Of a DNA stretch of 64,000 bases, positions 1-64,000 are shown piece by piece. This DNA comes from G965261475 sp965261475 [NCBI: bacterium] (lineage in GTDB: Bacteria; SAR324; XYD2-FULL-50-16): NCBI GenBank assembly GCA_965261475.1, contig OZ253454.1, positions 1,537,440-1,601,439 of the forward strand. The letters are read 5' to 3'. The position numbers and the translations under genes were made by a program. Position 1 is the first letter of the stretch; each line of letters starts with the position of its first letter. The notes under the pieces are model-generated. The model was not told the origin of the DNA. It saw only the letters and a program-made list of their open reading frames with translations, and made no database searches.

Positions 1-2
1 GT

Positions 3-2327
3 TTTTTTTTCGTTTTTTCTTCTTTTTTATTTTTCGTTGTGACGCAACTTCCCAAAATTGATAATCTAGGAGATTATAAATTTGAACTTCCTACCAAAAT
101 TTTTGATAGAAATAATGAGCTCATAGATGAGTTTTATATTCAAAAACGAATATTGCTAACTAAAGAGCAAATCCCAGAAAAATTAAAACAAGCATTTGTT
201 GCTATAGAAGATAACAATTTTTATACACATTTTGGTGTAGATTTTAGGAGAATTATTGCTGCTTTTATTATAGATGTTAAGAATTTATCTTTTGTACAAG
301 GTGCAAGCACGATCACGCAGCAGACTGCTAAGCTTTTTTTACTACAACCTGATAGAAAAATTATCCGTAAAATCAAAGAAATTTTACTTGCTTTCCAAAT
401 GGAAAAAAAATTTAGCAAAGATGAAATTTTTACTCTTTATCTCAACAAAGCTTATATGGGCAATGGTGCTTATGGGGCTGCCGCTGCTTCTCAGGTTTAT
501 TTTTCTAAGAAGATCTCTGAGTTAGACATTACAGAATATGCTATGCTAGCAGCATTAGTGAAGGCGCCTTCTCGTCTTGCTCCTACTAACAATATTAAGC
601 TTGCGACTGATAGAAAAAATTTGGTTTTAAAACAAATGGCAAGGTTAAAATTTATTAGCCCTCAAGAATTACAGGTAGAATTAGCAAAAGAGATTAAACT
701 TAATTTAAGCATTTTAGACAATAAGAATGCGGCTTCTTATTTTGTGGAGGAGATAAGAAAAAAATTAAGAGGCTTGGGATTAAAAGAGGTTTATAAATCA
801 GGTCTCAATATTTATACTACTATGGACACCAGTCTACAAACCACTGCTCATAATGTGTTAAAACAAGGTTTACTAGATCTTGATAAAAGACACGGCTACA
901 AAGGACCTATAGATTCTGTACTAGATGATCAAGGAGAACTAGATTTAGTCAAACTACAGGAATTAAAACTTTTTAACAGATACTATCAATTAGATCGTAT
1001 TGCCAAAGCCTACATAGAAAAAATACAGAAAAATGAATTATATTTAAATTTAGGAGATATTAAAGGAGTTATATCTCTAGAGCCAAATACTAGATGGGCT
1101 ATTGAGTGGGCAAGTGATAAAATAGTCAACAAATATAATTGGTTAACTGATTTTCGTACGGTTTTTAAAAAAGGAGATGTATTGCTAGTAGAAGTAGAGT
1201 CTCAAATTCTAGATTCTGAACTCTACAAACTAAATTTGTATCAAGAGCCTATCAACAACGGAGGGATTATTGCACTAAATCCCAGAACAGGGGAAGTGCT
1301 AGCTATGGCGGGCGGGCATAACTTTGAAGACAGTGAGTTCAATAGAACTATCCAAAGCAAAAGACAACCAGGGTCTGCTTTTAAACCCATTGTTTATGCA
1401 GCTGCCGTTGATAACGGTTATCTTACTACTTCTATTTTGGAGGATACTCCTGTTATTTTTAATAGCTTGAAACAAAAATTTACTTGGTTTCCTAAAAATT
1501 ATAGTGGAAATTTTTCTGGTAATGTTACTCTTAGAGAATCTCTTTATAAAAGTAAAAATGTACCTACAGTCAAACTAGGGATAGACCTAGGGGCTAAAAA
1601 TATTATTAAATATGCTAAAAAATTTAATATCAAATCTTCTTTGCCTAATGATCCTTCTATTAGTCTAGGTACTGCGTCTTTAACTTTGCTAGAGCTAACT
1701 AACGCTTATAGTGTTTTTGCTACCAACGGTAAACAAGCTGAGCCTTATATGATTGCCAAAATTTTAGATAGAGATAAAAAAATGATCTATGAGAGGGCAA
1801 TAAAAAAATCTAAACAGGTGATTCCTGCTAGCACTGCCTATATTATTACTAGTATTTTAAAAGATGTTTTTACTTTTGGCACTGCAAGAAAAATTAACGA
1901 CTTCAAACAACCTATAGCAGGAAAAACAGGTACTACTAATAATAATACAGATGCTTGGTTTATAGGCTATACTCCTGATATTATTGTTGGTGTCTATGTA
2001 GGCAATGATCGTCCTGCTTTTTCTTTGGGCTTACTAGAAACTGGCTCTACTGCAGCCGCACCTATTTGGAGAGATTTTATGTTAGTAGCACTTAAAAAAT
2101 TACCAGTCAGAGATTTTATACAGCCTAAAAGTGTCGAAAAAGTAAAAATTGTGAAAGAAACAGGCTTGTTGGATTGTAGTACAAACGACAAAGATTCAGG
2201 TTATTACGAATATTTTAGAATCACTACTGCTCCTACGAATTGCGATGTCAATATTTTTGACACTATCAAAAATATTGATCCTGACCGACAAGATAGCGGA
2301 CTAAAGAAAGAAAACTTCGATCTATAA
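3..2327 (+). CDS. mrcA: Penicillin-binding protein 1A, bifunctional transglycosylase/transpeptidase (5' end outside window)
   Basis: Class A PBP that polymerises glycan strands and cross-links peptides in the periplasm. The reading frame is open to the left edge, and the first codons encode a Phe/Val-rich hydrophobic stretch (FFFVFSSFLFFVV) just before TQLPKIDNL. That is the membrane anchor, so the GTG at 39 is not the true start and the gene begins upstream. Visible motifs are the glycosyltransferase EDNNFYTHFGVD and TITQQTAKLF, then transpeptidase SAFKP (about residue 446 counted from the GTG), SKN (about 505) and KTGTT (about 629). The C-terminus ends shortly after the catalytic domain. 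aroC follows after 5 bp, suggesting cotranscription. Family assignment is secure; the missing N-terminus is short. Confidence 0.93.
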   Translation, partial: FFFVFSSFLFFVVTQLPKIDNLGDYKFELPTKIFDRNNELIDEFYIQKRILLTKEQIPEKLKQAFVAIEDNNFYTHFGVDFRRIIAAFIIDVKNLSFVQGASTITQQTAKLFLLQPDRKIIRKIKEILLAFQMEKKFSKDEIFTLYLNKAYMGNGAYGAAAASQVYFSKKISELDITEYAMLAALVKAPSRLAPTNNIKLATDRKNLVLKQMARLKFISPQELQVELAKEIKLNLSILDNKNAASYFVEEIRKKLRGLGLKEVYKSGLNIYTTMDTSLQTTAHNVLKQGLLDLDKRHGYKGPIDSVLDDQGELDLVKLQELKLFNRYYQLDRIAKAYIEKIQKNELYLNLGDIKGVISLEPNTRWAIEWASDKIVNKYNWLTDFRTVFKKGDVLLVEVESQILDSELYKLNLYQEPINNGGIIALNPRTGEVLAMAGGHNFEDSEFNRTIQSKRQPGSAFKPIVYAAAVDNGYLTTSILEDTPVIFNSLKQKFTWFPKNYSGNFSGNVTLRESLYKSKNVPTVKLGIDLGAKNIIKYAKKFNIKSSLPNDPSISLGTASLTLLELTNAYSVFATNGKQAEPYMIAKILDRDKKMIYERAIKKSKQVIPASTAYIITSILKDVFTFGTARKINDFKQPIAGKTGTTNNNTDAWFIGYTPDIIVGVYVGNDRPAFSLGLLETGSTAAAPIWRDFMLVALKKLPVRDFIQPKSVEKVKIVKETGLLDCSTNDKDSGYYEYFRITTAPTNCDVNIFDTIKNIDPDRQDSGLKKENFDL

Positions 2328-2332
2328 GTATT

Positions 2333-3457
2333 GTGTCTAATATATTCGGAAAAAATTTTCGTATTTCTACTTTCGGAGAAAGTCATAGTAGTGGTTTAGG
2401 GGTAATTATTGATGGTTGCCCCGCAGGCTTGAAGATCAAAGAAGATTTTATTCAAAAAGAATTGGATAGAAGAAGACCGGGTCAAAGCAAAATTACTACC
2501 TCTCGTCAAGAAACAGATAAATTAGAAATACTCTCAGGCATAATGGACGGAGTCACCCTCGGCACTCCCATTGGAATTATTTTTAAAAATGAAGACGCTC
2601 GTCCCAAAGCCTATAACAAATTGAAGGGTTTGTTTCGTCCTAGCCACGCAGATTATACTTATCAAATGAGATACGGAGTAAGAGATTGGAGAGGAGGAGG
2701 CAGGGCGAGTAATAGAGAATCTGTCGCGAGAGTTGCTGCGGGAGCGATTGCTAAAAAATTGATCTACGAGCTTTGTGGTGTAGAATCTTTGGCTTGGGTT
2801 TCTGCTATAGGCAACATAAAGGCTACAAATATTGATTATAAAAAAATTACAGCATTAGAAATAGAAAGCAATAATGTGCGCTGTCCAAGCAAAGAAGCCG
2901 CCTTGCAAATGGAAGCAGAAATTAAAAAAATTAAACAAGAGGGTGATAGTTTAGGAGGAAAAATTGATTTTCGTATTACCAATTTAATTGCTGGTGTGGG
3001 AGCACCTATTTTTAAAAAATTACAGGTAGATATTGCTCAAGCGGTACTTTCTATTGGTGCTTGCAGGTCTTTTGAGATTGGCTTGGGTGTCAAAACTTGC
3101 ACTAAAAAAGGCTCACAACACAATGATGCTATAGTGCTAGAAAACAATACTCCCAAAACTATTACCAACAATGCAGGAGGTATAGTGGGGGGAATTAGTA
3201 ATGGAGAAACCATCTACGGCAGTGTCACTTTTAAACCTACTGCGACTATCGCTAAGAAACAAGCAACGCTGAATACGAATTTTGAGCCGATCTTTTTTAA
3301 AGCGCAAGGTAGGCATGATCCTTGTGTGCTTCCTAGAGCTGTAGTAATTGTAGAATCTATGCTAAATCTTGTGCTAGCAGACCAACTAATTAGCTATTGT
3401 TTTGCAGATATTCGTAGATTAAAAAAGGTCTTTCAGGTCAATGATACAAACCTTTGA
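2333..3457 (+). CDS. aroC: Chorismate synthase
   Basis: Last step of the shikimate pathway: converts 5-enolpyruvylshikimate-3-phosphate to chorismate using reduced FMN. The 374-residue protein has the normal family length. It shows the N-terminal FGESH signature, the central RPSHADYTYQMRYG and RGGGRASNRESVARVAAGA blocks that bind FMN and substrate, and a C-terminal GRHDPCVLPRAV segment. A GTG start at 2333 is chosen because it gives MSNIFGKNFRISTFGES, matching the usual N-terminus, and because it lies 5 bp after the PBP1A stop. The 3' end faces the convergent dapA with only 25 bp between them. Confidence 0.96.
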   Translation: MSNIFGKNFRISTFGESHSSGLGVIIDGCPAGLKIKEDFIQKELDRRRPGQSKITTSRQETDKLEILSGIMDGVTLGTPIGIIFKNEDARPKAYNKLKGLFRPSHADYTYQMRYGVRDWRGGGRASNRESVARVAAGAIAKKLIYELCGVESLAWVSAIGNIKATNIDYKKITALEIESNNVRCPSKEAALQMEAEIKKIKQEGDSLGGKIDFRITNLIAGVGAPIFKKLQVDIAQAVLSIGACRSFEIGLGVKTCTKKGSQHNDAIVLENNTPKTITNNAGGIVGGISNGETIYGSVTFKPTATIAKKQATLNTNFEPIFFKAQGRHDPCVLPRAVVIVESMLNLVLADQLISYCFADIRRLKKVFQVNDTNL

Positions 3458-3482
3458 GCTCAACAAAGCATGTATTCGCAAC

Positions 3483-4385
3483 TTAATATATTAATTTAAA
3501 TTTTTCAGGCGCTATTGTCTTGATTGTTTCACAAAATCCTAGAGCTCTTAAGTTTTTTATTAGCTGTTTTTGTTTTGTTATAGGCAAAGGGAAGTATGGC
3601 AAACGAAAGACTGGTTGACATAAACCCATCATAGCCAGCAAGGTGTTTGTAGCTATAGGATTGGGCTCACAAAATAAATTTTTTATTAGAGGAAGGCATT
3701 TTTGAAAAAGATTATGATTATTGTCGTCCATCAATGTACGGAATAATTTTGGAATTATATTTGCTGCTACTGAAATTACTCCGTGAGCACCGCATTGATG
3801 TTTAGCATCAAACGCTTGGTCGTCGTTCCCAGACCAGCAAGCAATGCCTTGTGCTTCATATAATTTTATTCTTTTGTTGCCTGTACATTCTTTAACACCT
3901 ACAAAATTGGTGTGTTTAGATATTTCTGTGATAGTGTCAGGCTCTATATCTTGCGCTGTTCTAGAAGGAACATTATAAATGACACAAGGTGCAAGATCTA
4001 ATAGCAATAAAAAATGTTTCAATAACCCTAATTTGCTAGTTTTTCCGTAGTATGGATTAAGTTGTAAGCAAGCGTGAGTACCAATCTCTATAGCTTCTTT
4101 TGTAGCCTGCAGAGCTTCTTTAGTGCAATTGCTTCCAGTATTTCCAATGACTGTAATTTTTTTGCCAAAATTGACTAGGGTATGACGTAGCAAAGAGAGA
4201 TTTTCTGTCCAATTCATCAAATGCCCTTCACCTGTAGTTCCGCAAACGATCAATCCCTCTACTCTAGCATCAATCTGTCTTTGTACTAATTTATCATAGC
4301 TATCAAAATCTATATCTCCGCTTTGCTGATAAGGAGTTTTGATAGCGGTCATCAAAGAATATTGTTTAAAATTTATTTTTTTCAT
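3483..4385 (-). CDS. dapA: 4-hydroxy-tetrahydrodipicolinate synthase, plant-type
   Basis: Condenses pyruvate with aspartate semialdehyde in the diaminopimelate/lysine pathway. Visible are GTTGEG (residues 49-54), the catalytic Tyr137 in YNVPSRT, Arg142, and Schiff-base Lys165 in GVKE. Many stretches resemble the higher-plant enzyme rather than the E. coli form: GNTGSN, LNPYYGKTS, WSGNDDQ, FCEPNPIATNT and QPVFRLPYFPLPITK. Trp59 in GEGHLMNW occupies the position where plant enzymes have Trp and E. coli has His. By family knowledge this affects lysine feedback binding, so lysine inhibition is likely but inferred. The gene converges on aroC and is divergent from mlaF across a 112-bp A+T-rich gap. 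Confidence 0.93.
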   Translation of the reverse strand: MKKINFKQYSLMTAIKTPYQQSGDIDFDSYDKLVQRQIDARVEGLIVCGTTGEGHLMNWTENLSLLRHTLVNFGKKITVIGNTGSNCTKEALQATKEAIEIGTHACLQLNPYYGKTSKLGLLKHFLLLLDLAPCVIYNVPSRTAQDIEPDTITEISKHTNFVGVKECTGNKRIKLYEAQGIACWSGNDDQAFDAKHQCGAHGVISVAANIIPKLFRTLMDDNNHNLFQKCLPLIKNLFCEPNPIATNTLLAMMGLCQPVFRLPYFPLPITKQKQLIKNLRALGFCETIKTIAPEKFKLIY

Positions 4386-4497
4386 TTTATGCTAGCATAA
4401 GGTGAAACTACAATATGTTAGATAAATTATAATTTTTTTCAAGAAAAATTTCTATTTATAAATATAGATTTTATATAATTTTTATTGTTAAAAAACA

Positions 4498-5223
4498 ATG
4501 ATAGAATTCCAAAATGTTTATAAATCTTTCAAGAATTTTCATATTTTACAAGGTTTGAGTATTGTTTTTCCCAAAGGTAAAATAACTGTGATGCTAGGAG
4601 GCTCTGGTACAGGGAAATCTATCACACTCAAACATATTTTGGGCTTTTTAAAACCAGACAACGGCAAAATTTTGATTAACGAAGAAGACACTAGTAATTT
4701 TAACGATAAAAAATGGCGAGGAGTAAGAAAAAAAATAGGAATGTCTTTCCAGGGATCTGCTCTTTTTGATTCTATGAATATCCTAGAAAATGTGCTTTTT
4801 CCTTTGAACGAGCATAGCAAAAAAACAAAAGCAGAAATTATTGACATTGCTACAAGAAAACTAGAAATTGTGGGGTTGCAAGACCATCTGTACAAGATGC
4901 CTGATGAATTATCAGGGGGAATGCGCAAAAGAGCTTCTCTCGCTAGAGCTATAGCACTAGATCCTGAGATTGTTCTTTTTGATGAGCCTACTTCTGGACT
5001 AGATCCCATTGTTACTTCGGTCATTGACGATTTAGTAAAAAAAACTCAAGAATACACAAAATGTACTTTTATTGTTATTAGCCATGATATGCGCTCTACT
5101 TTTCGCATAGCAGATAAGATTGCTTTACTTTATAAAGGTAAAATTATCGAAGAAGGAAATGCAACAGAGTTTCAAAACTCTCCAAATCCTTTAGTGCAGC
5201 AATTTATCCATGGATCACTATAA
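4498..5223 (+). CDS. MlaF-like ABC transporter ATPase
   Basis: Cytoplasmic ATPase of an MCE/Mla-type system that moves phospholipids between the inner and outer membranes. The 241-residue protein has Walker A GGSGTGKS (34-41), a Q-loop near SFQGSALF, signature LSGGM (138-142), Walker B VLFDEP (159-164) and the H-loop VISHDM. The SGGMRKRASLARAI wording is characteristic of the MlaF/Ttg2A group. It lies 9 bp upstream of an MCE-domain gene, so the two are almost certainly one operon. The expected permease (MlaE) is not next to it in this window; it may be encoded elsewhere. Confidence 0.9.
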   Translation: MIEFQNVYKSFKNFHILQGLSIVFPKGKITVMLGGSGTGKSITLKHILGFLKPDNGKILINEEDTSNFNDKKWRGVRKKIGMSFQGSALFDSMNILENVLFPLNEHSKKTKAEIIDIATRKLEIVGLQDHLYKMPDELSGGMRKRASLARAIALDPEIVLFDEPTSGLDPIVTSVIDDLVKKTQEYTKCTFIVISHDMRSTFRIADKIALLYKGKIIEEGNATEFQNSPNPLVQQFIHGSL

Positions 5224-5232
5224 GTATAGACA

Positions 5233-6654
5233 ATGCTTGGATTATTTACAAAAATTAAATCTGAAATTTTGGTTGGAATGTTGGTTGTGGTAGCGATCGG
5301 ACTGGTTATTTATAGCTCTATCAAAGTCACAGGGTTTAATAGTTTTACCAAAAAAGGCTATAAAATAGAAATGATTTTTGACGATGTTTCTGGTTTATCT
5401 ACCCAAACAGCTGTACGAATCGCTGGAATTCAGGTAGGAAAAATTTTAGCCATTGAGCTAGTAAATAATAGGGCAAAAGTTATTCTTTATATTTTTGAGG
5501 ATTACTTAATTCCTAATGATTCGGTTGCTCAAATTCAAACTTTAGGTTTGTTAGGGGATAAATATATTGAAATAATTGCAGGAACAAATTTTGCCATTTT
5601 AAAAAATGGACAAAGTATTCGTACCAGCAAAGCCCAAGGACTAGATGCTGTGCTAGCAAATATCTCTGATTTAATAGCTACCCTCACAAGAGTTGTAGCA
5701 AATAATGAAGTCGCTATTAACCAAGCAGTTACTAATTTTAAGGACTTAAGTGCTTCTTTGAAGAGCATAGCAGAAAACAATGCATCAAATATCAATCAAA
5801 TTACTGCTAATTTTAAGGATTTGAGTGTTTCTTTGAATAGAATAGTAGAAAATAATGAGCAAAAAGTTAATGATTTAATAGAAAATGTCAAAAACTTCAG
5901 CACAGAATTAAATAGTATTGCTGAGGCACAAAGCCTACAAAAAAGTGTCTCAAATATAGAATCTATTACTAAAAAAATAGATGAAGGAGAGGGCACGCTA
6001 GGACAGTTAGTGAACAAAACAGATACAATAGAAAAAATTAACTCTGCTTTGGATGATTTAAATAATTTATTAGGCTCTGCTTCCAGATGGACATACGATG
6101 TAGGTTTTGAAACCAAGTTTCTTACCAAACAAAATCAGTTTAAACCTAGTTTTTCTCTAAAAATTAACACTCAAAAAGATAGATTTTATCAACTCAAACT
6201 TACTAGCCACCCTATAGGAAAAATATCCGAAGAAACAACAACAAAGACGGTTACTGATGCTAGTGGCGCTCAAACAATAACAACTACTCAAGCAACAAAA
6301 ATTACCGACGATTATTTAATTTCTCTGCAAATTGCAAAAAAGTTTTATGATACACAGTTTCGCATAGGTCTATTTGAGAATGACTTTGGAGTTGGCGTAG
6401 ATCAATTTTTTGGCGTAAAGAATCAGTGGATACTAACTTCAGAAGTATTTAATTTTCAAAAAAACCAACCTCCTTATTTATCTTTTGATGCTATTTATAA
6501 TTACAGAGCTTTAAGGTTTAGCGCGGGCTTTGATGATGTCCTTAACGAAAATCAAAATAAAAGAGATTTTACTATTGGAGCGGGGTTAGAATTTAACGAG
6601 GACGATTTAAAAATATTAGGTGCTAGCGCAATTAGTGGTGGTTTGTCGCCATAA
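5233..6654 (+). CDS. MCE-domain (MlaD-like) lipid-transport protein with long beta-rich C-terminus
   Basis: Substrate-binding partner of the upstream ATPase. The N-terminus has one membrane span (about residues 10-30, ILVGMLVVVAIGLVIYSSI). A single MCE domain follows (about 38-120, containing FDDVSGLSTQTAVRIAGIQVG and LGDKYIEI). Next come imperfect helical repeats of the NFKDLSxSLxxIxENN type (about 155-230). The final 200 residues are rich in alternating polar/aromatic strands (YDVGFETKFL, FRIGLFENDFGVGVDQFF) and look like an outer-membrane or beta-barrel-like domain. At 473 residues it is much longer than E. coli MlaD (about 180). Similar long MCE proteins occur in Deltaproteobacteria and Campylobacterota. 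The tail may bridge to the outer membrane; that role is inferred. Confidence 0.85.
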   Translation: MLGLFTKIKSEILVGMLVVVAIGLVIYSSIKVTGFNSFTKKGYKIEMIFDDVSGLSTQTAVRIAGIQVGKILAIELVNNRAKVILYIFEDYLIPNDSVAQIQTLGLLGDKYIEIIAGTNFAILKNGQSIRTSKAQGLDAVLANISDLIATLTRVVANNEVAINQAVTNFKDLSASLKSIAENNASNINQITANFKDLSVSLNRIVENNEQKVNDLIENVKNFSTELNSIAEAQSLQKSVSNIESITKKIDEGEGTLGQLVNKTDTIEKINSALDDLNNLLGSASRWTYDVGFETKFLTKQNQFKPSFSLKINTQKDRFYQLKLTSHPIGKISEETTTKTVTDASGAQTITTTQATKITDDYLISLQIAKKFYDTQFRIGLFENDFGVGVDQFFGVKNQWILTSEVFNFQKNQPPYLSFDAIYNYRALRFSAGFDDVLNENQNKRDFTIGAGLEFNEDDLKILGASAISGGLSP

Positions 6655-6738
6655 AAATATCATATTTTAGTAAATAAAATTTTCTTTGAAAAAATCACAG
6701 AAAAAATTATACTAAAAAAATAGTTATCAACAAAAAAT

Positions 6739-7734
6739 ATGTACGAAGAGATCAAAGAATTAGAACTTGCTATTCAAAAAGAAATCCCAAAAATAACAGC
6801 CCTCAAAAAAGAACTTGCTTGTTGGATTGTAGGACAAAAAGAAATGATCAATCATTTACTGATTACATTGATGAGTAATGGACATCTATTATTAGAAGGC
6901 TTGCCCGGTTTAGCTAAAACCTTGACTATCAATGTTTTAGCTAAGGCACTAGCTTTATCTTTTCAAAGGATACAATTTACTCCTGATATGCTGCCAGCGG
7001 ATTTAACAGGTACAAATATTTTTAACCCAAAAACTGTAAAATTTACTCCTAAAAAAGGACCTATTTTTAGCAATATTGTCCTAGCAGATGAAATCAACCG
7101 CTCTCCGGCTAAGGTGCAAAGTGCTTTGCTTGAGGCTATGCAAGAAAAACAAGTTACTATAGGAGCAACTACCTTTATGTTGGACGCACCTTTTGTAGTG
7201 CTTGCTACCCAAAACCCTATAGAGCAAGAAGGCACCTATCCGCTTCCAGAAGCGCAGCTAGATAGATTTTTAATGAAATCTATGATTGTTTATCCTTCCA
7301 AAAAAGAAGAAAAAGAAATTTTAAACAGATTAGATTTTTTGTTGCAAGAAGAAAAAATAATTACCCCCGTTTTAAATAAGAAAAATCTTTTCAAAATCCA
7401 ACAGTTAGTTAAAAAAGTTTACGCAGATGACAAGATCAAAGACTATGTGCTAAATATTGTATGGGCAACACGTCAGCCTCAAGAATACGGATTGCAAAAT
7501 TTAGCTCCTTTGATAGAACTAGGGGTTTCTCCAAGGGCTAGTATTTATTTGATTGTTTGTGCTAAAGCATCTGCCTTTTTACAAGGTAGGGGCTATGTTA
7601 CTCCGCAAGATATCAAAGAGGTAGCTCTGCCTATCCTCCGACATAGGCTGAAACTCTCTTTTACAGCGGAAGCAGAAGAAAAAAGCTGTGATGACATACT
7701 GAGTGCAATTTTAGAAAAAATTCCTGTACCTTAA
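6739..7734 (+). CDS. MoxR-family AAA+ ATPase
   Basis: AAA+ ATPase of the MoxR type, chaperone-like proteins that help assemble or activate partner complexes. The 331-residue protein has Walker A GLPGLAKT (54-61), Walker B LADEINRSP, the LLEAMQEKQVTIG block and sensor ATQNPIEQEGTYPLPEAQLDRF, followed by the AAA lid domain. In many bacteria moxR is followed by a DUF58/von Willebrand A gene. Here it stands alone: the next gene is on the opposite strand and no such partner is visible, so its client is unknown. An A+T-rich 84-bp gap separates it from the MCE gene. Confidence 0.9.
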   Translation: MYEEIKELELAIQKEIPKITALKKELACWIVGQKEMINHLLITLMSNGHLLLEGLPGLAKTLTINVLAKALALSFQRIQFTPDMLPADLTGTNIFNPKTVKFTPKKGPIFSNIVLADEINRSPAKVQSALLEAMQEKQVTIGATTFMLDAPFVVLATQNPIEQEGTYPLPEAQLDRFLMKSMIVYPSKKEEKEILNRLDFLLQEEKIITPVLNKKNLFKIQQLVKKVYADDKIKDYVLNIVWATRQPQEYGLQNLAPLIELGVSPRASIYLIVCAKASAFLQGRGYVTPQDIKEVALPILRHRLKLSFTAEAEEKSCDDILSAILEKIPVP

Positions 7735-7858
7735 GTCTGATAAACTAGCAGCAAAGTTTTAGTAATAAATTTTCTAGTATCATAGTAGTGTATTAATTTT
7801 ATTTTACCTCACCAAATTAACATTTGAGACTAGGTAAATTTAAAAATATGTTACGCAG

Positions 7859-9040
7859 CTACTGTTTTTTTCGTAGCGGAGGATTCTGAAAATTTTTCAT
7901 AGAATAAAGGAAGATAAAACTCAAAATTAGTAAAACAAAATAAACATACAAAACATTGATTTCTAGGAGCAGACCACTAGAAATTGCTCCTACAAAGTGT
8001 CCAAAGAATTGTAGTAAATTATAAATGCCGCTAGCAGTGCCCTTGTTTTCTGGATTGCTCCAGCGTGTAACCAGAGAAGGAAAAATTGGCTCAAAAATGC
8101 TATATCCTACAAAAAAAGTTATTAGCCCGATTACAATAAACCAAAAATTAAGAGTAGATGTTCCCCACAAAAAAAGAATAAACGATGTTATTAAAAATCC
8201 AATTCCTAACAAAATTCCTTTGTCAAACCTGCCTTTGCTTTCTACATAAAAAGTGGTAGGAAACAAGAATAAAAAACTAATTCCTAGCATACTGAGATAA
8301 ATTTTCCATAGATCTTCTTTAGGGAATTCTAGGTAATTAAAAAGAAAAATTTGTGTAATAAATAAAGAAGCAGAAAGTCCTGTTCCACTTAAAAAAGAAC
8401 CAAAATAGATAATTCTTAATTGCTTGTTATTTAGACAATTCAAAACAGCATCCCAAAATTTAAGATTTTTCTTTTTTTGCTTATTGTTTGGAATAAAAAA
8501 TAAAATAGCTAAAAAAGATAAGATTGCCATTACAGATATTGCTTGAAAAAGTTCGCGAATACCAAACTGACTAATAAAAAAAGGAGCTATTGCAAACGCC
8601 AAACAAAAGGCAATTCCGATACTAAGCCCTAAGAAAGCACTAGCTCTAGCTCTAATCTCGTCTCTGGTATTATCTGCTAATAAAGCAAAAATAATAGATG
8701 CTACTGCTCCAATACCTTGTATAAATCTAGCAAAAATCATCCAGTAAATATTGGTAGCGTAGATTGCCAATAAGCTACCTAGTACAAAAAACAACAAGGC
8801 AATCAGTAAAAGTTTTTTCCTCCCATAAATATCAGATAAATAGCCAAATGGTAGCTGAAAAATTCCTTGTGTTAGCCCATAAATTCCAAAAGCTAAACTT
8901 ATTAAAAAGAAATTATTCAAAGCTAGTGTTTGCGCTAGAATATTAAAAACAGGTAGCACCAAAAAAACAGAAAACATGCGAAAAAACAATACCACGCTCA
9001 ACCAAAAAATTACCCATCCTTCTTGTTTGTTAAAGATCAT
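7859..9040 (-). CDS. MFS transporter, YajR-like
   Basis: A 393-residue inner-membrane carrier with twelve predicted spans. The N-terminal half contains IYGLTQGIFQLPFGYLSDIYGRKK, the loop 2-3 MFS motif, and RFIQGIGAVASIIFALLADNTR. The wording closely follows E. coli YajR, a proton-coupled drug/efflux-type MFS member. The second half has the YajR-like segment EDLWKIYLSMLGI and the FEPIFPSLVTRWS stretch. The C-terminal soluble YAM domain of YajR is absent; the protein ends right after the last span. The substrate cannot be stated. It converges on moxR. Confidence 0.8.
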   Translation of the reverse strand: MIFNKQEGWVIFWLSVVLFFRMFSVFLVLPVFNILAQTLALNNFFLISLAFGIYGLTQGIFQLPFGYLSDIYGRKKLLLIALLFFVLGSLLAIYATNIYWMIFARFIQGIGAVASIIFALLADNTRDEIRARASAFLGLSIGIAFCLAFAIAPFFISQFGIRELFQAISVMAILSFLAILFFIPNNKQKKKNLKFWDAVLNCLNNKQLRIIYFGSFLSGTGLSASLFITQIFLFNYLEFPKEDLWKIYLSMLGISFLFLFPTTFYVESKGRFDKGILLGIGFLITSFILFLWGTSTLNFWFIVIGLITFFVGYSIFEPIFPSLVTRWSNPENKGTASGIYNLLQFFGHFVGAISSGLLLEINVLYVYFVLLILSFIFLYSMKNFQNPPLRKKQ

Positions 9041-9209
9041 AAATTACACTTAAAAATAATACTATTTTAGTAATAGCATTTTTACTAATATAAATCTGCT
9101 TATTATCAGTGTTGTGGTACTAGCGAGCAAAATATTTAACAAATTATTGTTATCAAATCAAAATAGGAACTTATTGATTGGATATTTTTTACCAACTAAC
9201 CCTGCGGAG

Positions 9210-10175
9210 TTATTTTTTTTTGAAGAATAAAAAAGGAATCGCCCCTGAAATAAAAACAATAATTTGATTGATAATAAATACATTGAATAAGGTTGCTCCT
9301 CCTTGAAAATTAAATAGGTTGTAAAGGTTGTCAAAAGCAATATGCCCTACGCCTACACCAGCTGGTGCAATAGGTAGAGCGGTTACTACTAACCCTAAGG
9401 GGATTAGCAGTGCTTGTTGCCAAAAACTGAGAGGCTCAGGGAATAACAGCAAAGAAATTTTATAAATAATCAAACAAATTATTAAATGAATTGTAACAGA
9501 AAGAATTACAGAAAATATTAATTCTTTTTTTTTACATCGTAGGCAGGCAAAACTTTGCCATACTTGGGATAAAATTGCGGTTTGTAGGAAATCAGGAATC
9601 CATTTTTTGCAAGTAGTTTTCCATTTAGTAGGTAAAAATAAAAATAATAGAAAGATGCCTACACTCATAACTCCAATTTTAATAAACAAAGAAACATTGT
9701 GTAAAAATTCCTGATTTTCTAAACCAAATTTTAAACTAGAAAATAGGAATAAAAAAAACAAGCCTAACAAACCCAATAATCTATCTACGAGCAAAGAAGT
9801 ATAAATAGGTGTCCACAGGTATGTTTTTTTCTTTTGTAAATAAATTCCTTTTAGAACATCTCCACTAACTAATCCAGGCAAAACCGTATTAAAAAAATTA
9901 CCAATCCAAGTTAGCACTAAGGCATAATTAAATGGAATTTTAATTTGCATACACCTCAAAACTAACCACCAACGGAGATTTTGAATTATCATGCAAAGAA
10001 AAAGAGCAGGAATCACAAACAAAATAAAGAACCATTTTTTCTCTATGATAATTTTTGTTTGAGATAGGTCTAATTTACCAGAGTCGACTATCCAATAAAG
10101 TAACCCTAATGTTAAGGATAGTTTTAAAAAAAGAATGAAGATTTGTTTTACAGAAAAATTCTTATTTATCAGCAT
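9210..10175 (-). CDS. Lysylphosphatidylglycerol synthase TM-region / UPF0104 flippase-like membrane protein
   Basis: Integral membrane protein of about 321 residues with seven to eight hydrophobic spans. Typical UPF0104 sequences include WWLVLRCMQIKIPFNYALVLTW, FFNTVLPGLVSGDVLKGIY and the late ALPIAPAGVGVGHIAF. The family includes the membrane half of MprF and hopanoid or glycan-associated proteins with flippase-like activity. There is no catalytic lysyltransferase domain. I chose the ATG at 10175, eight codons inside the longest frame, because it gives a compact N-terminus (MLINKNFSVKQ) and overlaps the upstream accD by only 14 bp. Tight coupling to accD suggests a membrane-lipid context; the substrate is unknown. 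Confidence 0.8.
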   Translation of the reverse strand: MLINKNFSVKQIFILFLKLSLTLGLLYWIVDSGKLDLSQTKIIIEKKWFFILFVIPALFLCMIIQNLRWWLVLRCMQIKIPFNYALVLTWIGNFFNTVLPGLVSGDVLKGIYLQKKKTYLWTPIYTSLLVDRLLGLLGLFFLFLFSSLKFGLENQEFLHNVSLFIKIGVMSVGIFLLFLFLPTKWKTTCKKWIPDFLQTAILSQVWQSFACLRCKKKELIFSVILSVTIHLIICLIIYKISLLLFPEPLSFWQQALLIPLGLVVTALPIAPAGVGVGHIAFDNLYNLFNFQGGATLFNVFIINQIIVFISGAIPFLFFKKK

Positions 10176-11010
10176 GAAAATATGAAAATAGCAAAGCAAG
10201 TTCTTTTTTTAAGTTTTTTCTGTGTACAATTCTATCTACTACTCCGTGTTTTAAAAGAAATTCTGCTCTTTGGAAACCTGCGGGTAATTCTTGATTGATA
10301 GTTTGTTGAATCACCCTAGGTCCTGCAAATCCTACTAAGGATTCTGGTTCAACCAAAATAATATCACCTAGCATCGCAATGCTGGCAGATACTCCGCCCA
10401 TGGTAGGGTCTGTCAGTAAAGAAATATAAGGAATATTTACTTTTTTTAAGCGAGTTAGGGCAGTAGAAGTTTTTGCCATTTGTAATAAAGACAAGGTTCC
10501 TTCTTGCATTCTAGCTCCTCCAGATGCTGATATTATGAGTAAAGGGATTTTGTGTTGATATGCCCTAGCAATGCTACGGGCAATTTTTTCACCTGCTACA
10601 ATGCCCATTGATCCTCCCATGTATTTAAAGTTAAAGATACAAACAGAAAGTTTTTTGCCTGCTATTTTTCCTATTCCACAAACAATAGATTCTGTGCTTT
10701 GAGCTTTTTGAGACTCATTTTTTAAGCGCTCTTTATATTTTCTAACATCAGAAAATTTTAGTGGATCATTGCTTATCAAGTCTTCATCCATTGCTTCAAA
10801 AGAATTTTTATCTAACAAATGCTCTATTCTTTCTTTGGCATTTAAGCGAAAATGATAATTACACTGCATGCATACTTTGGCGTGCTTGCTTAATTCTTTT
10901 TCAAAAAGATGTTCTTTGCATACAGGGCAACATAGCCAAACTCCCGCTGGAATATTGGATATTTGTTTTTTGCCTAAAATACTAGGTGCTATTTTTTCAA
11001 ACCAAGACAT
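10162..11010 (-). CDS. accD: Acetyl-CoA carboxylase carboxyltransferase subunit beta
   Basis: Beta half of the carboxyltransferase that makes malonyl-CoA for fatty-acid synthesis. An N-terminal four-cysteine zinc ribbon is visible (CPVC at 28-31 and CMQC at 47-50). The carboxyltransferase core follows, with YMGGSMGIVAGEKI, ISASGGARMQEG, DPTMGGVSASIAMLGD and GFAGPRVIQQT. Its 282 residues match the family. AccA is not in the window. The gene precedes the UPF0104 gene with an overlap and follows two short PilO/PilP-like genes with an 8-bp gap, so they may be one transcript. Confidence 0.96.
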   Translation of the reverse strand: MSWFEKIAPSILGKKQISNIPAGVWLCCPVCKEHLFEKELSKHAKVCMQCNYHFRLNAKERIEHLLDKNSFEAMDEDLISNDPLKFSDVRKYKERLKNESQKAQSTESIVCGIGKIAGKKLSVCIFNFKYMGGSMGIVAGEKIARSIARAYQHKIPLLIISASGGARMQEGTLSLLQMAKTSTALTRLKKVNIPYISLLTDPTMGGVSASIAMLGDIILVEPESLVGFAGPRVIQQTINQELPAGFQRAEFLLKHGVVDRIVHRKNLKKELALLFSYFHADK

Positions 11011-11018
11011 AATAATTG

Positions 11019-11339
11019 TTAATAGAGATTAATACGAGATAGTTTTCCTTCTTTTAATAGCAAAATGTATTCATTTTCTAGCCTCATTACTTTAAAAGTT
11101 TGAATTTTTTCACCCTTGCTTACCAAATATTGTTTTTTGTTAAATATGACAACACCAAAATACCCATCTTCTGCTTGTAATTTACCTAAATAAAAAAAAT
11201 TTACAAGAGGGTTGTGTGTGGTGATTATTTTTTGTTCTTCATTCTTTTTTATTTTTTGGGGCTTTGCTTTAGAAGCAAAAGGGTTAGCATGCAAATAGTT
11301 AAAAAATACAAATGTCATAATTACGACTAGAGTTTTCAC
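11019..11339 (-). CDS. Small secreted protein, PilP/GspC-like
   Basis: A 106-residue protein with an N-terminal signal peptide (MKTLVVIMTFVFFNYLHA), a Lys/Pro-rich linker and a small beta domain. The pattern GKLQAEDGYFGVVIFNKKQYLVSKGEKI followed by a short IQTFKV..LENEYILLL strand pair resembles the homology-region domain of PilP or GspC. That domain is a periplasmic link between the inner-membrane platform and the secretin. The match is structural and weak. Context helps: the gene overlaps by 4 bp the end of a PilO/GspM-like gene, the partner expected for such a protein. No secretin or platform ATPase is in the window. Confidence 0.5.
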   Translation of the reverse strand: MKTLVVIMTFVFFNYLHANPFASKAKPQKIKKNEEQKIITTHNPLVNFFYLGKLQAEDGYFGVVIFNKKQYLVSKGEKIQTFKVMRLENEYILLLKEGKLSRINLY

Positions 11340-11860
11340 AATTTGCTAGTTATAAATGAAAAATAAATATCTACATCTAACAGCGGCTCTTTTGATTGCT
11401 CTTGAGAATTGTTAACTTGGATTTTTGAAAGCCACAAATTTTTCTCTTGTATTTTTAATAAGATATTTTTTAAATCTTTGTAAGTGGATTTAAACTGAAT
11501 TTTTTTTTCCCAAAGAACAAAATCTTGGTGTTGTTTAAAACTTGTTTCTTGCTTTAAAAGTTGTAGCTCAAAATTTGCTAAAGAGTTTTGGATTTTAGCA
11601 TCTATTTCATTCGGCGTGCTTTGCACAAATCGTACTTTATTTTCTTGCTCTAGCACGACAGTTTCATACCTGTTTTGAATTAACTTAACAAGAAGCTCGC
11701 GTGCTACGGTCTCTTGCATTTTACTAATGTTTGTTTCAAAGTACTTTCTTTTTGCTTTTTGATAAAAGACAATATAAAGCCAAAGTATAGCTTGAATAAT
11801 ACAAAGGCATAGAATAAGCTTTTTCCAAAAAGGTAGAGCATAAAAAAATTTTAGAATCAT
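11336..11860 (-). CDS. Single-span membrane protein, PilO/GspM-like
   Basis: A 174-residue protein with one N-terminal membrane span (about 13-32, WKKLILCLCIIQAILWLYIVFY), a helical coiled-coil-like stretch (about 40-120), and a terminal alpha/beta section ending in DIYFSFIT. This bitopic layout, and the position directly before a PilP/GspC-like gene, match PilO or GspM. Those proteins form the inner-membrane alignment subcomplex of type IV pili and type II secretion. There is no diagnostic motif, so the assignment is inferred from topology and neighbourhood. Upstream lies the long non-coding gap before the UMF1 transporter. Confidence 0.45.
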   Translation of the reverse strand: MILKFFYALPFWKKLILCLCIIQAILWLYIVFYQKAKRKYFETNISKMQETVARELLVKLIQNRYETVVLEQENKVRFVQSTPNEIDAKIQNSLANFELQLLKQETSFKQHQDFVLWEKKIQFKSTYKDLKNILLKIQEKNLWLSKIQVNNSQEQSKEPLLDVDIYFSFITSKL

Positions 11861-12414
11861 TAATAAATACTAAAAATAATAATTACACAATCTCTATATT
11901 TCATAACAAATAAAAGTTAGGTTCAGCTACAAAAATGAGCTACTAGAAATCTTTGTCAAAAGATAATTTAGATAGCAAACAGATAAGTTAGCGCAGCTAG
12001 CGCAGAGTATTCCATTTTCTAGTAATGCGATCAAACTTTAGAGAAAGTTACGCCAAGATTCTGCCATAGAAACCAAAAAAGATAAAGTAAAAACCAAAAT
12101 TTTCTATTTTATGTTGTGTATCATAGTAGTAAACTATCAGAATTTATGAGTTTGTTGTTTGCTTAATGTAGCATAAACCAAGTTACAATTTTTGATTTCA
12201 AGAAAAAGGTTATTTATTTTGAGCTATACTCAATATAAGAAGTATGTTTAGTGGTTTAAAATCAAAGTTAAAACAATGATGACAAGCACAGAAGTATAGA
12301 CAATACTAATAATGGTACACTAAATAGACAATGAAAGCTAGAGCTCTATTTTAGATCTACTAGCAAATATGATTGTCTTCATATAAACTTAACACTGATA
12401 AATCATCGCAAACC
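11861..12414. other. Non-coding gap of about 550 bp
   Basis: No open frame of meaningful length was found on either strand. The region is A+T-rich and holds a short direct repeat of GCGCAG at 11991-11996 and 12000-12005, but no clear terminator hairpin, tRNA or mobile-element end. It separates the native minus-strand block from the higher-G+C transporter gene and may be one junction of an acquired segment. That last point is inference. Confidence 0.4.
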
Positions 12415-14126
<1,712 letters not shown>

Positions 14127-14130
<4 letters not shown>

Positions 14131-14768
14131 GAAAAATCGATGCAATTATAAGAGTAATGCAAGACAATAATGGGCTTGCAAATTGGACTATTATTTATAA
14201 CGAAATAGAAAAATATTACGCAGATATAAAGCAATCTGAAGAGTGGAAAGCAGGAATTAGAGGGGTTTTATATAGAGAAATAAAAAATAATCAAAATTTT
14301 AAGAAAATAAGTGAAGGGTTATTTTCGTTAATAGAATATGATGAAAATTTATTAATTTTAGACGAAGATATTGAAGACACAGAAACATCAACTGTTTTAA
14401 AAATTAGAAAGGGACAAAATAAATTTAGAAATAGATTGTTAAAAAATTTAGGCAGTCAATGTCCTATAACCAAAATAAATGATGAAAGATTGCTGATTGC
14501 ATCTCATATTAAACCTTGGGCTTTTAGTAATAATTTTGAAAGATTAGACACAAATAATGGTTTTATATTATCTGCAATGTTTGATAGATTATTTGATGCT
14601 GGATTGATTACGTTTTCATTTGAGAAAACACTTGTCATATCTCATTCATTATCTACCAATAACATTAAGAAAATTGGTATTGAAAACAATCAGATAATAG
14701 AAAATTTACCTATAGCTAATAGGCAAGATTACTTACATTACCATCAAAACAAGGTGTTTTTAAGGTAA
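14127..14768 (+). CDS. HNH-type restriction endonuclease
   Basis: A 213-residue protein. The N-terminal 70 residues resemble a winged-helix domain (AIIRVMQDNNGLANWTIIY, GIRGVLYREI). The C-terminal part has the order typical of solitary HNH restriction enzymes: GQNKFRNRLLKNLGSQCPIT, ASHIKPWAFSNN, RLDTNNGFILSAMFDRLFDA and LITFSFEKTLVISHSL. The AxHI-Pro-W and NG-x-x-L segments are the metal-binding His-Asn-like core. It looks intact, but the adjacent methyltransferase is only a fragment. Either a protective methylase exists elsewhere or the enzyme is no longer active. G+C is very low, unlike the transporter just upstream. Confidence 0.8.
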
Positions 14769-14854
14769 TCTTTGTAGAACAAAAAATTAGAGACGACCAC
14801 GATTCCACTAAAAAACGTGGACAAATAAGCAATTTTGAAAAAAAAGTTTTATAA
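14762..14854 (+). pseudogene. Fragment of a second type II restriction endonuclease (E-x-K core)
   Basis: Immediately after the HNH gene, in another frame, about 30 codons read VIFVEQKIRDDHDSTKKRG then QISNFEKKVL and a stop. The VEQKxRDDHDSTKKRGQ wording recalls the catalytic core of PD-(D/E)xK type II restriction enzymes, where Glu-Gln-Lys supplies the metal-binding E-x-K pair. No start codon and no flanking coding sequence exist, so this is a relic. It is too short for gene finders. The family name (TdeIII/HinfI-like has been considered) is from memory and uncertain. Confidence 0.5.
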
Positions 14855-15117
14855 TATATTGCTAAACTATTTTAACTCAAAGAATCGAACCGTGTATAAA
14901 TCTTTAGTAGAGCAACTTAATAACAGGGGAATTAGATAGAAGCGTACACCAAAATCAAATAGCACAAGTTGTATTTTAGTGTAATTCTGATGTCACCAAG
15001 AGACTTGAGACTAAATTAACTCTGAATTTTGCTCAATATTTATCTTATGTATTCTTGCACTATATACAATTTTTTTATACACTTAGAAAATCGGTCAAAT
15101 CTATTTTAAATAAAATT

Positions 15118-15792
15118 ATGAGTATCTGGACAGAAAAAACAAACCCTATTATTGTGGCGACTGCCAATGTAGGAGATAGGTTAACTTTCATTAGAAAAGT
15201 GTATGGTTTACTAAGTTTAAGCTTATTTACTGGTATAGCGGCTGCTATTTTTACTTTGAATAATACGGAGTTTTTGCAAGTAGTAGCAAGAAATCAATTT
15301 TTTTTCTTACTAGCAGAAATTGGAGTTATTGTGCTTTGTATGTGGAAAAGAAAACATGCTACTTTAAGCTTTGTCTTTCTTTTTGCCTTTACAACTCTAA
15401 CAGGTATTAGTACTGCCCCGATTGTTTATGCTTATCAAGCAGTAGCCTTTCCTGCCGCTGTTTTAACCGCAGTAGCTTTTTGCTCTTTGACAGGTTATGT
15501 ATTAGTTACTAAAAAAGATTTTTCTTTTTTGCGAGGAGCTTTGATGGTAGGAATTATCTTGTTGATTGTTGGAGGATTATTGAATATCTTTTTTTTTAAA
15601 AGTTTTAACCTGCAATATCTAATGGCTTGGGGAGGAGTATTTATATTTTCGGGATTTATTCTTTATGATACTTCCAACATTGTTCATCGTTATCATACAG
15701 ACGAATTTGTACTAGGAGCTTTATCTTTGTACTTAGACATACTAAATTTATTTTTATCTTTGTTGGTGATTTTAGGAGGACGCAGAAGCTAA
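15118..15792 (+). CDS. Bax inhibitor-1/YccA family membrane protein
   Basis: A 224-residue inner-membrane protein with seven hydrophobic spans. The first contains FIRKVYGLLSLSLFTGIAAA, and the last region has GFILYDTSNIVHRYHTDEFVLGALSLYLDILNLFLSLLVILG. The late YDT...YLD.LNLF pattern, with its conserved acidic residues, is the BI-1 signature. Bacterial members such as YccA and YbhL modulate FtsH or act as pH-dependent calcium leak channels. I chose the ATG at 15118 rather than the TTG at 15055, because it gives a compact MSIWTEKTNP start. It converges on the LpxL-like gene with 22 bp between. Confidence 0.87.
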   Translation: MSIWTEKTNPIIVATANVGDRLTFIRKVYGLLSLSLFTGIAAAIFTLNNTEFLQVVARNQFFFLLAEIGVIVLCMWKRKHATLSFVFLFAFTTLTGISTAPIVYAYQAVAFPAAVLTAVAFCSLTGYVLVTKKDFSFLRGALMVGIILLIVGGLLNIFFFKSFNLQYLMAWGGVFIFSGFILYDTSNIVHRYHTDEFVLGALSLYLDILNLFLSLLVILGGRRS

Positions 15793-15814
15793 AAATTCAA
15801 AGTAAGGCGATAAT

Positions 15815-16705
15815 TTATTGTTGCCTTTCTTTTGCAGACCACCTGTCTTTTTTCCAACGGGGCTCTATCCAGTTCCATTGCTTAGGATATTTTATGATAT
15901 GCTTTTCGATAGTTGTGGTGTATTTTTGTGTCAACCTAGCTACTGTATCTTGGCTAGTGTAGGGAGGCATGGAGGCTATAGAGTAGTTAAAAATATGTTT
16001 GCCTTTGCTTGTACGATGGTTGAGACACGCAACTACGGGTTTTTGGTATTTAATGGCTAATTTAGCAACAGACGCTGGGGTACGAGTTTTTTGTTTAAAA
16101 AAATTACACAAAACACTTTCGGATTTGATATCTAAATCTATCAGCATATACATAGAGTGAGCTTGTTTTAAAGTTCGCACTATTTTCAAAGATAAAGAAG
16201 CATCAGATAGTGCAATATTTTTCCATTTTTTTGATAAACGGTATCTCTTTAGTGCTTTTTTGGTCAAAAGACTAGTTTCTTTGGAGATGATAATACCGCT
16301 TAAGTCTGTTTTATCTAACGAGATTGTAGCTAACTCCCAGTTAGCAAAATGCCCTGAAATAAAAATGGCGCCTGTATTTTTTACTTTTTGAATTGTTGCG
16401 ACGTTTGTATTTTTTACCCAATCAGTAATTTTTGCTTCGTATTTTTTTTTTTTTAGTGTTTCAAAAAACGAATAGCCTAAGCTATGCGTGCTAGCTAGTG
16501 CTGTTTTTGTAATTTGCTTTTTATCCCAGATAGGGAATGCTATTTTTAATTGTTGAAGTGCAGTCTTTCTACGAGAGCGGTGTAAGTAAAAAAAAGCACT
16601 TCCTAGCAGTTTTCCTAGTTTTTGATCCCAAGTAAAAGGTATTTTTTCTAGTACTAAAAGTGCATAATAGGCTATTAGATCTTTATACTTTTTATATCTC
16701 TTCAT
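15815..16705 (-). CDS. LpxL/HtrB-type lipid A acyltransferase-like protein (copy 1)
   Basis: Member of the LpxL/LpxM family, which transfers a fatty acyl chain from acyl-ACP to lipid A or related glycolipids at the inner membrane. The HxxxxE catalytic motif is in SGHFANWELA (about residues 119-128). Also visible are the N-terminal RRKTALQQLKIAFPIWDKKQI pattern of the family and the C-terminal YTTTIEKHIIKYPKQWNW...RWKK block. Its 296 residues are normal. It is the last of a gatB/acyltransferase/acyltransferase series on the minus strand. Its close similarity to the neighbour at 16868-17974 shows a tandem duplication. Which acyl position is modified is unknown. Confidence 0.85.
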   Translation of the reverse strand: MKRYKKYKDLIAYYALLVLEKIPFTWDQKLGKLLGSAFFYLHRSRRKTALQQLKIAFPIWDKKQITKTALASTHSLGYSFFETLKKKKYEAKITDWVKNTNVATIQKVKNTGAIFISGHFANWELATISLDKTDLSGIIISKETSLLTKKALKRYRLSKKWKNIALSDASLSLKIVRTLKQAHSMYMLIDLDIKSESVLCNFFKQKTRTPASVAKLAIKYQKPVVACLNHRTSKGKHIFNYSIASMPPYTSQDTVARLTQKYTTTIEKHIIKYPKQWNWIEPRWKKDRWSAKERQQ

Positions 16706-16867
16706 TTTTCTTCTACTACGACTATTATCCCTATATTAATATAGGACAATCTAGTATCTTTATTATAATGACCTAGTATTTTGAGATGCTCTTGTATCCT
16801 ATAGCACAGATAAGTTATTCTTTTATATAGCTTTTGTTACTCAGTAAAAAATTTGTGGGTGTTGCTC

Positions 16868-17974
16868 TTAGAATTCTTTTTTCCAGCGAGCCATAGCCCA
16901 TCTCCATTGAGTAGGATATTTAATAATGTGTTGTTCTATAGCTGTAGTATATACTTGCGTGAGCTCTAATTCGCTTTGATTTTGAGTGTAGGGCGGTTGA
17001 GAAAGAAAATGAAAAGAAAATATATGTTTTTTATCTTTGGTTCTATGATTAAAGAAAGCAACAACAGGTATTTGATATTTTTTGGCAATTCTAGCTGGAA
17101 AAGAGGCAACATTGGCTTTTTTACCAAAAAAATTGCATTCTAGAGTTTTTGCGGAAGTGGGGTCTGTATCTAGCATAGTATAAATTGTTTTTTTTGCTTT
17201 TAATGTTCTTACTATTTTAAGAGGCAAAGAAGTCTCGCCCACGCTAATAGACTCCCAACCTATTGTTTGGCGGTATCTTTTAACTATTTTTTTTGCAAAA
17301 AAATCTTCTTCTTTTCCTAAAAAAATACCTTGTAATCCTGTCATTTCTAAGGCAAATGTAGCAAACTCCCAGTTCGCAAAATGTCCTGTAACCAAGATGG
17401 CACCTGTTTTTTGAATTTGCTGCACTACTGCTAAATTTTTGAGAATTACATATTTTTTGATTTGAGCTCCGTAATCTGCTTTTTTGAGGGTTTCAAAAAT
17501 AGTTTCTCCTATATTTTCAAACGAATCTTCGGCTGTTTGAATAATTTTTTCTTTACTCCAATTAGGAAAAACGAATTTTATTTGCTTAAGAGCGATAGTT
17601 CTTCTTTGACGATTAAAGCGGTAAGCAAATTTGCCTGTAATTTTTCCAAGTTTGGAGGTCCATTTAAATGGCAGTTTCTCTGCTTCCAAAATTGTACGAT
17701 AAAGCAATTTATTTCTTTGCTCTTGAATGAATTCCTCAGTTGGCAAAACTTTTTCTAGTTTTTCTTTATTATTATTCCAAATTTTTTTTGCTGTATTTTT
17801 TTGTTTGAGATAGTCCGCATAGACTGATTTTGTTTTGCTCGCAACTTGTGTTAACTTTTCTTGTACCAATAGTTTATTATTTAAGAATAGACTGTCCCAT
17901 GTTTGTTTTTGAGTATATTTTGCCCAAACTTCAGCTAATTTTTTGGTATTTTCTTTGAGCTCTCTATATTTCAT
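16868..17974 (-). CDS. LpxL/HtrB-type acyltransferase-like protein with N-terminal extension (copy 2)
   Basis: Second member of the same acyltransferase family. The motif TGHFANWEFA carries the His and Glu of the HxxxxE catalytic pair, and the end YTTAIEQHIIKYPTQWRWAMARWKKEF parallels copy 1. It has about 80 extra N-terminal residues, Lys-rich and helical (NTKKLAEVWAKYTQKQTW, LTQVASKTKSVYADYLKQ). These are absent from copy 1 and from ordinary LpxL proteins; their role is unknown. The ATG at 17974 overlaps the gatB stop by 11 bp, implying translational coupling. Copy 1 follows after a 162-bp gap. Confidence 0.83.
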   Translation of the reverse strand: MKYRELKENTKKLAEVWAKYTQKQTWDSLFLNNKLLVQEKLTQVASKTKSVYADYLKQKNTAKKIWNNNKEKLEKVLPTEEFIQEQRNKLLYRTILEAEKLPFKWTSKLGKITGKFAYRFNRQRRTIALKQIKFVFPNWSKEKIIQTAEDSFENIGETIFETLKKADYGAQIKKYVILKNLAVVQQIQKTGAILVTGHFANWEFATFALEMTGLQGIFLGKEEDFFAKKIVKRYRQTIGWESISVGETSLPLKIVRTLKAKKTIYTMLDTDPTSAKTLECNFFGKKANVASFPARIAKKYQIPVVAFFNHRTKDKKHIFSFHFLSQPPYTQNQSELELTQVYTTAIEQHIIKYPTQWRWAMARWKKEF

Positions 17975-19391
17975 TTTTTAATAATTGTTGTAGATATTGG
18001 TTTACCATTTGAGGATTAGCTTTGCCTTGTGATTTTTTCATCACCTGCCCTACAAGAAACCCAAAGACTTTATCTTTGCCTTCTTGATATTTTTTTACTT
18101 CTTTGGGGTATTGGCTAGCAATATCTTGGCAAAGTTTTACTATCAAGTTAGTATCAGAAACCTGAGCAAGATTTTTATTTGCTACAATTTCTTTAGGACT
18201 ATCTTTTTTTTCTATGCTTTCTACTAAGACAGTTTTTGCTATTTTATTACTAATAGTACCTCTAGAGATTAAATCTAAAAGTTCAGCTAATTTTTTGGGG
18301 GTTAAAAAAGTTTGCTGCATTTCTTTTTTTTGTTCGTTGAGATATTTAGAGATATCGCTCATTATCCAATTAACTACCTGTTTTGTATTAGTAGTAAGCA
18401 TTGCAGATTCTTCAAAAAAATTTACAAAGCCATTGTCAACAATAAAAGTCGCATCGTAATCGCTTAATCCGTAATCTTGTTTATATCTTTGAATTTTTTC
18501 GTCTGGTAACTCTGGAAGATTTTGCTCTAATTTATCTACCCATTGTTTTGCCAATTTTACCAAAGGCAAGTCAGGGCAAGGAAAATAACGATAATCGTCG
18601 GACTCCTCTTTCTTTCTCATTAAGAATGTTTTTTTTTGGACTGCGTTATATAGTCTGGTTTCTTGCAGTATTTTTTCTCCGTCTAGCAGTAAATCTGTTT
18701 GTCTATTTATTTCGTATTCAATAGCTTGTTGTATAAAGCGAAAAGAATTTAAATTTTTTGTTTCTGTGCGTGTACCAAATTTTTTTTCTCCTTTTTGGCG
18801 TAGAGAAATATTGGCGTCACAACGTAAATTCCCTTTTTCCATATCTCCAAAGCAAATTCCTAAAGAAGTAACCAGAGAATGAATTTTTTGCATATAAATC
18901 TTTGCTTCTTCTGGACTACGCAAATCTGGTTCGGATACTATCTCTACTAGCGGAGTTCCTGCACGACTCAGGTCCACTAAAGATGTTTGTGATTCGCCGT
19001 GTATTAGTTTTCCCGCATCTTCTTCTATATGAATGCGTGTAATGCCAATTTTTTTTGTTTTACCATCTACTTTAATATTTATAAAGCCTTGTTCGCAAAT
19101 AGGTTTTTCGTATTGTGAAATTTGATAAGCCTTAGGAAGATCAGGGTAGAAATAATTTTTTCTTGCAAACTCAGAAACTAAACGAATTTGACAATTTGTT
19201 GCTAAGCCTAGCATTACAGCAAACTCTACTGCTTTAAAATTAATAGTTGGAAGTACGCCCGGCAGCCCTAAACACACAGGGCAAATATTTTGATTGGGAG
19301 ACTCTGCAATAGCTACGGCACAGCTACAAAAAAGTTTACTTTTTGTAGCTAATTGTGCGTGGATTTCTAAACCAATAACTGGCTCAAACAT
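17964..19391 (-). CDS. gatB: Aspartyl/glutamyl-tRNA(Asn/Gln) amidotransferase subunit B
   Basis: Subunit of GatCAB, which converts Glu-tRNA(Gln) and/or Asp-tRNA(Asn) to the amidated forms; it binds the misacylated tRNA. The protein opens with EPVIGLEIHAQLATKSKLFC and shows ICPVCLGLPGVLPTIN, FARKNYFYPDLPKAYQISQY, RIHIEEDAGKLIH and LVDLSRAGTPLVEIVSEPD. The C-terminal YqeY-like tail domain (about 330-475) is present. At 475 residues it is standard. GatA and GatC are not in the window. The gene implies that this organism charges Gln and/or Asn tRNA indirectly. Confidence 0.96.
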   Translation of the reverse strand: MFEPVIGLEIHAQLATKSKLFCSCAVAIAESPNQNICPVCLGLPGVLPTINFKAVEFAVMLGLATNCQIRLVSEFARKNYFYPDLPKAYQISQYEKPICEQGFINIKVDGKTKKIGITRIHIEEDAGKLIHGESQTSLVDLSRAGTPLVEIVSEPDLRSPEEAKIYMQKIHSLVTSLGICFGDMEKGNLRCDANISLRQKGEKKFGTRTETKNLNSFRFIQQAIEYEINRQTDLLLDGEKILQETRLYNAVQKKTFLMRKKEESDDYRYFPCPDLPLVKLAKQWVDKLEQNLPELPDEKIQRYKQDYGLSDYDATFIVDNGFVNFFEESAMLTTNTKQVVNWIMSDISKYLNEQKKEMQQTFLTPKKLAELLDLISRGTISNKIAKTVLVESIEKKDSPKEIVANKNLAQVSDTNLIVKLCQDIASQYPKEVKKYQEGKDKVFGFLVGQVMKKSQGKANPQMVNQYLQQLLKNEI

Positions 19392-19531
19392 TTTTATAAA
19401 TAATATTTATTATACTGCTACTAGTTGAATGTAGACCTTTTGAGTAGGAAAAGCAAAAATTATCTTTTTTTTTACAAAAAAAACACTTAACCTGATTAGG
19501 TATAGGAGGTAGAGTTTTTATCATAAAAAAA

Positions 19532-20698
19532 GTGCTAGAAAAAATAAAAATTGCTGAGCAAAACTATTATATTTTAGGGACTGCTCATATTTCTCAAAGT
19601 AGCGTAGACGAAGTAGGGCAAGCTATTGAGGAGCTCAAACCAGATGCTATTTGTGTGGAGCTTTGTCAGACTCGCTACAATAATCTAAGCGCAGAGAATA
19701 AGTGGAAAGAATTAGATATTATCAAAGTTATCAAAGAAAAAAAAAGCGGGTTTTTATTTTCTAGTTTGTTGCTTTCTGCTTTTCAAAAAAAAATGGGCAA
19801 ACAGCTCGATATTCAGGTAGGAGCAGAAATGATTTATGCTGCAAAAATTAGCAAAGAAAAAAATATTCCTCTTTATTTGGTTGATCGGGAAGTTAACATT
19901 ACTATTCAAAGAACTTGGCGTAGTTTAAGCTTTTGGGCAAAAATAAAATTAACTAGCCAGCTTTTTATTGGTTTGTTTTTTACTCCACAAATCAAGGTAG
20001 AAGATGTAGAAAAAATGAAAGAAAAAGACTTATTAACAGGGATGATTGAAGAGTTAGCTCAAAGTTTTCCTAAGCTTAAGCAGGTTTTGATAGATGAGAG
20101 AGACGAATATTTAGCAGGCAAAATTTTTGATACTAAAGGTAAAACAATTCTTGCGGTTGTTGGCATTGGACATCAAGCAGGAATTTTAAAAAAAATTACA
20201 AAATATGGAAAAATAGGATTGCCAAATTTTGCTAAACTAGAAAATATACCTATACAAAAAGCCTACTTGATGACGACTATCAAATGGAGCATTCCTACTA
20301 TTATTTTAGGAATTTTTGTCTATGCTTTTTTTAATTTTGACACTACAATTAGTTTAAAATTACTTTGGAATTGGGTACTAGTCAACAGCATTCCTGCTTT
20401 TTTTGGAGCAAGTCTGGCGGGAGCAAGTTGGATTACAAGGTTTGTAGCTCTCGTTGTAGCTCCATTTACTTCTGTTAATCCTACTTTATCTGCGGGCTGG
20501 TTAACTGGCTTGTCAGAAGCGATTATCAATAAGCCAAAGGTCAAAGATTTTGAGAGTATTTCTGATGATATGTTGTCCTGGGCAAAGATGAGAAAAAATC
20601 TTGTTATTCGCATTTTGTTAGTAGTTATGCTAACCAATTTAGGTAGTGCACTAGGTACTCTAGTAGGCATACCTCTTCTAGCCATTATTCTGGAATAA
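19532..20698 (+). CDS. TraB/PrgY family membrane protein
   Basis: The N-terminal domain has the conserved YYILGTAHISQSSVDEV and KPDAICVELCQTRY segments, then GAEMIYAAKISKEKNIPLYLVDRE and VVGIGHQAGI, typical of TraB/PrgY/GumN-like proteins. The C-terminal third has several membrane spans. Enterococcal PrgY inhibits pheromone signalling; elsewhere the fold is thought to be a protease-like hydrolase, and function here is unknown. The start is uncertain. The listed GTG at 19532 is 22 nt from a strong AGGAGGT at 19504-19510, too far for normal use, and the in-frame codons nearer to it are ATC (19520) and ATA (19523). The gene is divergent from gatB. Confidence 0.78.
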   Translation: MLEKIKIAEQNYYILGTAHISQSSVDEVGQAIEELKPDAICVELCQTRYNNLSAENKWKELDIIKVIKEKKSGFLFSSLLLSAFQKKMGKQLDIQVGAEMIYAAKISKEKNIPLYLVDREVNITIQRTWRSLSFWAKIKLTSQLFIGLFFTPQIKVEDVEKMKEKDLLTGMIEELAQSFPKLKQVLIDERDEYLAGKIFDTKGKTILAVVGIGHQAGILKKITKYGKIGLPNFAKLENIPIQKAYLMTTIKWSIPTIILGIFVYAFFNFDTTISLKLLWNWVLVNSIPAFFGASLAGASWITRFVALVVAPFTSVNPTLSAGWLTGLSEAIINKPKVKDFESISDDMLSWAKMRKNLVIRILLVVMLTNLGSALGTLVGIPLLAIILE

Positions 20699-20888
20699 AA
20701 ATTTTTAAATTCATGCAAACAAATTTTTTTTTCTTGCAAATTCATCTTGTGTATTATACAATAAACAATAGGATTTTTGGTTAAAGCGATATAATTGATG
20801 GTTTCTATCAAACAGTTGATGCCTATAGTACGCAGAAAACTCCTTTTCTTGAAGTTTGAGTCAAATTAATAAAGTTTTCATATTGACT

Positions 20889-20917
20889 TTGCTTGGCAAG
20901 ACTAGTCAGTTTATACT
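20889..20917 (+). promoter_or_regulatory. Likely sigma-70-type promoter for tRNA-Trp and the secE-nusG-rplKA operon
   Basis: TTGCTT at 20889-20894 and TATACT at 20912-20917 are separated by exactly 17 bp, placing the start a few bases before the tRNA at 20930. A nearby TTGACT (20883-20888) would give 23-bp spacing and is less likely. This is pattern matching only. Confidence 0.45.
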
Positions 20918-20929
20918 TCTTATAATTTT

Positions 20930-21002
20930 AGGTCAGTGGCTCAATTGGTAGAGCATCGGTCTCCAAAACCGAGGGTTGGGGGTTCAAGTCCCTCCTGACC
21001 TG
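20930..21002 (+). tRNA. tRNA-Trp (anticodon CCA)
   Basis: Acceptor AGGTCAG (20930-20936) pairs with CTGACCT (20995-21001), with G as discriminator. The anticodon stem TCGGT/ACCGA encloses loop CTCCAAA with anticodon CCA at 20963-20965. The T arm GGGGGTTCAAGTCCCTC is regular. The CCA tail is not encoded. Position directly before secE-nusG is the common bacterial arrangement. Confidence 0.96.
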
Positions 21003-21062
21003 CTTATTTGTATTGGTAGCTCTAAGGTAGAAAGTCATCAAAAATTTACTTATTGGAATTAA

Positions 21063-21245
21063 ATGTTTAAAAGGATAAAAATTTTTTTTTCGGATATTAA
21101 GGCAGAAATGATTAAGGTTACTTGGCCTACTAAGCAACAAACTTATAGAAATACTTATGTTGTTTTTATTTTTATTTTATTGATGTCTATATTTTTGGGT
21201 ATTTTGAATGTTATTTTTGGTCAAATTGTACAATTTGTATTTTAA
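21063..21245 (+). CDS. secE: Protein translocase subunit SecE
   Basis: A 60-residue single-span subunit of the SecYEG translocon. It has the conserved amphipathic segment AEMIKVTWPTKQQTYRNTYVV leading into one membrane helix (about 34-56). The short length is typical for bacteria other than enterics. It lies 60 bp after tRNA-Trp and 2 bp before nusG, the classical order. Confidence 0.95.
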   Translation: MFKRIKIFFSDIKAEMIKVTWPTKQQTYRNTYVVFIFILLMSIFLGILNVIFGQIVQFVF

Positions 21246-21247
21246 TT

Positions 21248-21859
21248 ATGTCAGAAGAAAAAGTAAAAATGTCAACTACTAATGATGCTAATGGCAAACA
21301 ACTTGCCAAAGAAAGCTCAAATAAATTCCAGTGGTATGCTTTACAATCCTATGCAGGACAAGAAAAAAAAGCCAAGCAACTGATTTTGTATTACTTGCAC
21401 CTAGAAAAGATGGAGGATTTAATAGAGGAGATTTTTATTCCTGAGGAGCAAGTTACCACGAAAACGCGAGGAAAAGAAAGAACAAACCTCATCTCTTATT
21501 ATCCGGGGTATATTTTGATTAAAATGAATTTTACTGAAAATCTTTGTCATTTGCTTTTACAGACCTCTAAAATATCTGGATTTATAGGCAAGATGAAAGG
21601 AGGCAGACCTACCTCTGTTCCTGAGGAAGAAGTTAATTTTATTAAACAGCAAATCAAAGACGGCACTAAACAAGCTGCTATCAATTCTACTTATCAAGTA
21701 GGACAAAATGTCAGAATTATTGAAGGCTCCTTTAGTGACTTTGTAGGCTACATTGAGCAAATAAATACAGATAAAAATTCTCTAGTAGTTTCTGTCAATA
21801 TTTTTGGACGCTCCGTACCAGTAGAGTTAAATTTTGATAAAATTACAACCAACAATTAA
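21248..21859 (+). CDS. nusG: Transcription termination/antitermination protein NusG
   Basis: Binds RNA polymerase to support processive transcription and Rho action, and links to ribosomal S10. A 25-residue polar N-terminal extension precedes the NGN domain (KFQWYALQSYAGQEKKAKQL, then FIPEEQV and YYPGYILIKM). The KOW domain is at the C-terminus (YQVGQNVRIIEGSFSDFVG to PVELNFDKI). At 203 residues it is slightly longer than E. coli NusG because of the N-terminal tail. A second Met at residue 8 could also serve as start. Confidence 0.96.
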   Translation: MSEEKVKMSTTNDANGKQLAKESSNKFQWYALQSYAGQEKKAKQLILYYLHLEKMEDLIEEIFIPEEQVTTKTRGKERTNLISYYPGYILIKMNFTENLCHLLLQTSKISGFIGKMKGGRPTSVPEEEVNFIKQQIKDGTKQAAINSTYQVGQNVRIIEGSFSDFVGYIEQINTDKNSLVVSVNIFGRSVPVELNFDKITTNN

Positions 21860-21871
21860 CAAAAGGTAATT

Positions 21872-22330
21872 ATGGCAAAAAAAAAAGTAAAAGAAATTAT
21901 TGGCTTAGTAAAGTTGCAAATTAAAGCAGGAGAGGCAAATCCTGCACCACCTGTTGGACCTGCGCTAGGTCAAAAGGGCGTAAATATTATGGCATTCTGT
22001 AAAGCATTTAATGCTAGAACGCAAAAGGATAAAGGGACTATTATTCCAGTGATTATTACAGTTTACAAGGATAAATCTTTTGAGTTTATTGTTAAAAAAC
22101 CTCCAGTAGCAGTATTGATTAAAGATAAAATCAAATTAGCTAAAGGCTCTGCGCAGCCAAATAGAACAAAGGTAGGTAGTATCACTAAACAACAAATAGA
22201 AGAAATAGTAACAGTTAAAATGCCAGATTTGAATTGTTACAATATTAAATCTGCTTGTAAATTGGTAGCTGGCACTGCAAAGAGCATGGGAATTAATATT
22301 CCAGCAGAATACGAAACTCTAAAGAAATAA
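21872..22330 (+). CDS. rplK: 50S ribosomal protein L11
   Basis: Binds the GTPase-associated region of 23S rRNA. The sequence shows [36 protein letters not shown] and the late GTAKSMGI. Its 152 residues are about ten more than usual, owing to short extensions at both ends ([11 protein letters not shown] at the start, PAEYETLKK at the end). A purine-rich AAAGGT just ahead of the ATG serves as ribosome-binding site. Confidence 0.97.
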
Positions 22331-22332
22331 AA

Positions 22333-23016
22333 ATGACTAAAATAAGTAAGGCAAAGAAAGCTTGGCTCACAAAAGTAGAAGAAGGTAAGAAGTATTCTCT
22401 TCAAGAAGCGATTGCTATACTCAAAGAATTCTCTAAAGTCAAATTTGATGCAAGCATAGATTTGGTGTTTCGTTTAGGCGTTGATCCTAAAAAAGGAGAG
22501 CAGATGATTAAGGGGCATTGCTCTTTACCACATGGAACTGGCAAGGTAGATAGAGTTTTGGTGTTTGCTAAGGGTGCCAAAGAACAAGAAGCCAAACAAG
22601 CAGGGGCGGATTTTTTTGGCTCTACAGAGCTTATTGATAAAATACAAGGTGGCTGGTTAGAATTTGATCGAGTTGTAGCTACTCCAGATATGATGGCAGA
22701 AGTTAGTAAAATTGGTAAAATACTAGGACCTAAAGGTCTGATGCCTAATCCTAAAATGGATACAGTTACTATGGATGTAGGAGGGGCTGTCAAACGAATT
22801 AAGAAAGGTCAAATAGAATTCCGCATAGATAAATCTGCCAATTTACATGTGCTAGTAGGAAAAATTAGTTTTTCAAACCAGCAGATTACAGATAATATTG
22901 CAGCTATACTTGAAACAGTAAGAAAATTAAAACCACCAACTTCTAAGGGTATCTATTTACAAAAACTTTATATTTCTAGCACTATGGGACCTGGTATTGA
23001 ATTGCAAACACCTTAA
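22333..23016 (+). CDS. rplA: 50S ribosomal protein L1
   Basis: Forms the L1 stalk near the E site; in many bacteria it also represses its own operon. Conserved blocks are FDASIDLVFRLGVDPKKGEQMIKG, LPHGTGK, KILGPKGLMPNPKMDTVT and GQIEFRIDKSANLHVLVGK. The length of 227 residues is normal. It starts 2 bp after rplK. Unusually, rplJ, rplL and rpoB do not follow; after a 104-bp gap comes an unrelated kinase gene. Confidence 0.97.
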   Translation: MTKISKAKKAWLTKVEEGKKYSLQEAIAILKEFSKVKFDASIDLVFRLGVDPKKGEQMIKGHCSLPHGTGKVDRVLVFAKGAKEQEAKQAGADFFGSTELIDKIQGGWLEFDRVVATPDMMAEVSKIGKILGPKGLMPNPKMDTVTMDVGGAVKRIKKGQIEFRIDKSANLHVLVGKISFSNQQITDNIAAILETVRKLKPPTSKGIYLQKLYISSTMGPGIELQTP

Positions 23017-23120
23017 AAATTTACCGTAGTGATTTAGTCATCAGTGCTAAATAAAAGTTAGAGATAGCGTAGTTTAGTATTTTGCCCTGCTAGGTTGTTA
23101 CTCTATACTTTGCACTTTGC

Positions 23121-24101
23121 ATGTCTCAAAATTTATTCTTACAAAGTTTTTTAAATGATTGCTTTGCAAGTCATTATAAAGTTGTAGCGCTTTGCGGAGA
23201 TGGTTCGGCGCGAAAGATCTTCCGTGTCTTTCATCAAAATAAAACTTTTATTTTAGTTTATTCTCAAAATAAAAAAGAAACCTGTCGGTTTCTTTGTCTA
23301 TCTAGTGCCTTAAAAAAAAGCAATATAGCTGTTCCTACGATTTACGCTGTTGACAAAGAGCAAATTTTTTATCTACAAGAAGACTTAGGAGCAAAGAACT
23401 TTGCAGAAATTTTAATGGAGCAAACAACTTCCCAAAAACAAATTTTAGCAAATTATCTAACAATTATAGAAGACCTGCAAAATCTCTATACTAAAAAAGA
23501 AGTTTTACAAGAGTGTAATATCAAAGAAAAATTGCAAGAATTATTACCAGAGCATATAGTCTATTTTAAAAAATATTTTTTGGGGTACTTTGATAAAAAA
23601 AAACAATTTACTACTTTTATTCAAGAAGAAACTAGCTTATTGGTAGATATTTTAAGCTCTTATTGTCAAACTACAAAAAGCGGATTAGTAACTAGGGATT
23701 TTCAAGCTAGAAATATTTTTTTTTATAAAAACAAAACTTATTTTATTGATTATCAAGATATTTGTGAGGGACATATATTCTATGACTTAGCAAGTTTGCT
23801 TTTTGCGAGTTTTTCGAAGTTAATACCAAGTACTAGAAAACAACTAATTACTAGGCTGACTAAAAATTATTTTTCTAAAGAAAATGATTTTTTTATTTTT
23901 TTTTCTTTTGTTTTGATTCGCCGTTTACGCTCCTTAGGCACATATACTAAACTAGGTATTATGCAAAAAAAACGCAATTTTCAAAATCATTTTCAAAAAA
24001 CTTTCCAAGAACTGCTTGCTATTAATGCAGAATACAATGCATACCAAAGTTTTCCAAAAATTATAAAAATGTTGACCTACTTTTCAAAAATTAACTTATA
24101 G
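23121..24101 (+). CDS. APH-fold sugar kinase-like protein (AmgK/COG3178 type)
   Basis: A 326-residue protein with the aminoglycoside-phosphotransferase kinase fold. The nucleotide-binding part contains GDGSARKIFRVFHQNKTFILVY and YLQEDLGAKNFAEIL. The catalytic loop reads TRDFQARNIFF, with Asp as the likely base, and the metal site is FIDYQDICEGHIFYDLASLLF. The RDFQxRN wording resembles AmgK-type N-acetylmuramate/N-acetylglucosamine kinases of cell-wall recycling. The usual His before the Arg is Thr here. A role in peptidoglycan sugar recycling is plausible but not proven; no murU-like partner is adjacent. coaX follows after 22 bp. Confidence 0.7.
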   Translation: MSQNLFLQSFLNDCFASHYKVVALCGDGSARKIFRVFHQNKTFILVYSQNKKETCRFLCLSSALKKSNIAVPTIYAVDKEQIFYLQEDLGAKNFAEILMEQTTSQKQILANYLTIIEDLQNLYTKKEVLQECNIKEKLQELLPEHIVYFKKYFLGYFDKKKQFTTFIQEETSLLVDILSSYCQTTKSGLVTRDFQARNIFFYKNKTYFIDYQDICEGHIFYDLASLLFASFSKLIPSTRKQLITRLTKNYFSKENDFFIFFSFVLIRRLRSLGTYTKLGIMQKKRNFQNHFQKTFQELLAINAEYNAYQSFPKIIKMLTYFSKINL

Positions 24102-24123
24102 TTATTTTTAATAAATTTAAATT

Positions 24124-24894
24124 ATGTTAATCGCAATAGATATAGGCAACACTAATATCTCCATTGGTTTATTTCATCAATCTAGCTTGCTCAAAAGTTG
24201 GAGAGCGCAGACTAATGTGCGCGCTACTGTAGACGAATACGCCAATTTTATTCTTGCTGTTTTTGCGAGGGATGGCTTTCAAATAAAGAGCGTCAAAGCT
24301 GTGGTTTTGGTAAGTGTAGTGCCTATTTTAAATCAAGTTTTTTCCCAATTGTTTGTTCAAATTTTGCAAAAACCTGTAGATATTTTGCAAGAAGACAATA
24401 TACCTGTAGTAGATAACTTATATAATCGTCAAGAATTAGGAATAGATAGGTTAGTTAATGCGTATGCAGGTTTTCAAAAATATAAGCAATCTTTAATTAT
24501 TATTGATTTTGGAACTGCCGTGACTTTCGACATAGTAGGAGCAAGAGGGGAGTACTTAGGAGGCGTTATCATACCTAGTATGTGTGTTGCTGCTGAAGCA
24601 CTCAGCAACAAAACAGCTAAACTTCCTAAAGTAGATTTTCAAGTGCCAAAAAAAATAATTGGTAAAAATACTATAGAAAGTATGCATTCTGGTATGTTTT
24701 TTGGATATATAGGAATGATAAATTTTTGTATTAAAAAAATTTTTGAAGAACAAGGACATGCTTCATTAGTAATTGCAACGGGAGGAGATGCAAATTTGTT
24801 GAAAAAATATTCTAATATTGATAGCATAGAGCAAGATTTGTCACTTTGGGGAATCGAAAAAATCTATCAGTTACAAGAAGAACAAATAAAATAA
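24124..24894 (+). CDS. coaX: Type III pantothenate kinase
   Basis: Phosphorylates pantothenate, the first step of coenzyme A synthesis. Recognised by the N-terminal phosphate-binding AIDIGNTNISIGLF, the ELGIDRLVNAYAG segment, IIDFGTAVTFDIV and GGVIIPSMCVAAEAL, with a late VIATGGDANLL. At 256 residues it is the normal size for CoaX, which is unrelated to the E. coli CoaA. It stands between the APH-like kinase and a SPOR-domain gene in one apparent operon. Confidence 0.95.
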   Translation: MLIAIDIGNTNISIGLFHQSSLLKSWRAQTNVRATVDEYANFILAVFARDGFQIKSVKAVVLVSVVPILNQVFSQLFVQILQKPVDILQEDNIPVVDNLYNRQELGIDRLVNAYAGFQKYKQSLIIIDFGTAVTFDIVGARGEYLGGVIIPSMCVAAEALSNKTAKLPKVDFQVPKKIIGKNTIESMHSGMFFGYIGMINFCIKKIFEEQGHASLVIATGGDANLLKKYSNIDSIEQDLSLWGIEKIYQLQEEQIK

Positions 24895-24902
24895 ATGGAA
24901 AA

Positions 24903-25781
24903 ATGTTTCATAAGAATAGATTGTTGGAGGCTCTTAGTCATGATGATGAAATGGACTTAAGTCGCAGAGAACTCAAAGAAGTATTATCAGAGCTATCTAC
25001 TTCTAAAAGAAGAGTGCAAAAGAATTTAGATACTACTGTAGTGAGTCAAATTTTTAAGTTTCTCATAGGATTGGTAATTTTGATTGCTATTTTGTTTAGT
25101 ATGTTTATCTTGGGTAGTCGTTATTTATTCCAAGAAAATATAGGTTTTGATATTACTAATAGGTTGTTCTCAAAGAATTTACAAAAAAAGTTTGATAATG
25201 TTTCTAGTTTCTTTTTTAAATCAAAAAACAATGTTAGTAAAAAACCGCTTACTACTTCTTTGATAAATGCTCCTACTGCCGCACCAGACCAGGATTATTA
25301 TGTGCAAGTAGCCCTTTGTCAGTACGCAAAATGTAGCAAGGTTTTTAAAGAAAAACTCAATAATTTAGGCTATGCTCACAAAGTAGTGCAACTAAAAAAA
25401 GGTGAAAGCACTTCTTATAAAGAAATTATTAGCGTACAAGCTATGAGTTTACAAAAAGCACAGAATGTATCAGAGTTTATTAACACGATCAACGATAGAA
25501 GCGGTTACGCTAATGTAGTTTCTGTAAATAATGGGTTGTTTAAGGTTTCTTTGGGTATTTTTCCTAATCCAGATCTTGCAGAAGACCTTAGGAGGTATTA
25601 CGAAAGTCTTGCCGCGTCAGATTTGGTGCAATTTACTTACAGCGAATCTCTTGCATCAACCGAAACTGGTCTCTCAAAAATTTTAGCGGGTCCTTTTACT
25701 ACAGTAGAAAAAGCAACGCAAGCCTTTCAAACAATCAGAGCAGGTAAAAATTTAGAAACTTCTTTTATTACTGTCTATTAA
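24903..25781 (+). CDS. SPOR-domain inner-membrane protein
   Basis: About 292 residues from the ATG at 24903, which avoids the 49-bp overlap with coaX that the longest frame would need. A cytoplasmic N-terminus rich in charged residues is followed by one span (about 50-72, FLIGLVILIAILFSMFILG). After a linker, the C-terminal half begins YYVQVALCQYAKCSKVF and contains two SPOR-like beta-alpha repeats (near FKVSLGIFPNPDLAEDL and ILAGPFTTVEKATQAF). SPOR domains bind denuded peptidoglycan at division sites, so a cell-division or envelope role is likely. The pairing of Cys residues in ALCQYAKC is unusual for this domain. Confidence 0.75.
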   Translation: MFHKNRLLEALSHDDEMDLSRRELKEVLSELSTSKRRVQKNLDTTVVSQIFKFLIGLVILIAILFSMFILGSRYLFQENIGFDITNRLFSKNLQKKFDNVSSFFFKSKNNVSKKPLTTSLINAPTAAPDQDYYVQVALCQYAKCSKVFKEKLNNLGYAHKVVQLKKGESTSYKEIISVQAMSLQKAQNVSEFINTINDRSGYANVVSVNNGLFKVSLGIFPNPDLAEDLRRYYESLAASDLVQFTYSESLASTETGLSKILAGPFTTVEKATQAFQTIRAGKNLETSFITVY

Positions 25782-25783
25782 AA

Positions 25784-26863
25784 TTAGTTTTTAGCGTGCA
25801 AGAATAGATAATCTCTATGGACTATAGTTAGCCCTTTTTTTTCTGCTGAGTTTAAAATTTTCTTTAGATTTTGGGAGCTTTCTTTGACCATTCCTACAGC
25901 AATTCTAAGGCGAGCTTTATTCAAAATAGAAACAATATCTTTTTCTCTAAAATCACCTTTTATTTTTTCTATACCTACAGCTAGTAAACTATTTTTTTCT
26001 TGTATAGCTTTGACTGCGCCATTGTCTATAAAAATTTTACCTGAAATTTTAGCTGCTGTTTGTATCCATTTACCCTTCATAGACAGTCTTTGTCTTTGGT
26101 GAGGCACAAAATAAGTTCCGTATCCTTCTTGTGTTACTCCTTTGAGTAATGAATTTTTTTCTCTACCACTACACAAAATAGTTGGTATGCCGTGAGTAGT
26201 GGTGATTTGCGCTGCTTTGACTTTGCTATACATTCCTCCTGTACCTCCTTTAGAAATACTATGTTTAGCAAAAGAAAGTATTCTTTCATCAATTTTTTCT
26301 ACTTTTTGGATCAGTTTTGCTTGGCTATTCTTTTTAGGATCTTCTTGATACAACCCCAAAGTATCACTCAACAATATTATTTTTTCTGCTTCCATCAAAG
26401 CAGCTGTTAGCGCTGCTAGTTGATCATTATCTCCAAAAGTGTTTTCTGTGCTACTAGTTACATCGTTTTCATTGATAATAGGAATAATATTTTGCTCTAG
26501 TAAATGGGTTAGCACTTCTTTGGTACTATAGTAAGATTCTTTGTTTTGAAAATCTCTTTTAGTGAGCAAAGCTTGCGCTATAATAATTTTACTTTTTTGT
26601 AGTAAGTGAGTATAAATTTGCAATAATCTGCTTTGCCCTACACTAGCTAATACTTGTTTTTTGGTGATAGGGTCTGTGATAATAGGAGAAACAATCTCTC
26701 TACCAGCTCCTACCGCTCCAGAGCTAACCAGTAGGATTGCATATTTTTTATGCAATATGATAATTTGTTTGATAATGGCTTTGATGCTATTGTAGTCTAA
26801 TTTTAAATTAGGTTTTGTTAATAAATTAGTGCCTACTTTGACTAATAAAATTGGTTTTTTCAT
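25784..26863 (-). CDS. proB: Glutamate 5-kinase
   Basis: First enzyme of proline synthesis from glutamate. The kinase domain shows LLVKVGTNLLTKP, VSSGAVGAGR, IPIINENDVTSSTENTFGDN and SKGGTGGMYSKVKAA. A C-terminal PUA domain (about residues 275-355, from KGKWIQTAAKISGKIFIDNGA) is present as in E. coli. The length of 359 residues is typical. It lies 2 bp downstream of scpB. proA is not in the window. Confidence 0.95.
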   Translation of the reverse strand: MKKPILLVKVGTNLLTKPNLKLDYNSIKAIIKQIIILHKKYAILLVSSGAVGAGREIVSPIITDPITKKQVLASVGQSRLLQIYTHLLQKSKIIIAQALLTKRDFQNKESYYSTKEVLTHLLEQNIIPIINENDVTSSTENTFGDNDQLAALTAALMEAEKIILLSDTLGLYQEDPKKNSQAKLIQKVEKIDERILSFAKHSISKGGTGGMYSKVKAAQITTTHGIPTILCSGREKNSLLKGVTQEGYGTYFVPHQRQRLSMKGKWIQTAAKISGKIFIDNGAVKAIQEKNSLLAVGIEKIKGDFREKDIVSILNKARLRIAVGMVKESSQNLKKILNSAEKKGLTIVHRDYLFLHAKN

Positions 26864-26865
26864 AG

Positions 26866-27366
26866 TTAATCGTTAGGTTGTGGGATATCTGATAGTTTTT
26901 TAATTCCTAGTACATCTAGTAATTTTGTAGAAGTAGCATAAAGCAAAGGTTTGCCGACACTATCCCTTCTACCTGCAATACGAATTAGTTTTTTTTGTAG
27001 TAAACTTTGTATGGTACTACTACTATCTATGCTCCTTGCTTGATTGATATCTTGTTTAGAAATAGGTTGTTTATAAATAATAACTGAAAGAGTTTCCAAA
27101 GCAGATTTTGTTAGATATTGTTTTTTGGTTAAAGTATTTTTTTTGATCCACGGAGTAAAGATTTGTTTGGTTCTTAATTGGTATCCAGAAGCAATTTGAG
27201 TTAATTGAAACGACCTATCTTGGTTTTTATAAAATTTTTTTATTTCTTGCAAAGTTATTTGAATATCTTTTTTTGATTTTTGAGTTATTTTTTTAAAATC
27301 TGCAATAGATAGAGGCTCTGGACTACTAAAGAGCAAAGACTCTATAATAAACTCTAGTTTTTCCAC
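26866..27366 (-). CDS. scpB: Segregation and condensation protein B
   Basis: Winged-helix partner of the SMC-ScpA condensin complex. The 166-residue protein starts EKLEFIIESLLFSSPEPLSI and continues LTQIASGYQLRTKQIFTPWI. The diagnostic second winged-helix segment is ALETLSVIIYKQPISKQDIN...RSIDSSSTIQSLLQKKLI, and it ends GRPLLYAT-like (GKPLLYATSTKLLDVLGI). It is tightly packed between a flavoprotein gene (9 bp) and proB (2 bp). scpA and smc are not seen here. Confidence 0.92.
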   Translation of the reverse strand: MEKLEFIIESLLFSSPEPLSIADFKKITQKSKKDIQITLQEIKKFYKNQDRSFQLTQIASGYQLRTKQIFTPWIKKNTLTKKQYLTKSALETLSVIIYKQPISKQDINQARSIDSSSTIQSLLQKKLIRIAGRRDSVGKPLLYATSTKLLDVLGIKKLSDIPQPND

Positions 27367-27375
27367 AGGTTCAAG

Positions 27376-28815
27376 CTATCTGCGCCAGTTATGAAATTTA
27401 CCTAGCAGGTTTAGAATTTTGTGGGGAGTGTTGGCGCTTTTCCATCGCCCTGCTACATATTTATTTGCTTCAATCATGGTAGGGTAGGGGTGTATGGTAC
27501 CTAAGATTTTATTTAAACCTATTTTTGATTGCATAGCTAAAATAAATTCTCCTATCATCTCCCCCGCGTTTTGAGCACAGATAGTACAACCCAAAATTTT
27601 ATCTTTTTTTGGCTCTGTAATTACTTTGATGATTCCTTTATTCTCTCTATCTGCTATAGCTCGGTCTAAATCGTCAATTCCGTAGCGAGTGACCTCATAA
27701 TCTATACCCTTTTGTTGACAAGAGATTTCGTTTTCTCCTACTTGTGCTACTTCTGGGTCGGTATAAGTTACCCAAGGCACTACAGAATAATTTACTTTGA
27801 ATTTTTTTAGAGGGGTAAAAAGAGCATTAACCGCACAATACCAAGCTTGGTGAGCTGCCATGTGGGTAAATTGAAAGGGACCTACTACATCTCCACAGCC
27901 ATAAATATTAGGCACTGTAGTCCTTAAATAATTATCTACTATCAAAGTACCGTTAGGGTTCAATTTTATTCCTACTTCTGCTAATCCTAACCCTGTTGTG
28001 CGAGCTTTTCTTCCTAGACCTAGAAAAATTTTATCAAAAGTTAAGCTATGCTTTTTTTTGTCTTGTTCGTAATAAACTTTTTCTTCTTTTGAAGTTTTTT
28101 CAAACCTGTCTATTTTAGCATTGCCTATAAATTCAATACCATCTTGAGAGAGAGCATCAATCACAAACTTGGCGATTTCAGGGTCTTCTCGAGGTAAAAG
28201 AGTAGGAGCTATATCAATAATACTTACCTTGCTACCTAGTCTTGCAAAACACTGAGCCAATTCGCATCCTATGGGACCTCCTCCTAAAAATAGCATTCTT
28301 TTAGGTAAGTTTTTTAAGTCCCAGATATTATCAGAATGCACATAATTTAATTTATCTAGTCCGGGAATGGGAAAAATTGCGGGGGTTGCACCTGTAGCTA
28401 TCACAATATTTTTAGAGGTAATTTTTTTACCACTAGCTAGTTTGATTTCATGATTGGATAGTAGTTCTGCATTTTCTTGGTAGCACTTCACTCCTAATTT
28501 TGTATATCTTTTGATGCTATCATGTGGCTCTATTTTTTTGATGACTTCTTGCACTTGTTTCATCACAGCAGAAAAATTGACCTTGTAACTCACATTTTCT
28601 AGCCCATAAATCTTATGTTTTTTAAAACTTTGAATTACTTTTGCAGTTTTTATAAGAGCCTTACTAGGAACGCAGCCTGTATTTAGACAATCTCCTCCCA
28701 TTTTGTGTCTTTCGATTAGAGCAACTTTAGCTTTGAGTATAGCTCCAATATAACTAGTAACTAGTCCAGCAGCCCCTCCGCCGATGGTTACAATATTGTA
28801 ATCGTACTTTGGCAT
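27376..28815 (-). CDS. Mercuric reductase/dihydrolipoamide dehydrogenase-like flavoprotein
   Basis: FAD-dependent pyridine nucleotide-disulfide oxidoreductase of 479 residues. It has an FAD-binding GGGAAGLV at the start, the redox-active disulfide in GGDCLNTGCVPSKAL, an NAD(P)-binding FLGGGPIGCELAQCFARLGS, and the second FAD contact NIYGCGDVVG. The C-terminal dimer interface includes the His-Pro pair in GTIHPYPTMIEANKYVAG. That ending (VAGRWKSANTPHKILNLL) is typical of MerA-like reductases of unknown substrate, not of true lipoamide dehydrogenases in 2-oxoacid complexes. The paired C-terminal cysteines of mercuric reductase are absent, so mercury reduction is unlikely. Confidence 0.85.
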   Translation of the reverse strand: MPKYDYNIVTIGGGAAGLVTSYIGAILKAKVALIERHKMGGDCLNTGCVPSKALIKTAKVIQSFKKHKIYGLENVSYKVNFSAVMKQVQEVIKKIEPHDSIKRYTKLGVKCYQENAELLSNHEIKLASGKKITSKNIVIATGATPAIFPIPGLDKLNYVHSDNIWDLKNLPKRMLFLGGGPIGCELAQCFARLGSKVSIIDIAPTLLPREDPEIAKFVIDALSQDGIEFIGNAKIDRFEKTSKEEKVYYEQDKKKHSLTFDKIFLGLGRKARTTGLGLAEVGIKLNPNGTLIVDNYLRTTVPNIYGCGDVVGPFQFTHMAAHQAWYCAVNALFTPLKKFKVNYSVVPWVTYTDPEVAQVGENEISCQQKGIDYEVTRYGIDDLDRAIADRENKGIIKVITEPKKDKILGCTICAQNAGEMIGEFILAMQSKIGLNKILGTIHPYPTMIEANKYVAGRWKSANTPHKILNLLGKFHNWRR

Positions 28816-28969
28816 TATGTATTTCTTGCAAGAGTTAAGATATTTGATACTCTATATTTTTTTGGTTATTACTGCAAATTTTTCTAAAATTGTTATTGTT
28901 GCTCTTTGAGTGATGGGTACAATTTTACTACAAACTAGAAGATAGCAATATTAAGAAAAAGCCATATAG

Positions 28970-29731
28970 TTATTTTTTAGTTTCTTGAAGTAATTGTGCC
29001 GCGATAGAGATAGCTATTTCTGTAGGATGGTTGGTATCTCCTAGGTGTAAGCCTATAGGACAAAAAATTTTATTTATCAAATCTTGGTGATATTTTTTTT
29101 GAGAGAGTTTTTTTTTAAATCTCAAAGATTTTTTTTGGGAGCCTACAATTCCTAGATAAAGAAAGTTTTTTTTATCTAGCACTTGTTCTGCAATAGCAAA
29201 ATCTAGGCTATGATCGTGAGTCATAATTAGGTAGCAAACATTAGCATTAAAATCAACTACTTCGTCTTGGGGGTTTTCAGCAGCAATTGTTTGTACATTG
29301 CTTGGAAGTTTTTCTAGCAAATTCTCTCTAGCATCTACTACGGTTATTTGATAGGCTAGTGTTTGCAATATGGGGATTAGTGCTTGAGTTAGATGCCCTG
29401 CACCAAAAATTATCACAGGAATTTTTTGGAAAAAAAATCCTTCTAGCAGCAACGATACTGTACCGCCACAACATTGCCCTAAGCTTGCGCTTAAGTGATA
29501 GGTTTGCAATTTTTGATTTTGTTTTGTTTCGAGCATTTTTAGTGCTAACTTGCTGGCTTCCCACTCTAGTTTGCCTCCTCCAATGGAGCCATATTGCTCT
29601 TTATCACAAACAATCATTTTTGTACCAGTTTTCCTAGGAGCGGAGCCGTGGTATTCCAAAATTGTAATTAAGATAAAATCAATTTTATTTTTTTTTAAAA
29701 AATAAGCGTTTGTTAACCAGGTATTTTCCAT
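28970..29731 (-). CDS. XdhC/CoxI family protein
   Basis: A 253-residue protein with the XdhC N-terminal domain (ILEYHGSAPRKTGTKMIV, GSIGGGKLEWEA, QCCGGTVSLLLE) and the C-terminal Rossmann-like part (VIIFGAGHLTQALIPILQTL, IMTHDHSLDFAI, YLGIVGSQKK, HLGDTNHPTEIAISIAAQLL). XdhC proteins bind the molybdenum cofactor and help insert its sulfurated form into xanthine dehydrogenase-type enzymes. No such enzyme is encoded in the window, so its client is elsewhere or the function differs. The ATG at 29731 is preferred over the TTG at 29740. Confidence 0.88.
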   Translation of the reverse strand: MENTWLTNAYFLKKNKIDFILITILEYHGSAPRKTGTKMIVCDKEQYGSIGGGKLEWEASKLALKMLETKQNQKLQTYHLSASLGQCCGGTVSLLLEGFFFQKIPVIIFGAGHLTQALIPILQTLAYQITVVDARENLLEKLPSNVQTIAAENPQDEVVDFNANVCYLIMTHDHSLDFAIAEQVLDKKNFLYLGIVGSQKKSLRFKKKLSQKKYHQDLINKIFCPIGLHLGDTNHPTEIAISIAAQLLQETKK

Positions 29732-29921
29732 GCGTATCAATTTATTTTACTACTTGGTAGAAAATTGTTTTTGTGACAATCGTCGCTATATTCTTTTAAA
29801 AACCAAATATTTATTTTTGTAAATTTTGATGATCAATAACTAAAAACTGATCTAATATTTTGTATGCAAAGTGAGTTTGTTGCTTTGATTTTCTGTGCCT
29901 ATAATTAGGTAGAGTTTGGTT

Positions 29922-30257
29922 TTAAGTAAGTATTTTTTTTGCTTGAAAGCTTTTCTCGTATAATGCTTCTAAATTGTATTTTTCTCTAAAATCTATAGTC
30001 ATAACATGTAGTATAGTATCTTTGTAGTCCATTAAAACCCAACTACTTTCTTTATCTCCTTCTATGCTCAAAGGGAAAATATTTTTTTCTTTTAATTTTA
30101 ATTTAACATTTTGACAAATGCCTTGTATATGCATTGTAGAGTTTGCTGAGACAATCATCATAAAATTTATTTCTGTGAGGCTAAGATGAATATCATATAC
30201 CACAATATTAAATCCTTTAGTGTTGATTACAGGGTCACAGATTTTTTGATAAGTCAT
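29922..30257 (-). CDS. rsfS: Ribosomal silencing factor RsfS (Iojap family)
   Basis: Binds ribosomal protein L14 and blocks subunit joining when nutrients are scarce. The 111-residue protein has VVYDIHLSLTEINFMMIVSA near the start, corresponding to the family's D-hydrophobic-S..TD pattern, and the diagnostic SSWVLMDYKDTILHVMTIDF followed by REKYNLEALY. The usual T-D-Y-F is altered to T-E-I-N-F. It often sits near nadD; here it is followed by other genes. Confidence 0.88.
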   Translation of the reverse strand: MTYQKICDPVINTKGFNIVVYDIHLSLTEINFMMIVSANSTMHIQGICQNVKLKLKEKNIFPLSIEGDKESSWVLMDYKDTILHVMTIDFREKYNLEALYEKSFQAKKILT

Positions 30258-30298
30258 TTTTATTTAAGCACAGGCTACAAAAATACTATTTCTAGCAA

Positions 30299-30604
30299 TT
30301 AAATTTTTTGCCAATCTGTAGCGCCACCGCGAATTACAAAAGAAGATATTCCGCAAGAAGCAAAAATTTTTTGTGCTTCTATACTTCTTGTGGAGTCTTG
30401 GCAAAGTAGAAAAACGATATTTTCTGTATTAATTTGAGGAATGATTTTGCTGACTTGGGTAGCTGGAATCACTTGAAAAGGTTTGATAGGGTTTTTTTGT
30501 GATTCTTCTTTATCACGCAGGTCAAACAGATAACACTGTTTTTTTTGAGCAATCCATTCCTTCACATCAATAGGACTGACTTGTCCTTCTATAGAATCTA
30601 TCAT
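30299..30604 (-). CDS. Rhodanese-like single-domain protein
   Basis: A 101-residue rhodanese domain. It opens VSPIDVKEWIAQKKQCYLFD with the conserved LRDKEE, and carries an active-site loop Cys in FLLCQDSTRSIEAQKIF and the late FVIRGGATDWQKI. The Cys begins a CQDSTRS loop, close to the C(R/Q)xGxRS of sulfurtransferases, so persulfide transfer is plausible. There is no signal peptide, so it is cytoplasmic. The physiological donor and acceptor are unknown. Confidence 0.85.
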   Translation of the reverse strand: MIDSIEGQVSPIDVKEWIAQKKQCYLFDLRDKEESQKNPIKPFQVIPATQVSKIIPQINTENIVFLLCQDSTRSIEAQKIFASCGISSFVIRGGATDWQKI

Positions 30605-30683
30605 TGTTTATATCTACTTTATAATTAAAAGATTTAGTACTCATAAAATAACTAGCACAATTTGAAAAAAGAATAAAAATTTT

Positions 30684-31637
30684 TTAAATGCTAGAGAATT
30701 GGTAAAATTTTTTTATGATTTCTCCTTTTGAGTTAAAAATTCTCACTTCTGGCATTAAAAATACTTTGAAGTTTTTCCAAACTTTTTTTTGTATTTGTAT
30801 AATGGCATTTTTAATGTCACTAAAGTTTGCATTATTTTTGTTTTCAAAAAAATTTGCGTGTTTTTTACTTACAATCAAACCACCAAAATTTTTTCCCTTA
30901 AATCCACATTTTTCTATTAGATCCGCAGCAAAATAATCTCGAGGGTTTTGAAACACACAGCCCCAAGTAGCAGCATAAATAGGTTGAGTTTGTTTTCTTT
31001 TTATCAAAATTGCTTGTTGTTGCTCCTGGATATTTGTTTCGTTTTGAGAGAAAAATTGGAAAAGTATTTTTGTGATGATTTCTGGCTGTTGCATAAAGCT
31101 AGAATAACGATAACCAAAAGTAATGTGCTCTTTTTTTCTTTGATGCAGCATCGCCTGAGAGTCAAAACTTATTACTTGCTGGATAATTTGCTGACATTCT
31201 TTGCTGTTTGCTCCCGCGTTCATAAAAACTAATCCTCCCACAGACGCTGGAATTCCTATCAAAAATTCTCCTCCTCCTAGAGATTTTTTTTTTAGTTGTT
31301 GTGAGAGTCTAGTTGCTGAAACTCCTGCACCTGCTAAAACTTGGTGGTTTGCGCAAAAAGTTATTTGTTTGAATTCTCCATCTAGCAACAGCAAAACTCC
31401 ATCAAAACCATTATCTGTAAAAATACTATTAGAGCCTTTGCCTAGCACTAGAAAAGGAGTAGAGTTTTCGTTACACAAGCGTAAGATTTTTTTTAACTCC
31501 TGAGAAGTAGAGATTTTTAATACAGCTCTTGCTGTAGCATTGCATTTGAAGGAAGTATAAGAGCTAAGAGAGACTTGAAAGACAGGTTTTTTTTCCCAAG
31601 TGGTTTGAGTTAAAAAGCTTTCCAATTTATTATTCAC
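30684..31637 (-). CDS. murB: UDP-N-acetylenolpyruvoylglucosamine reductase
   Basis: FAD/NADPH enzyme that reduces UDP-GlcNAc-enolpyruvate to UDP-MurNAc. The 317-residue protein has LVLGKGSNSIFTDNGFDGV (FAD-binding), LIGIPASVGGLVFMNAGA, FGYRYSSF with the substrate Arg, and the C-terminal catalytic Glu in LMPEVRIF. The usual proton-donor Ser of GSVFKNP is replaced: the sequence reads GCVFQNP, with Cys at about residue 227. The compact form without a long insertion fits the type II group. It overlaps the small upstream gene by 4 bp. Confidence 0.93.
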   Translation of the reverse strand: MNNKLESFLTQTTWEKKPVFQVSLSSYTSFKCNATARAVLKISTSQELKKILRLCNENSTPFLVLGKGSNSIFTDNGFDGVLLLLDGEFKQITFCANHQVLAGAGVSATRLSQQLKKKSLGGGEFLIGIPASVGGLVFMNAGANSKECQQIIQQVISFDSQAMLHQRKKEHITFGYRYSSFMQQPEIITKILFQFFSQNETNIQEQQQAILIKRKQTQPIYAATWGCVFQNPRDYFAADLIEKCGFKGKNFGGLIVSKKHANFFENKNNANFSDIKNAIIQIQKKVWKNFKVFLMPEVRIFNSKGEIIKKFYQFSSI

Positions 31638-31909
31638 TTCTTTACATCTTTAGATGTTGGTAATTTTTTTAAGTCTTCTTTATATGCTGTGTACGAAAAT
31701 TGTTTTTGTAACAAAGATTGAAAGTGTTTGGCAATTAGCTTTCCTATCATTTGGCGAATTTTTTCGTTAGCAAAACCTGCTTTTTGCAATCTACTAATGG
31801 TAGCATTGACCTCTGGAGGCTCGTTATCTGTGATTTGTTTGTCTATAACTTTTTGGATAGTTTGGTTGAGTTTAAGTAAAAGATCGTATTGAATTTTAGA
31901 CGTACCCAT
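31634..31909 (-). CDS. Small conserved protein, DUF1841-like
   Basis: A 91-residue acidic/helical protein. The longest frame extends through two tRNA genes and cannot be real, so the ATG at 31909 (MGTSKIQYDLLL) is chosen. The core DNEPPEVNATISRLQKAGF followed by ANEKIRQMIGKLIAKHF recalls a family of short bacterial proteins with a PPE-x-x-x-T-x-x-R-L pattern and a terminal YKEDLKKLP. The function is unknown. The stop overlaps the murB start by 4 bp, so the two are coupled. Confidence 0.7.
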   Translation of the reverse strand: MGTSKIQYDLLLKLNQTIQKVIDKQITDNEPPEVNATISRLQKAGFANEKIRQMIGKLIAKHFQSLLQKQFSYTAYKEDLKKLPTSKDVKK

Positions 31910-31923
31910 ATTTGCATTAAATG

Positions 31924-31997
31924 TATCCCCAAGGGGATTCGAACCCCTGTTGCCGCCGTGAAAGGGCGATGTCCTAGGCCGACTAGACGATGGGGAC
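31924..31997 (-). tRNA. tRNA-Glu (anticodon TTC)
   Basis: Read on the minus strand: acceptor GTCCCCA pairs with TGGGGAT (one G-U pair), the D arm contains TAGTCGGCCTA, and the anticodon stem CGCCC/GGCGG-type loop carries TTC (complement of gaa at 31960-31962). The T arm AGGGGTTCGAATCCCCT is regular. CCA is not encoded. It lies 61 bp downstream of tRNA-Lys. Confidence 0.93.
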
Positions 31998-32058
31998 ATT
32001 ATAAATAATATTGTTATGTGAGTATTTACTTCCTCAAAGATTCTTAAATTAGTTCTTT

Positions 32059-32132
32059 TGAGTCGGAGGGGGCTCGAACCCCTGACCACTTGATTAAAAG
32101 TCAAGTGCTCTACCAAACTGAGCTACCGACCC
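32059..32132 (-). tRNA. tRNA-Lys (anticodon TTT)
   Basis: On the minus strand the acceptor GGGTCGG pairs with CCGACTC (one G-U). The D arm is TAGCTCAGTTTGGTAGAGCA, and the anticodon stem CTTGA/TCAAG encloses CTTTTAA with anticodon TTT. The T arm AGGGGTTCGAGCCCCCT is regular. CCA is not encoded. First of a Lys-Glu tRNA pair. Confidence 0.95.
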
Positions 32133-32324
32133 ACTAACCAAAATACAAGATATTTATTTTATTTACAATTATTTTTTAAGGTTTATTGCAATATTTATAG
32201 TCAAAATTTATAGTAGATATTCTAAAATAGAGAAAAATAAATATACGGTTTATCTTGTTTTCTCTTCTAGAAAATTTTATTCTTGATACCGAACAGATGA
32301 CATTATTTTAAAATAGCGAGTACT

Positions 32325-32729
32325 ATGCGTAATTATACAGTGGCTTTTCACGATAATTTAAATGAAAGCGAGCTCCAAGCACTTACTAGAGCTATTAGTC
32401 TTTTCAAAGGCGTAGTAAGTGTCACTTGTGCTAGTGGCAATGCTAATAGCGAGTTGTTAGATATGAATTTTGCTGCGCCTAATTTACAAACACCTCCTAG
32501 TCATGCACCTAGTTTGGGGGCAGCGCAAGCTATTACCCCACAAAACACCTCTAATCAAGCGGAATCTCAAAAACAAATTATTAGTAAGATTATAAAATGG
32601 GGAGTGCACCAGAAAAAAGTTTCTTTAGAGCAGCTACACACTTCTTCGGCAGAAGGAACTATAGAGATGGCTAAAAAACTCATAGAGATTATGCCTAACG
32701 AAGTAAGAGAAAAGATTTTAAAAAGTTAA
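32325..32729 (+). CDS. Hypothetical protein with an N-terminal beta-alpha-beta domain
   Basis: A 134-residue protein I cannot assign. The first 35 residues (NYTVAFHDNLNESELQALTR then AISLFKGVVSVT) form a strand-helix-strand pattern seen in small phage-associated and regulatory proteins. A Pro/Ser/Ala/Gln-rich linker follows (about 45-85). The C-terminal helical segment has KIIKWGVHQKKVSLEQL and AKKLIEIMPNEVREKIL. There is no signal peptide. It is followed after 1 bp by the HAD phosphatase gene, so the two are one transcript. Its real role is open. Confidence 0.6.
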   Translation: MRNYTVAFHDNLNESELQALTRAISLFKGVVSVTCASGNANSELLDMNFAAPNLQTPPSHAPSLGAAQAITPQNTSNQAESQKQIISKIIKWGVHQKKVSLEQLHTSSAEGTIEMAKKLIEIMPNEVREKILKS

Positions 32730-32730
32730 G

Positions 32731-33519
32731 ATGAATTGGAAAATAATATTTTTTGATTTGGATGGAACTTTAGTTAACAAAGATTTTTTTTTAACCAAAC
32801 AAGTTTTAGCGGGCGTCAAAGAAATACGCAAACTAGGTTTGAGAGTATCTGTTGCTACTGGTAGGAGTCAAGAAAGTGCTAGAAAATTTTTAGAAGCATT
32901 AGAAATTGAAGAAAATGTAGTCGTACATAACGGCGCAGTAGTTATTGATAAAAAGTTTAGACCTCAAGTGGTAGAGACTCTTGACACTCAACTTATTGCA
33001 GAGTTAGTTGATTTTCACTCTCAATACCCTTTGTCTTTTAAAATTCATTTTTCAGATTGTAGGATTATTAAGTCGACAAAAAAATCGTGGGCAGGGGAAG
33101 GGGTGCATTTTGAGGAAGGTCAGGTTATAGAAGACTTGAGAGGGCTTGAGTTTAAGGGTGCGGTGAAAGTTGTTTTTTGTGAAGAAGCGCAAAAAATAAA
33201 TAAATTAAAAAATTCTCTAGAGTTTAAAATGAAAGTCAGATTCTTAAAGACTCATATGAATACTATAGAACTTCTCCCTACAAACGTGAATAAAGCAAGA
33301 GGTATCGCTAAAATTTTAGAAGCAGAAGATTTTGGAATGGAGCAAGTCATTGCGGTAGGTGATAATGAAAATGATAAGGAGATGATACAAAGAGCAGGTA
33401 TAGGAATTTCTACTGGGGACGAGTTTCCTTTGTTACAAGAAATTAGCAGGTATCATTTTGCTAATTTATCTGTGGGCGGAATGACAGAGCTAGTAGGTTG
33501 TTTAGCAAGATTAAGGTAA
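32731..33519 (+). CDS. Cof-type HAD-superfamily phosphatase
   Basis: A 262-residue protein with all HAD motifs: motif I FFDLDGTLV (nucleophile and acid Asp), motif II near SVATGRSQESA, a motif III Lys in NVNKARGIAK, and motif IV GDNENDKEM. The C2-type cap lies between (about 80-180), as in the Cof family, which dephosphorylates sugar phosphates, nucleotides or cofactors. The substrate is not predictable. The 3' end overlaps the convergent lon gene by 67 bp, an unusually long tail-to-tail overlap. Confidence 0.88.
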   Translation: MNWKIIFFDLDGTLVNKDFFLTKQVLAGVKEIRKLGLRVSVATGRSQESARKFLEALEIEENVVVHNGAVVIDKKFRPQVVETLDTQLIAELVDFHSQYPLSFKIHFSDCRIIKSTKKSWAGEGVHFEEGQVIEDLRGLEFKGAVKVVFCEEAQKINKLKNSLEFKMKVRFLKTHMNTIELLPTNVNKARGIAKILEAEDFGMEQVIAVGDNENDKEMIQRAGIGISTGDEFPLLQEISRYHFANLSVGGMTELVGCLARLR

Positions 33520-35876
33520 CTATTAGTAATATTTTGCTCTTGCTTTGTTAAATCATCGTCTTTTACAATTTGTGGCATTCTTGCTAGTGCAATCTCTAAA
33601 ATCTCCCAGATGTTATTTTTGCAGTGTATTTTTAAATTTTGTAGAATTTCTGCTGGAATATCTGCTAAATCTTTTTCGTTTTCTAAAGGTATAATAACAT
33701 CGGTGATACCAGCTCTTTTTGCTGCTAAAAGTTTTTGGTGTAAGCCTCCAATAGCCAGCACTCTCCCCCTGAGAGAGATTTCTCCTGTCATAGCTACTGT
33801 GTTGTAGAGTGCAATACCTGTAAGGTTAGAGACCAAAGCTGCAATTAAAGTTACTCCCGCAGACGGACCATCTTTAGGCGTAGCTCCTTCTGGTATGTGA
33901 ATATGAATATCTATTTCTTGAAAAATATTAGAATAAATTCCTAAATTATTGGCGTTGCTTTTTACAAAACTCAAAGCAGCTTTAGCCGACTCTTGCATAA
34001 TTTCTCCTAGTTGACCAGTTAATTGAATATTAGCTTTTCCTTTCATACAAGAAACTTCAATCAAAATCAAATCTCCTCCGTAATTAGTCCAAGCTAGTCC
34101 GGTTGCAACTCCTACGAGGTTGGTTTTATTTTTATTACCGTAAGAATATTGTGGTACTCCTAAGTAATCTTTCAAATTTTCACTACGAATAGTAACCTTT
34201 TGTTTTGTTTGTTTAGTAGTCACAAAAGTTTTGATTATTTTGCGACAAATTTTTGCTAGGTTTCTTTCTAATTCTCTAATTCCCGATTCTCTAGTGTAGC
34301 ATTGAATAATTTTCAAAATACTATCTATCTCAATGTTGATTTGTTTGGGAGTTAGTCCGTGCTCTTTAGCAATTTTTGGCAAAAGATGTTTTTTAAAAAT
34401 ATGGGTTTTTTCTAATTCTGTATAACCGTTTAGAGCAATAAGCTCCATTCTATCTAATAAGGGGGTTGGTATTTGCGTAGTATTGTTTGCCGTACAGAAA
34501 AATAACACTTTTGAAAGATCGTATTCTAAATCTAGATAGTGGTCCATAAAACTATGATTTTGCTCTCTATCTAAAACTTCTAGCAAGGCAGCAGCAGGGC
34601 TACCCATTTGACTTATAGTAGTTTTGTCTATTTCATCTAGTAGAATTAGAGGGTTGATAGTTTTTGCCTTTTTCATTGCTTGAATGATTTTTCCGGGCAT
34701 AGCTCCTATGTAAGTGCGGCGGTGTCCACGAATCTCTGCTTCATCACGTACGCCTCCTAAGCTAATACGACAAAATTCTCTACCTAAAGATTCTGCGATT
34801 GTTTTTGCTAGAGAGCTTTTACCTACTCCCGGCGGTCCTACTAGACAAAGTATTGGTCCTCGTAGCTCACCTACTACTTTGATAACAGCGATAAATTCTA
34901 AAATTCTTTCTTTGATTTTAGCTAACCCGTAATGGTTACGATTGAGAATAGTAGTTGCTTTTTTTAAACTAAAACTCTCTTTGCTTTTTGCATGCCAAGG
35001 AATTTTGAAAATCCAATCAATATAATTTTTGATAATGCTACCCTCGGCGTTAAAACCCATTGTAGTATTTAATTTTTCTACCTCTTCTAAAACTACTGCT
35101 GCTACATTCTCAGGAAGGTTTGCTGCTTTAATTTTTTTGATGTAAGGATTTTCTTTATTTTCTAAAACTTCTTCTCCTAAAATTTTAATTTGATCTTGTG
35201 AGTAAAGTTTTTTATTCTTTATTGAGTCTTGTGTACTTAAATTTTTACTAGTTTGTTGTTTTAGTTTTTCTTTTTTTTCTGTTGCTAATAAAATTTTAAA
35301 AAATAGCTGAATACGCTTGAGAGTATTTATCTCCTCTAATAATTGTTGTTTAGCTTGGAGCGCGATATTTAAGGTAGAGGCAAAAAAATCGCAAAAAAGT
35401 GCAGGTTGTTTGGCTAATGTTTGAATAATTTTTTTAAAATCGTTATTTTTTGTTAGATTATTATAAAATCTTTTACAAATTATTTGCGTTAACTCTAGAG
35501 TTTGTGAGGTAAATTCTTCTTTACTTGTTAGTAACTGGACTTCTGCACTATAGTGATCCTGTAATAAAACGACTTTTTTAATTTTTACTCTTTGGTGTGC
35601 TTCGAATAAAATTTTGACTTTGTTATGAGGCAATTTTACTATTTGTAAAATTTTACCTAAAGTCCCTACAGTGTAAAGGCTAGAAACTAGAGGCTTTTGA
35701 GCTTGCCTAGTTTTTTGAGCAACCACGACTATCTTGTTATCGGATGTCAAGCATTTTTCTACTGCCGCCAAGGTTAACTCTCTTCCTATGTAGAGAGTAG
35801 CAGTAATTCCAGGAAAAATAACTACTTCTCTGAGAGGAGCTAGCGGACAAACTAGCAGTTTTTGTTTCTTATTCAT
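33453..35876 (-). CDS. lon: ATP-dependent protease Lon
   Basis: An 807-residue cytoplasmic protease. It has the N-terminal LON domain (LAPLREVVIFPGITATLYIG) and an AAA+ module with Walker A GPPGVGKSS (about residue 345) and arginine-rich GGVRDEAEIRGHRRTYIGAMPG. The protease domain has the catalytic Ser in TPKDGPSAGV (about 670) and Lys in GGLHQKLLAA (about 713). A middle-region insertion rich in Lys/Gln (near KKEKLKQQTSKNLSTQDS) replaces part of the usual linker. The 3' end overlaps the HAD gene on the other strand. No HAIR/CIRCE-type heat-shock element was recognised upstream. Confidence 0.95.
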   Translation of the reverse strand: MNKKQKLLVCPLAPLREVVIFPGITATLYIGRELTLAAVEKCLTSDNKIVVVAQKTRQAQKPLVSSLYTVGTLGKILQIVKLPHNKVKILFEAHQRVKIKKVVLLQDHYSAEVQLLTSKEEFTSQTLELTQIICKRFYNNLTKNNDFKKIIQTLAKQPALFCDFFASTLNIALQAKQQLLEEINTLKRIQLFFKILLATEKKEKLKQQTSKNLSTQDSIKNKKLYSQDQIKILGEEVLENKENPYIKKIKAANLPENVAAVVLEEVEKLNTTMGFNAEGSIIKNYIDWIFKIPWHAKSKESFSLKKATTILNRNHYGLAKIKERILEFIAVIKVVGELRGPILCLVGPPGVGKSSLAKTIAESLGREFCRISLGGVRDEAEIRGHRRTYIGAMPGKIIQAMKKAKTINPLILLDEIDKTTISQMGSPAAALLEVLDREQNHSFMDHYLDLEYDLSKVLFFCTANNTTQIPTPLLDRMELIALNGYTELEKTHIFKKHLLPKIAKEHGLTPKQINIEIDSILKIIQCYTRESGIRELERNLAKICRKIIKTFVTTKQTKQKVTIRSENLKDYLGVPQYSYGNKNKTNLVGVATGLAWTNYGGDLILIEVSCMKGKANIQLTGQLGEIMQESAKAALSFVKSNANNLGIYSNIFQEIDIHIHIPEGATPKDGPSAGVTLIAALVSNLTGIALYNTVAMTGEISLRGRVLAIGGLHQKLLAAKRAGITDVIIPLENEKDLADIPAEILQNLKIHCKNNIWEILEIALARMPQIVKDDDLTKQEQNITNSYLNLAKQPTSSVIPPTDKLAK

Positions 35877-35928
35877 AAGTACTACCTAACGGTTAGGTTA
35901 CGCAAAAAACGCTTAAAAATCAATCAAT

Positions 35929-36420
35929 TTAAAAATGACGACAAAATACCTGTTTTCTAGCAATTTTATCAAAAATATTCTGCGTGGTTATTTTTAAACA
36001 AAAAGCGTCACTATTGTCTATGACCTTGTATGTAAATTCGCTTACTTGTTTTAAAATAGAAGTAAATCTCTTTTCGTTATTGACCTTTTTTCTAATCTCT
36101 TTTGTAGATTTTTTGTAATGGTAAGAGGTTATTTTTTCGTGAAAGTCATTTGTGTTGTAACTCCATTCCCAGCGTTTGAATTGCAAGTTTTTTGCTATTT
36201 TGATTTTAGATTGATGATCTAAAGCAGAAGCAAAGAAGTCATCTTCTAATTGTAAAAAAAATAAAATATACTGTTCTTGAAAGCCTAGTCTAGCTTGGAG
36301 TTTGTTTAGTAATCTGTTGTAGTTAGGAAAACTAGTAGTGACAATCGCAAGTAATAGGCTAGATACAAAAAGAGCAACAACTGTATCTATAAGTGTAAAA
36401 CCTCCGTTAAAATTTTTCAT
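35929..36420 (-). CDS. Pseudopilin, GspJ-like
   Basis: A 163-residue type IV pilin-like protein starting at the ATG at 36420 (MKNFNGG). The class III cleavage motif is GFTLIDTVVALFVSSLLLAIV. The usual Glu at +5 is replaced by Asp, which is rare. The remaining protein is a soluble beta-rich domain ending in a Cys pair (CLKIT, FCRHF). It is the third of three consecutive pseudopilin genes; order and size suggest GspJ/PilW-like. Its start overlaps the previous gene by 14 bp. Confidence 0.65.
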   Translation of the reverse strand: MKNFNGGFTLIDTVVALFVSSLLLAIVTTSFPNYNRLLNKLQARLGFQEQYILFFLQLEDDFFASALDHQSKIKIAKNLQFKRWEWSYNTNDFHEKITSYHYKKSTKEIRKKVNNEKRFTSILKQVSEFTYKVIDNSDAFCLKITTQNIFDKIARKQVFCRHF

Positions 36421-36733
36421 ATTTATACCAAATAAAAATTTTTCCATCTGGAAATTGAATTTGAAACTGAGAGCAAGCTAGCTGAGGGTGGTTGGTAGTG
36501 CATTTTGCATTTTTTTTCCATTTGATAGATGCGGGCAACGGTTTAGTTATTGGCAATAAATTTATTCCAGAAAAAAAATTTTGTGTTTTTTGTAAAATAA
36601 CTTCATTAGCAAAAAACAAAGATTGCGAAGATCTTGCTACGAATTGGTGAATAAGTAGCAAACTTAAAGATAAAAATATACTAGCTACAGCAGTTTCTAA
36701 CAGACTAAAGCCAAAGATTTTATTGTTTTTCAT
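36407..36733 (-). CDS. Pseudopilin, GspI/PilV-like
   Basis: A 108-residue minor pseudopilin. After a short leader (MKNNKIF) the cleavage motif GFSLLETAVASIFLSLSLLLI has the expected Gly at -1 and Glu at +5, followed by the hydrophobic N-helix. Two Cys in KCTTNHPQLAC could form a disulfide. The small size and position between H-like and J-like genes fit GspI. It lies 7 bp after the upstream pseudopilin gene. Confidence 0.65.
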   Translation of the reverse strand: MKNNKIFGFSLLETAVASIFLSLSLLLIHQFVARSSQSLFFANEVILQKTQNFFSGINLLPITKPLPASIKWKKNAKCTTNHPQLACSQFQIQFPDGKIFIWYKYEKF

Positions 36734-36740
36734 TATTTAT

Positions 36741-37172
36741 TTATCCGTTTTCAAACCTTATCCTTCCAGTAGATGCAATAATAATACGTCTAGTGTAAGC
36801 TCCATTAGTAATAAAAATACTTAAAAAACTTACTCTGCCGCTTGGATAAAAATAAATTTTGTGACTAGCATTGATAAAATAGGTATAATTTGCATTGTAG
36901 TTAATTTTATACGAGCTTGGGGGAGAATCTTTGAGTACATTCCAAGTATGCCCATCAAACCAAGCTGTGTATTTTGTTTGTTGCAAGATAGCCTGCGAGC
37001 GTAAAAAGTGAATTTGACTAGCAATTTTTTCTGCAACTAGAGCTACTTGTTTTTTTTGATAGTAGGGACGAAAAGAGCTATAGGAGATAGCAAATATTAC
37101 ACTCACTATTAAAAGTATAATGCCTACTTCTAAAAAAGAGAAGGCTAATTGTTTTTGTTGTGGCTTTTCCAT
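36741..37172 (-). CDS. Pseudopilin, GspH/FimT-like
   Basis: A 143-residue pseudopilin with leader MEKPQQKQLA and N-helix FSFLEVGIILLIVSVIFAISY. The Gly at -1 is replaced by Ala (AFSFLE), which prepilin peptidases sometimes accept. The C-terminal domain has the FimT/GspH-like beta pattern (WFDGHTWNV, KIYFYPSGRVSF, RIIIASTGRIRFENG). It heads the three-gene pseudopilin set and is divergent from the amidase gene with a 71-bp gap. Confidence 0.65.
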   Translation of the reverse strand: MEKPQQKQLAFSFLEVGIILLIVSVIFAISYSSFRPYYQKKQVALVAEKIASQIHFLRSQAILQQTKYTAWFDGHTWNVLKDSPPSSYKINYNANYTYFINASHKIYFYPSGRVSFLSIFITNGAYTRRIIIASTGRIRFENG

Positions 37173-37243
37173 ATAATCAATAGCATAACCCTTGTAAGTA
37201 AAAAAATGTATTTTTTAGACGCTAGATATTTTAAATTTATAAA

Positions 37244-38893
37244 ATGAATAAAAAGTTATTGTTGATCTTTTTATTAGTATGCTGGACTACGGCTTTGATA
37301 AGTAATGAAAACTCTTATAAAGCTGCGAGTGACAATTTTTATCGTCTTTTTGAGGATGAAAGTTTTTACAAATATGAACATAACTGGACTAACACCATCA
37401 AACAATTTAAAAATATTTATCAAACTGCTCCTCATTCTATTCAAGCTACAAAATCTCTTTATAATATAGGCAATCTTTATGCTTCGCTTTACTTGTGGAA
37501 TAAGAAGCTAGAGCACTTACAAAATAGTAGTAAGTTTTTTGAAAAATTATACCAAAAATATCCTAAGAGTTATCTAGCTGACGATGCACTTTTTTTGATT
37601 GCGAGTAATTACCAAAAAACAAATCGTCATTTACAAAAGAGCTATTTACAAAAACTGCTAACAGAATACCCCAAAAGCGCTTTTACTAAAGAAGCTAAAG
37701 CTAAACTTAAAATAATAGCCACTGAGAATTCTGCTCAAAATACCAAAAGCCTGAAAATTTCAGGAGTTAGTAAAAAAACTTCTTTGCCTATAGTTAAAGC
37801 TAAAATCAAAGATTTAGACTATTTTACAACTGCTAGCTGGACGAGGGTGATTTTAACCCTAGATCAAAAATTACCTTACAAATACCAAGCATTGAGAGCA
37901 GATGAAAATTTAGAAATACCGCCTAGGTTTTATATTGATGTTGTAGGTGGAATATTACCAAAAAATTTTTTTAGAAAAAAAGTAACAAATAACGGCATTA
38001 TTCGTAGTTTGCGGATTTCTCAGTTTGATCCACAGACCACTCGCTTAGTGCTAGACCTTTATACACTAACAGAGATAAAAGTATTTTCTACTGAATTAGG
38101 CGATGATCATAAAATCATCATAGATATTTTTGGACAAGAAAATAAACCAGAATGGGAAAATATTTTAAGTGAGTTAGATTTAACAAAATCGGCTAATAAA
38201 ATAAATTTAAAAAATGCTTTAGGATTAAAGGTTAACCGAATTATTTTAGACCCTGGACACGGTGGTAAAGATCCAGGGGCAGTGTATGGAAAAAATTATT
38301 ACGAAAAATCTATTGTTTTAAAAATAGCACAAATTTTAAGAAAAGAAATTAACAAATCTTTACCAAACACTCAAGTATTGCTTACACGGAATGATGATAG
38401 TGCAGTAGCATTAGAAAGAAGATCTGCCTTTGCTAACGCTAAAAAAGGTGATTTATTTATTAGTATTCATGTTAATTCTTTTACTAATCGGCAAGTTAGT
38501 GGAGTAGAAACCTACTACTTAAATCTAACTACAAATCAAAGAACATTAACTCTATCAGCTAGGGAAAATAGCACTACTGAAAAAAATGTTGGTGATTTAC
38601 AAGCTATTCTAAGTGAGTTGATCAATCATACTAAAATACCAGAATCAAAAAAGTTAGCACAGATGGTGCAAAGCTCTTTAGTTAGTGGTTTATCAATTTA
38701 CAAAGTAAAAAATTTAGGAGTAAAAAAAGCTCCTTTCATTGTGCTCATAGGAACACAAATGCCTAGTATTTTAGTAGAAGTGGGCTTTATCTCTAATAAG
38801 CAAGAAAGAAGCTTGCTTTCTCAAACAGTTTATTTGCAAAGAATAGCAAAAGGGATAAAGCAAGGCATAGTAAAATATATTCAAAATATTTAA
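37244..38893 (+). CDS. N-acetylmuramoyl-L-alanine amidase with TPR-like and AMIN domains
   Basis: Periplasmic cell-wall hydrolase that cuts the bond between MurNAc and the stem peptide during division. A signal peptide (MNKKLLLIFLLVCWTTALIS) is followed by a TPR-like helical section (about 25-165; FYRLFEDESFYKYEHNWTNT, FEKLYQKYPKSYLADDALFL). Next is an AMIN domain (about 185-305) that targets septal peptidoglycan. The zinc amidase_3 domain contains ILDPGHGGKDPGA (about 335), the metal Glu in YYEKSIVL, ISIHVNSF, and the catalytic Glu in VEVGFISN. The TPR-plus-AMIN arrangement is one I associate with Deltaproteobacteria. Confidence 0.9.
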   Translation: MNKKLLLIFLLVCWTTALISNENSYKAASDNFYRLFEDESFYKYEHNWTNTIKQFKNIYQTAPHSIQATKSLYNIGNLYASLYLWNKKLEHLQNSSKFFEKLYQKYPKSYLADDALFLIASNYQKTNRHLQKSYLQKLLTEYPKSAFTKEAKAKLKIIATENSAQNTKSLKISGVSKKTSLPIVKAKIKDLDYFTTASWTRVILTLDQKLPYKYQALRADENLEIPPRFYIDVVGGILPKNFFRKKVTNNGIIRSLRISQFDPQTTRLVLDLYTLTEIKVFSTELGDDHKIIIDIFGQENKPEWENILSELDLTKSANKINLKNALGLKVNRIILDPGHGGKDPGAVYGKNYYEKSIVLKIAQILRKEINKSLPNTQVLLTRNDDSAVALERRSAFANAKKGDLFISIHVNSFTNRQVSGVETYYLNLTTNQRTLTLSARENSTTEKNVGDLQAILSELINHTKIPESKKLAQMVQSSLVSGLSIYKVKNLGVKKAPFIVLIGTQMPSILVEVGFISNKQERSLLSQTVYLQRIAKGIKQGIVKYIQNI

Positions 38894-39249
38894 GCTAATT
38901 CTTCAAAAATTATAAAAATAAGTAGTTTTGTAATAACTAACTACAGGTTTAGTGGGTAGCAAATATTATTCTAGCTGGCGCCTGCTATTCTCCACTAGAG
39001 CTAGTGTTTGCTGATTTATATACCAGAGGTAAAGTCTAAACAAAATACTAACTCAGCAAAAGCGAAACTCTTACGATTAAGTTAGCGGTAATTTTTATAC
39101 GATAATTTGTAATTCAAAATGATTTTTACGACTACAATCTATAATTATCAAAAATATCTGCTAGTATTACAAAATTATTAAAAGGTTGATTTTGTGAATC
39201 AATAGGTAGTAAAGTAAAAGACTCGCTTTATATTTTTTAAAATTTGTTT
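38894..39249. other. Non-coding gap of about 355 bp before the giant gene array
   Basis: No open frame of useful size. It holds a short perfect inverted repeat CACTAG-AG-CTAGTG (38993-39006), which is too small and lacks a T-run to be called a terminator. The promoter of the first giant gene should lie in the last 100 bp, but no convincing -35/-10 pair stood out. The spacer does not share the sequence found between the later giant genes. Confidence 0.4.
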
Positions 39250-42200
39250 ATGACAGAATTACCTTTAATAATATCCAAAAATTATATTTATTATAAAATT
39301 TTTGTTTTGCTATTTTGTAGCCTCTTTATTCTTGCTTGTAGTAATGATGTAGGTGCACCAACAACAAACATTACAGATGTTGCGCTACACTCACTTGAGC
39401 GGTCTGTCAACACAAAAGAAGGAGAAACTTTTAGATTTGTCTTTGAGTTAAATAAAACAAGCATCAAAGATGTTGTTTTTGATTGGTACTTACAGCATCA
39501 CTCAACTAGCGCAGATGATTTTACGGGAGCCCTAGCAGGTACAAAGAGGATTATAGCAGGAAGCACTACTACAGATATTGTCATTGATACTAGTGATGAT
39601 AACATCTATGAAGGCAATGAGAGCTTTACTTTGAGTATCATCAATGTTATAAGAGCCGTCCCTGATAGTTTATCAGTAGTTGCTAGCATTATAGATAAAG
39701 ATCAACCAATTATTTTGTTTAAGCAAGATAACACCGCACTAGAGGCTGCTAGCTTCAACTATAGGCTACGATTAAATAAAGCAAGCATCAAAGATGTCGT
39801 TTTTGATTGGTTCATACAACATCACTCAACTAGCACAGGTGATTTTAGAGGAGCCCTAGCAGGCTCACAGCTGATTAGAGCAGGAAGCACCACGGCAACT
39901 ATTAGCATTGATACTAGTGATGATACTATCTACGAGGGCAACGAGGACTTTACCTTACATATTACCAATGTTACAGGAGCTACCCCTGATAGTTTATTAG
40001 TAGATAGCAGTATTATAGATGATCAAGATAAACCAATTATTTCGTTTAAGCAAGATAGCACTACCACAGAGGGTGCTAGTCTCAGCTACAGCTTGCAATT
40101 AAATCAAGCAAGTGCTCTAGATGCTAGCTTTGATTGGTACTTGCAGCATAGCTCAACTAGCACAGGTGATTTTAGAGGAGCCCTAGCAGGCTCACAGCTA
40201 ATTAGAGCAGGAGATACTACAGCAACTATTAGCATTGATACCAGTGATGATAATATTTACGAGGGCAACGAGGACTTTACCTTACATATTACCAATGTTA
40301 TAGGAGCTACCCCTGACGCTCTAGTTGCAAGTGGTAGCATTATAGAAAATGACCCTCAACCAACCATTGTCTTTGAGCAAGCAACTATCGTTGCTCTAGA
40401 GGGTAATATGCTCGTCTATAGACTACAATTAAATAGGGTAAGTGTTGCAGATGTTAGTTTTGATTGGTACTTGCAGCATAGCTCAACTAGCAGCAGTGAT
40501 TTTAGAGGAGTTACAGCTGGGAGACAGCAGATTAGAGCAGGAGATACCACCACAGCTATTAGCATTGATACCAGTGATGATAATATTTACGAGGGCAACG
40601 AGGACTTTACCTTACATATTACCAATGTTACAGGAGCTACCCCTGACGCTCTAGTTGCAAGTGGTAGCATTATAGAAAATGACCCTCAACCAACCATTGT
40701 CTTTGAGCAAGCAACTATCGTTGCTCTAGAGGGTAATATGCTCGTCTATAGACTACAATTAAATAGGGTAAGTGTTGCAGATGTTAGTTTTGATTGGTAC
40801 TTGCAGCATAGCTCAACTAGCACTAGTGATTTTAGAGGAGTTACAGCTGGGAGACAGCAGATTAGAGCAGGAGATACCACCACAGCTATTAGCATTGATA
40901 CCAGTAATGATACTATTTACGAGGGCAATGAGGATTTTAGCCTCAATATTATCAATGTTACGGGAGCTTCTCCTAGTGCTCTAGTAGCAGATGGCAGGAT
41001 TATAGACAGTGACGTCCAACCAACCATTGACTTTGAGCAAGACTATAGTAGCGTAACAGAAGGTGGTAGTTTGAGCTATACTTTGCAACTAACTAATACT
41101 AGTACTACAGATATTAGCTTTGATTGGTTAGTGCAACATAGCTCAACTAGCACTAGTGATTTTACGGGCATTATAGCAAGCTCACAGAGAATTGCGGCAG
41201 GGGATACTACAGCAACTATTAGCATTGATACCAGTAATGATACTATTTACGAGGGCAACGAGGACTTTACCTTACATATTACCAATGTTACAGGAGCTAC
41301 CCCTGACGCTCTAGTTGCAGATGGCAGGATTATAGACAGTGACGTCCAACCAACCATTGACTTTGAGCAAGACTATAGTAGCGTAACAGAAGGTGGTAGT
41401 TTGAGCTATACTTTGCAATTAACTCATACTAGCACTAGAGATATTGCTTTTGATTGGTACTTGCAGCATAGCTCAACTAGCACTAGTGATTTTACGGGCA
41501 TTATAGCAGACTCACAGCAGATTAGAGCAGGAGACACCACTACAACTATTAGCATTGATACTAGCGATGATAGTATCTATGAGGGTGACGAGAGCTTTGT
41601 TTTACATATTACAAATATTCGAGGAGCTACCCCTGATAGACTAGAAGCAGGTGGCAGGATTATAGACAATGACCCTCAACCAACCATTGACTTTGAGCAA
41701 GACTATAGTAGCGTAACAGAAGGTGGTAGTTTGAGCTATACTTTGCAACTAACTAATACTAGTACTACAGATATTAGCTTTGATTGGTTAGTGCAACATA
41801 GCTCAACTAGCACTAGTGATTTTACGAGTGCTATATTCGGCACGCAGCTGATTAGAGCAGGGGATACTAGTACAACTATTAGCATTGATACTAGTGATGA
41901 TAGTATCTATGAGACAGATGAGATTTTTACTCTCAATATTATCAATGTTATAGGAGCTACCCCTGATAGGCTAGAAGCAAGTGGTAGCATTATAGAAAAT
42001 GACCCTCAACCAATTATTTCGTTTGAGCAAGATAGCACTGCCACAGAGGGTGCTAGTCTCAGCTACAGATTGCAATTAAATAAAGCAAGTGCTCTAGATG
42101 TCAGCTTTGATTGGTTCGTGCAACATAGCTCAACTAGCACTAGTGATTTTACGGGAGCCCTAGCAGGTACAAAGAGGATTAGAGCAGGAAGCACTACCAC

Positions 42201-45200
42201 AGATATTGTTATTGATACCAGTAATGATACTATCTACGAGACAGATGAGATTTTTACCTTAAATATTACAAATATTCGAGGAGCTACCCCTGATAGGCTA
42301 GAAGCAGGAGGCAGGATTATAGAAAATGACCCTCAACCAACCATTGACTTTGAACAAGACTATAGTAGCGTAACAGAAGGTGGTAGTTTGAGCTATATTT
42401 TGCAATTAAACAAAGCAAGCGCCCTAGATGTCAGCTTTGATTGGTACTTGCAGCATAGCTCAACTATTGCTGAGGATTTTACGGGAGCCCTAGCAGGTAC
42501 AAAGAGGATTAGAGCAGGAAGCACTACTACAGACATTGTCATTGACACTAGTGATGACCTCATACCAGAGCTAGCCGAAGATTTTACCTTGCATATTACA
42601 AGTATTAGAGGAGCTACTCCTGATAGTTTATCAATGCTTATTATTATTGCAGAAAGTGATATAGGTGTTAGTGTAGATTACGATGGTAATGGACTCATAG
42701 ATCTTGTAACACAGGAGTACTTTGATAATATTCGCTATAATGTAGCAGGTACAAGCTACAAAACTAGCACTACTGATACAGGTAAGAATTGCGGAGACAA
42801 TATTTGTCGTGGCTACGAGCTCTTAGCTAATATTGCTTTGAATACAAATTGGCAACCCATAGGCAGTACAAGTGATCCGTTTACTAGTATTTTGCAGGGT
42901 AACGGCTATAGCATCACAAACCTTGCTATTGACAGAGGAAATAATATTGGCTTATTCGCCGCTTTATCTGGAGCTACGATTGATGACTTGGTAGTAGAAG
43001 TAGCCTCTATTAGTGGTGATAATAATGTAGGCGCTCTAGCAGGTAGTGCAGCAAATAGTATTATTAACAAGGTACAAATTAGAGCAGCAAATACTAACAG
43101 TAAACTCTCAGCAACAGGAGCAAACATAGGGGGCATACTAGGAGCAATCACAGGTACAACTATTACAAATGTCATTAGTGATTTGAGTATAGTAGGAGGT
43201 AATGATGATAGTGCAGATAATGTAGGCGGAATTGTTGGCTATGTATCAAGTAGTGATATTAGCTATGCTACTAGTAGCGGCAGTGTGTCTGCGAGTGGTG
43301 GAGTTGATTTTGTAGGAGGCTTGTTGGGGCAGGTACACTATAGTTCTACAGTTAGTTATAGTAGTGCTAGTGGCAGCGTTACGAGTAGTGGAGATGACAA
43401 TAGGGCGTACGGTGGTTTGGTCGGAACTATGAGAATCAACTCTAATGTTAGCTATAGCAGTGCTAGTGGCAGTGTTACTAGTAGCGGAGAAAATAATAAC
43501 AATTACGGCGGTTTAGCTGGCAGAGTAGAGGTTAGTTCTAAAGTTAGCTATAGCAGCGCTAGTGGTAGCGTTACTAGTAGTGGAGATGACAATAAAAATT
43601 ACGGCGGTTTGGTTGGTTTTTCTGCTGGAGAAGTCCGGCATAGCTGGTCTAGTAGCTCTGTATTTGCCAGCAATCCAGCAGGTTTGGTAGGCAATAATAA
43701 AGGCAATAATAAAGGTAATTTAAAATTTAGTTATGCCCTAGGTTTTGCATCTTATGGATTGGTTAATACGAATACAGGCACTATAACTAATAGCTATTGG
43801 AATAGCGAGACTAGTGGAGCACTATTAGCACCTGTCATAGGCAGTGTGACAAACATTGGCTTTAGTGATACAGCTGGTATGCTAGCTTCCACTGGCTCTG
43901 CTGGAGCTACGATTTTCGAAGATTTTGCAGACGCTACTGATGAACATAACCGAAAGATTTGGACTTTTGCAAGCGGTAATTACCCTGTAATTACAGAGCT
44001 AGGGCTAGACAAACAAGCGGTTAGTCTTGCCTATGGTTTATTACGACTTGCTAGTCCCTATGTCAGCGACAATACTCTAGACAGTTTTTTAGGAGGCACT
44101 CTCAATAATGAAAATCTTGAGCTGATTGCTAATAGTTACAACGCTAGGGACACTCTAGCTATTTTAGATGTCAATTTACTACAGAGTAACAGTGCTATTT
44201 GCGCTGCTGGTAGTACAGATACCATAATGACTACGACAGGTGCTAATGGTGCTACTATTACTCTACAAAAAATAGCAGGAAGTATTGAGATTGAAAAAAG
44301 CCCAAGCAATTCTTGTGAAATTATTTTCTCAAATCAAAATCCACAGACCGATGGTACTTTACAACTAGCTGCTATCATTAGCAAAGGAGCTGCTAGTCTT
44401 ACCAAAAAGTTTGAAATTACTCTAAACACTATTCAATCAAGAATTTCTTTACAACCTCCAACTCTCAGCACTAGAGAAGGTGATGAGTTGGTATTTACAC
44501 TAGAATTAAACCATAGGGCTCGTAGCACTCTGAGCTTTGATTGGTTTGTACAACATATCTCAACTAGTACTAGTGATTTTACGGGAGCTATTTTTGGCTC
44601 TAAGACAATCTTAGCTAAGGATACTGATGCTACTATTGTGCTACAAATCAAGGATGATGACAGACCAGAGCCAGCCGAAGACTTTACTTTGAATATTACA
44701 AATATTAGGGGAGTTATCCCTGATAGTTTATCAGCGTCCATCACTATTTTAGAAAATGATCTCACCGTAGATTACAACAAAAATGGACTCATAGATATTA
44801 TAACACAGGAGTACTTGGATCATATTCGCTATAATTTAGCAGGTACAAGCTACAAAACTAGCGCTAGCGATGCAAGCGTGAAATGTGGAGGCAGTGATTG
44901 TCGTGGTTACGAGCTCTTAGGTGATTTTGATTTGAGTTCCTTTGCAAACTGGCAGCCTATAGGCAGTCAAAACGATCCTTTTACTAGTATTTTGCAGGGC
45001 AATGGTTATAGCATCGCAAACCTTGTTATTGACGGTGGGGATTATCTTGGCTTATTCTCCGCTTTATCTGGAGCTACGATTGATAACTTGGTAGTAGAAG
45101 TAGCCTCTATTGCTGGTGATAGTGATGTAGGCGCTCTAGCAGGCAGGGCAGAAAATAGCGCTATTAGCAGGGTACAAATTAGAGCAGTAGATGTTAACAG

Positions 45201-46722
45201 CAAACTTCAAGCAACAGGAGCAAACATAGGGGGCATACTAGGCAGAATTACAGATACAACTATTACAAATGTCACTAGTGATTTGAGTATAGTAGGCGGT
45301 AACACAGATAATGCAGATAATGTAGGAGGAATTGTTGGGCATGTATCAAGTAGTGATATTAGCTATGCTTATAGTAGCGGCAGTGTGTCTGTTATAGGCA
45401 GTGATCCTGATAATGTAGGTGGTTTGGTAGGATATATGCAGAATAATTCTACAATTAGCTATAGTAGCGCTAATGGTAGCGTGGCTAGTAACGGAAGCAA
45501 CAATTGGGCTTTTGGTGGTTTGGTAGGATATATGCAGAATAATTCTACAATTAGCTATAGTAGCGCTAATGGTAGCGTGGCTAGTAACAGTGGATTTAGT
45601 GCTAAATTTTATGGTGGTTTGGTGGGGCGGAGTATTAGCTCTGATATTAGCTATAGCAGCGCTAGTAGCAGTATTAGTAACAGTGGAATTTCTGTTCAGT
45701 ATTTTGGTGGTCTAGTAGGAGGATTGACTAATTCTACAATTAGCTACAGCAGTAGCAGTAGTAGTGTTAGTAGCAGTGGCAGTAATACTCGGTATTTTGG
45801 TGGTCTAGCAGGAGGATTGACTAATTCTACAATTAGCTACAGCAGTGCTAGTGGTAGTGTTAGTAGCAATGGAGCAGACAGCTATAATTACGGTGGTTTA
45901 GCAGGACATGTAGATAGTAGTTCTACAATTAGCAACAGCAGTGCTAGCGGTAGTATTAGCAATAGCAGCGTTTATGGCGGTTTGGTGGGTTCGAATTCTG
46001 GTAACCTAGGTTTTAGCTATGCCCTGGGTATTAGTGGTTTTGGATTGGTTGCTACGAATACAGGAACTATAAAAAATAGCTACTGGAATATTGAGACTAG
46101 TGGAGCACTAGCAGCAGCAAGTCGTATAGGTGTTTCTGCAAACATTGCCTCTAGTGATACAGCTGGTATGCTAGGCTCCACTGGCTCCGCTAACGCTAGG
46201 ATTTTCAAAGGTTTTTTTGATGCTACCGATGAGCATAACCGAAATATTTGGACTTTTGCAAGTGATAGTTACCCCGTAATTACAGAGCTAGGAATAGACG
46301 AGCAGGCGGTCGCTCTTGCCTACGGCTTACTACGACTTGCCCACCCTACAACTACTGGTGGAGTATCTAGCTTCTTAGGTGGCACTTTGCATAATGAAAA
46401 TATTGAACTTGATGCTAATGATTACAGCGCTGGTAGCCCTCTAGCTATTTTAGATGTTAATTTACTACAGAGCAGTCGCGCTACTTGCACTGCTGGTAGC
46501 ACAGATAGCATCATAACTACGACAGGCGCTAACCAAGCAGTAGTTACACTGAGTATCACCGCAGCAACTAACAATTTGCATGAGCACATTGTTTATACAG
46601 ATTGTAGTATAGCTTTTGATAGAGCAGCTGTGATCCAAGCAGGTTATAGGCTACAACTAGCTGCGACAATTACCAAAGGCTCAGCTATCCTGAGTAAAAA
46701 ATTCGTGATAAACTTTCAGTAG
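39250..46722 (+). CDS. Giant Calx-beta/GLUG repeat surface lipoprotein, paralogue 1
   Basis: About 2490 residues from the ATG at 39250. A lipoprotein signal ends in lipobox ILAC (Cys30). Ten consecutive Calx-beta-like units of about 110 residues follow, each with an FDWYLQHSSTSTSDF-type centre, then ISIDTSDDxIYEGNEDF and a final DNDPQPTI. A GLUG cassette comes next (about 42670-44000), opening with the calcium-loop-like DYDGNGLIDLVTQEYF. After it come a linker, an eleventh Calx-beta unit (about 44440-44760), a second GLUG cassette, and a C-terminal domain ending KKFVINFQ. Such domains bind calcium and occur in adhesins and biofilm proteins. Outer-membrane anchoring and an adhesion role are inferred. 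G+C is clearly higher than in the housekeeping genes. Confidence 0.85.
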   Translation: MTELPLIISKNYIYYKIFVLLFCSLFILACSNDVGAPTTNITDVALHSLERSVNTKEGETFRFVFELNKTSIKDVVFDWYLQHHSTSADDFTGALAGTKRIIAGSTTTDIVIDTSDDNIYEGNESFTLSIINVIRAVPDSLSVVASIIDKDQPIILFKQDNTALEAASFNYRLRLNKASIKDVVFDWFIQHHSTSTGDFRGALAGSQLIRAGSTTATISIDTSDDTIYEGNEDFTLHITNVTGATPDSLLVDSSIIDDQDKPIISFKQDSTTTEGASLSYSLQLNQASALDASFDWYLQHSSTSTGDFRGALAGSQLIRAGDTTATISIDTSDDNIYEGNEDFTLHITNVIGATPDALVASGSIIENDPQPTIVFEQATIVALEGNMLVYRLQLNRVSVADVSFDWYLQHSSTSSSDFRGVTAGRQQIRAGDTTTAISIDTSDDNIYEGNEDFTLHITNVTGATPDALVASGSIIENDPQPTIVFEQATIVALEGNMLVYRLQLNRVSVADVSFDWYLQHSSTSTSDFRGVTAGRQQIRAGDTTTAISIDTSNDTIYEGNEDFSLNIINVTGASPSALVADGRIIDSDVQPTIDFEQDYSSVTEGGSLSYTLQLTNTSTTDISFDWLVQHSSTSTSDFTGIIASSQRIAAGDTTATISIDTSNDTIYEGNEDFTLHITNVTGATPDALVADGRIIDSDVQPTIDFEQDYSSVTEGGSLSYTLQLTHTSTRDIAFDWYLQHSSTSTSDFTGIIADSQQIRAGDTTTTISIDTSDDSIYEGDESFVLHITNIRGATPDRLEAGGRIIDNDPQPTIDFEQDYSSVTEGGSLSYTLQLTNTSTTDISFDWLVQHSSTSTSDFTSAIFGTQLIRAGDTSTTISIDTSDDSIYETDEIFTLNIINVIGATPDRLEASGSIIENDPQPIISFEQDSTATEGASLSYRLQLNKASALDVSFDWFVQHSSTSTSDFTGALAGTKRIRAGSTTTDIVIDTSNDTIYETDEIFTLNITNIRGATPDRLEAGGRIIENDPQPTIDFEQDYSSVTEGGSLSYILQLNKASALDVSFDWYLQHSSTIAEDFTGALAGTKRIRAGSTTTDIVIDTSDDLIPELAEDFTLHITSIRGATPDSLSMLIIIAESDIGVSVDYDGNGLIDLVTQEYFDNIRYNVAGTSYKTSTTDTGKNCGDNICRGYELLANIALNTNWQPIGSTSDPFTSILQGNGYSITNLAIDRGNNIGLFAALSGATIDDLVVEVASISGDNNVGALAGSAANSIINKVQIRAANTNSKLSATGANIGGILGAITGTTITNVISDLSIVGGNDDSADNVGGIVGYVSSSDISYATSSGSVSASGGVDFVGGLLGQVHYSSTVSYSSASGSVTSSGDDNRAYGGLVGTMRINSNVSYSSASGSVTSSGENNNNYGGLAGRVEVSSKVSYSSASGSVTSSGDDNKNYGGLVGFSAGEVRHSWSSSSVFASNPAGLVGNNKGNNKGNLKFSYALGFASYGLVNTNTGTITNSYWNSETSGALLAPVIGSVTNIGFSDTAGMLASTGSAGATIFEDFADATDEHNRKIWTFASGNYPVITELGLDKQAVSLAYGLLRLASPYVSDNTLDSFLGGTLNNENLELIANSYNARDTLAILDVNLLQSNSAICAAGSTDTIMTTTGANGATITLQKIAGSIEIEKSPSNSCEIIFSNQNPQTDGTLQLAAIISKGAASLTKKFEITLNTIQSRISLQPPTLSTREGDELVFTLELNHRARSTLSFDWFVQHISTSTSDFTGAIFGSKTILAKDTDATIVLQIKDDDRPEPAEDFTLNITNIRGVIPDSLSASITILENDLTVDYNKNGLIDIITQEYLDHIRYNLAGTSYKTSASDASVKCGGSDCRGYELLGDFDLSSFANWQPIGSQNDPFTSILQGNGYSIANLVIDGGDYLGLFSALSGATIDNLVVEVASIAGDSDVGALAGRAENSAISRVQIRAVDVNSKLQATGANIGGILGRITDTTITNVTSDLSIVGGNTDNADNVGGIVGHVSSSDISYAYSSGSVSVIGSDPDNVGGLVGYMQNNSTISYSSANGSVASNGSNNWAFGGLVGYMQNNSTISYSSANGSVASNSGFSAKFYGGLVGRSISSDISYSSASSSISNSGISVQYFGGLVGGLTNSTISYSSSSSSVSSSGSNTRYFGGLAGGLTNSTISYSSASGSVSSNGADSYNYGGLAGHVDSSSTISNSSASGSISNSSVYGGLVGSNSGNLGFSYALGISGFGLVATNTGTIKNSYWNIETSGALAAASRIGVSANIASSDTAGMLGSTGSANARIFKGFFDATDEHNRNIWTFASDSYPVITELGIDEQAVALAYGLLRLAHPTTTGGVSSFLGGTLHNENIELDANDYSAGSPLAILDVNLLQSSRATCTAGSTDSIITTTGANQAVVTLSITAATNNLHEHIVYTDCSIAFDRAAVIQAGYRLQLAATITKGSAILSKKFVINFQ
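39376..42670 (+). repeat. Calx-beta-like repeat array of paralogue 1 (10 units of about 330 bp)
   Basis: Ten in-frame units, each near 330 bp (110 residues), counted from the FDW motif. Conservation is high at the DNA level. Two successive units (about 40321-40650 and 40651-40980) are almost identical, showing recent duplication. An eleventh unit stands apart near 44440-44760. Confidence 0.85.
42672..44010 (+). repeat. GLUG-type beta-solenoid cassette 1 of paralogue 1
   Basis: Begins VDYDGNGLIDLVTQEYF, passes GYELLANIALNTNWQPIGS and FTSILQGNGYSITNL, then has repeated short coils. The repeated theme is SYSSASGSVTSSG..N..YGGLVG, about 28-32 residues per turn. This is the usual layout of GLUG-motif proteins predicted to fold as right-handed beta-helices. 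A second cassette of this type occupies about 44764-46290. Confidence 0.8.
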
Positions 46723-46807
46723 TTTATTTAAAAAATAGCAGAGCATAATTCTCTTTATATTAAGGCTTGTATTTTACTTGATTTAGGTATAAGCTTGGGG
46801 AGCATTT
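46723..46807 (+). repeat. Conserved spacer between giant genes 1 and 2
   Basis: Starts with AGTTTATT at the stop of gene 1 and contains TTAAGGCTTGTATTTT, which recurs after genes 2 and 3. It ends in a purine-rich GGGGAG (46797-46802), 5 bp before the TTG start of gene 2. The same spacer, slightly diverged, lies at 52403-52513 and 62474-62578, showing that gene plus spacer was the duplicated unit. Confidence 0.75.
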
Positions 46808-49800
46808 TTGCTTTTTATAAAGATTTTGGTGTCTCATAATTATATTTATTATAAAATTTTTGTTTTGCTATTTTGTAGCCTCTTTATTCTTGCTTGTAGT
46901 AATGATGTAAGTGCACCAACAACAAACATTACAGATGTTGCGCTACACTCACTTGAGCGGTCTGTCAACACAAAAGAAGGAGCAACTTTTAGATTTGTCT
47001 TTGAGTTAAATAAAGCAAGCATCAAAGATGTTATTTTTGATTGGTCTGTGCAGCATCACTCAACTAGCACAGATGATTTTACGGGAGCCCTAGCAGGTAC
47101 AAAGAGGATTATAGCAGGAAGCACTACTACAGATATTGTCATTGATACTAGTGATGATAACATCTATGAAGGCAATGAGAGCTTTACTTTGAGTATCATC
47201 AATGTTATAAGAGCCGTCCCTGATAGTTTATCAGTAGTTGCTAGCATTATAGATAAAGATCAACCAATTATTTTGTTTAAGCAAGATAACACCGCACTAG
47301 AGGCTGCTAGCTTCAACTATAGGCTGCGATTAAATAAAGCAAGCATCAAAGATGTCGTTTTTGATTGGTTCATACAACATCACTCAACTAGCACAGGTGA
47401 TTTTAGAGGAGCCCTAGCAGGCTCACAGCTAATTAGAGCAGGGGATACTACAGTAACTATTAGCATTGATACTAGTGATGATACTATCTACGAGGGCAAC
47501 GAGGACTTTACCTTACATATTACCAATGTTATAGGAGCTACCCCTGATAGTTTATTAGTAGATAGCAGTATTATAGATGATCAAGATAAACCAATTATTT
47601 CGTTTGAACAAGCAGCTAGCACTGTCACAGAAGGCGCTAGTTTCACCTATAAACTAGAATTAGGCAGAGCAAGCCTTGTAGATGTTAGTTTTGATTGGTA
47701 TGTGGAGCATAGCTCAACTAGCACTAGTGATTTTAGAGGAGCCCTAGCAGGCTCACAGCTAATTAGAGCAGGAGATACTACAGCAACTATTAGCATTGAT
47801 ACCAGTGATGATAATATTTACGAGGGCAACGAGGACTTTACCTTACATATTACCAATGTTATAGGAGCTACCCCTGACGCTCTAGTTGCAAGTGGTAGCA
47901 TTATAGAAAATGACTCTCAACCAACCATTGACTTTGAGCAAGTAGCTAGTACTGTACTAGAGGGGGCGAGTATCAGCTATAAGTTACGATTAAAGCAAGC
48001 AAGCGCTCTAGATGTTAGTTTTGATTGGTACTTGCAGCATCTCTCAACTAGCACAGGTGATTTTAGAGGAGCCCTAGCAGGCTCACAGCTAATTAGAGCA
48101 GGGGATACTACAGCAACTATTAGCATTGATACCAGTGATGATAATATTTACGAGGGCAACGAGGACTTTACCTTACATATTACCAATATCACGGGAGCTA
48201 CCCCTGACGCTCTAGCAGCAAGAGGTAGTATTATAAATAATGATTCTCAACCAAGCATTACTTTTGAGCAAGTAGCTAGTACTGTACTAGAGGGGGCGAG
48301 TATCAGCTATAAGTTACGATTAAAGCAAGCAAGCGCTCTAGATGTCAGCTTTGATTGGTACTTGCAGCATAGCTCAACTAGCACTAGTGATTTTAGAGGA
48401 GCCCTAGCAGGCTCACAGCTAATTAGAGCAGGGGATACTACAGCAACTATTAGCATTGATACCAGTGATGATAATATTTACGAGGGCAACGAGGACTTTA
48501 CCTTACATATTACCAATATCACGGGAGCTACCCCTGACGCTCTAGTTGCAAGTGGTAGCATTATAGAAAATGACCCTCAACCAACCATTGTCTTTGAGCA
48601 AGTAGCTAGTACTGTACTAGAGGGGGCGAGTATCAGCTATAAGTTACGATTAAAGCAAGCAAGCGCTGTAGATGTTAGTTTTGATTGGTCTGTACGGCAT
48701 CTCTCAACTAGCACTAGTGATTTTAGAGGAGCCCTAGCAGGTACAAAGAGAATTGCGGCAGGAGATGCTACAGCAACTATTAGCATTGATACCAGCGATG
48801 ATACTATCTACGAGGGCAACGAGGACTTTACCTTACATATTACCAATGTTACAGGAGCTACCCCTGATGCTCTAGTTGCAAGTGGTAGCATTATAGAAAA
48901 TGACCCTCAACCAGCCATTGACTTTGAGCAAGTAGCTAGTACTGTACTAGAGGGGGCGAGTATCAGCTATAAGTTACGATTAAAGCAAGCAAGCGCTCTA
49001 GATGTTAGTTTTGATTGGTACTTGCAGCATCACTCAACTAGCACTAGTGATTTTAGAGGAGTCCTAGCAGGCTCACAGCTAATTAGAGCAGGGGATACTA
49101 CAGCAACTATTAGCATTGATACCAGTGATGATAATATTTACGAGGGCAACGAGGACTTTACTTTACATATTACCAATATCACGGGAGCTACCCCTGACGC
49201 TCTAGTGGCAGGCGGTAGTATCATAGACAATGACGTCCAACCAACCATTACTTTTGAGCAAGACTATAGTAGCGTAACAGAAGATGGTAGTTTGAGCTAT
49301 ACTTTACAATTAAATCAAGCAAGCGCTCTAGATGTCAGTTTTGATTGGTCTGTGCGGCATCTCTCAACTAGCACAGGTGATTTTAGAGGAGCCCTAGCAG
49401 GCTCACAGCTAATTAGAGCAGGGGATACTACAGCAACTATTAGCATTGATACCAGTGATGATAGTATTTACGAGGGCAACGAGGACTTTACCTTACATAT
49501 TACCAATATCACGGGAGCTACCCCTGACGCTCTAGTTGCAAGTGGTAGCATTATAGAAAATGACCCTCAACCAACCATTGTCTTTGAGCAATTAGCTAGT
49601 ACTGTACTAGAGGGGGCGAGTATCAGCTATAAGTTACGATTAAAGCAAGCAAGCGCTCTAGATGCTAGTTTTGATTGGTCTGTGCGGCATCTCTCAACTA
49701 GCACAGGTGATTTTACGGGAGCCCTAGCAGGTACAAAGAGGATTAGAGCAGGAAGCACTACCACAGATATTGTCATTGATACTAGTGATGATAACATCTA

Positions 49801-52402
49801 TGAAGGTAATGAGAGTTTTGTCTTAAGTATTACCAATGTTACAGGAGCTACCCCTGACGCTCTAGTTGCAAGTGGTAGCATTATAGAAAATGACTCTCAA
49901 CCAAGCATTACTTTTGAGCAAGACTATAGCAGTGTAACAGAGGGTAGTAGTTTGAGCTATACTTTGCAATTAAACAAAGTAAGCGCTCTAGATGTTAGTT
50001 TTGATTGGCACGTACAACATAGCTCAACTATTGCTGAGGATTTTACAGGAGCTACTTTTGGAGCTAAGATACTATTTGCTAGAGATACCACTGCTACTAT
50101 TGAGTTACAAATCAATGATGATGACAGACCAGAGCTAACCGAAGATTTTACCTTGCATATTACAAATATTAGGGGAGCTACTCCTGATAGTTTATCAACG
50201 CTTATTACTATTGCAGAAAGTGATATAGGTGTTAGTGTAGATTACGATGGTAATGGACTCATAGATCTTGTAACACAGGAGTACTTTGATCATATTCGCT
50301 ATAATGTAGCAGGTACAAGCTACAAAACTAGCACTGTTGATACAGGTAAGAATTGCGGAGGCAATGTTTGTCGTGGTTACGAGCTCTTAGCTAATATTGC
50401 TTTGAATACAAACTGGCAACCTATAGGTAGCCTAGATAAACCTTTTACTAGTATTTTACAGGGTAACGGCTATAGCATCACAAACCTTGCTATTAACGGT
50501 GGGTATTTTGCTACTGATGACAGGGATTATCTTGGCTTATTCGCTACTTTATCTGGAGCCACGATTGATAACTTGGTAGTAGAAGTTACTTCTATTAGTG
50601 GTAATAGCTATGTAGGTGCTCTAGCAGGTAGTGCAGCAAATAGTATTATTAACAAGGTACAAATTAGAGCAGCAAATACTAACAGCAAGCTCTCAGCAAC
50701 AGGAGCAAATATAGGAGGCATACTAGGAGAAATCACAGACGCAACTATTACAAATGTAACTAGTGATTTGAATATAGTAGGTGGTAATAAGGATAGTGCA
50801 GATTATGTAGGAGGAATTGCTGGGTATGTATCAAGTAGTGATATTAGTCATGTTTATAGCAGCGGCAGTGTGTCTGCTAGCGGTGGCGCTGATAGAGTAG
50901 GTGGTTTGGTAGGATTTTTGAGAGAATCTACAATTGACTACAGCAGTGCTAGTGGTATCGTGAGTAGTGGTGGAAGTGACAGTAATTTTTATGGTGGTCT
51001 AGTAGGAGAATTGATTGATTCTACAATTAGCTACAGCAGTGCTAGTGGTAGTGTGAGTAATAGTGGAGCAAACAGTGATTATTACGGCGGTTTAGTAGGG
51101 TGTGTATGGGCTAGTTCTACAATTAGTTACAGCAGTGCTAGTGGTAGTGTTAGTAATAGTAGAGACTTCAGTGATTTGTATGGTGGTCTAGTAGGAGATT
51201 TGAGTAATTCTACAATTAGCTACAGTAGTGCTAGTGGCAGTGTGAGCAGTAATGGAAGTGGCAGTTATTTGTACGGCGGTTTAGTAGGGCGTGTATGGGC
51301 TAGTTCTACAATTAGCTACAGCAGTGCTAGTGGTAGTGTTAGTAGCAATGGAATTGAAAATAAGAAGTACGGTGGTCTGGTAGGAAGTATGAATGGTAAT
51401 TCTACAATTAACTACAGCAGCGCTAGTGGCAGTGTGAGTAGCAGTGGAATAGGCAGTGATTTTTATGGTGGTCTAGTAGGAGAATTTATTACTTCTACAA
51501 TTAGCTACAGCAGCGCTAGTGGCAGTGTGACTAGCAGTGGAGCAAACAGTGATTATTACGGTGGTTTAGCAGGATTTGTAGATAGTAGTTCTGCAATTAA
51601 CAACAGCAGTGCTAGTGGTGGTGTTAGTAGTAGCGGTAGCATTAGTAACGCTCATGGTGGTTTGGTGGGTTCGAATTCTGGTAACCTAGGTTTTAGCTAT
51701 GCCTTAGGTGTTGCTCCTTATGGATTGGTTGCTATAAATTCAGGCACTATAATTGATAGCTATTGGAATAGCGAGACTAGCGGAGCACTAGAAGCAGCAA
51801 GTCGTATAGGTGTTTCTGCAAACATTGCCTCTAGTGATACAGTTGGCATGCTAGATTCCACTGGCTCTGTTAGAGCAAGTGTGTTTACAGGTTTTTTTGA
51901 CGCTACCGATGAGCTGAACCGAAAGATTTGGACTTTTACAAGTGGTAATTACCCCGTAATTGCAGAGCTAGGAATAGACGAGCAGGCGGTCGCCCTTGCC
52001 TACGGCTTATTACGACTTGCCTACCCTACAACTTCTGATGGTTTAGATAGTTTCTTGGGGGATACTCTAAATAATGAAAATATTGAGCTGACTGCCAATA
52101 GTTACAATGCCAACGACACCCTAGCTATTTTAGATGTTAATTTACTACAGAGCAATAGCGCTCCTTGCGTTGTTGGTAGCACAGATAGTACACTGACTAC
52201 GACAGGTGCTAACCAAGCAGTAATTACACTGAGTATCACCACAGAAAGTAGCAATTTACTTGCCTTAATTTTTAATACAGATTGTAGTATAGTTTTTGAT
52301 AGTGCAGCTGATATCTCAGCAGGTGATAGGCTACAACTAGCCGCAACAATCACCAAAGGCTCAGCTAATCTTACCAAAAAATTCGTGATAAACTTTCAGT
52401 AG
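46808..52402 (+). CDS. Giant Calx-beta/GLUG repeat surface lipoprotein, paralogue 2
   Basis: 1864 residues. The N-terminus (YKIFVLLFCSLFILAC) repeats the lipobox of paralogue 1, and the first 250 residues are nearly identical to it. Ten Calx-beta-like units (to about 50230) are followed by one GLUG cassette (from about 50238). That cassette has some eleven short coils of the form SYSSASGSVSNSG....YYGGLVG. The C-terminal domain ends KKFVINFQ. Only one Calx/GLUG block is present, unlike paralogues 1 and 3. The start is ambiguous: TTG at 46808 has GGGGAG 5 bp upstream, while GTG at 46829 aligns with the ATG of paralogues 3 and 4. A calcium-binding adhesin-like role is inferred. Confidence 0.85.
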   Translation: MLFIKILVSHNYIYYKIFVLLFCSLFILACSNDVSAPTTNITDVALHSLERSVNTKEGATFRFVFELNKASIKDVIFDWSVQHHSTSTDDFTGALAGTKRIIAGSTTTDIVIDTSDDNIYEGNESFTLSIINVIRAVPDSLSVVASIIDKDQPIILFKQDNTALEAASFNYRLRLNKASIKDVVFDWFIQHHSTSTGDFRGALAGSQLIRAGDTTVTISIDTSDDTIYEGNEDFTLHITNVIGATPDSLLVDSSIIDDQDKPIISFEQAASTVTEGASFTYKLELGRASLVDVSFDWYVEHSSTSTSDFRGALAGSQLIRAGDTTATISIDTSDDNIYEGNEDFTLHITNVIGATPDALVASGSIIENDSQPTIDFEQVASTVLEGASISYKLRLKQASALDVSFDWYLQHLSTSTGDFRGALAGSQLIRAGDTTATISIDTSDDNIYEGNEDFTLHITNITGATPDALAARGSIINNDSQPSITFEQVASTVLEGASISYKLRLKQASALDVSFDWYLQHSSTSTSDFRGALAGSQLIRAGDTTATISIDTSDDNIYEGNEDFTLHITNITGATPDALVASGSIIENDPQPTIVFEQVASTVLEGASISYKLRLKQASAVDVSFDWSVRHLSTSTSDFRGALAGTKRIAAGDATATISIDTSDDTIYEGNEDFTLHITNVTGATPDALVASGSIIENDPQPAIDFEQVASTVLEGASISYKLRLKQASALDVSFDWYLQHHSTSTSDFRGVLAGSQLIRAGDTTATISIDTSDDNIYEGNEDFTLHITNITGATPDALVAGGSIIDNDVQPTITFEQDYSSVTEDGSLSYTLQLNQASALDVSFDWSVRHLSTSTGDFRGALAGSQLIRAGDTTATISIDTSDDSIYEGNEDFTLHITNITGATPDALVASGSIIENDPQPTIVFEQLASTVLEGASISYKLRLKQASALDASFDWSVRHLSTSTGDFTGALAGTKRIRAGSTTTDIVIDTSDDNIYEGNESFVLSITNVTGATPDALVASGSIIENDSQPSITFEQDYSSVTEGSSLSYTLQLNKVSALDVSFDWHVQHSSTIAEDFTGATFGAKILFARDTTATIELQINDDDRPELTEDFTLHITNIRGATPDSLSTLITIAESDIGVSVDYDGNGLIDLVTQEYFDHIRYNVAGTSYKTSTVDTGKNCGGNVCRGYELLANIALNTNWQPIGSLDKPFTSILQGNGYSITNLAINGGYFATDDRDYLGLFATLSGATIDNLVVEVTSISGNSYVGALAGSAANSIINKVQIRAANTNSKLSATGANIGGILGEITDATITNVTSDLNIVGGNKDSADYVGGIAGYVSSSDISHVYSSGSVSASGGADRVGGLVGFLRESTIDYSSASGIVSSGGSDSNFYGGLVGELIDSTISYSSASGSVSNSGANSDYYGGLVGCVWASSTISYSSASGSVSNSRDFSDLYGGLVGDLSNSTISYSSASGSVSSNGSGSYLYGGLVGRVWASSTISYSSASGSVSSNGIENKKYGGLVGSMNGNSTINYSSASGSVSSSGIGSDFYGGLVGEFITSTISYSSASGSVTSSGANSDYYGGLAGFVDSSSAINNSSASGGVSSSGSISNAHGGLVGSNSGNLGFSYALGVAPYGLVAINSGTIIDSYWNSETSGALEAASRIGVSANIASSDTVGMLDSTGSVRASVFTGFFDATDELNRKIWTFTSGNYPVIAELGIDEQAVALAYGLLRLAYPTTSDGLDSFLGDTLNNENIELTANSYNANDTLAILDVNLLQSNSAPCVVGSTDSTLTTTGANQAVITLSITTESSNLLALIFNTDCSIVFDSAADISAGDRLQLAATITKGSANLTKKFVINFQ
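46935..50230 (+). repeat. Calx-beta-like repeat array of paralogue 2 (10 units)
   Basis: Ten units of about 330 bp. Units 4, 5, 6, 7 and 9 share an almost invariant opening, VASTVLEGASISYKLRLKQA, which paralogue 1 lacks. This indicates local expansion of one unit type within this gene. Confidence 0.85.
50238..51970 (+). repeat. GLUG-type beta-solenoid cassette of paralogue 2
   Basis: Opens SVDYDGNGLIDLVTQEYFDH. The coil section (about 50930-51660) alternates two coil types of about 30-33 residues, one with GLVGELIDSTISYSSASG and the other with GLVGCVWASSTISYSSASG. It is therefore built of a higher-order dimer repeat. Confidence 0.78.
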
Positions 52403-52513
52403 TTTATTGAAAAACAATGGTAGAGTATAATTTTTTTTTATATTAAGGCTTGTATTTTGCTTGGTTTAGGCATGTTCCTCAGAGGAGCATTTTTATTTTT
52501 TACAAAGATATTG
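52403..52513 (+). repeat. Conserved spacer between giant genes 2 and 3, with a T9 tract
   Basis: Related to the spacers at 46723-46807 and 62474-62578 through AGTTTATT and TTAAGGCTTGTATTTTGCTT. Where the others read ATTCTCTTTATATT, this one has a run of nine T followed by ATATT. A GAGGAG about 27 nt before the ATG corresponds to the ribosome-binding site of gene 2 but is too distant here. Confidence 0.65.
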
Positions 52514-55500
52514 ATGTTTAGTAATTATATTTCTTATAAAATTTTTGTTTTGCTATTTTTTAGCTTCTTAAGCGTTTCTTGTGGCACTAATGATATCAAC
52601 ACAAAGACTGCCTCCACAACGAATAATAATATTGTGATAACTTCTTCTGAGCGAGCTGTTAATGTAAAAGAAGGAGAAACTTTTAGATTTGTTTTGAAAT
52701 TAAACAGAGCAAGCATCGCAGATGTGAGCTTTGATTGGTCCGTGCAGCATATCTCAACTAGCAGCAGTGATTTTACAAGTGCTCTATTCGGCTCAAAGCT
52801 AATTAGAGCAGGGACTACCACTACAACTATTAGCATTGATATCAGCGATGATAGCGCTTATGAAGTTAATGAGGATTTTATTCTCAATATTACCAATGTC
52901 ACGGGAGCTGTCCCTGATAGCCTAGCAGTATTTGGCAGTATCCTAGATAATGATGCTCAACTGGTGCTAAGCTTTGAGCAAAACTATAGCGCTGAGACAG
53001 AGGGCACGCGCCTCACCTATAAACTACAACTCAACAGAGCAAACGCTACAGATGTGAGCTTTGATTGGTCTGTGCAGCATGTCTCAACTAGCGCTGAGGA
53101 TTTTACGGGAATTATAGCAGGTACAAAGAGGATTGCAGCAGGGAGCACTAGCACAACTATTAGCATTGATACTAGCGATGATAGCACTTACGAGGGCGAT
53201 GAGATTTTTAGCCTCAATATTACCAAGGTCACAGGTACTGCCCCTGATAGCCTAGCAGCAGGTGGTAGGATTAGAGACAATGACGCTCAATCAAGCGTTG
53301 TCTTGTTGGGCTTTGAGCAAGACTATAGCACGAAAATAGAGGGCACGAGTCTCGCTTATAGACTGCAACTAAACAGAACAAGCGCTACAGATGTGAGCTT
53401 TGATTGGTCTGTGCAGCATATCTCAACTAGCGCTGAGGATTTTACGGGAATTATAGCGGGCTCAAAGCTAATTAGAGCAGGGGCTACCACTACAACTATT
53501 AGCATTGATACTAGCGATGATAGTGCTTACGAGGGCGATGAGATTTTTATCCTCAATATTACCAAGGTCACGGGAGCTGTCCCTGATAGCCTAGCAGTAT
53601 TTGGCAGTATTCTAGATAATGATACTCAACTGGTGCTAAGCTTTGAGCAAGACTATAGCGCTCAGACAGAGGGCACGAGCCTCACCTATAGACTACAACT
53701 AAACAGAGCAAACGCTACAGATGTGAGCTTTGATTGGTCTGTGCAGCATATTTCAACTAACGCTGAGGATTTTACGGGAATTATAGCAGGTACAAAGAGA
53801 ATTGCAGCAGGGAGTACTAGCACAACTATTAGCATTGATACTAGCGATGATAGTGCTTATGAGGGCGATGAGATTTTTAGTCTCAATATTATCAAGGTCA
53901 CGGGAGCTGTCCCTGATAGTCTAGTAGTATTTGGCAGTATTCTAGATAATGACACTCAACTGGTACTAAGCTTTGAGCAAAACTATAGTAGCCTCACAGA
54001 GGGCAAGAGCCTCACTTATAGACTACAACTCAACAGAGCAAACGCTACAGATGTGAGCTTTGATTGGTCTGTGCAGCATATCTCAACTAGCGCTGAGGAT
54101 TTTACGGGAATTATAGCAGACACACAACTAATTAGAGCAGGGGATACCACTACAACTATTATTATTGAGACTAGCGATGATAGCGCTTATGAAGCTAATG
54201 AGGATTTTATCCTCAATATTACCAAGCTCACGGGAGCTGTCCCCGATAGCCTAGCAGCAAGTGGTAGGATTAGAGACAATGAGCCTCAACCAAGCGTTGT
54301 CTTGTTGGGCTTTGAGCAAGACTATATCAGTGCTACAGAAGATGTTAACTTCAATTATAGACTAGAATTAAATAAAGTAAGTGCTACAAATGTGAGCTTT
54401 GATTGGTCTGTGCAGCATATCTCAACTAGTGCTGAGGATTTTACGGGAATTATAGCAGGCACACAACTAATTAGAGCAGGGGATATCACTACAACTATTA
54501 GCATTGAGACTAGCGATGATAGCGCTTATGAAGTTAATGAGGATTTTATCCTCAATATTACCAATATCACAGGAGCTGTCCCTGATAGCCTAGCAGTATT
54601 TGGCAGTATCCTAGATAATGATGCTCAACTGGTACTAAGCTTTGAGCAAAACTATAGTAGCGTCACAGAGGGCACGAGCCTCACCTATAGACTACAACTA
54701 AACAGAGCAAGCGCTACAGATGTGAGCTTTGATTGGTCTGTGCAGCATATCTCAACTAGCGCTGAGGATTTTACGGGACTTATAGCAGGCACACAACTAA
54801 TTAGAGCAGAGGCTACCACTACAACTATTAGTATTGATACTAGCGATGATAGTGCCTACGAAGCTAATGAGGACTTTATCCTCAATATTACCAAGCTCAC
54901 AGGAGCTGTCCCTGATAGCCTAGCAGTATTTGGCAGTATCCTAGATAATGATGCTCAACTGGCGCTAAGCTTTGAGCAAAACTATATCAGCAACACAGAG
55001 GGCGCGCTCCTCATCTATAGACTGCAACTAAACAGAGCAAGTGCTACAGATGTGAGCTTTGATTGGTCTGTGCAGCATATTTCAACTAGCAGCAGTGATT
55101 TTACGGGAATTATAGCAGGTACAAAGAGGATTGCAGCAGGGAACACTAGCACAATTATTAGCATTGATACTAGCGATGATAGCGCCTACGAGGGCAATGA
55201 GATTTTTAGCCTCAATATTACCAAGGTCACAGGTGCTACTCCTGATAGCCTAGCAGCAAGTGGTAGAATTAGAGATAATGAGCCTCAATCAAGCGTTGTC
55301 TTGTTGGGCTTTGAGCAAGACTATATCAGTGTTACAGAAGATGTTAACTTCAATTATAGATTACAATTAAATAAAGTAAGTGCTACAAATGTGAGCTTTG
55401 ATTGGTCTGTGCAGCATATCTCAACTAGCGCTGAGGATTTTACGGGAATTATAGCAGGCACACAACTAATTAGAGCAGGGGATACCACTACAACTATTAG

Positions 55501-58500
55501 CATTGATACTAGCGATGATAGTGCCTACGAAGGCAACGAGGATTTTATCCTCAATATTACCAATATCACAGGAGCTGTCCCTGATAGCCTAGCAGTATTT
55601 GGCAGTATCCTAGATAATGATGCTCAACTGGTGCTAAGCTTTGAGCAAAACTATAGTAGCGTCACAGAGGGCACGAGCCTTACCTATAGACTACAACTAA
55701 ACAGAGCAAGCGCTACAGATGTGAGCTTTGATTGGTCTGTGCAGCATATCTCAACTAACGCTGAGGATTTTACGGGAGCCCTAGCAGGCACACAACTAAT
55801 TAGAGCAGAGGCTACCACTACAACTATTAGTATTGATACTAGCGATGATAGCGCTTATGAAGTTAATGAGGACTTTATCCTCAATATTACTAAGCTTACA
55901 GGAGCTGTCCCTGATAGCCTAGCAGTATTTGGCAGTATCCTAGATAATGATGCTCAACTGGTGCTAAGCTTTGAGCAAAACTATATCAGCACCACAGAGG
56001 GCACGCGCCTCACCTATAGACTACAACTAAACAGAGCAAGCGCTACAGATGTGAGCTTTGATTGGTCTGTGCAGCATATCTCAACTAGCGCTGAGGATTT
56101 TACGGGAATTATAGCAGGTACAAAGAGGATTGCAGCAGGGAGCACTACTGTAGCTATTATTATTGATACCAGCGATGATAGTGCTTACGAAGGCAACGAG
56201 GATTTTATCCTCAATATTACCAAGCTCACAGGAGTTGTCCCTAATAGCCTAGCAGCAAGTGGTAGGATTAGAGACAATGAGCCTCAACCAAGCGTTGTCT
56301 TGTTGGGCTTTGAGCAAGACTATGTTAGTGCTACAGAAGATGTTAACTTCAATTATAGACTGCGGCTAAACAGAGCAAGCGCTGTAGATGTCAGCTTTGA
56401 TTGGTCTGTGCAGCATATTTCAACTAGCGCTGAGGATTTTACGGGAATTATAGCAGGTACAAAGAGGATTGCAGCAGGGAGCACTACTGTAGATATTATT
56501 ATTGATACTAGCGATGATAGCACTTACGAGGGCAATGAGATTTTTATCCTCAATATTACCAATGTCATGGGCACTAGCCCGAGTAGCCTCTCAGTATTTG
56601 GCAGTATCCTAGATAATGATGCTCAACTGGCGCTAAGCTTTGAGCAAGACTATATCAGTGCTACAGAAGATGTTAACTTCAATTATAGACTACAATTAAA
56701 TAAAGTAAGTGCTACAAATGTGAGTTTTGATTGGTCTGTGCAGCATATCTCAACTAGCGCTGAGGATTTTACGGGAATTATAGCAGGCACACAACTAATT
56801 AGAGCAGGGGATACCACTACAACTATTATTATTGAGACTAGCGATGATAGCGCTTATGAAGCTAATGAGGATTTTATCCTCAATATTACCAAGCTCACGG
56901 GAGCTGCCCCTGATAGCCTAGCAGTATTTGGCAGTATCCTAGATAATGATGCTCAACTGGTGCTAAGCTTTGAGCAAAACTATAGTAGCGTCACAGAGGG
57001 CACGAGCTTCATCTATAGACTACAACTAAACAGAGCAAGTGTTACAGACGTCGCTTTTGATTGGTCTGTGCAGCATATCTCAACTAGCAGCAGTGATTTT
57101 ACGGGAATTATAGCAGGCACACAACTAATTAGAGCAGGGGATACCACTACAACTATTAGCATTGATACCAGCGATGATAGTGCCTACGAGGGCGATGAGG
57201 ACTTTATCCTCAATATTACCAAGGTCACGGGAGCGGTCCCTAGTGCTCAAGCAGTATTTGGCAACATCCTAGATAATGACACTCAACTGATGCTAAGCTT
57301 TGAACAAGATTATAGTATTGAAAAAGAGGGTACGAGCCTTACCTATAGACTACAACTAAACAAAGCAAGCACTACAGATGTGAGTTTTGATTGGTCTGTG
57401 CAGCATATCTCAACTAGCAGCAGTGATTTTACGGGAATTATAGCAGGCTCAAAGCTGATTAGAGCAGGAGCTACTAGTGCAACTATTGTTCTTGATACCA
57501 GCGATGATAGTGCCTACGAGGGTAATGAGATTTTTATCCTCAATATCACCAAGATCGCAGGAACTACCCCGAGTAGCCTCTCAGTATTTGGCAGTATCCT
57601 AGATAATGACGCTCAACTGGTGCTAAGCTTTGAACAAAACTATATCAGCACCACAGAAGGCACGAGTCTCACCTATAGACTGCAACTCAACAGAGTAAGT
57701 GCTACAGATATCGCTTTTGATTGGTTCGTGCAGCATAGCTCAACTAGCAGCAGTGATTTTACGGGAGCCCTCATAGGTACAAAGAGGATTGCAGCAGGGA
57801 GCACTACTGCAGCTATTATTATTGATACCAGCGATGATAGTGCCTACGAGGGCGATGAGGATTTTATTCTCAATATTACCAAGGTCACGGGAGCGGTCCC
57901 TAGTGCTCTAGTTGCAAGTGGCAGGGTTATAGACAATGACGTCCAACCAACCATTTTCTTTGAGCAAATAGCCCGCAGTGCGCTAGAGGGTGAGAGCCTC
58001 GATTATATTTTGTTGCTAACCCACACTAGCACTACAGATATTATTTTTGATTGGTCTGTGCAGCATATCTCAACTAGTAGCAGTGATTTTACGGGAGCCC
58101 TCACAGGTACAAAAAGAATTGCGGCAGAGACTACCGCTACAACTATTAGCATTGATACCAGCGATGATAGCACCTACGAGGACAATGAGAATTTTACTCT
58201 AAATATCACTAAGGTCACAGGAGCTACACCCAGTAGATTAGCGGCAGGTGGTAGCATTATAAATAATGACTCTCAACCAACCATTTTCTTTGAGCAAGTA
58301 GCTAGTACTGTACTAGAGGGGGCGAGTATCAGCTATAAGTTACGATTAAAGCAAGCAAGCGCTGTAGATGTTAGCTTTGATTGGTTTGTGCAGCATATCT
58401 CAACTAGCGCTAGTGATTTTAGAGGAGCTACTTTGGGAGGTAAGATATTATTTGCTAGAGATATCACTGCTACTATTGAGTTACAAATCAATGATGATGA

Positions 58501-61500
58501 TAGACCAGAGCAAAGTGAAGTTTTTACTTTGAATATTACAAATATTAGGGGAGCTACCCCTAACAGTTTATCTACATTTATCACTATTTTAAAAAATGAT
58601 CTAGATCTAACAGTAGACTACAACGGCAATGGACTCATAGATATTGTTACACAGGAGCACTTTGATAATATTCGCCATAATGTAGCAGGTACTAGCTACA
58701 AAACTAGTGCTGATGATGTAGGTGTATTTTGCAAAGGCAGTGATTGTCGCGGCTACGAGCTCTTAGCTAATCTTGATTTAAGTGCGTTTGCAAACTGGCA
58801 GTCCATAGGCAGTCAAAATGATCCTTTTACTAGCATTTTGCAGGGCAATGGTTATAGCATTACAAACTTTACTATTGACAGAGGAAATAATATTGGCTTA
58901 TTTGCTGCGTTATCTGGAGCTACGATTGATAACTTGGTAGTAGAAGTAGCCTCTATTGCTGGTGATAGTGATGTAGGTGCTCTAGCAGGTAATGCAGTAA
59001 ATAGTGCTATTAGCAGGATACAAATTAGAGCAGTAAATGCTAGTAGCAAACTCTCAGCAACAGGAGCAAATATAGGGGGCATACTAGGCAGAATTACAGG
59101 TACAACTATTACAAATGTCACTAGTGATTTGAGTATAGTAGGCGGTAACACAGAGAATGCAGATAATGTAGGCGGAATTGTTGGCTATGTATCAAGTAGT
59201 GATATTAGCTATGCTACTAGTAGTGGCAGTGTTTTTGCGAGTGGTGGAGTTGAGTCTGTAGGAGGTTTGGTGGGGGAGGTACACTATAATTCTACAATTA
59301 GCTACAGCAGTGCCAGTGGCAATGTTAGTAGCAGCGGAAATTACAATAATCGTTACGGTGGTTTAGCAGGATATGTAAATAATAATTCTACAGTTAGTTA
59401 CAGTAGTGCTAGTGGTAGCGTTACTAGTAGTGGAGATTACAATAGGGCGTACGGTGGTTTGTTCGGAACTGTGAGCACCAACTCTAATGTTAGCTATAGC
59501 AGTGCTAGTGGTAGTGTTACTAGTAGCGGAGAACTCAGTAATAATTACGGCGGTTTAGTTGGAAGAGTAGAGCGTAATACTCAAGTTAGCTATAGCAATG
59601 CTAGTGGTAGCGTTACTAGCAGTGGACAAGTCAATAAAAATTACGGCGGTTTGGTTGGTTTTTCTATTGGAGAAGTCCGGCATAGCTGGTCTAGTAGCTC
59701 TGTATTTGCTAGCAATCCAGCAGGTTTGGTAAGCAATAATACAGGTAATTTAAAATTTAGTTATGCCCTAGGTTTTGCATCTTATGGATTGGTTAATACG
59801 AATACAGGCACTATAACTAATAGTTATTTGAATAGCGAGACTAGTGGAGCACCATTAGCACGTGTCATAGGCAGTGTGACAAACATTGGCTTTAGTGATA
59901 CAGCTGGCATGCTAGCTTCCACTGGCTCTGCTAACGCTAGGATTTTCAAAGATTTTGCAGACGCTACTGATGAACATAACCGAAAGATTTGGACTTTTGC
60001 AAGTGGTAATTATCCTGTAATTAGGCAGCTAGGAGTAGATTCACAAGCGGTTAGCCTTGCCTATGGTTTATTACGACTTGCTAGTCCCTATGTCAGCGAC
60101 AACACTCTAAACAGTTTTTTAGGAGGCACTCTCAATAATAAAGATATTGAGTTGATTGCTAATAGTTACAATGTTAACGGCACTCTAGCTATTTTAGATG
60201 TCAATTTACTACAGAGTAACAGTGCTATTTGCGCTGCTGGTAGTACAGATACCATAATGACTACGACAGGTGCTAATGGTGCTACTATTGCCCTCCAAAA
60301 AATAGCAGGAAGTATTGAGATTGAAAAAAGCCCAAGCAATTCTTGTGAAATTATTTTCTCAAATCAAAAGACCGATGGTACTTTACAGCTAGCTGCTATC
60401 ATTAGTAAAGGAGCTGCTAGTCTAACTAAAAAGTTTGAGATTACTCTAAATGCTATTCAATCAATAATTACTTTGCAACCTACAACTCTCATCACTAGTG
60501 AGGGAGATAAGTTGGTATTTACACTAGAGTTAAATCATAGGGCTAGCAGAGCTCTTAGCTTTGATTGGTACATACAACATAACTCAACTAGCACTAGTGA
60601 TTTTACGGGAGCTCGTTCTGGGTTTGAGGAAATATCTGCTGGAGATACCACTGCTACTATTGAGTTACAAATCAATGATGACCGCAGACCAGAGCGAGCA
60701 GAAGACTTTAACTTACATATTACAAATATTAGAGGAGTTACTCATAATAACTTGTCAGCGTCCATCACTATTTTAGAAAATGATCTAGATGTAACTCCAG
60801 ACTACGACGGCAATGGATTCATAGATCTTGTTACACAGGAACACTTTGATAATATCCGCCATAATTTAGCAGGTACAAGCTACAAAACTAGCATCAGTGA
60901 TGCAGGTAAGACTTGTGGAGGCAATATTTGTCGTGGCTACGAGCTCTTAGCTAATCTTGATTTGAGTACCTTTGCAAACTGGCAGCCCATAGGCAGTCAA
61001 CATAATCCTTTTACTAGCATTTTGCAGGGCAATGGTTATAGCATTACAAACCTTGCTATTGACGGTGGGGATTATCTTGGCTTATTCTCTGCTTTATCTG
61101 GTGCTACGATTGATAACTTGGTAGTAGAAGTAGCCTCTATTACTGGTGATAATGATGTAGGCGCTCTAGCAGGCATGGCAGAAAATAGCGCTATTAGTAG
61201 GGTACAAATTAGAGCAGTAGATGCTAGTAGCACACTCTCAGCAACAGGAGCAAATATAGGGGGCATGCTAGGAGCAATCACAGGTACAACTATTACAAAT
61301 GTCACTAGTGATTTGAGTATAGTAGGAGGTAACACAGAGAATGCAGATAATGTAGGCGGAATTGTTGGCTATGTATCAAGTAGCACTATTAGCTATGCTA
61401 CTAGTAGCGGCAGTGTTTCTGCGAGCGGTGGAGCTGATAATGTAGGAGGCTTGGTGGGACAGGCACAATATAATTCTAAAATTAGCTACAGTAGCAGCAG

Positions 61501-62473
61501 TGGCAATGTTAGTAGCAGCGGAAATTACAATGAGTATTATGGTGGTTTGGTAGGAAACTTGATGAATTCTGCTCTTAGCTACAGCAGTGCTAGTGGCAAT
61601 GTTAGTAGCAATGGAACTAATAACCTTTATTACGGTGGTTTGTCAGGTGCGTCTGATAGAAGCATCAGGCATAGTTGGTCTAGTGGCTCTGTATTTGCGG
61701 TTAACCTCACAGCTAGCTTGGTGAGTCTTAATAAAGGTTATGTAGATTTTAGTTATGCTATAGGTGCAGCCTTGTATGGATTAGTTGGATTTAATATAGA
61801 TGGTATGATAACTAATAGCTATTGGAATATTGAGACTAGTGGAGCACTAGCAGCAGCAACAACTCATTTAAGTATGTCTGCAAACATTGCCTCTAGTGAT
61901 ACAGCTGGTATGCTAGCTTCCACTGGCTCCGCTAACGCTAGGATTTTCAAAGGTTTTTTTGACGCTACCGATGAGCTTGGCGATAATATTTGGAGTTTTG
62001 CAAATGGTAGTTATCCTGTAATTACAAAGCTAGGAATAGACGAGCAGGCGGTCGCCCTTGCCTACGGCTTATTACGACTTGCCCACCCTACAATTACTAG
62101 TGGAGTATCTAGCTTCTTAGGGGGCACTTTGCATAATGAAGCTATTGCACTTGATGTTGTTGATTACAGCGCTGCTAGCACCCTAGCTATTTTAGATGTT
62201 AATTTACTAAAGAGCAGTAGCGCTACTTGCAGCGTTGGCAGCGTTGGCAGTGGAGGCAGTATCATAACTACGACAGGTGCTAACCAAGCAGTAGTAACAC
62301 TGAGTATCACTGCAGCAACTAACAATTTACATACGCTAATTTTTGATACAGATTGTAGTATAAATTTTAATGGTGCAGCTGTACTCCAAGCAGGTGATAG
62401 GCTACAACTAGTTGCGACAATCACCAAAGGCTCAGCTAGCCTGAGTAAAAAATTCGTAATAAATTTTAGGTAG
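52514..62473 (+). CDS. Giant Calx-beta/GLUG repeat surface protein, paralogue 3 (largest)
   Basis: About 3319 residues from the ATG at 52514, which aligns with the starts of the neighbours; a longer frame from 52457 is less likely. The signal ends in LSVSCG. Ser at -3 makes this a weaker lipobox than in paralogues 1 and 2, so lipidation is probable but not certain. Eighteen Calx-beta-like units (to about 58600; FDWSVQHISTSAEDF type) lead to a GLUG cassette, a nineteenth Calx unit (about 60470-60780), a second GLUG cassette, and a C-terminal domain ending KKFVINFR. The alternation 18+1 with two cassettes mirrors the 10+1 of paralogue 1. Likely an elongated, calcium-stiffened surface protein; the role is inferred. 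Confidence 0.85.
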   Translation: MFSNYISYKIFVLLFFSFLSVSCGTNDINTKTASTTNNNIVITSSERAVNVKEGETFRFVLKLNRASIADVSFDWSVQHISTSSSDFTSALFGSKLIRAGTTTTTISIDISDDSAYEVNEDFILNITNVTGAVPDSLAVFGSILDNDAQLVLSFEQNYSAETEGTRLTYKLQLNRANATDVSFDWSVQHVSTSAEDFTGIIAGTKRIAAGSTSTTISIDTSDDSTYEGDEIFSLNITKVTGTAPDSLAAGGRIRDNDAQSSVVLLGFEQDYSTKIEGTSLAYRLQLNRTSATDVSFDWSVQHISTSAEDFTGIIAGSKLIRAGATTTTISIDTSDDSAYEGDEIFILNITKVTGAVPDSLAVFGSILDNDTQLVLSFEQDYSAQTEGTSLTYRLQLNRANATDVSFDWSVQHISTNAEDFTGIIAGTKRIAAGSTSTTISIDTSDDSAYEGDEIFSLNIIKVTGAVPDSLVVFGSILDNDTQLVLSFEQNYSSLTEGKSLTYRLQLNRANATDVSFDWSVQHISTSAEDFTGIIADTQLIRAGDTTTTIIIETSDDSAYEANEDFILNITKLTGAVPDSLAASGRIRDNEPQPSVVLLGFEQDYISATEDVNFNYRLELNKVSATNVSFDWSVQHISTSAEDFTGIIAGTQLIRAGDITTTISIETSDDSAYEVNEDFILNITNITGAVPDSLAVFGSILDNDAQLVLSFEQNYSSVTEGTSLTYRLQLNRASATDVSFDWSVQHISTSAEDFTGLIAGTQLIRAEATTTTISIDTSDDSAYEANEDFILNITKLTGAVPDSLAVFGSILDNDAQLALSFEQNYISNTEGALLIYRLQLNRASATDVSFDWSVQHISTSSSDFTGIIAGTKRIAAGNTSTIISIDTSDDSAYEGNEIFSLNITKVTGATPDSLAASGRIRDNEPQSSVVLLGFEQDYISVTEDVNFNYRLQLNKVSATNVSFDWSVQHISTSAEDFTGIIAGTQLIRAGDTTTTISIDTSDDSAYEGNEDFILNITNITGAVPDSLAVFGSILDNDAQLVLSFEQNYSSVTEGTSLTYRLQLNRASATDVSFDWSVQHISTNAEDFTGALAGTQLIRAEATTTTISIDTSDDSAYEVNEDFILNITKLTGAVPDSLAVFGSILDNDAQLVLSFEQNYISTTEGTRLTYRLQLNRASATDVSFDWSVQHISTSAEDFTGIIAGTKRIAAGSTTVAIIIDTSDDSAYEGNEDFILNITKLTGVVPNSLAASGRIRDNEPQPSVVLLGFEQDYVSATEDVNFNYRLRLNRASAVDVSFDWSVQHISTSAEDFTGIIAGTKRIAAGSTTVDIIIDTSDDSTYEGNEIFILNITNVMGTSPSSLSVFGSILDNDAQLALSFEQDYISATEDVNFNYRLQLNKVSATNVSFDWSVQHISTSAEDFTGIIAGTQLIRAGDTTTTIIIETSDDSAYEANEDFILNITKLTGAAPDSLAVFGSILDNDAQLVLSFEQNYSSVTEGTSFIYRLQLNRASVTDVAFDWSVQHISTSSSDFTGIIAGTQLIRAGDTTTTISIDTSDDSAYEGDEDFILNITKVTGAVPSAQAVFGNILDNDTQLMLSFEQDYSIEKEGTSLTYRLQLNKASTTDVSFDWSVQHISTSSSDFTGIIAGSKLIRAGATSATIVLDTSDDSAYEGNEIFILNITKIAGTTPSSLSVFGSILDNDAQLVLSFEQNYISTTEGTSLTYRLQLNRVSATDIAFDWFVQHSSTSSSDFTGALIGTKRIAAGSTTAAIIIDTSDDSAYEGDEDFILNITKVTGAVPSALVASGRVIDNDVQPTIFFEQIARSALEGESLDYILLLTHTSTTDIIFDWSVQHISTSSSDFTGALTGTKRIAAETTATTISIDTSDDSTYEDNENFTLNITKVTGATPSRLAAGGSIINNDSQPTIFFEQVASTVLEGASISYKLRLKQASAVDVSFDWFVQHISTSASDFRGATLGGKILFARDITATIELQINDDDRPEQSEVFTLNITNIRGATPNSLSTFITILKNDLDLTVDYNGNGLIDIVTQEHFDNIRHNVAGTSYKTSADDVGVFCKGSDCRGYELLANLDLSAFANWQSIGSQNDPFTSILQGNGYSITNFTIDRGNNIGLFAALSGATIDNLVVEVASIAGDSDVGALAGNAVNSAISRIQIRAVNASSKLSATGANIGGILGRITGTTITNVTSDLSIVGGNTENADNVGGIVGYVSSSDISYATSSGSVFASGGVESVGGLVGEVHYNSTISYSSASGNVSSSGNYNNRYGGLAGYVNNNSTVSYSSASGSVTSSGDYNRAYGGLFGTVSTNSNVSYSSASGSVTSSGELSNNYGGLVGRVERNTQVSYSNASGSVTSSGQVNKNYGGLVGFSIGEVRHSWSSSSVFASNPAGLVSNNTGNLKFSYALGFASYGLVNTNTGTITNSYLNSETSGAPLARVIGSVTNIGFSDTAGMLASTGSANARIFKDFADATDEHNRKIWTFASGNYPVIRQLGVDSQAVSLAYGLLRLASPYVSDNTLNSFLGGTLNNKDIELIANSYNVNGTLAILDVNLLQSNSAICAAGSTDTIMTTTGANGATIALQKIAGSIEIEKSPSNSCEIIFSNQKTDGTLQLAAIISKGAASLTKKFEITLNAIQSIITLQPTTLITSEGDKLVFTLELNHRASRALSFDWYIQHNSTSTSDFTGARSGFEEISAGDTTATIELQINDDRRPERAEDFNLHITNIRGVTHNNLSASITILENDLDVTPDYDGNGFIDLVTQEHFDNIRHNLAGTSYKTSISDAGKTCGGNICRGYELLANLDLSTFANWQPIGSQHNPFTSILQGNGYSITNLAIDGGDYLGLFSALSGATIDNLVVEVASITGDNDVGALAGMAENSAISRVQIRAVDASSTLSATGANIGGMLGAITGTTITNVTSDLSIVGGNTENADNVGGIVGYVSSSTISYATSSGSVSASGGADNVGGLVGQAQYNSKISYSSSSGNVSSSGNYNEYYGGLVGNLMNSALSYSSASGNVSSNGTNNLYYGGLSGASDRSIRHSWSSGSVFAVNLTASLVSLNKGYVDFSYAIGAALYGLVGFNIDGMITNSYWNIETSGALAAATTHLSMSANIASSDTAGMLASTGSANARIFKGFFDATDELGDNIWSFANGSYPVITKLGIDEQAVALAYGLLRLAHPTITSGVSSFLGGTLHNEAIALDVVDYSAASTLAILDVNLLKSSSATCSVGSVGSGGSIITTTGANQAVVTLSITAATNNLHTLIFDTDCSINFNGAAVLQAGDRLQLVATITKGSASLSKKFVINFR
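52620..58600 (+). repeat. Calx-beta-like repeat array of paralogue 3 (18 units)
   Basis: Eighteen units of about 110-113 residues. A longer variant with PSVVLLGFEQDY recurs every few units, suggesting duplication of multi-unit blocks. The last unit (about 58290-58600) is of the paralogue-2 type. Confidence 0.85.
58612..60010 (+). repeat. GLUG-type beta-solenoid cassette 1 of paralogue 3
   Basis: Opens TVDYNGNGLIDIVTQEHF. Its later part (about 59640-60460, including the linker with ICAAGSTDTIMTTTGANGA) is close to identical to 43600-44430 in paralogue 1. A second cassette lies at about 60793-62040. Confidence 0.78.
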
Positions 62474-62578
62474 TTTATTAAAAAAATAGCAGAGCATAAT
62501 TCTCTTTATATTAAGGCTTGTATTTTGCTTTAATTAAGTATATTCTTGGAAGGTTTCTGCTTTTATACAAAGATCTTG
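62474..62578 (+). repeat. Conserved spacer between giant genes 3 and 4
   Basis: Shares AGTTTATT, AGCAGAGCATAATTCTCT and TTAAGGCTTGTATTTTGCTT with the spacer after gene 1. Ahead of the ATG it has a purine-rich GGAAGG, in a register that would read a very short frame ending across the start codon. Any coupling is speculative. Confidence 0.65.
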
Positions 62579-64000
62579 ATGTCTAATAATTATATTTTTT
62601 GTAAAATTTTTGTTTTGCTATTTTTGAGCTTTTTAAGTGTTTCTTGTGGTATTAATAATGTCAACACAAAGACTGCCTCAACAACGAATAATAATATTGT
62701 GATAACTTCTCCTGAGCGAGTTGTTAATATAAAAGAAGGAGAAACTTTTAGATTTGTTGTTAAATTAAACAGAGCAAGCACTACAGATGTGAGCTTTGAT
62801 TGGTCTGTGCAGCATATCTCAACTAGCAGCAGTGATTTTACGGGTGCTCTATTCGGCACACAGCTAATTAGAGCAGGGGATACCACTACAACTATTAGCA
62901 TTGATACCAGCGATGATAGTATTTATGAGACAGATGAGGATTTTATCCTCAATATTACCAATGTCACGGGAGTTACCCCGAGTAGCCTAGCAGCAAGCGG
63001 TAGCATTATAGACAATGACGCTCAACTAGTACTAAGTTTTGAGCAAGACTATAGCATTGAAACAGAGGGCACGAGCCTCACCTATAGACTAGAATTAAAC
63101 AGAGCAAGCGTTACAGACGTCGCTTTTGATTGGTCTGTGCAGCATATTTCAACTAGCGCTGAGGATTTTACGGGTGCTCTATTCGGCACACAGCTAATTA
63201 GAGCAGGGGATACCACCACAACTATTAGCATTGATACCAGCGATGATAGTGCTTATGAGACAGATGAGAACTTTAGCCTCAATATTACCAATGTCACAGG
63301 CGCTACCCCTGATGCTCTAGTAGCAGGTGGCAGGATTATAGACAATGATGCTCAACCAAGTATTGCCTTGCTGAGATTTGAGCAAGTAGATAGTACTACC
63401 ACAGAAGGTGCTAGCTTCACCTATAAACTAGAATTAACTAAAGTAAGCGCTACAAATGTGAGCTTTAATTGGTATGTGCAACATAGCTCAACTAGCATCG
63501 GTGATTTTACGGGTGCTCTATTCGGCACACAGCTAATTAGAGCAGGGGATACTAGCACAACTATTATTATTGATACTAGCGATGATAGCGCTTATGAGAC
63601 AGATGAGAACTTTAGCCTAATTATTACCAATGTCACAGGAGCTACCCCGAGTAGCCTAACAGCAAGCGGCAGGATTATAGACAATGATGCTCAACCAAGT
63701 ATTGCCTTGTTGAGCTTTGAGCAAGACTATCTCAGTGCTACAGAAGATGCTAGTCTTAATTATAAACTACAAATAAGCAAAGCAAGCGCTACAGATGTCG
63801 CTTTTGATTGGTCTGTGCAACATAGCTCAACTAGCACTAGTGATTTTACAGGTGCTCTATTCGGCACACAGCTAATTAGAGCAGGGGATACTAGCACGAC
63901 TATTAGTATTGATACCAGTGATGATAGCGCTTATGAGACAGATGAGAACTTTAGCCTCAATATTACCAATGTCACAGGAGCTACCCCGAGTAGCCTAACA
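62579..64000 (+). CDS. Giant Calx-beta repeat surface protein, paralogue 4 (3' end outside window)
   Basis: The frame from the ATG at 62579 is open to the right edge (474 codons). The N-terminus MSNNYIFCKIFVLLFLSFLS ends VSCG as in paralogue 3, so it is another secreted, probably lipid-anchored protein. Four Calx-beta-like units are within the window. They are marked by FDWSVQHISTSSSDF, FDWSVQHISTSAEDF, FNWYVQHSSTSIGDF and FDWSVQHSSTSTSDF, each followed by TGALFGTQLIRAGDT. The recurrent GALFGTQL and YETDENF variants distinguish this gene's units from those of paralogue 3. GLUG cassettes are expected beyond the window but are not seen. Confidence 0.85.
   Translation, partial: MSNNYIFCKIFVLLFLSFLSVSCGINNVNTKTASTTNNNIVITSPERVVNIKEGETFRFVVKLNRASTTDVSFDWSVQHISTSSSDFTGALFGTQLIRAGDTTTTISIDTSDDSIYETDEDFILNITNVTGVTPSSLAASGSIIDNDAQLVLSFEQDYSIETEGTSLTYRLELNRASVTDVAFDWSVQHISTSAEDFTGALFGTQLIRAGDTTTTISIDTSDDSAYETDENFSLNITNVTGATPDALVAGGRIIDNDAQPSIALLRFEQVDSTTTEGASFTYKLELTKVSATNVSFNWYVQHSSTSIGDFTGALFGTQLIRAGDTSTTIIIDTSDDSAYETDENFSLIITNVTGATPSSLTASGRIIDNDAQPSIALLSFEQDYLSATEDASLNYKLQISKASATDVAFDWSVQHSSTSTSDFTGALFGTQLIRAGDTSTTISIDTSDDSAYETDENFSLNITNVTGATPSSLT
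62690..64000 (+). repeat. Calx-beta-like repeat array of paralogue 4 (4 units in window)
   Basis: Units of about 330-340 bp carrying GALFGTQLIRAGDT and IDTSDDSAYETDENF variants. The array continues past the right edge. Confidence 0.82.

What the first reader, a model, noticed from the sequence alone, without database searches (positions are those of the whole stretch)
39250..64000. Head-to-tail array of at least four giant Calx-beta/GLUG lipoprotein genes
Nearly 25 kb, over a third of the window, is one family of paralogous giant genes in the same orientation, with signal peptides, Calx-beta-like calcium-binding units and beta-solenoid cassettes. The combination of a tandem array, this size and a two-domain alternation looks like a dedicated surface-display system, for example for adhesion, biofilm or host/prey contact. 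I know of no named system with this layout.
Basis: partly seen in the sequence, partly recalled or inferred. Interest (0 to 1): 0.85.

Follow-up and report, generated by a model that had tools for sequence, protein, structure and literature searches.

The report
Tandem giant stalked lipoprotein genes
Four neighbouring giant genes in an unidentified Gram-negative bacterium appear to encode outer-membrane-anchored proteins, each a long calcium-binding stalk, with one or two rod-shaped ends on the three that are complete; this is probably a set of sticky surface proteins built from known parts in an unusual combination.

Summary
Window 39244-64000 holds three complete giant ORFs (A 2492, B 1864, C 3338 aa) and the start of a fourth (D, cut by the window end), all on the + strand, 54-85 bp apart. 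Each begins with a lipoprotein-type signal, then a stalk of about 110-aa units (10, 10, 18, at least 4). In A-C the stalk leads into a GLUG cassette; A and C add one unit and a second cassette. Pfam Calx-beta and GLUG match well above cut-off. Fold comparison ties the stalk to NCX1 calcium-binding domains (from a low-confidence model) and the cassette to IgA1-protease and pertactin solenoids. Median dN/dS between units is 0.38. First and last units are shared between genes; middle units of C form their own groups, those of A and B intermix, so stalks grew by local duplication.

Best reading: outer-membrane lipoprotein adhesins with calcium-stiffened stalks, like tandem Leptospira lig genes in layout and LapA/BapP in stalk type, but members of neither family. 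Not shown: surface location, export route, ligand, organism. No close relative was found in a narrow search. New variant of a known kind.

The parts
39244..46722 (+). Gene A, 2492 aa: lipoprotein-type signal, 10 Calx-beta units, GLUG cassette 1, 1 Calx-beta unit, GLUG cassette 2
39391..42675 (+). Gene A stalk, 10 Calx-beta-like units
42676..44427 (+). Gene A GLUG cassette 1 (internal type)
44449..44769 (+). Gene A single linking Calx-beta unit (A_11)
44770..46719 (+). Gene A GLUG cassette 2 (terminal type)
46723..46807 (.). A-B spacer; resembles the B-C and C-D spacers
46808..52402 (+). Gene B, 1864 aa: signal, 10 Calx-beta units, one GLUG cassette
46949..50239 (+). Gene B stalk, 10 units
50240..52399 (+). 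Gene B GLUG cassette; start resembles A cassette 1, last part resembles A cassette 2; modelled as beta-solenoid
52403..52456 (.). B-C spacer
52457..62473 (+). Gene C, 3338 aa: signal, 18 Calx-beta units, cassette 1, 1 unit, cassette 2
52643..58615 (+). Gene C stalk, 18 units, with a three-unit (999-bp) higher-order repeat
58616..60451 (+). Gene C GLUG cassette 1 (internal type)
60473..60799 (+). Gene C single linking Calx-beta unit (C_19)
60800..62470 (+). Gene C GLUG cassette 2 (terminal type)
62474..62545 (.). C-D spacer
62546..64000 (+). Gene D, first 485 aa: signal and at least 4 Calx-beta units; cut by the window end

Best explanation
A head-to-tail family of at least four giant outer-membrane lipoproteins that act as stalked adhesins or contact proteins. 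The leader is removed and the new N-terminal cysteine is lipidated, anchoring the protein in the outer membrane. The 10-18 Calx-beta units bind calcium and stiffen into a stalk, which holds out a GLUG beta-solenoid (one, or two joined by a single unit) with a small C-terminal part as the contacting end. Unequal recombination and duplication between units change stalk length, while the first unit and the last units stay recognisable between genes. Shown: gene layout, domain families, lipobox pattern, conserved acidic positions, purifying selection, pattern of unit duplication. Inferred: lipidation, surface exposure, calcium binding, adhesion, and any switching.
For: Calx-beta and GLUG far above Pfam cut-offs. 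A profile of the five cassettes matches IgA1 protease, E 3e-14; a three-unit query matches NCX1, E 6.8e-5. The cassette model's better part (about residues 60-500 of 720) aligns to IgA1 proteases (Z 22.4 and 22.3, 264 residues each, rmsd 3.4) and pertactin (Z 21.6, 330 residues, rmsd 3.3). The stalk model, though of low confidence, matches the NCX1 calcium-binding region at E 1.7e-7, and NCX1 or CALX chains fill ranks 1-11. E10, D43, D70, E74 and E77 are invariant in 44 of 44 units, D31 is Asp in 43 of 44; the DD...E..E block aligns with that of NCX1. Lipobox-like motif in 4 of 4 starts, +2 residue S, S, G, G. Median dN/dS 0.38 over 942 usable of 946 unit pairs; 0.35-0.49 over the 10 cassette pairs. 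First units of A-D form one group (100/100); A_10, B_10, C_18, A_11 and C_19 form another (100/99). Two lipid A acyltransferase genes in the same window support a Gram-negative cell.
Against: No lipoprotein translocator (type 1 system, Slam, TpsB) was recognised among the 33 window proteins scanned, but some small ORFs were not scanned and the genome is not held, so this says little. A lipobox does not place a protein on the outer face. The stalk model is poor (mean pLDDT 48.9); in the cassette model residues 1-57 and 507-659 score below 50, and Foldseek alone gave no match under E 0.001 for it. Clustering of units by gene is strong for C (5 changes against 14.5 in shuffles, 0 of 500 as low) but weak for A (8 against 10.0, 37 of 500 as low). 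The pair A_1/B_1 has dN/dS 0.82 at dS 0.03, too few changes to read. Calcium binding and adhesion are untested; no ligand-binding domain was recognised.
Confidence: 0.6

Rival explanations
1. Homophilic cell-cell or matrix proteins: stalks of neighbouring cells pair with each other or with exopolysaccharide (cadherin-like), and the solenoid is a spacer rather than the binding tip.
For: All units share one acidic-site pattern, and some units within a gene are up to 95.5% identical (C_6/C_9, C_7/C_10), which suits repeated weak contacts. PMC12153261 (passages) cites the cadherin-like proteins CabC and CabD with homophilic and heterophilic binding.
Against: No binding data. The cassettes are about as constrained as the units (dN/dS 0.35-0.49 against a median of 0.38), so they do not look like mere spacers.
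Confidence: 0.2
2. Periplasm-facing lipoproteins that span or gird the envelope and are not displayed on the outside.
For: No outer-membrane export partner was recognised among the 33 window proteins scanned; the +2 residues S and G fit ordinary sorting to the outer membrane (rule recalled).
Against: Stalks of 10-18 Ig-like domains plus solenoids seem too long for a periplasm if extended (inference from recalled domain sizes); related domains occur in exported surface proteins.
Confidence: 0.12
3. Protease-less or decayed relatives of M26 IgA1 proteases, with the GLUG cassette as the remnant of an enzyme.
For: Peptidase_M26_N PF05342 above cut-off in A and C (38.4 and 34.4 bits, cut-off 27.7), below it in B (17.5); IgA1 protease is the only PDB sequence match of the cassette profile and the top fold match.
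Against: No HExxH motif in the three complete proteins or in the seen part of D, and no M26 catalytic domain in the Pfam output. Cassette dN/dS of 0.35-0.49 does not look like decay.
Confidence: 0.04
4. Assembly artefact: a smaller number of real genes falsely multiplied.
For: Exact repeats of up to 256 bp exist, and 199 positions repeat an earlier 150-mer.
Against: The 45 longest of 171 self-alignments are only 72-86% identical; the genes differ in unit number and cassette type, and the spacers differ in detail. Frames stay open over 5.6-10 kb.
Confidence: 0.04

Closest known systems
Leptospira Lig proteins (LigA, LigB, LigC)
   Same: Large surface-exposed proteins with a dozen or so tandem Ig-like domains; calcium binding reported (one NMR study did not confirm it for LigB12); ligA and ligB tandem on some chromosomes, with gene conversion inferred between them (PMC7821625, passages; lipoprotein status recalled).
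   Different: Lig domains are about 90 aa bacterial Ig-like (Big) domains; here the units are Calx-beta, about 110 aa, with GLUG solenoid ends and at least four genes. Pfam listed no Big_2 for A-D, only one weak aBig_2 row below cut-off, in a cassette of A.
LapA / Bap-type large adhesins, including BapP of Pseudoalteromonas tunicata
   Same: Calx-beta-type repeats; a calcium effect on biofilm shown for BapP, which also has a predicted Sec signal (PMC12153261, passages). Pfam 'LapA domain' PF20579 matches A-D above cut-off, D barely (27.6 against 27).
   Different: Those are discussed as probable type 1 secretion substrates; here there is an N-terminal lipobox, no RTX motif and a GLUG solenoid end.
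M26 IgA1 / Zmp proteases, GLUG solenoid part
   Same: Solenoid sequence and fold match.
   Different: No HExxH, no catalytic domain listed, different N-terminal part and anchoring.
NCX1/CALX calcium-binding domains
   Same: Unit fold and acidic block.
   Different: Regulatory domains of a eukaryotic exchanger; only a domain-level relation.

Membership tests
Calx-beta domain (PF03160) | Profile match above curated cut-off | tested here: met
   56.8-150.7 bits against 27 in 4 of 4 proteins
Calx-beta domain (PF03160) | Fold of NCX calcium-binding domains | tested here: inconclusive
   Foldseek E 1.7e-7 to 8sgt supports it, but the model has mean pLDDT 48.9
Calx-beta domain (PF03160) | Calcium binding | not testable with these tools
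   Acidic positions conserved but no binding assay
GLUG motif proteins (PF07581) | Profile match above cut-off, repeated about every 30-33 residues | tested here: met
   60.1-94.1 bits against 20.5 in A, B, C; none in the seen part of D; GGx spacing mostly 30-33
M26 / Zmp metallopeptidase | HExxH zinc motif | tested here: not met
   0 of 3 complete proteins, and none in the seen part of D
LapA/RTX adhesin secreted by type 1 system | RTX nonapeptide repeats | tested here: not met
   0 motifs in the 3 complete proteins and in the seen part of D (pattern recalled)
LapA/RTX adhesin secreted by type 1 system | Type 1 secretion genes nearby | tested here: inconclusive
   None recognised among the 33 window proteins scanned; one ABC ATPase sits beside an MlaD gene. 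Right side of the array and rest of genome unseen
LapA/RTX adhesin secreted by type 1 system | N-terminal retention module | not tested
   No model of it was compared; the N-terminus carries a lipobox instead
Leptospira Lig family | Tandem Big_2-type Ig-like domains | tested here: not met
   Pfam lists Calx-beta, not Big_2, for the units
Outer-membrane lipoprotein | Lipobox with cysteine after an N-terminal hydrophobic stretch | tested here: met
   4 of 4 by pattern (recalled)
Outer-membrane lipoprotein | Lipidation and outer-face exposure | not testable with these tools
   Needs biochemistry
Slam- or type II-dependent surface lipoprotein | Cognate translocator | tested here: inconclusive
   Pseudopilin-like genes lie at 35929-37172; no Slam recognised among the proteins scanned; genome not held

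The most novel reading that the evidence does not exclude
A dedicated, expandable surface-display locus: many stalked lipoproteins with interchangeable ends and stalk lengths set by unit recombination, exported by a lipoprotein translocator not yet described, giving the cell a set of reaches and contacts for a host, prey or partner cell.
Probability: 0.15. Interest if true: 0.65.

Novelty: new variant of a known kind. Interest (0 to 1): 0.42.

Why it matters
It would show stalked, calcium-dependent adhesion built on a lipid anchor rather than on type 1 secretion, with stalk length evolving by unit duplication while both ends are kept. It also raises how a protein of up to about 3,300 residues reaches the outer face; [quoted passage not shown]

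Tried and rejected
Horizontal transfer from base composition: the genes are 40-41.5% GC against 32.6% upstream, but their amino acids with the background codons would already give 38.5% against 40.9% seen, so composition gives only weak support. Glu and Lys codon use does differ (GAG 0.67 against 0.27; AAG 0.46 against 0.13); copying of repeats could do this.

Spurious family rows: Rtt106_N, IPT, Metallothio_11, Ubiquitin_2 and SCP2_2 pass a Pfam cut-off in one protein or another but with 0 stretches passing alone; HYDIN-type Ig passes with one stretch, just over its cut-off. NCBIfam rows stayed below their cut-offs. I read these as weak scores summed over repeats and dropped them.

Relatives: the one genome-contig scan used two short patterns (156 stretches) and gave one distant locus, L001 (29% identity; a Cloacimonadota MAG by its title); the match lies in a 519-aa ORF, on which I ran no family search. 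One viral-contig scan: 0 of 93 stretches confirmed. Plasmids: cassette 8 records, stalk 5 records, all under 60% identity; phages 1 record. In the phylum of G001 the cassette profile rings in 63 of 124 genomes and Calx-beta in 12 of 124, 10 over the cut-off, 0 of 14 controls; G001 itself has no Calx-beta match. In the rows shown I saw no contig with both, but the list was cut short. These searches do not show that the array is rare.

Lineage: not resolved. Comparisons of L11 and DapA with PDB sequences did not place it. Lon was compared with G001 only (40% identity).

Promoter and terminator scan of 46600-62700: 33 promoter-like sites against 42.6 expected; 14 terminator-like against 9.0; no use made of either. 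Rfam: three tRNAs only.

Foldseek alone on the cassette model had no match under E 0.001; the VIA second look, limited to Foldseek's own list, gave the high Z values.

Papers on the combination: 'GLUG' with 'Calx-beta' 0 papers; 'GLUG motif' with 'lipoprotein' 1, on Haloquadratum, listing only; Calx-beta with lipoprotein and tandem 5, of which I read passages of one. Searches asked for only some of their terms together; nothing closer stood in the 15, 15 and 12 rows listed.
Full report
Observation. The right-hand 24.8 kb of the window holds four long + strand ORFs: A 39244-46722 (2492 aa), B 46808-52402 (1864 aa), C 52457-62473 (3338 aa) and D 62546 to the window end (485 aa seen). Spacers, stop to listed start, are 85, 54 and 72 bp. 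TRF reports 330-339-bp arrays in each, with 93-96-bp arrays in A, B and C. Tblastn and blastn of the array found nothing like it in the first 39243 bases at E 1e-3.

Anatomy. Each ORF starts with a hydrophobic stretch ending in a lipobox-like motif (LFILAC in A and B, FLSVSC in C and D), followed by S or G at +2. Then come units of about 110 aa, counted by FDW/FNW: 10 in A, 10 in B, 18 in C, at least 4 in D, plus a single linking unit in A and in C, 44 in all with the last cut. A, B and C continue into GLUG cassettes: two in A, one in B, two in C; the five are 65-86% identical over aligned positions. So the layout is stalk then cassette, not a regular alternation.

Domain identity. Pfam gives Calx-beta and LapA-domain matches above cut-off in all four, GLUG in A-C, and Peptidase_M26_N above cut-off in A and C but below it in B. 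Some further rows above cut-off are artefacts of summing over repeats. By sequence, the cassette profile matches IgA1 protease in the PDB (E 3e-14) and a three-unit query matches NCX1 (E 6.8e-5). AlphaFold2 of the B cassette with 5 rows: mean pLDDT 63.6, with many beta strands over roughly residues 60-500. VIA gives Z 22.4 and 22.3 to IgA1 proteases and 21.6 to pertactin, with an alginate epimerase at 19.8 and phage tail proteins at 16-19; so the fold is a general beta-solenoid, and the sequence match is what points to the GLUG family. Foldseek alone had no hit under E 0.001. AlphaFold2 of three units with 31 paralogous rows was poor (mean pLDDT 48.9); Foldseek still put NCX1 and CALX chains in its first 11 rows.

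Calcium site. In 44 units, E10, D43, D70, E74 and E77 are invariant, D31 is Asp in 43 and D69 in 41. The DD...E..E block lines up with the same block in NCX1. Binding itself is inferred.

Evolution. Over 946 unit pairs, 942 usable, median dN/dS is 0.38; over the 10 cassette pairs it is 0.35-0.49. A_1/B_1 stands at 0.82, with dS of only 0.03. The nearest unit lies in the same gene for 31 of 44. In the tree the first units of all four genes group together (100/100), as do A_10, B_10, C_18, A_11 and C_19 (100/99). Of the rest, most C units fall in groups of their own, A_2 to A_5 sit among B units, A_6 to A_8 group together, and D_2 to D_4 group with modest support (81/70). Clustering by gene beats shuffled labels clearly for C (0 of 500 as low), B and D (2 of 500 each) and weakly for A (37 of 500). 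Gene C has a three-unit superrepeat: identity at a lag of 999 bp (0.705) exceeds that at 330 bp (0.678) and 669 bp (0.564). The B cassette begins like A cassette 1 (93% over the first 60 columns) and ends like A cassette 2 (70% against 40% over the last), which fits a fusion of the two cassette types by deletion, or the reverse duplication. These patterns suit unequal recombination with both ends of the stalk conserved.

Setting. The array follows an AMIN/Amidase_3 cell-wall amidase gene (37244-38893) and, on the other strand, pseudopilin-like genes (35929-37172), one of which passes the GspH cut-off. Lipid A acyltransferases lie at 15815-17974. No lipoprotein translocator was recognised among the 33 window proteins scanned. 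No whole genome is held and I could not place the organism.

Mechanism. The most likely reading is a family of outer-membrane lipoproteins with calcium-stiffened stalks carrying beta-solenoid ends, serving attachment or cell contact. Layout, domains, lipobox, selection and duplication pattern are shown; lipidation, surface exposure, calcium binding and adhesion are inferred. Export is unexplained: pullulanase shows that a type II system can carry a lipoprotein out, and Slam proteins serve others (PMC7857515, passages), but neither is tied to this locus.

Known relatives. Tandem ligA/ligB genes of Leptospira, with Ig-like domains reported to bind calcium and gene conversion helped by tandem arrangement (PMC7821625, passages), are the closest precedent for the layout. 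LapA and BapP (PMC12153261, passages) are the closest for the stalk; BapP too has a predicted Sec signal that its authors leave unresolved. Membership fails for both groups on tested features (no Big_2 rows; no RTX motif). I found no paper on the Calx-beta plus GLUG combination in the searches, which cover open-licence papers only and of which the last three asked for only part of their terms together.

Verdict. Real, well-formed and unusual in combination, but built of known parts and with a known parallel in layout. Interest 0.42.

Noticed in passing
window 52643-58615: Gene C stalk has a 999-bp, three-unit higher-order repeat on top of the 330-bp unit.
   Followed up: yes
window 50240-52399: The B cassette is a mosaic: start like A cassette 1, end like A cassette 2.
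   Followed up: partly
window 52403-52456: The B-C spacer has a run of nine T where the A-B and C-D spacers read TTCTCTTT; a possible slippage site, untested.
   Followed up: no
window 3483-4385 (-): DapA matches five solved chains at over 300 bits, three of them named chloroplastic, and any other solved DapA at no more than 157 bits in the 60 rows shown of 70.
   Followed up: partly
window 20930-24101: tRNA-Trp, nusG, rplK and an L1-like ORF are followed by a phosphotransferase-like gene rather than rplJ (expected order recalled; L1 named by reading).
   Followed up: no
window 15815-17974 (-): Two adjacent lipid A acyltransferase genes.
   Followed up: no
window 35929-37172 (-): Three small ORFs with prepilin-like N-termini by reading, beside the amidase gene: one passes the GspH cut-off, one scores weakly to minor pilin models, one matches nothing.
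   Followed up: partly
L001 9698-15065: The Cloacimonadota locus has two similar ORFs (519 and 506 aa) alternating with two repeat-like ORFs, with similar C-terminal tails, by reading only.
   Followed up: no
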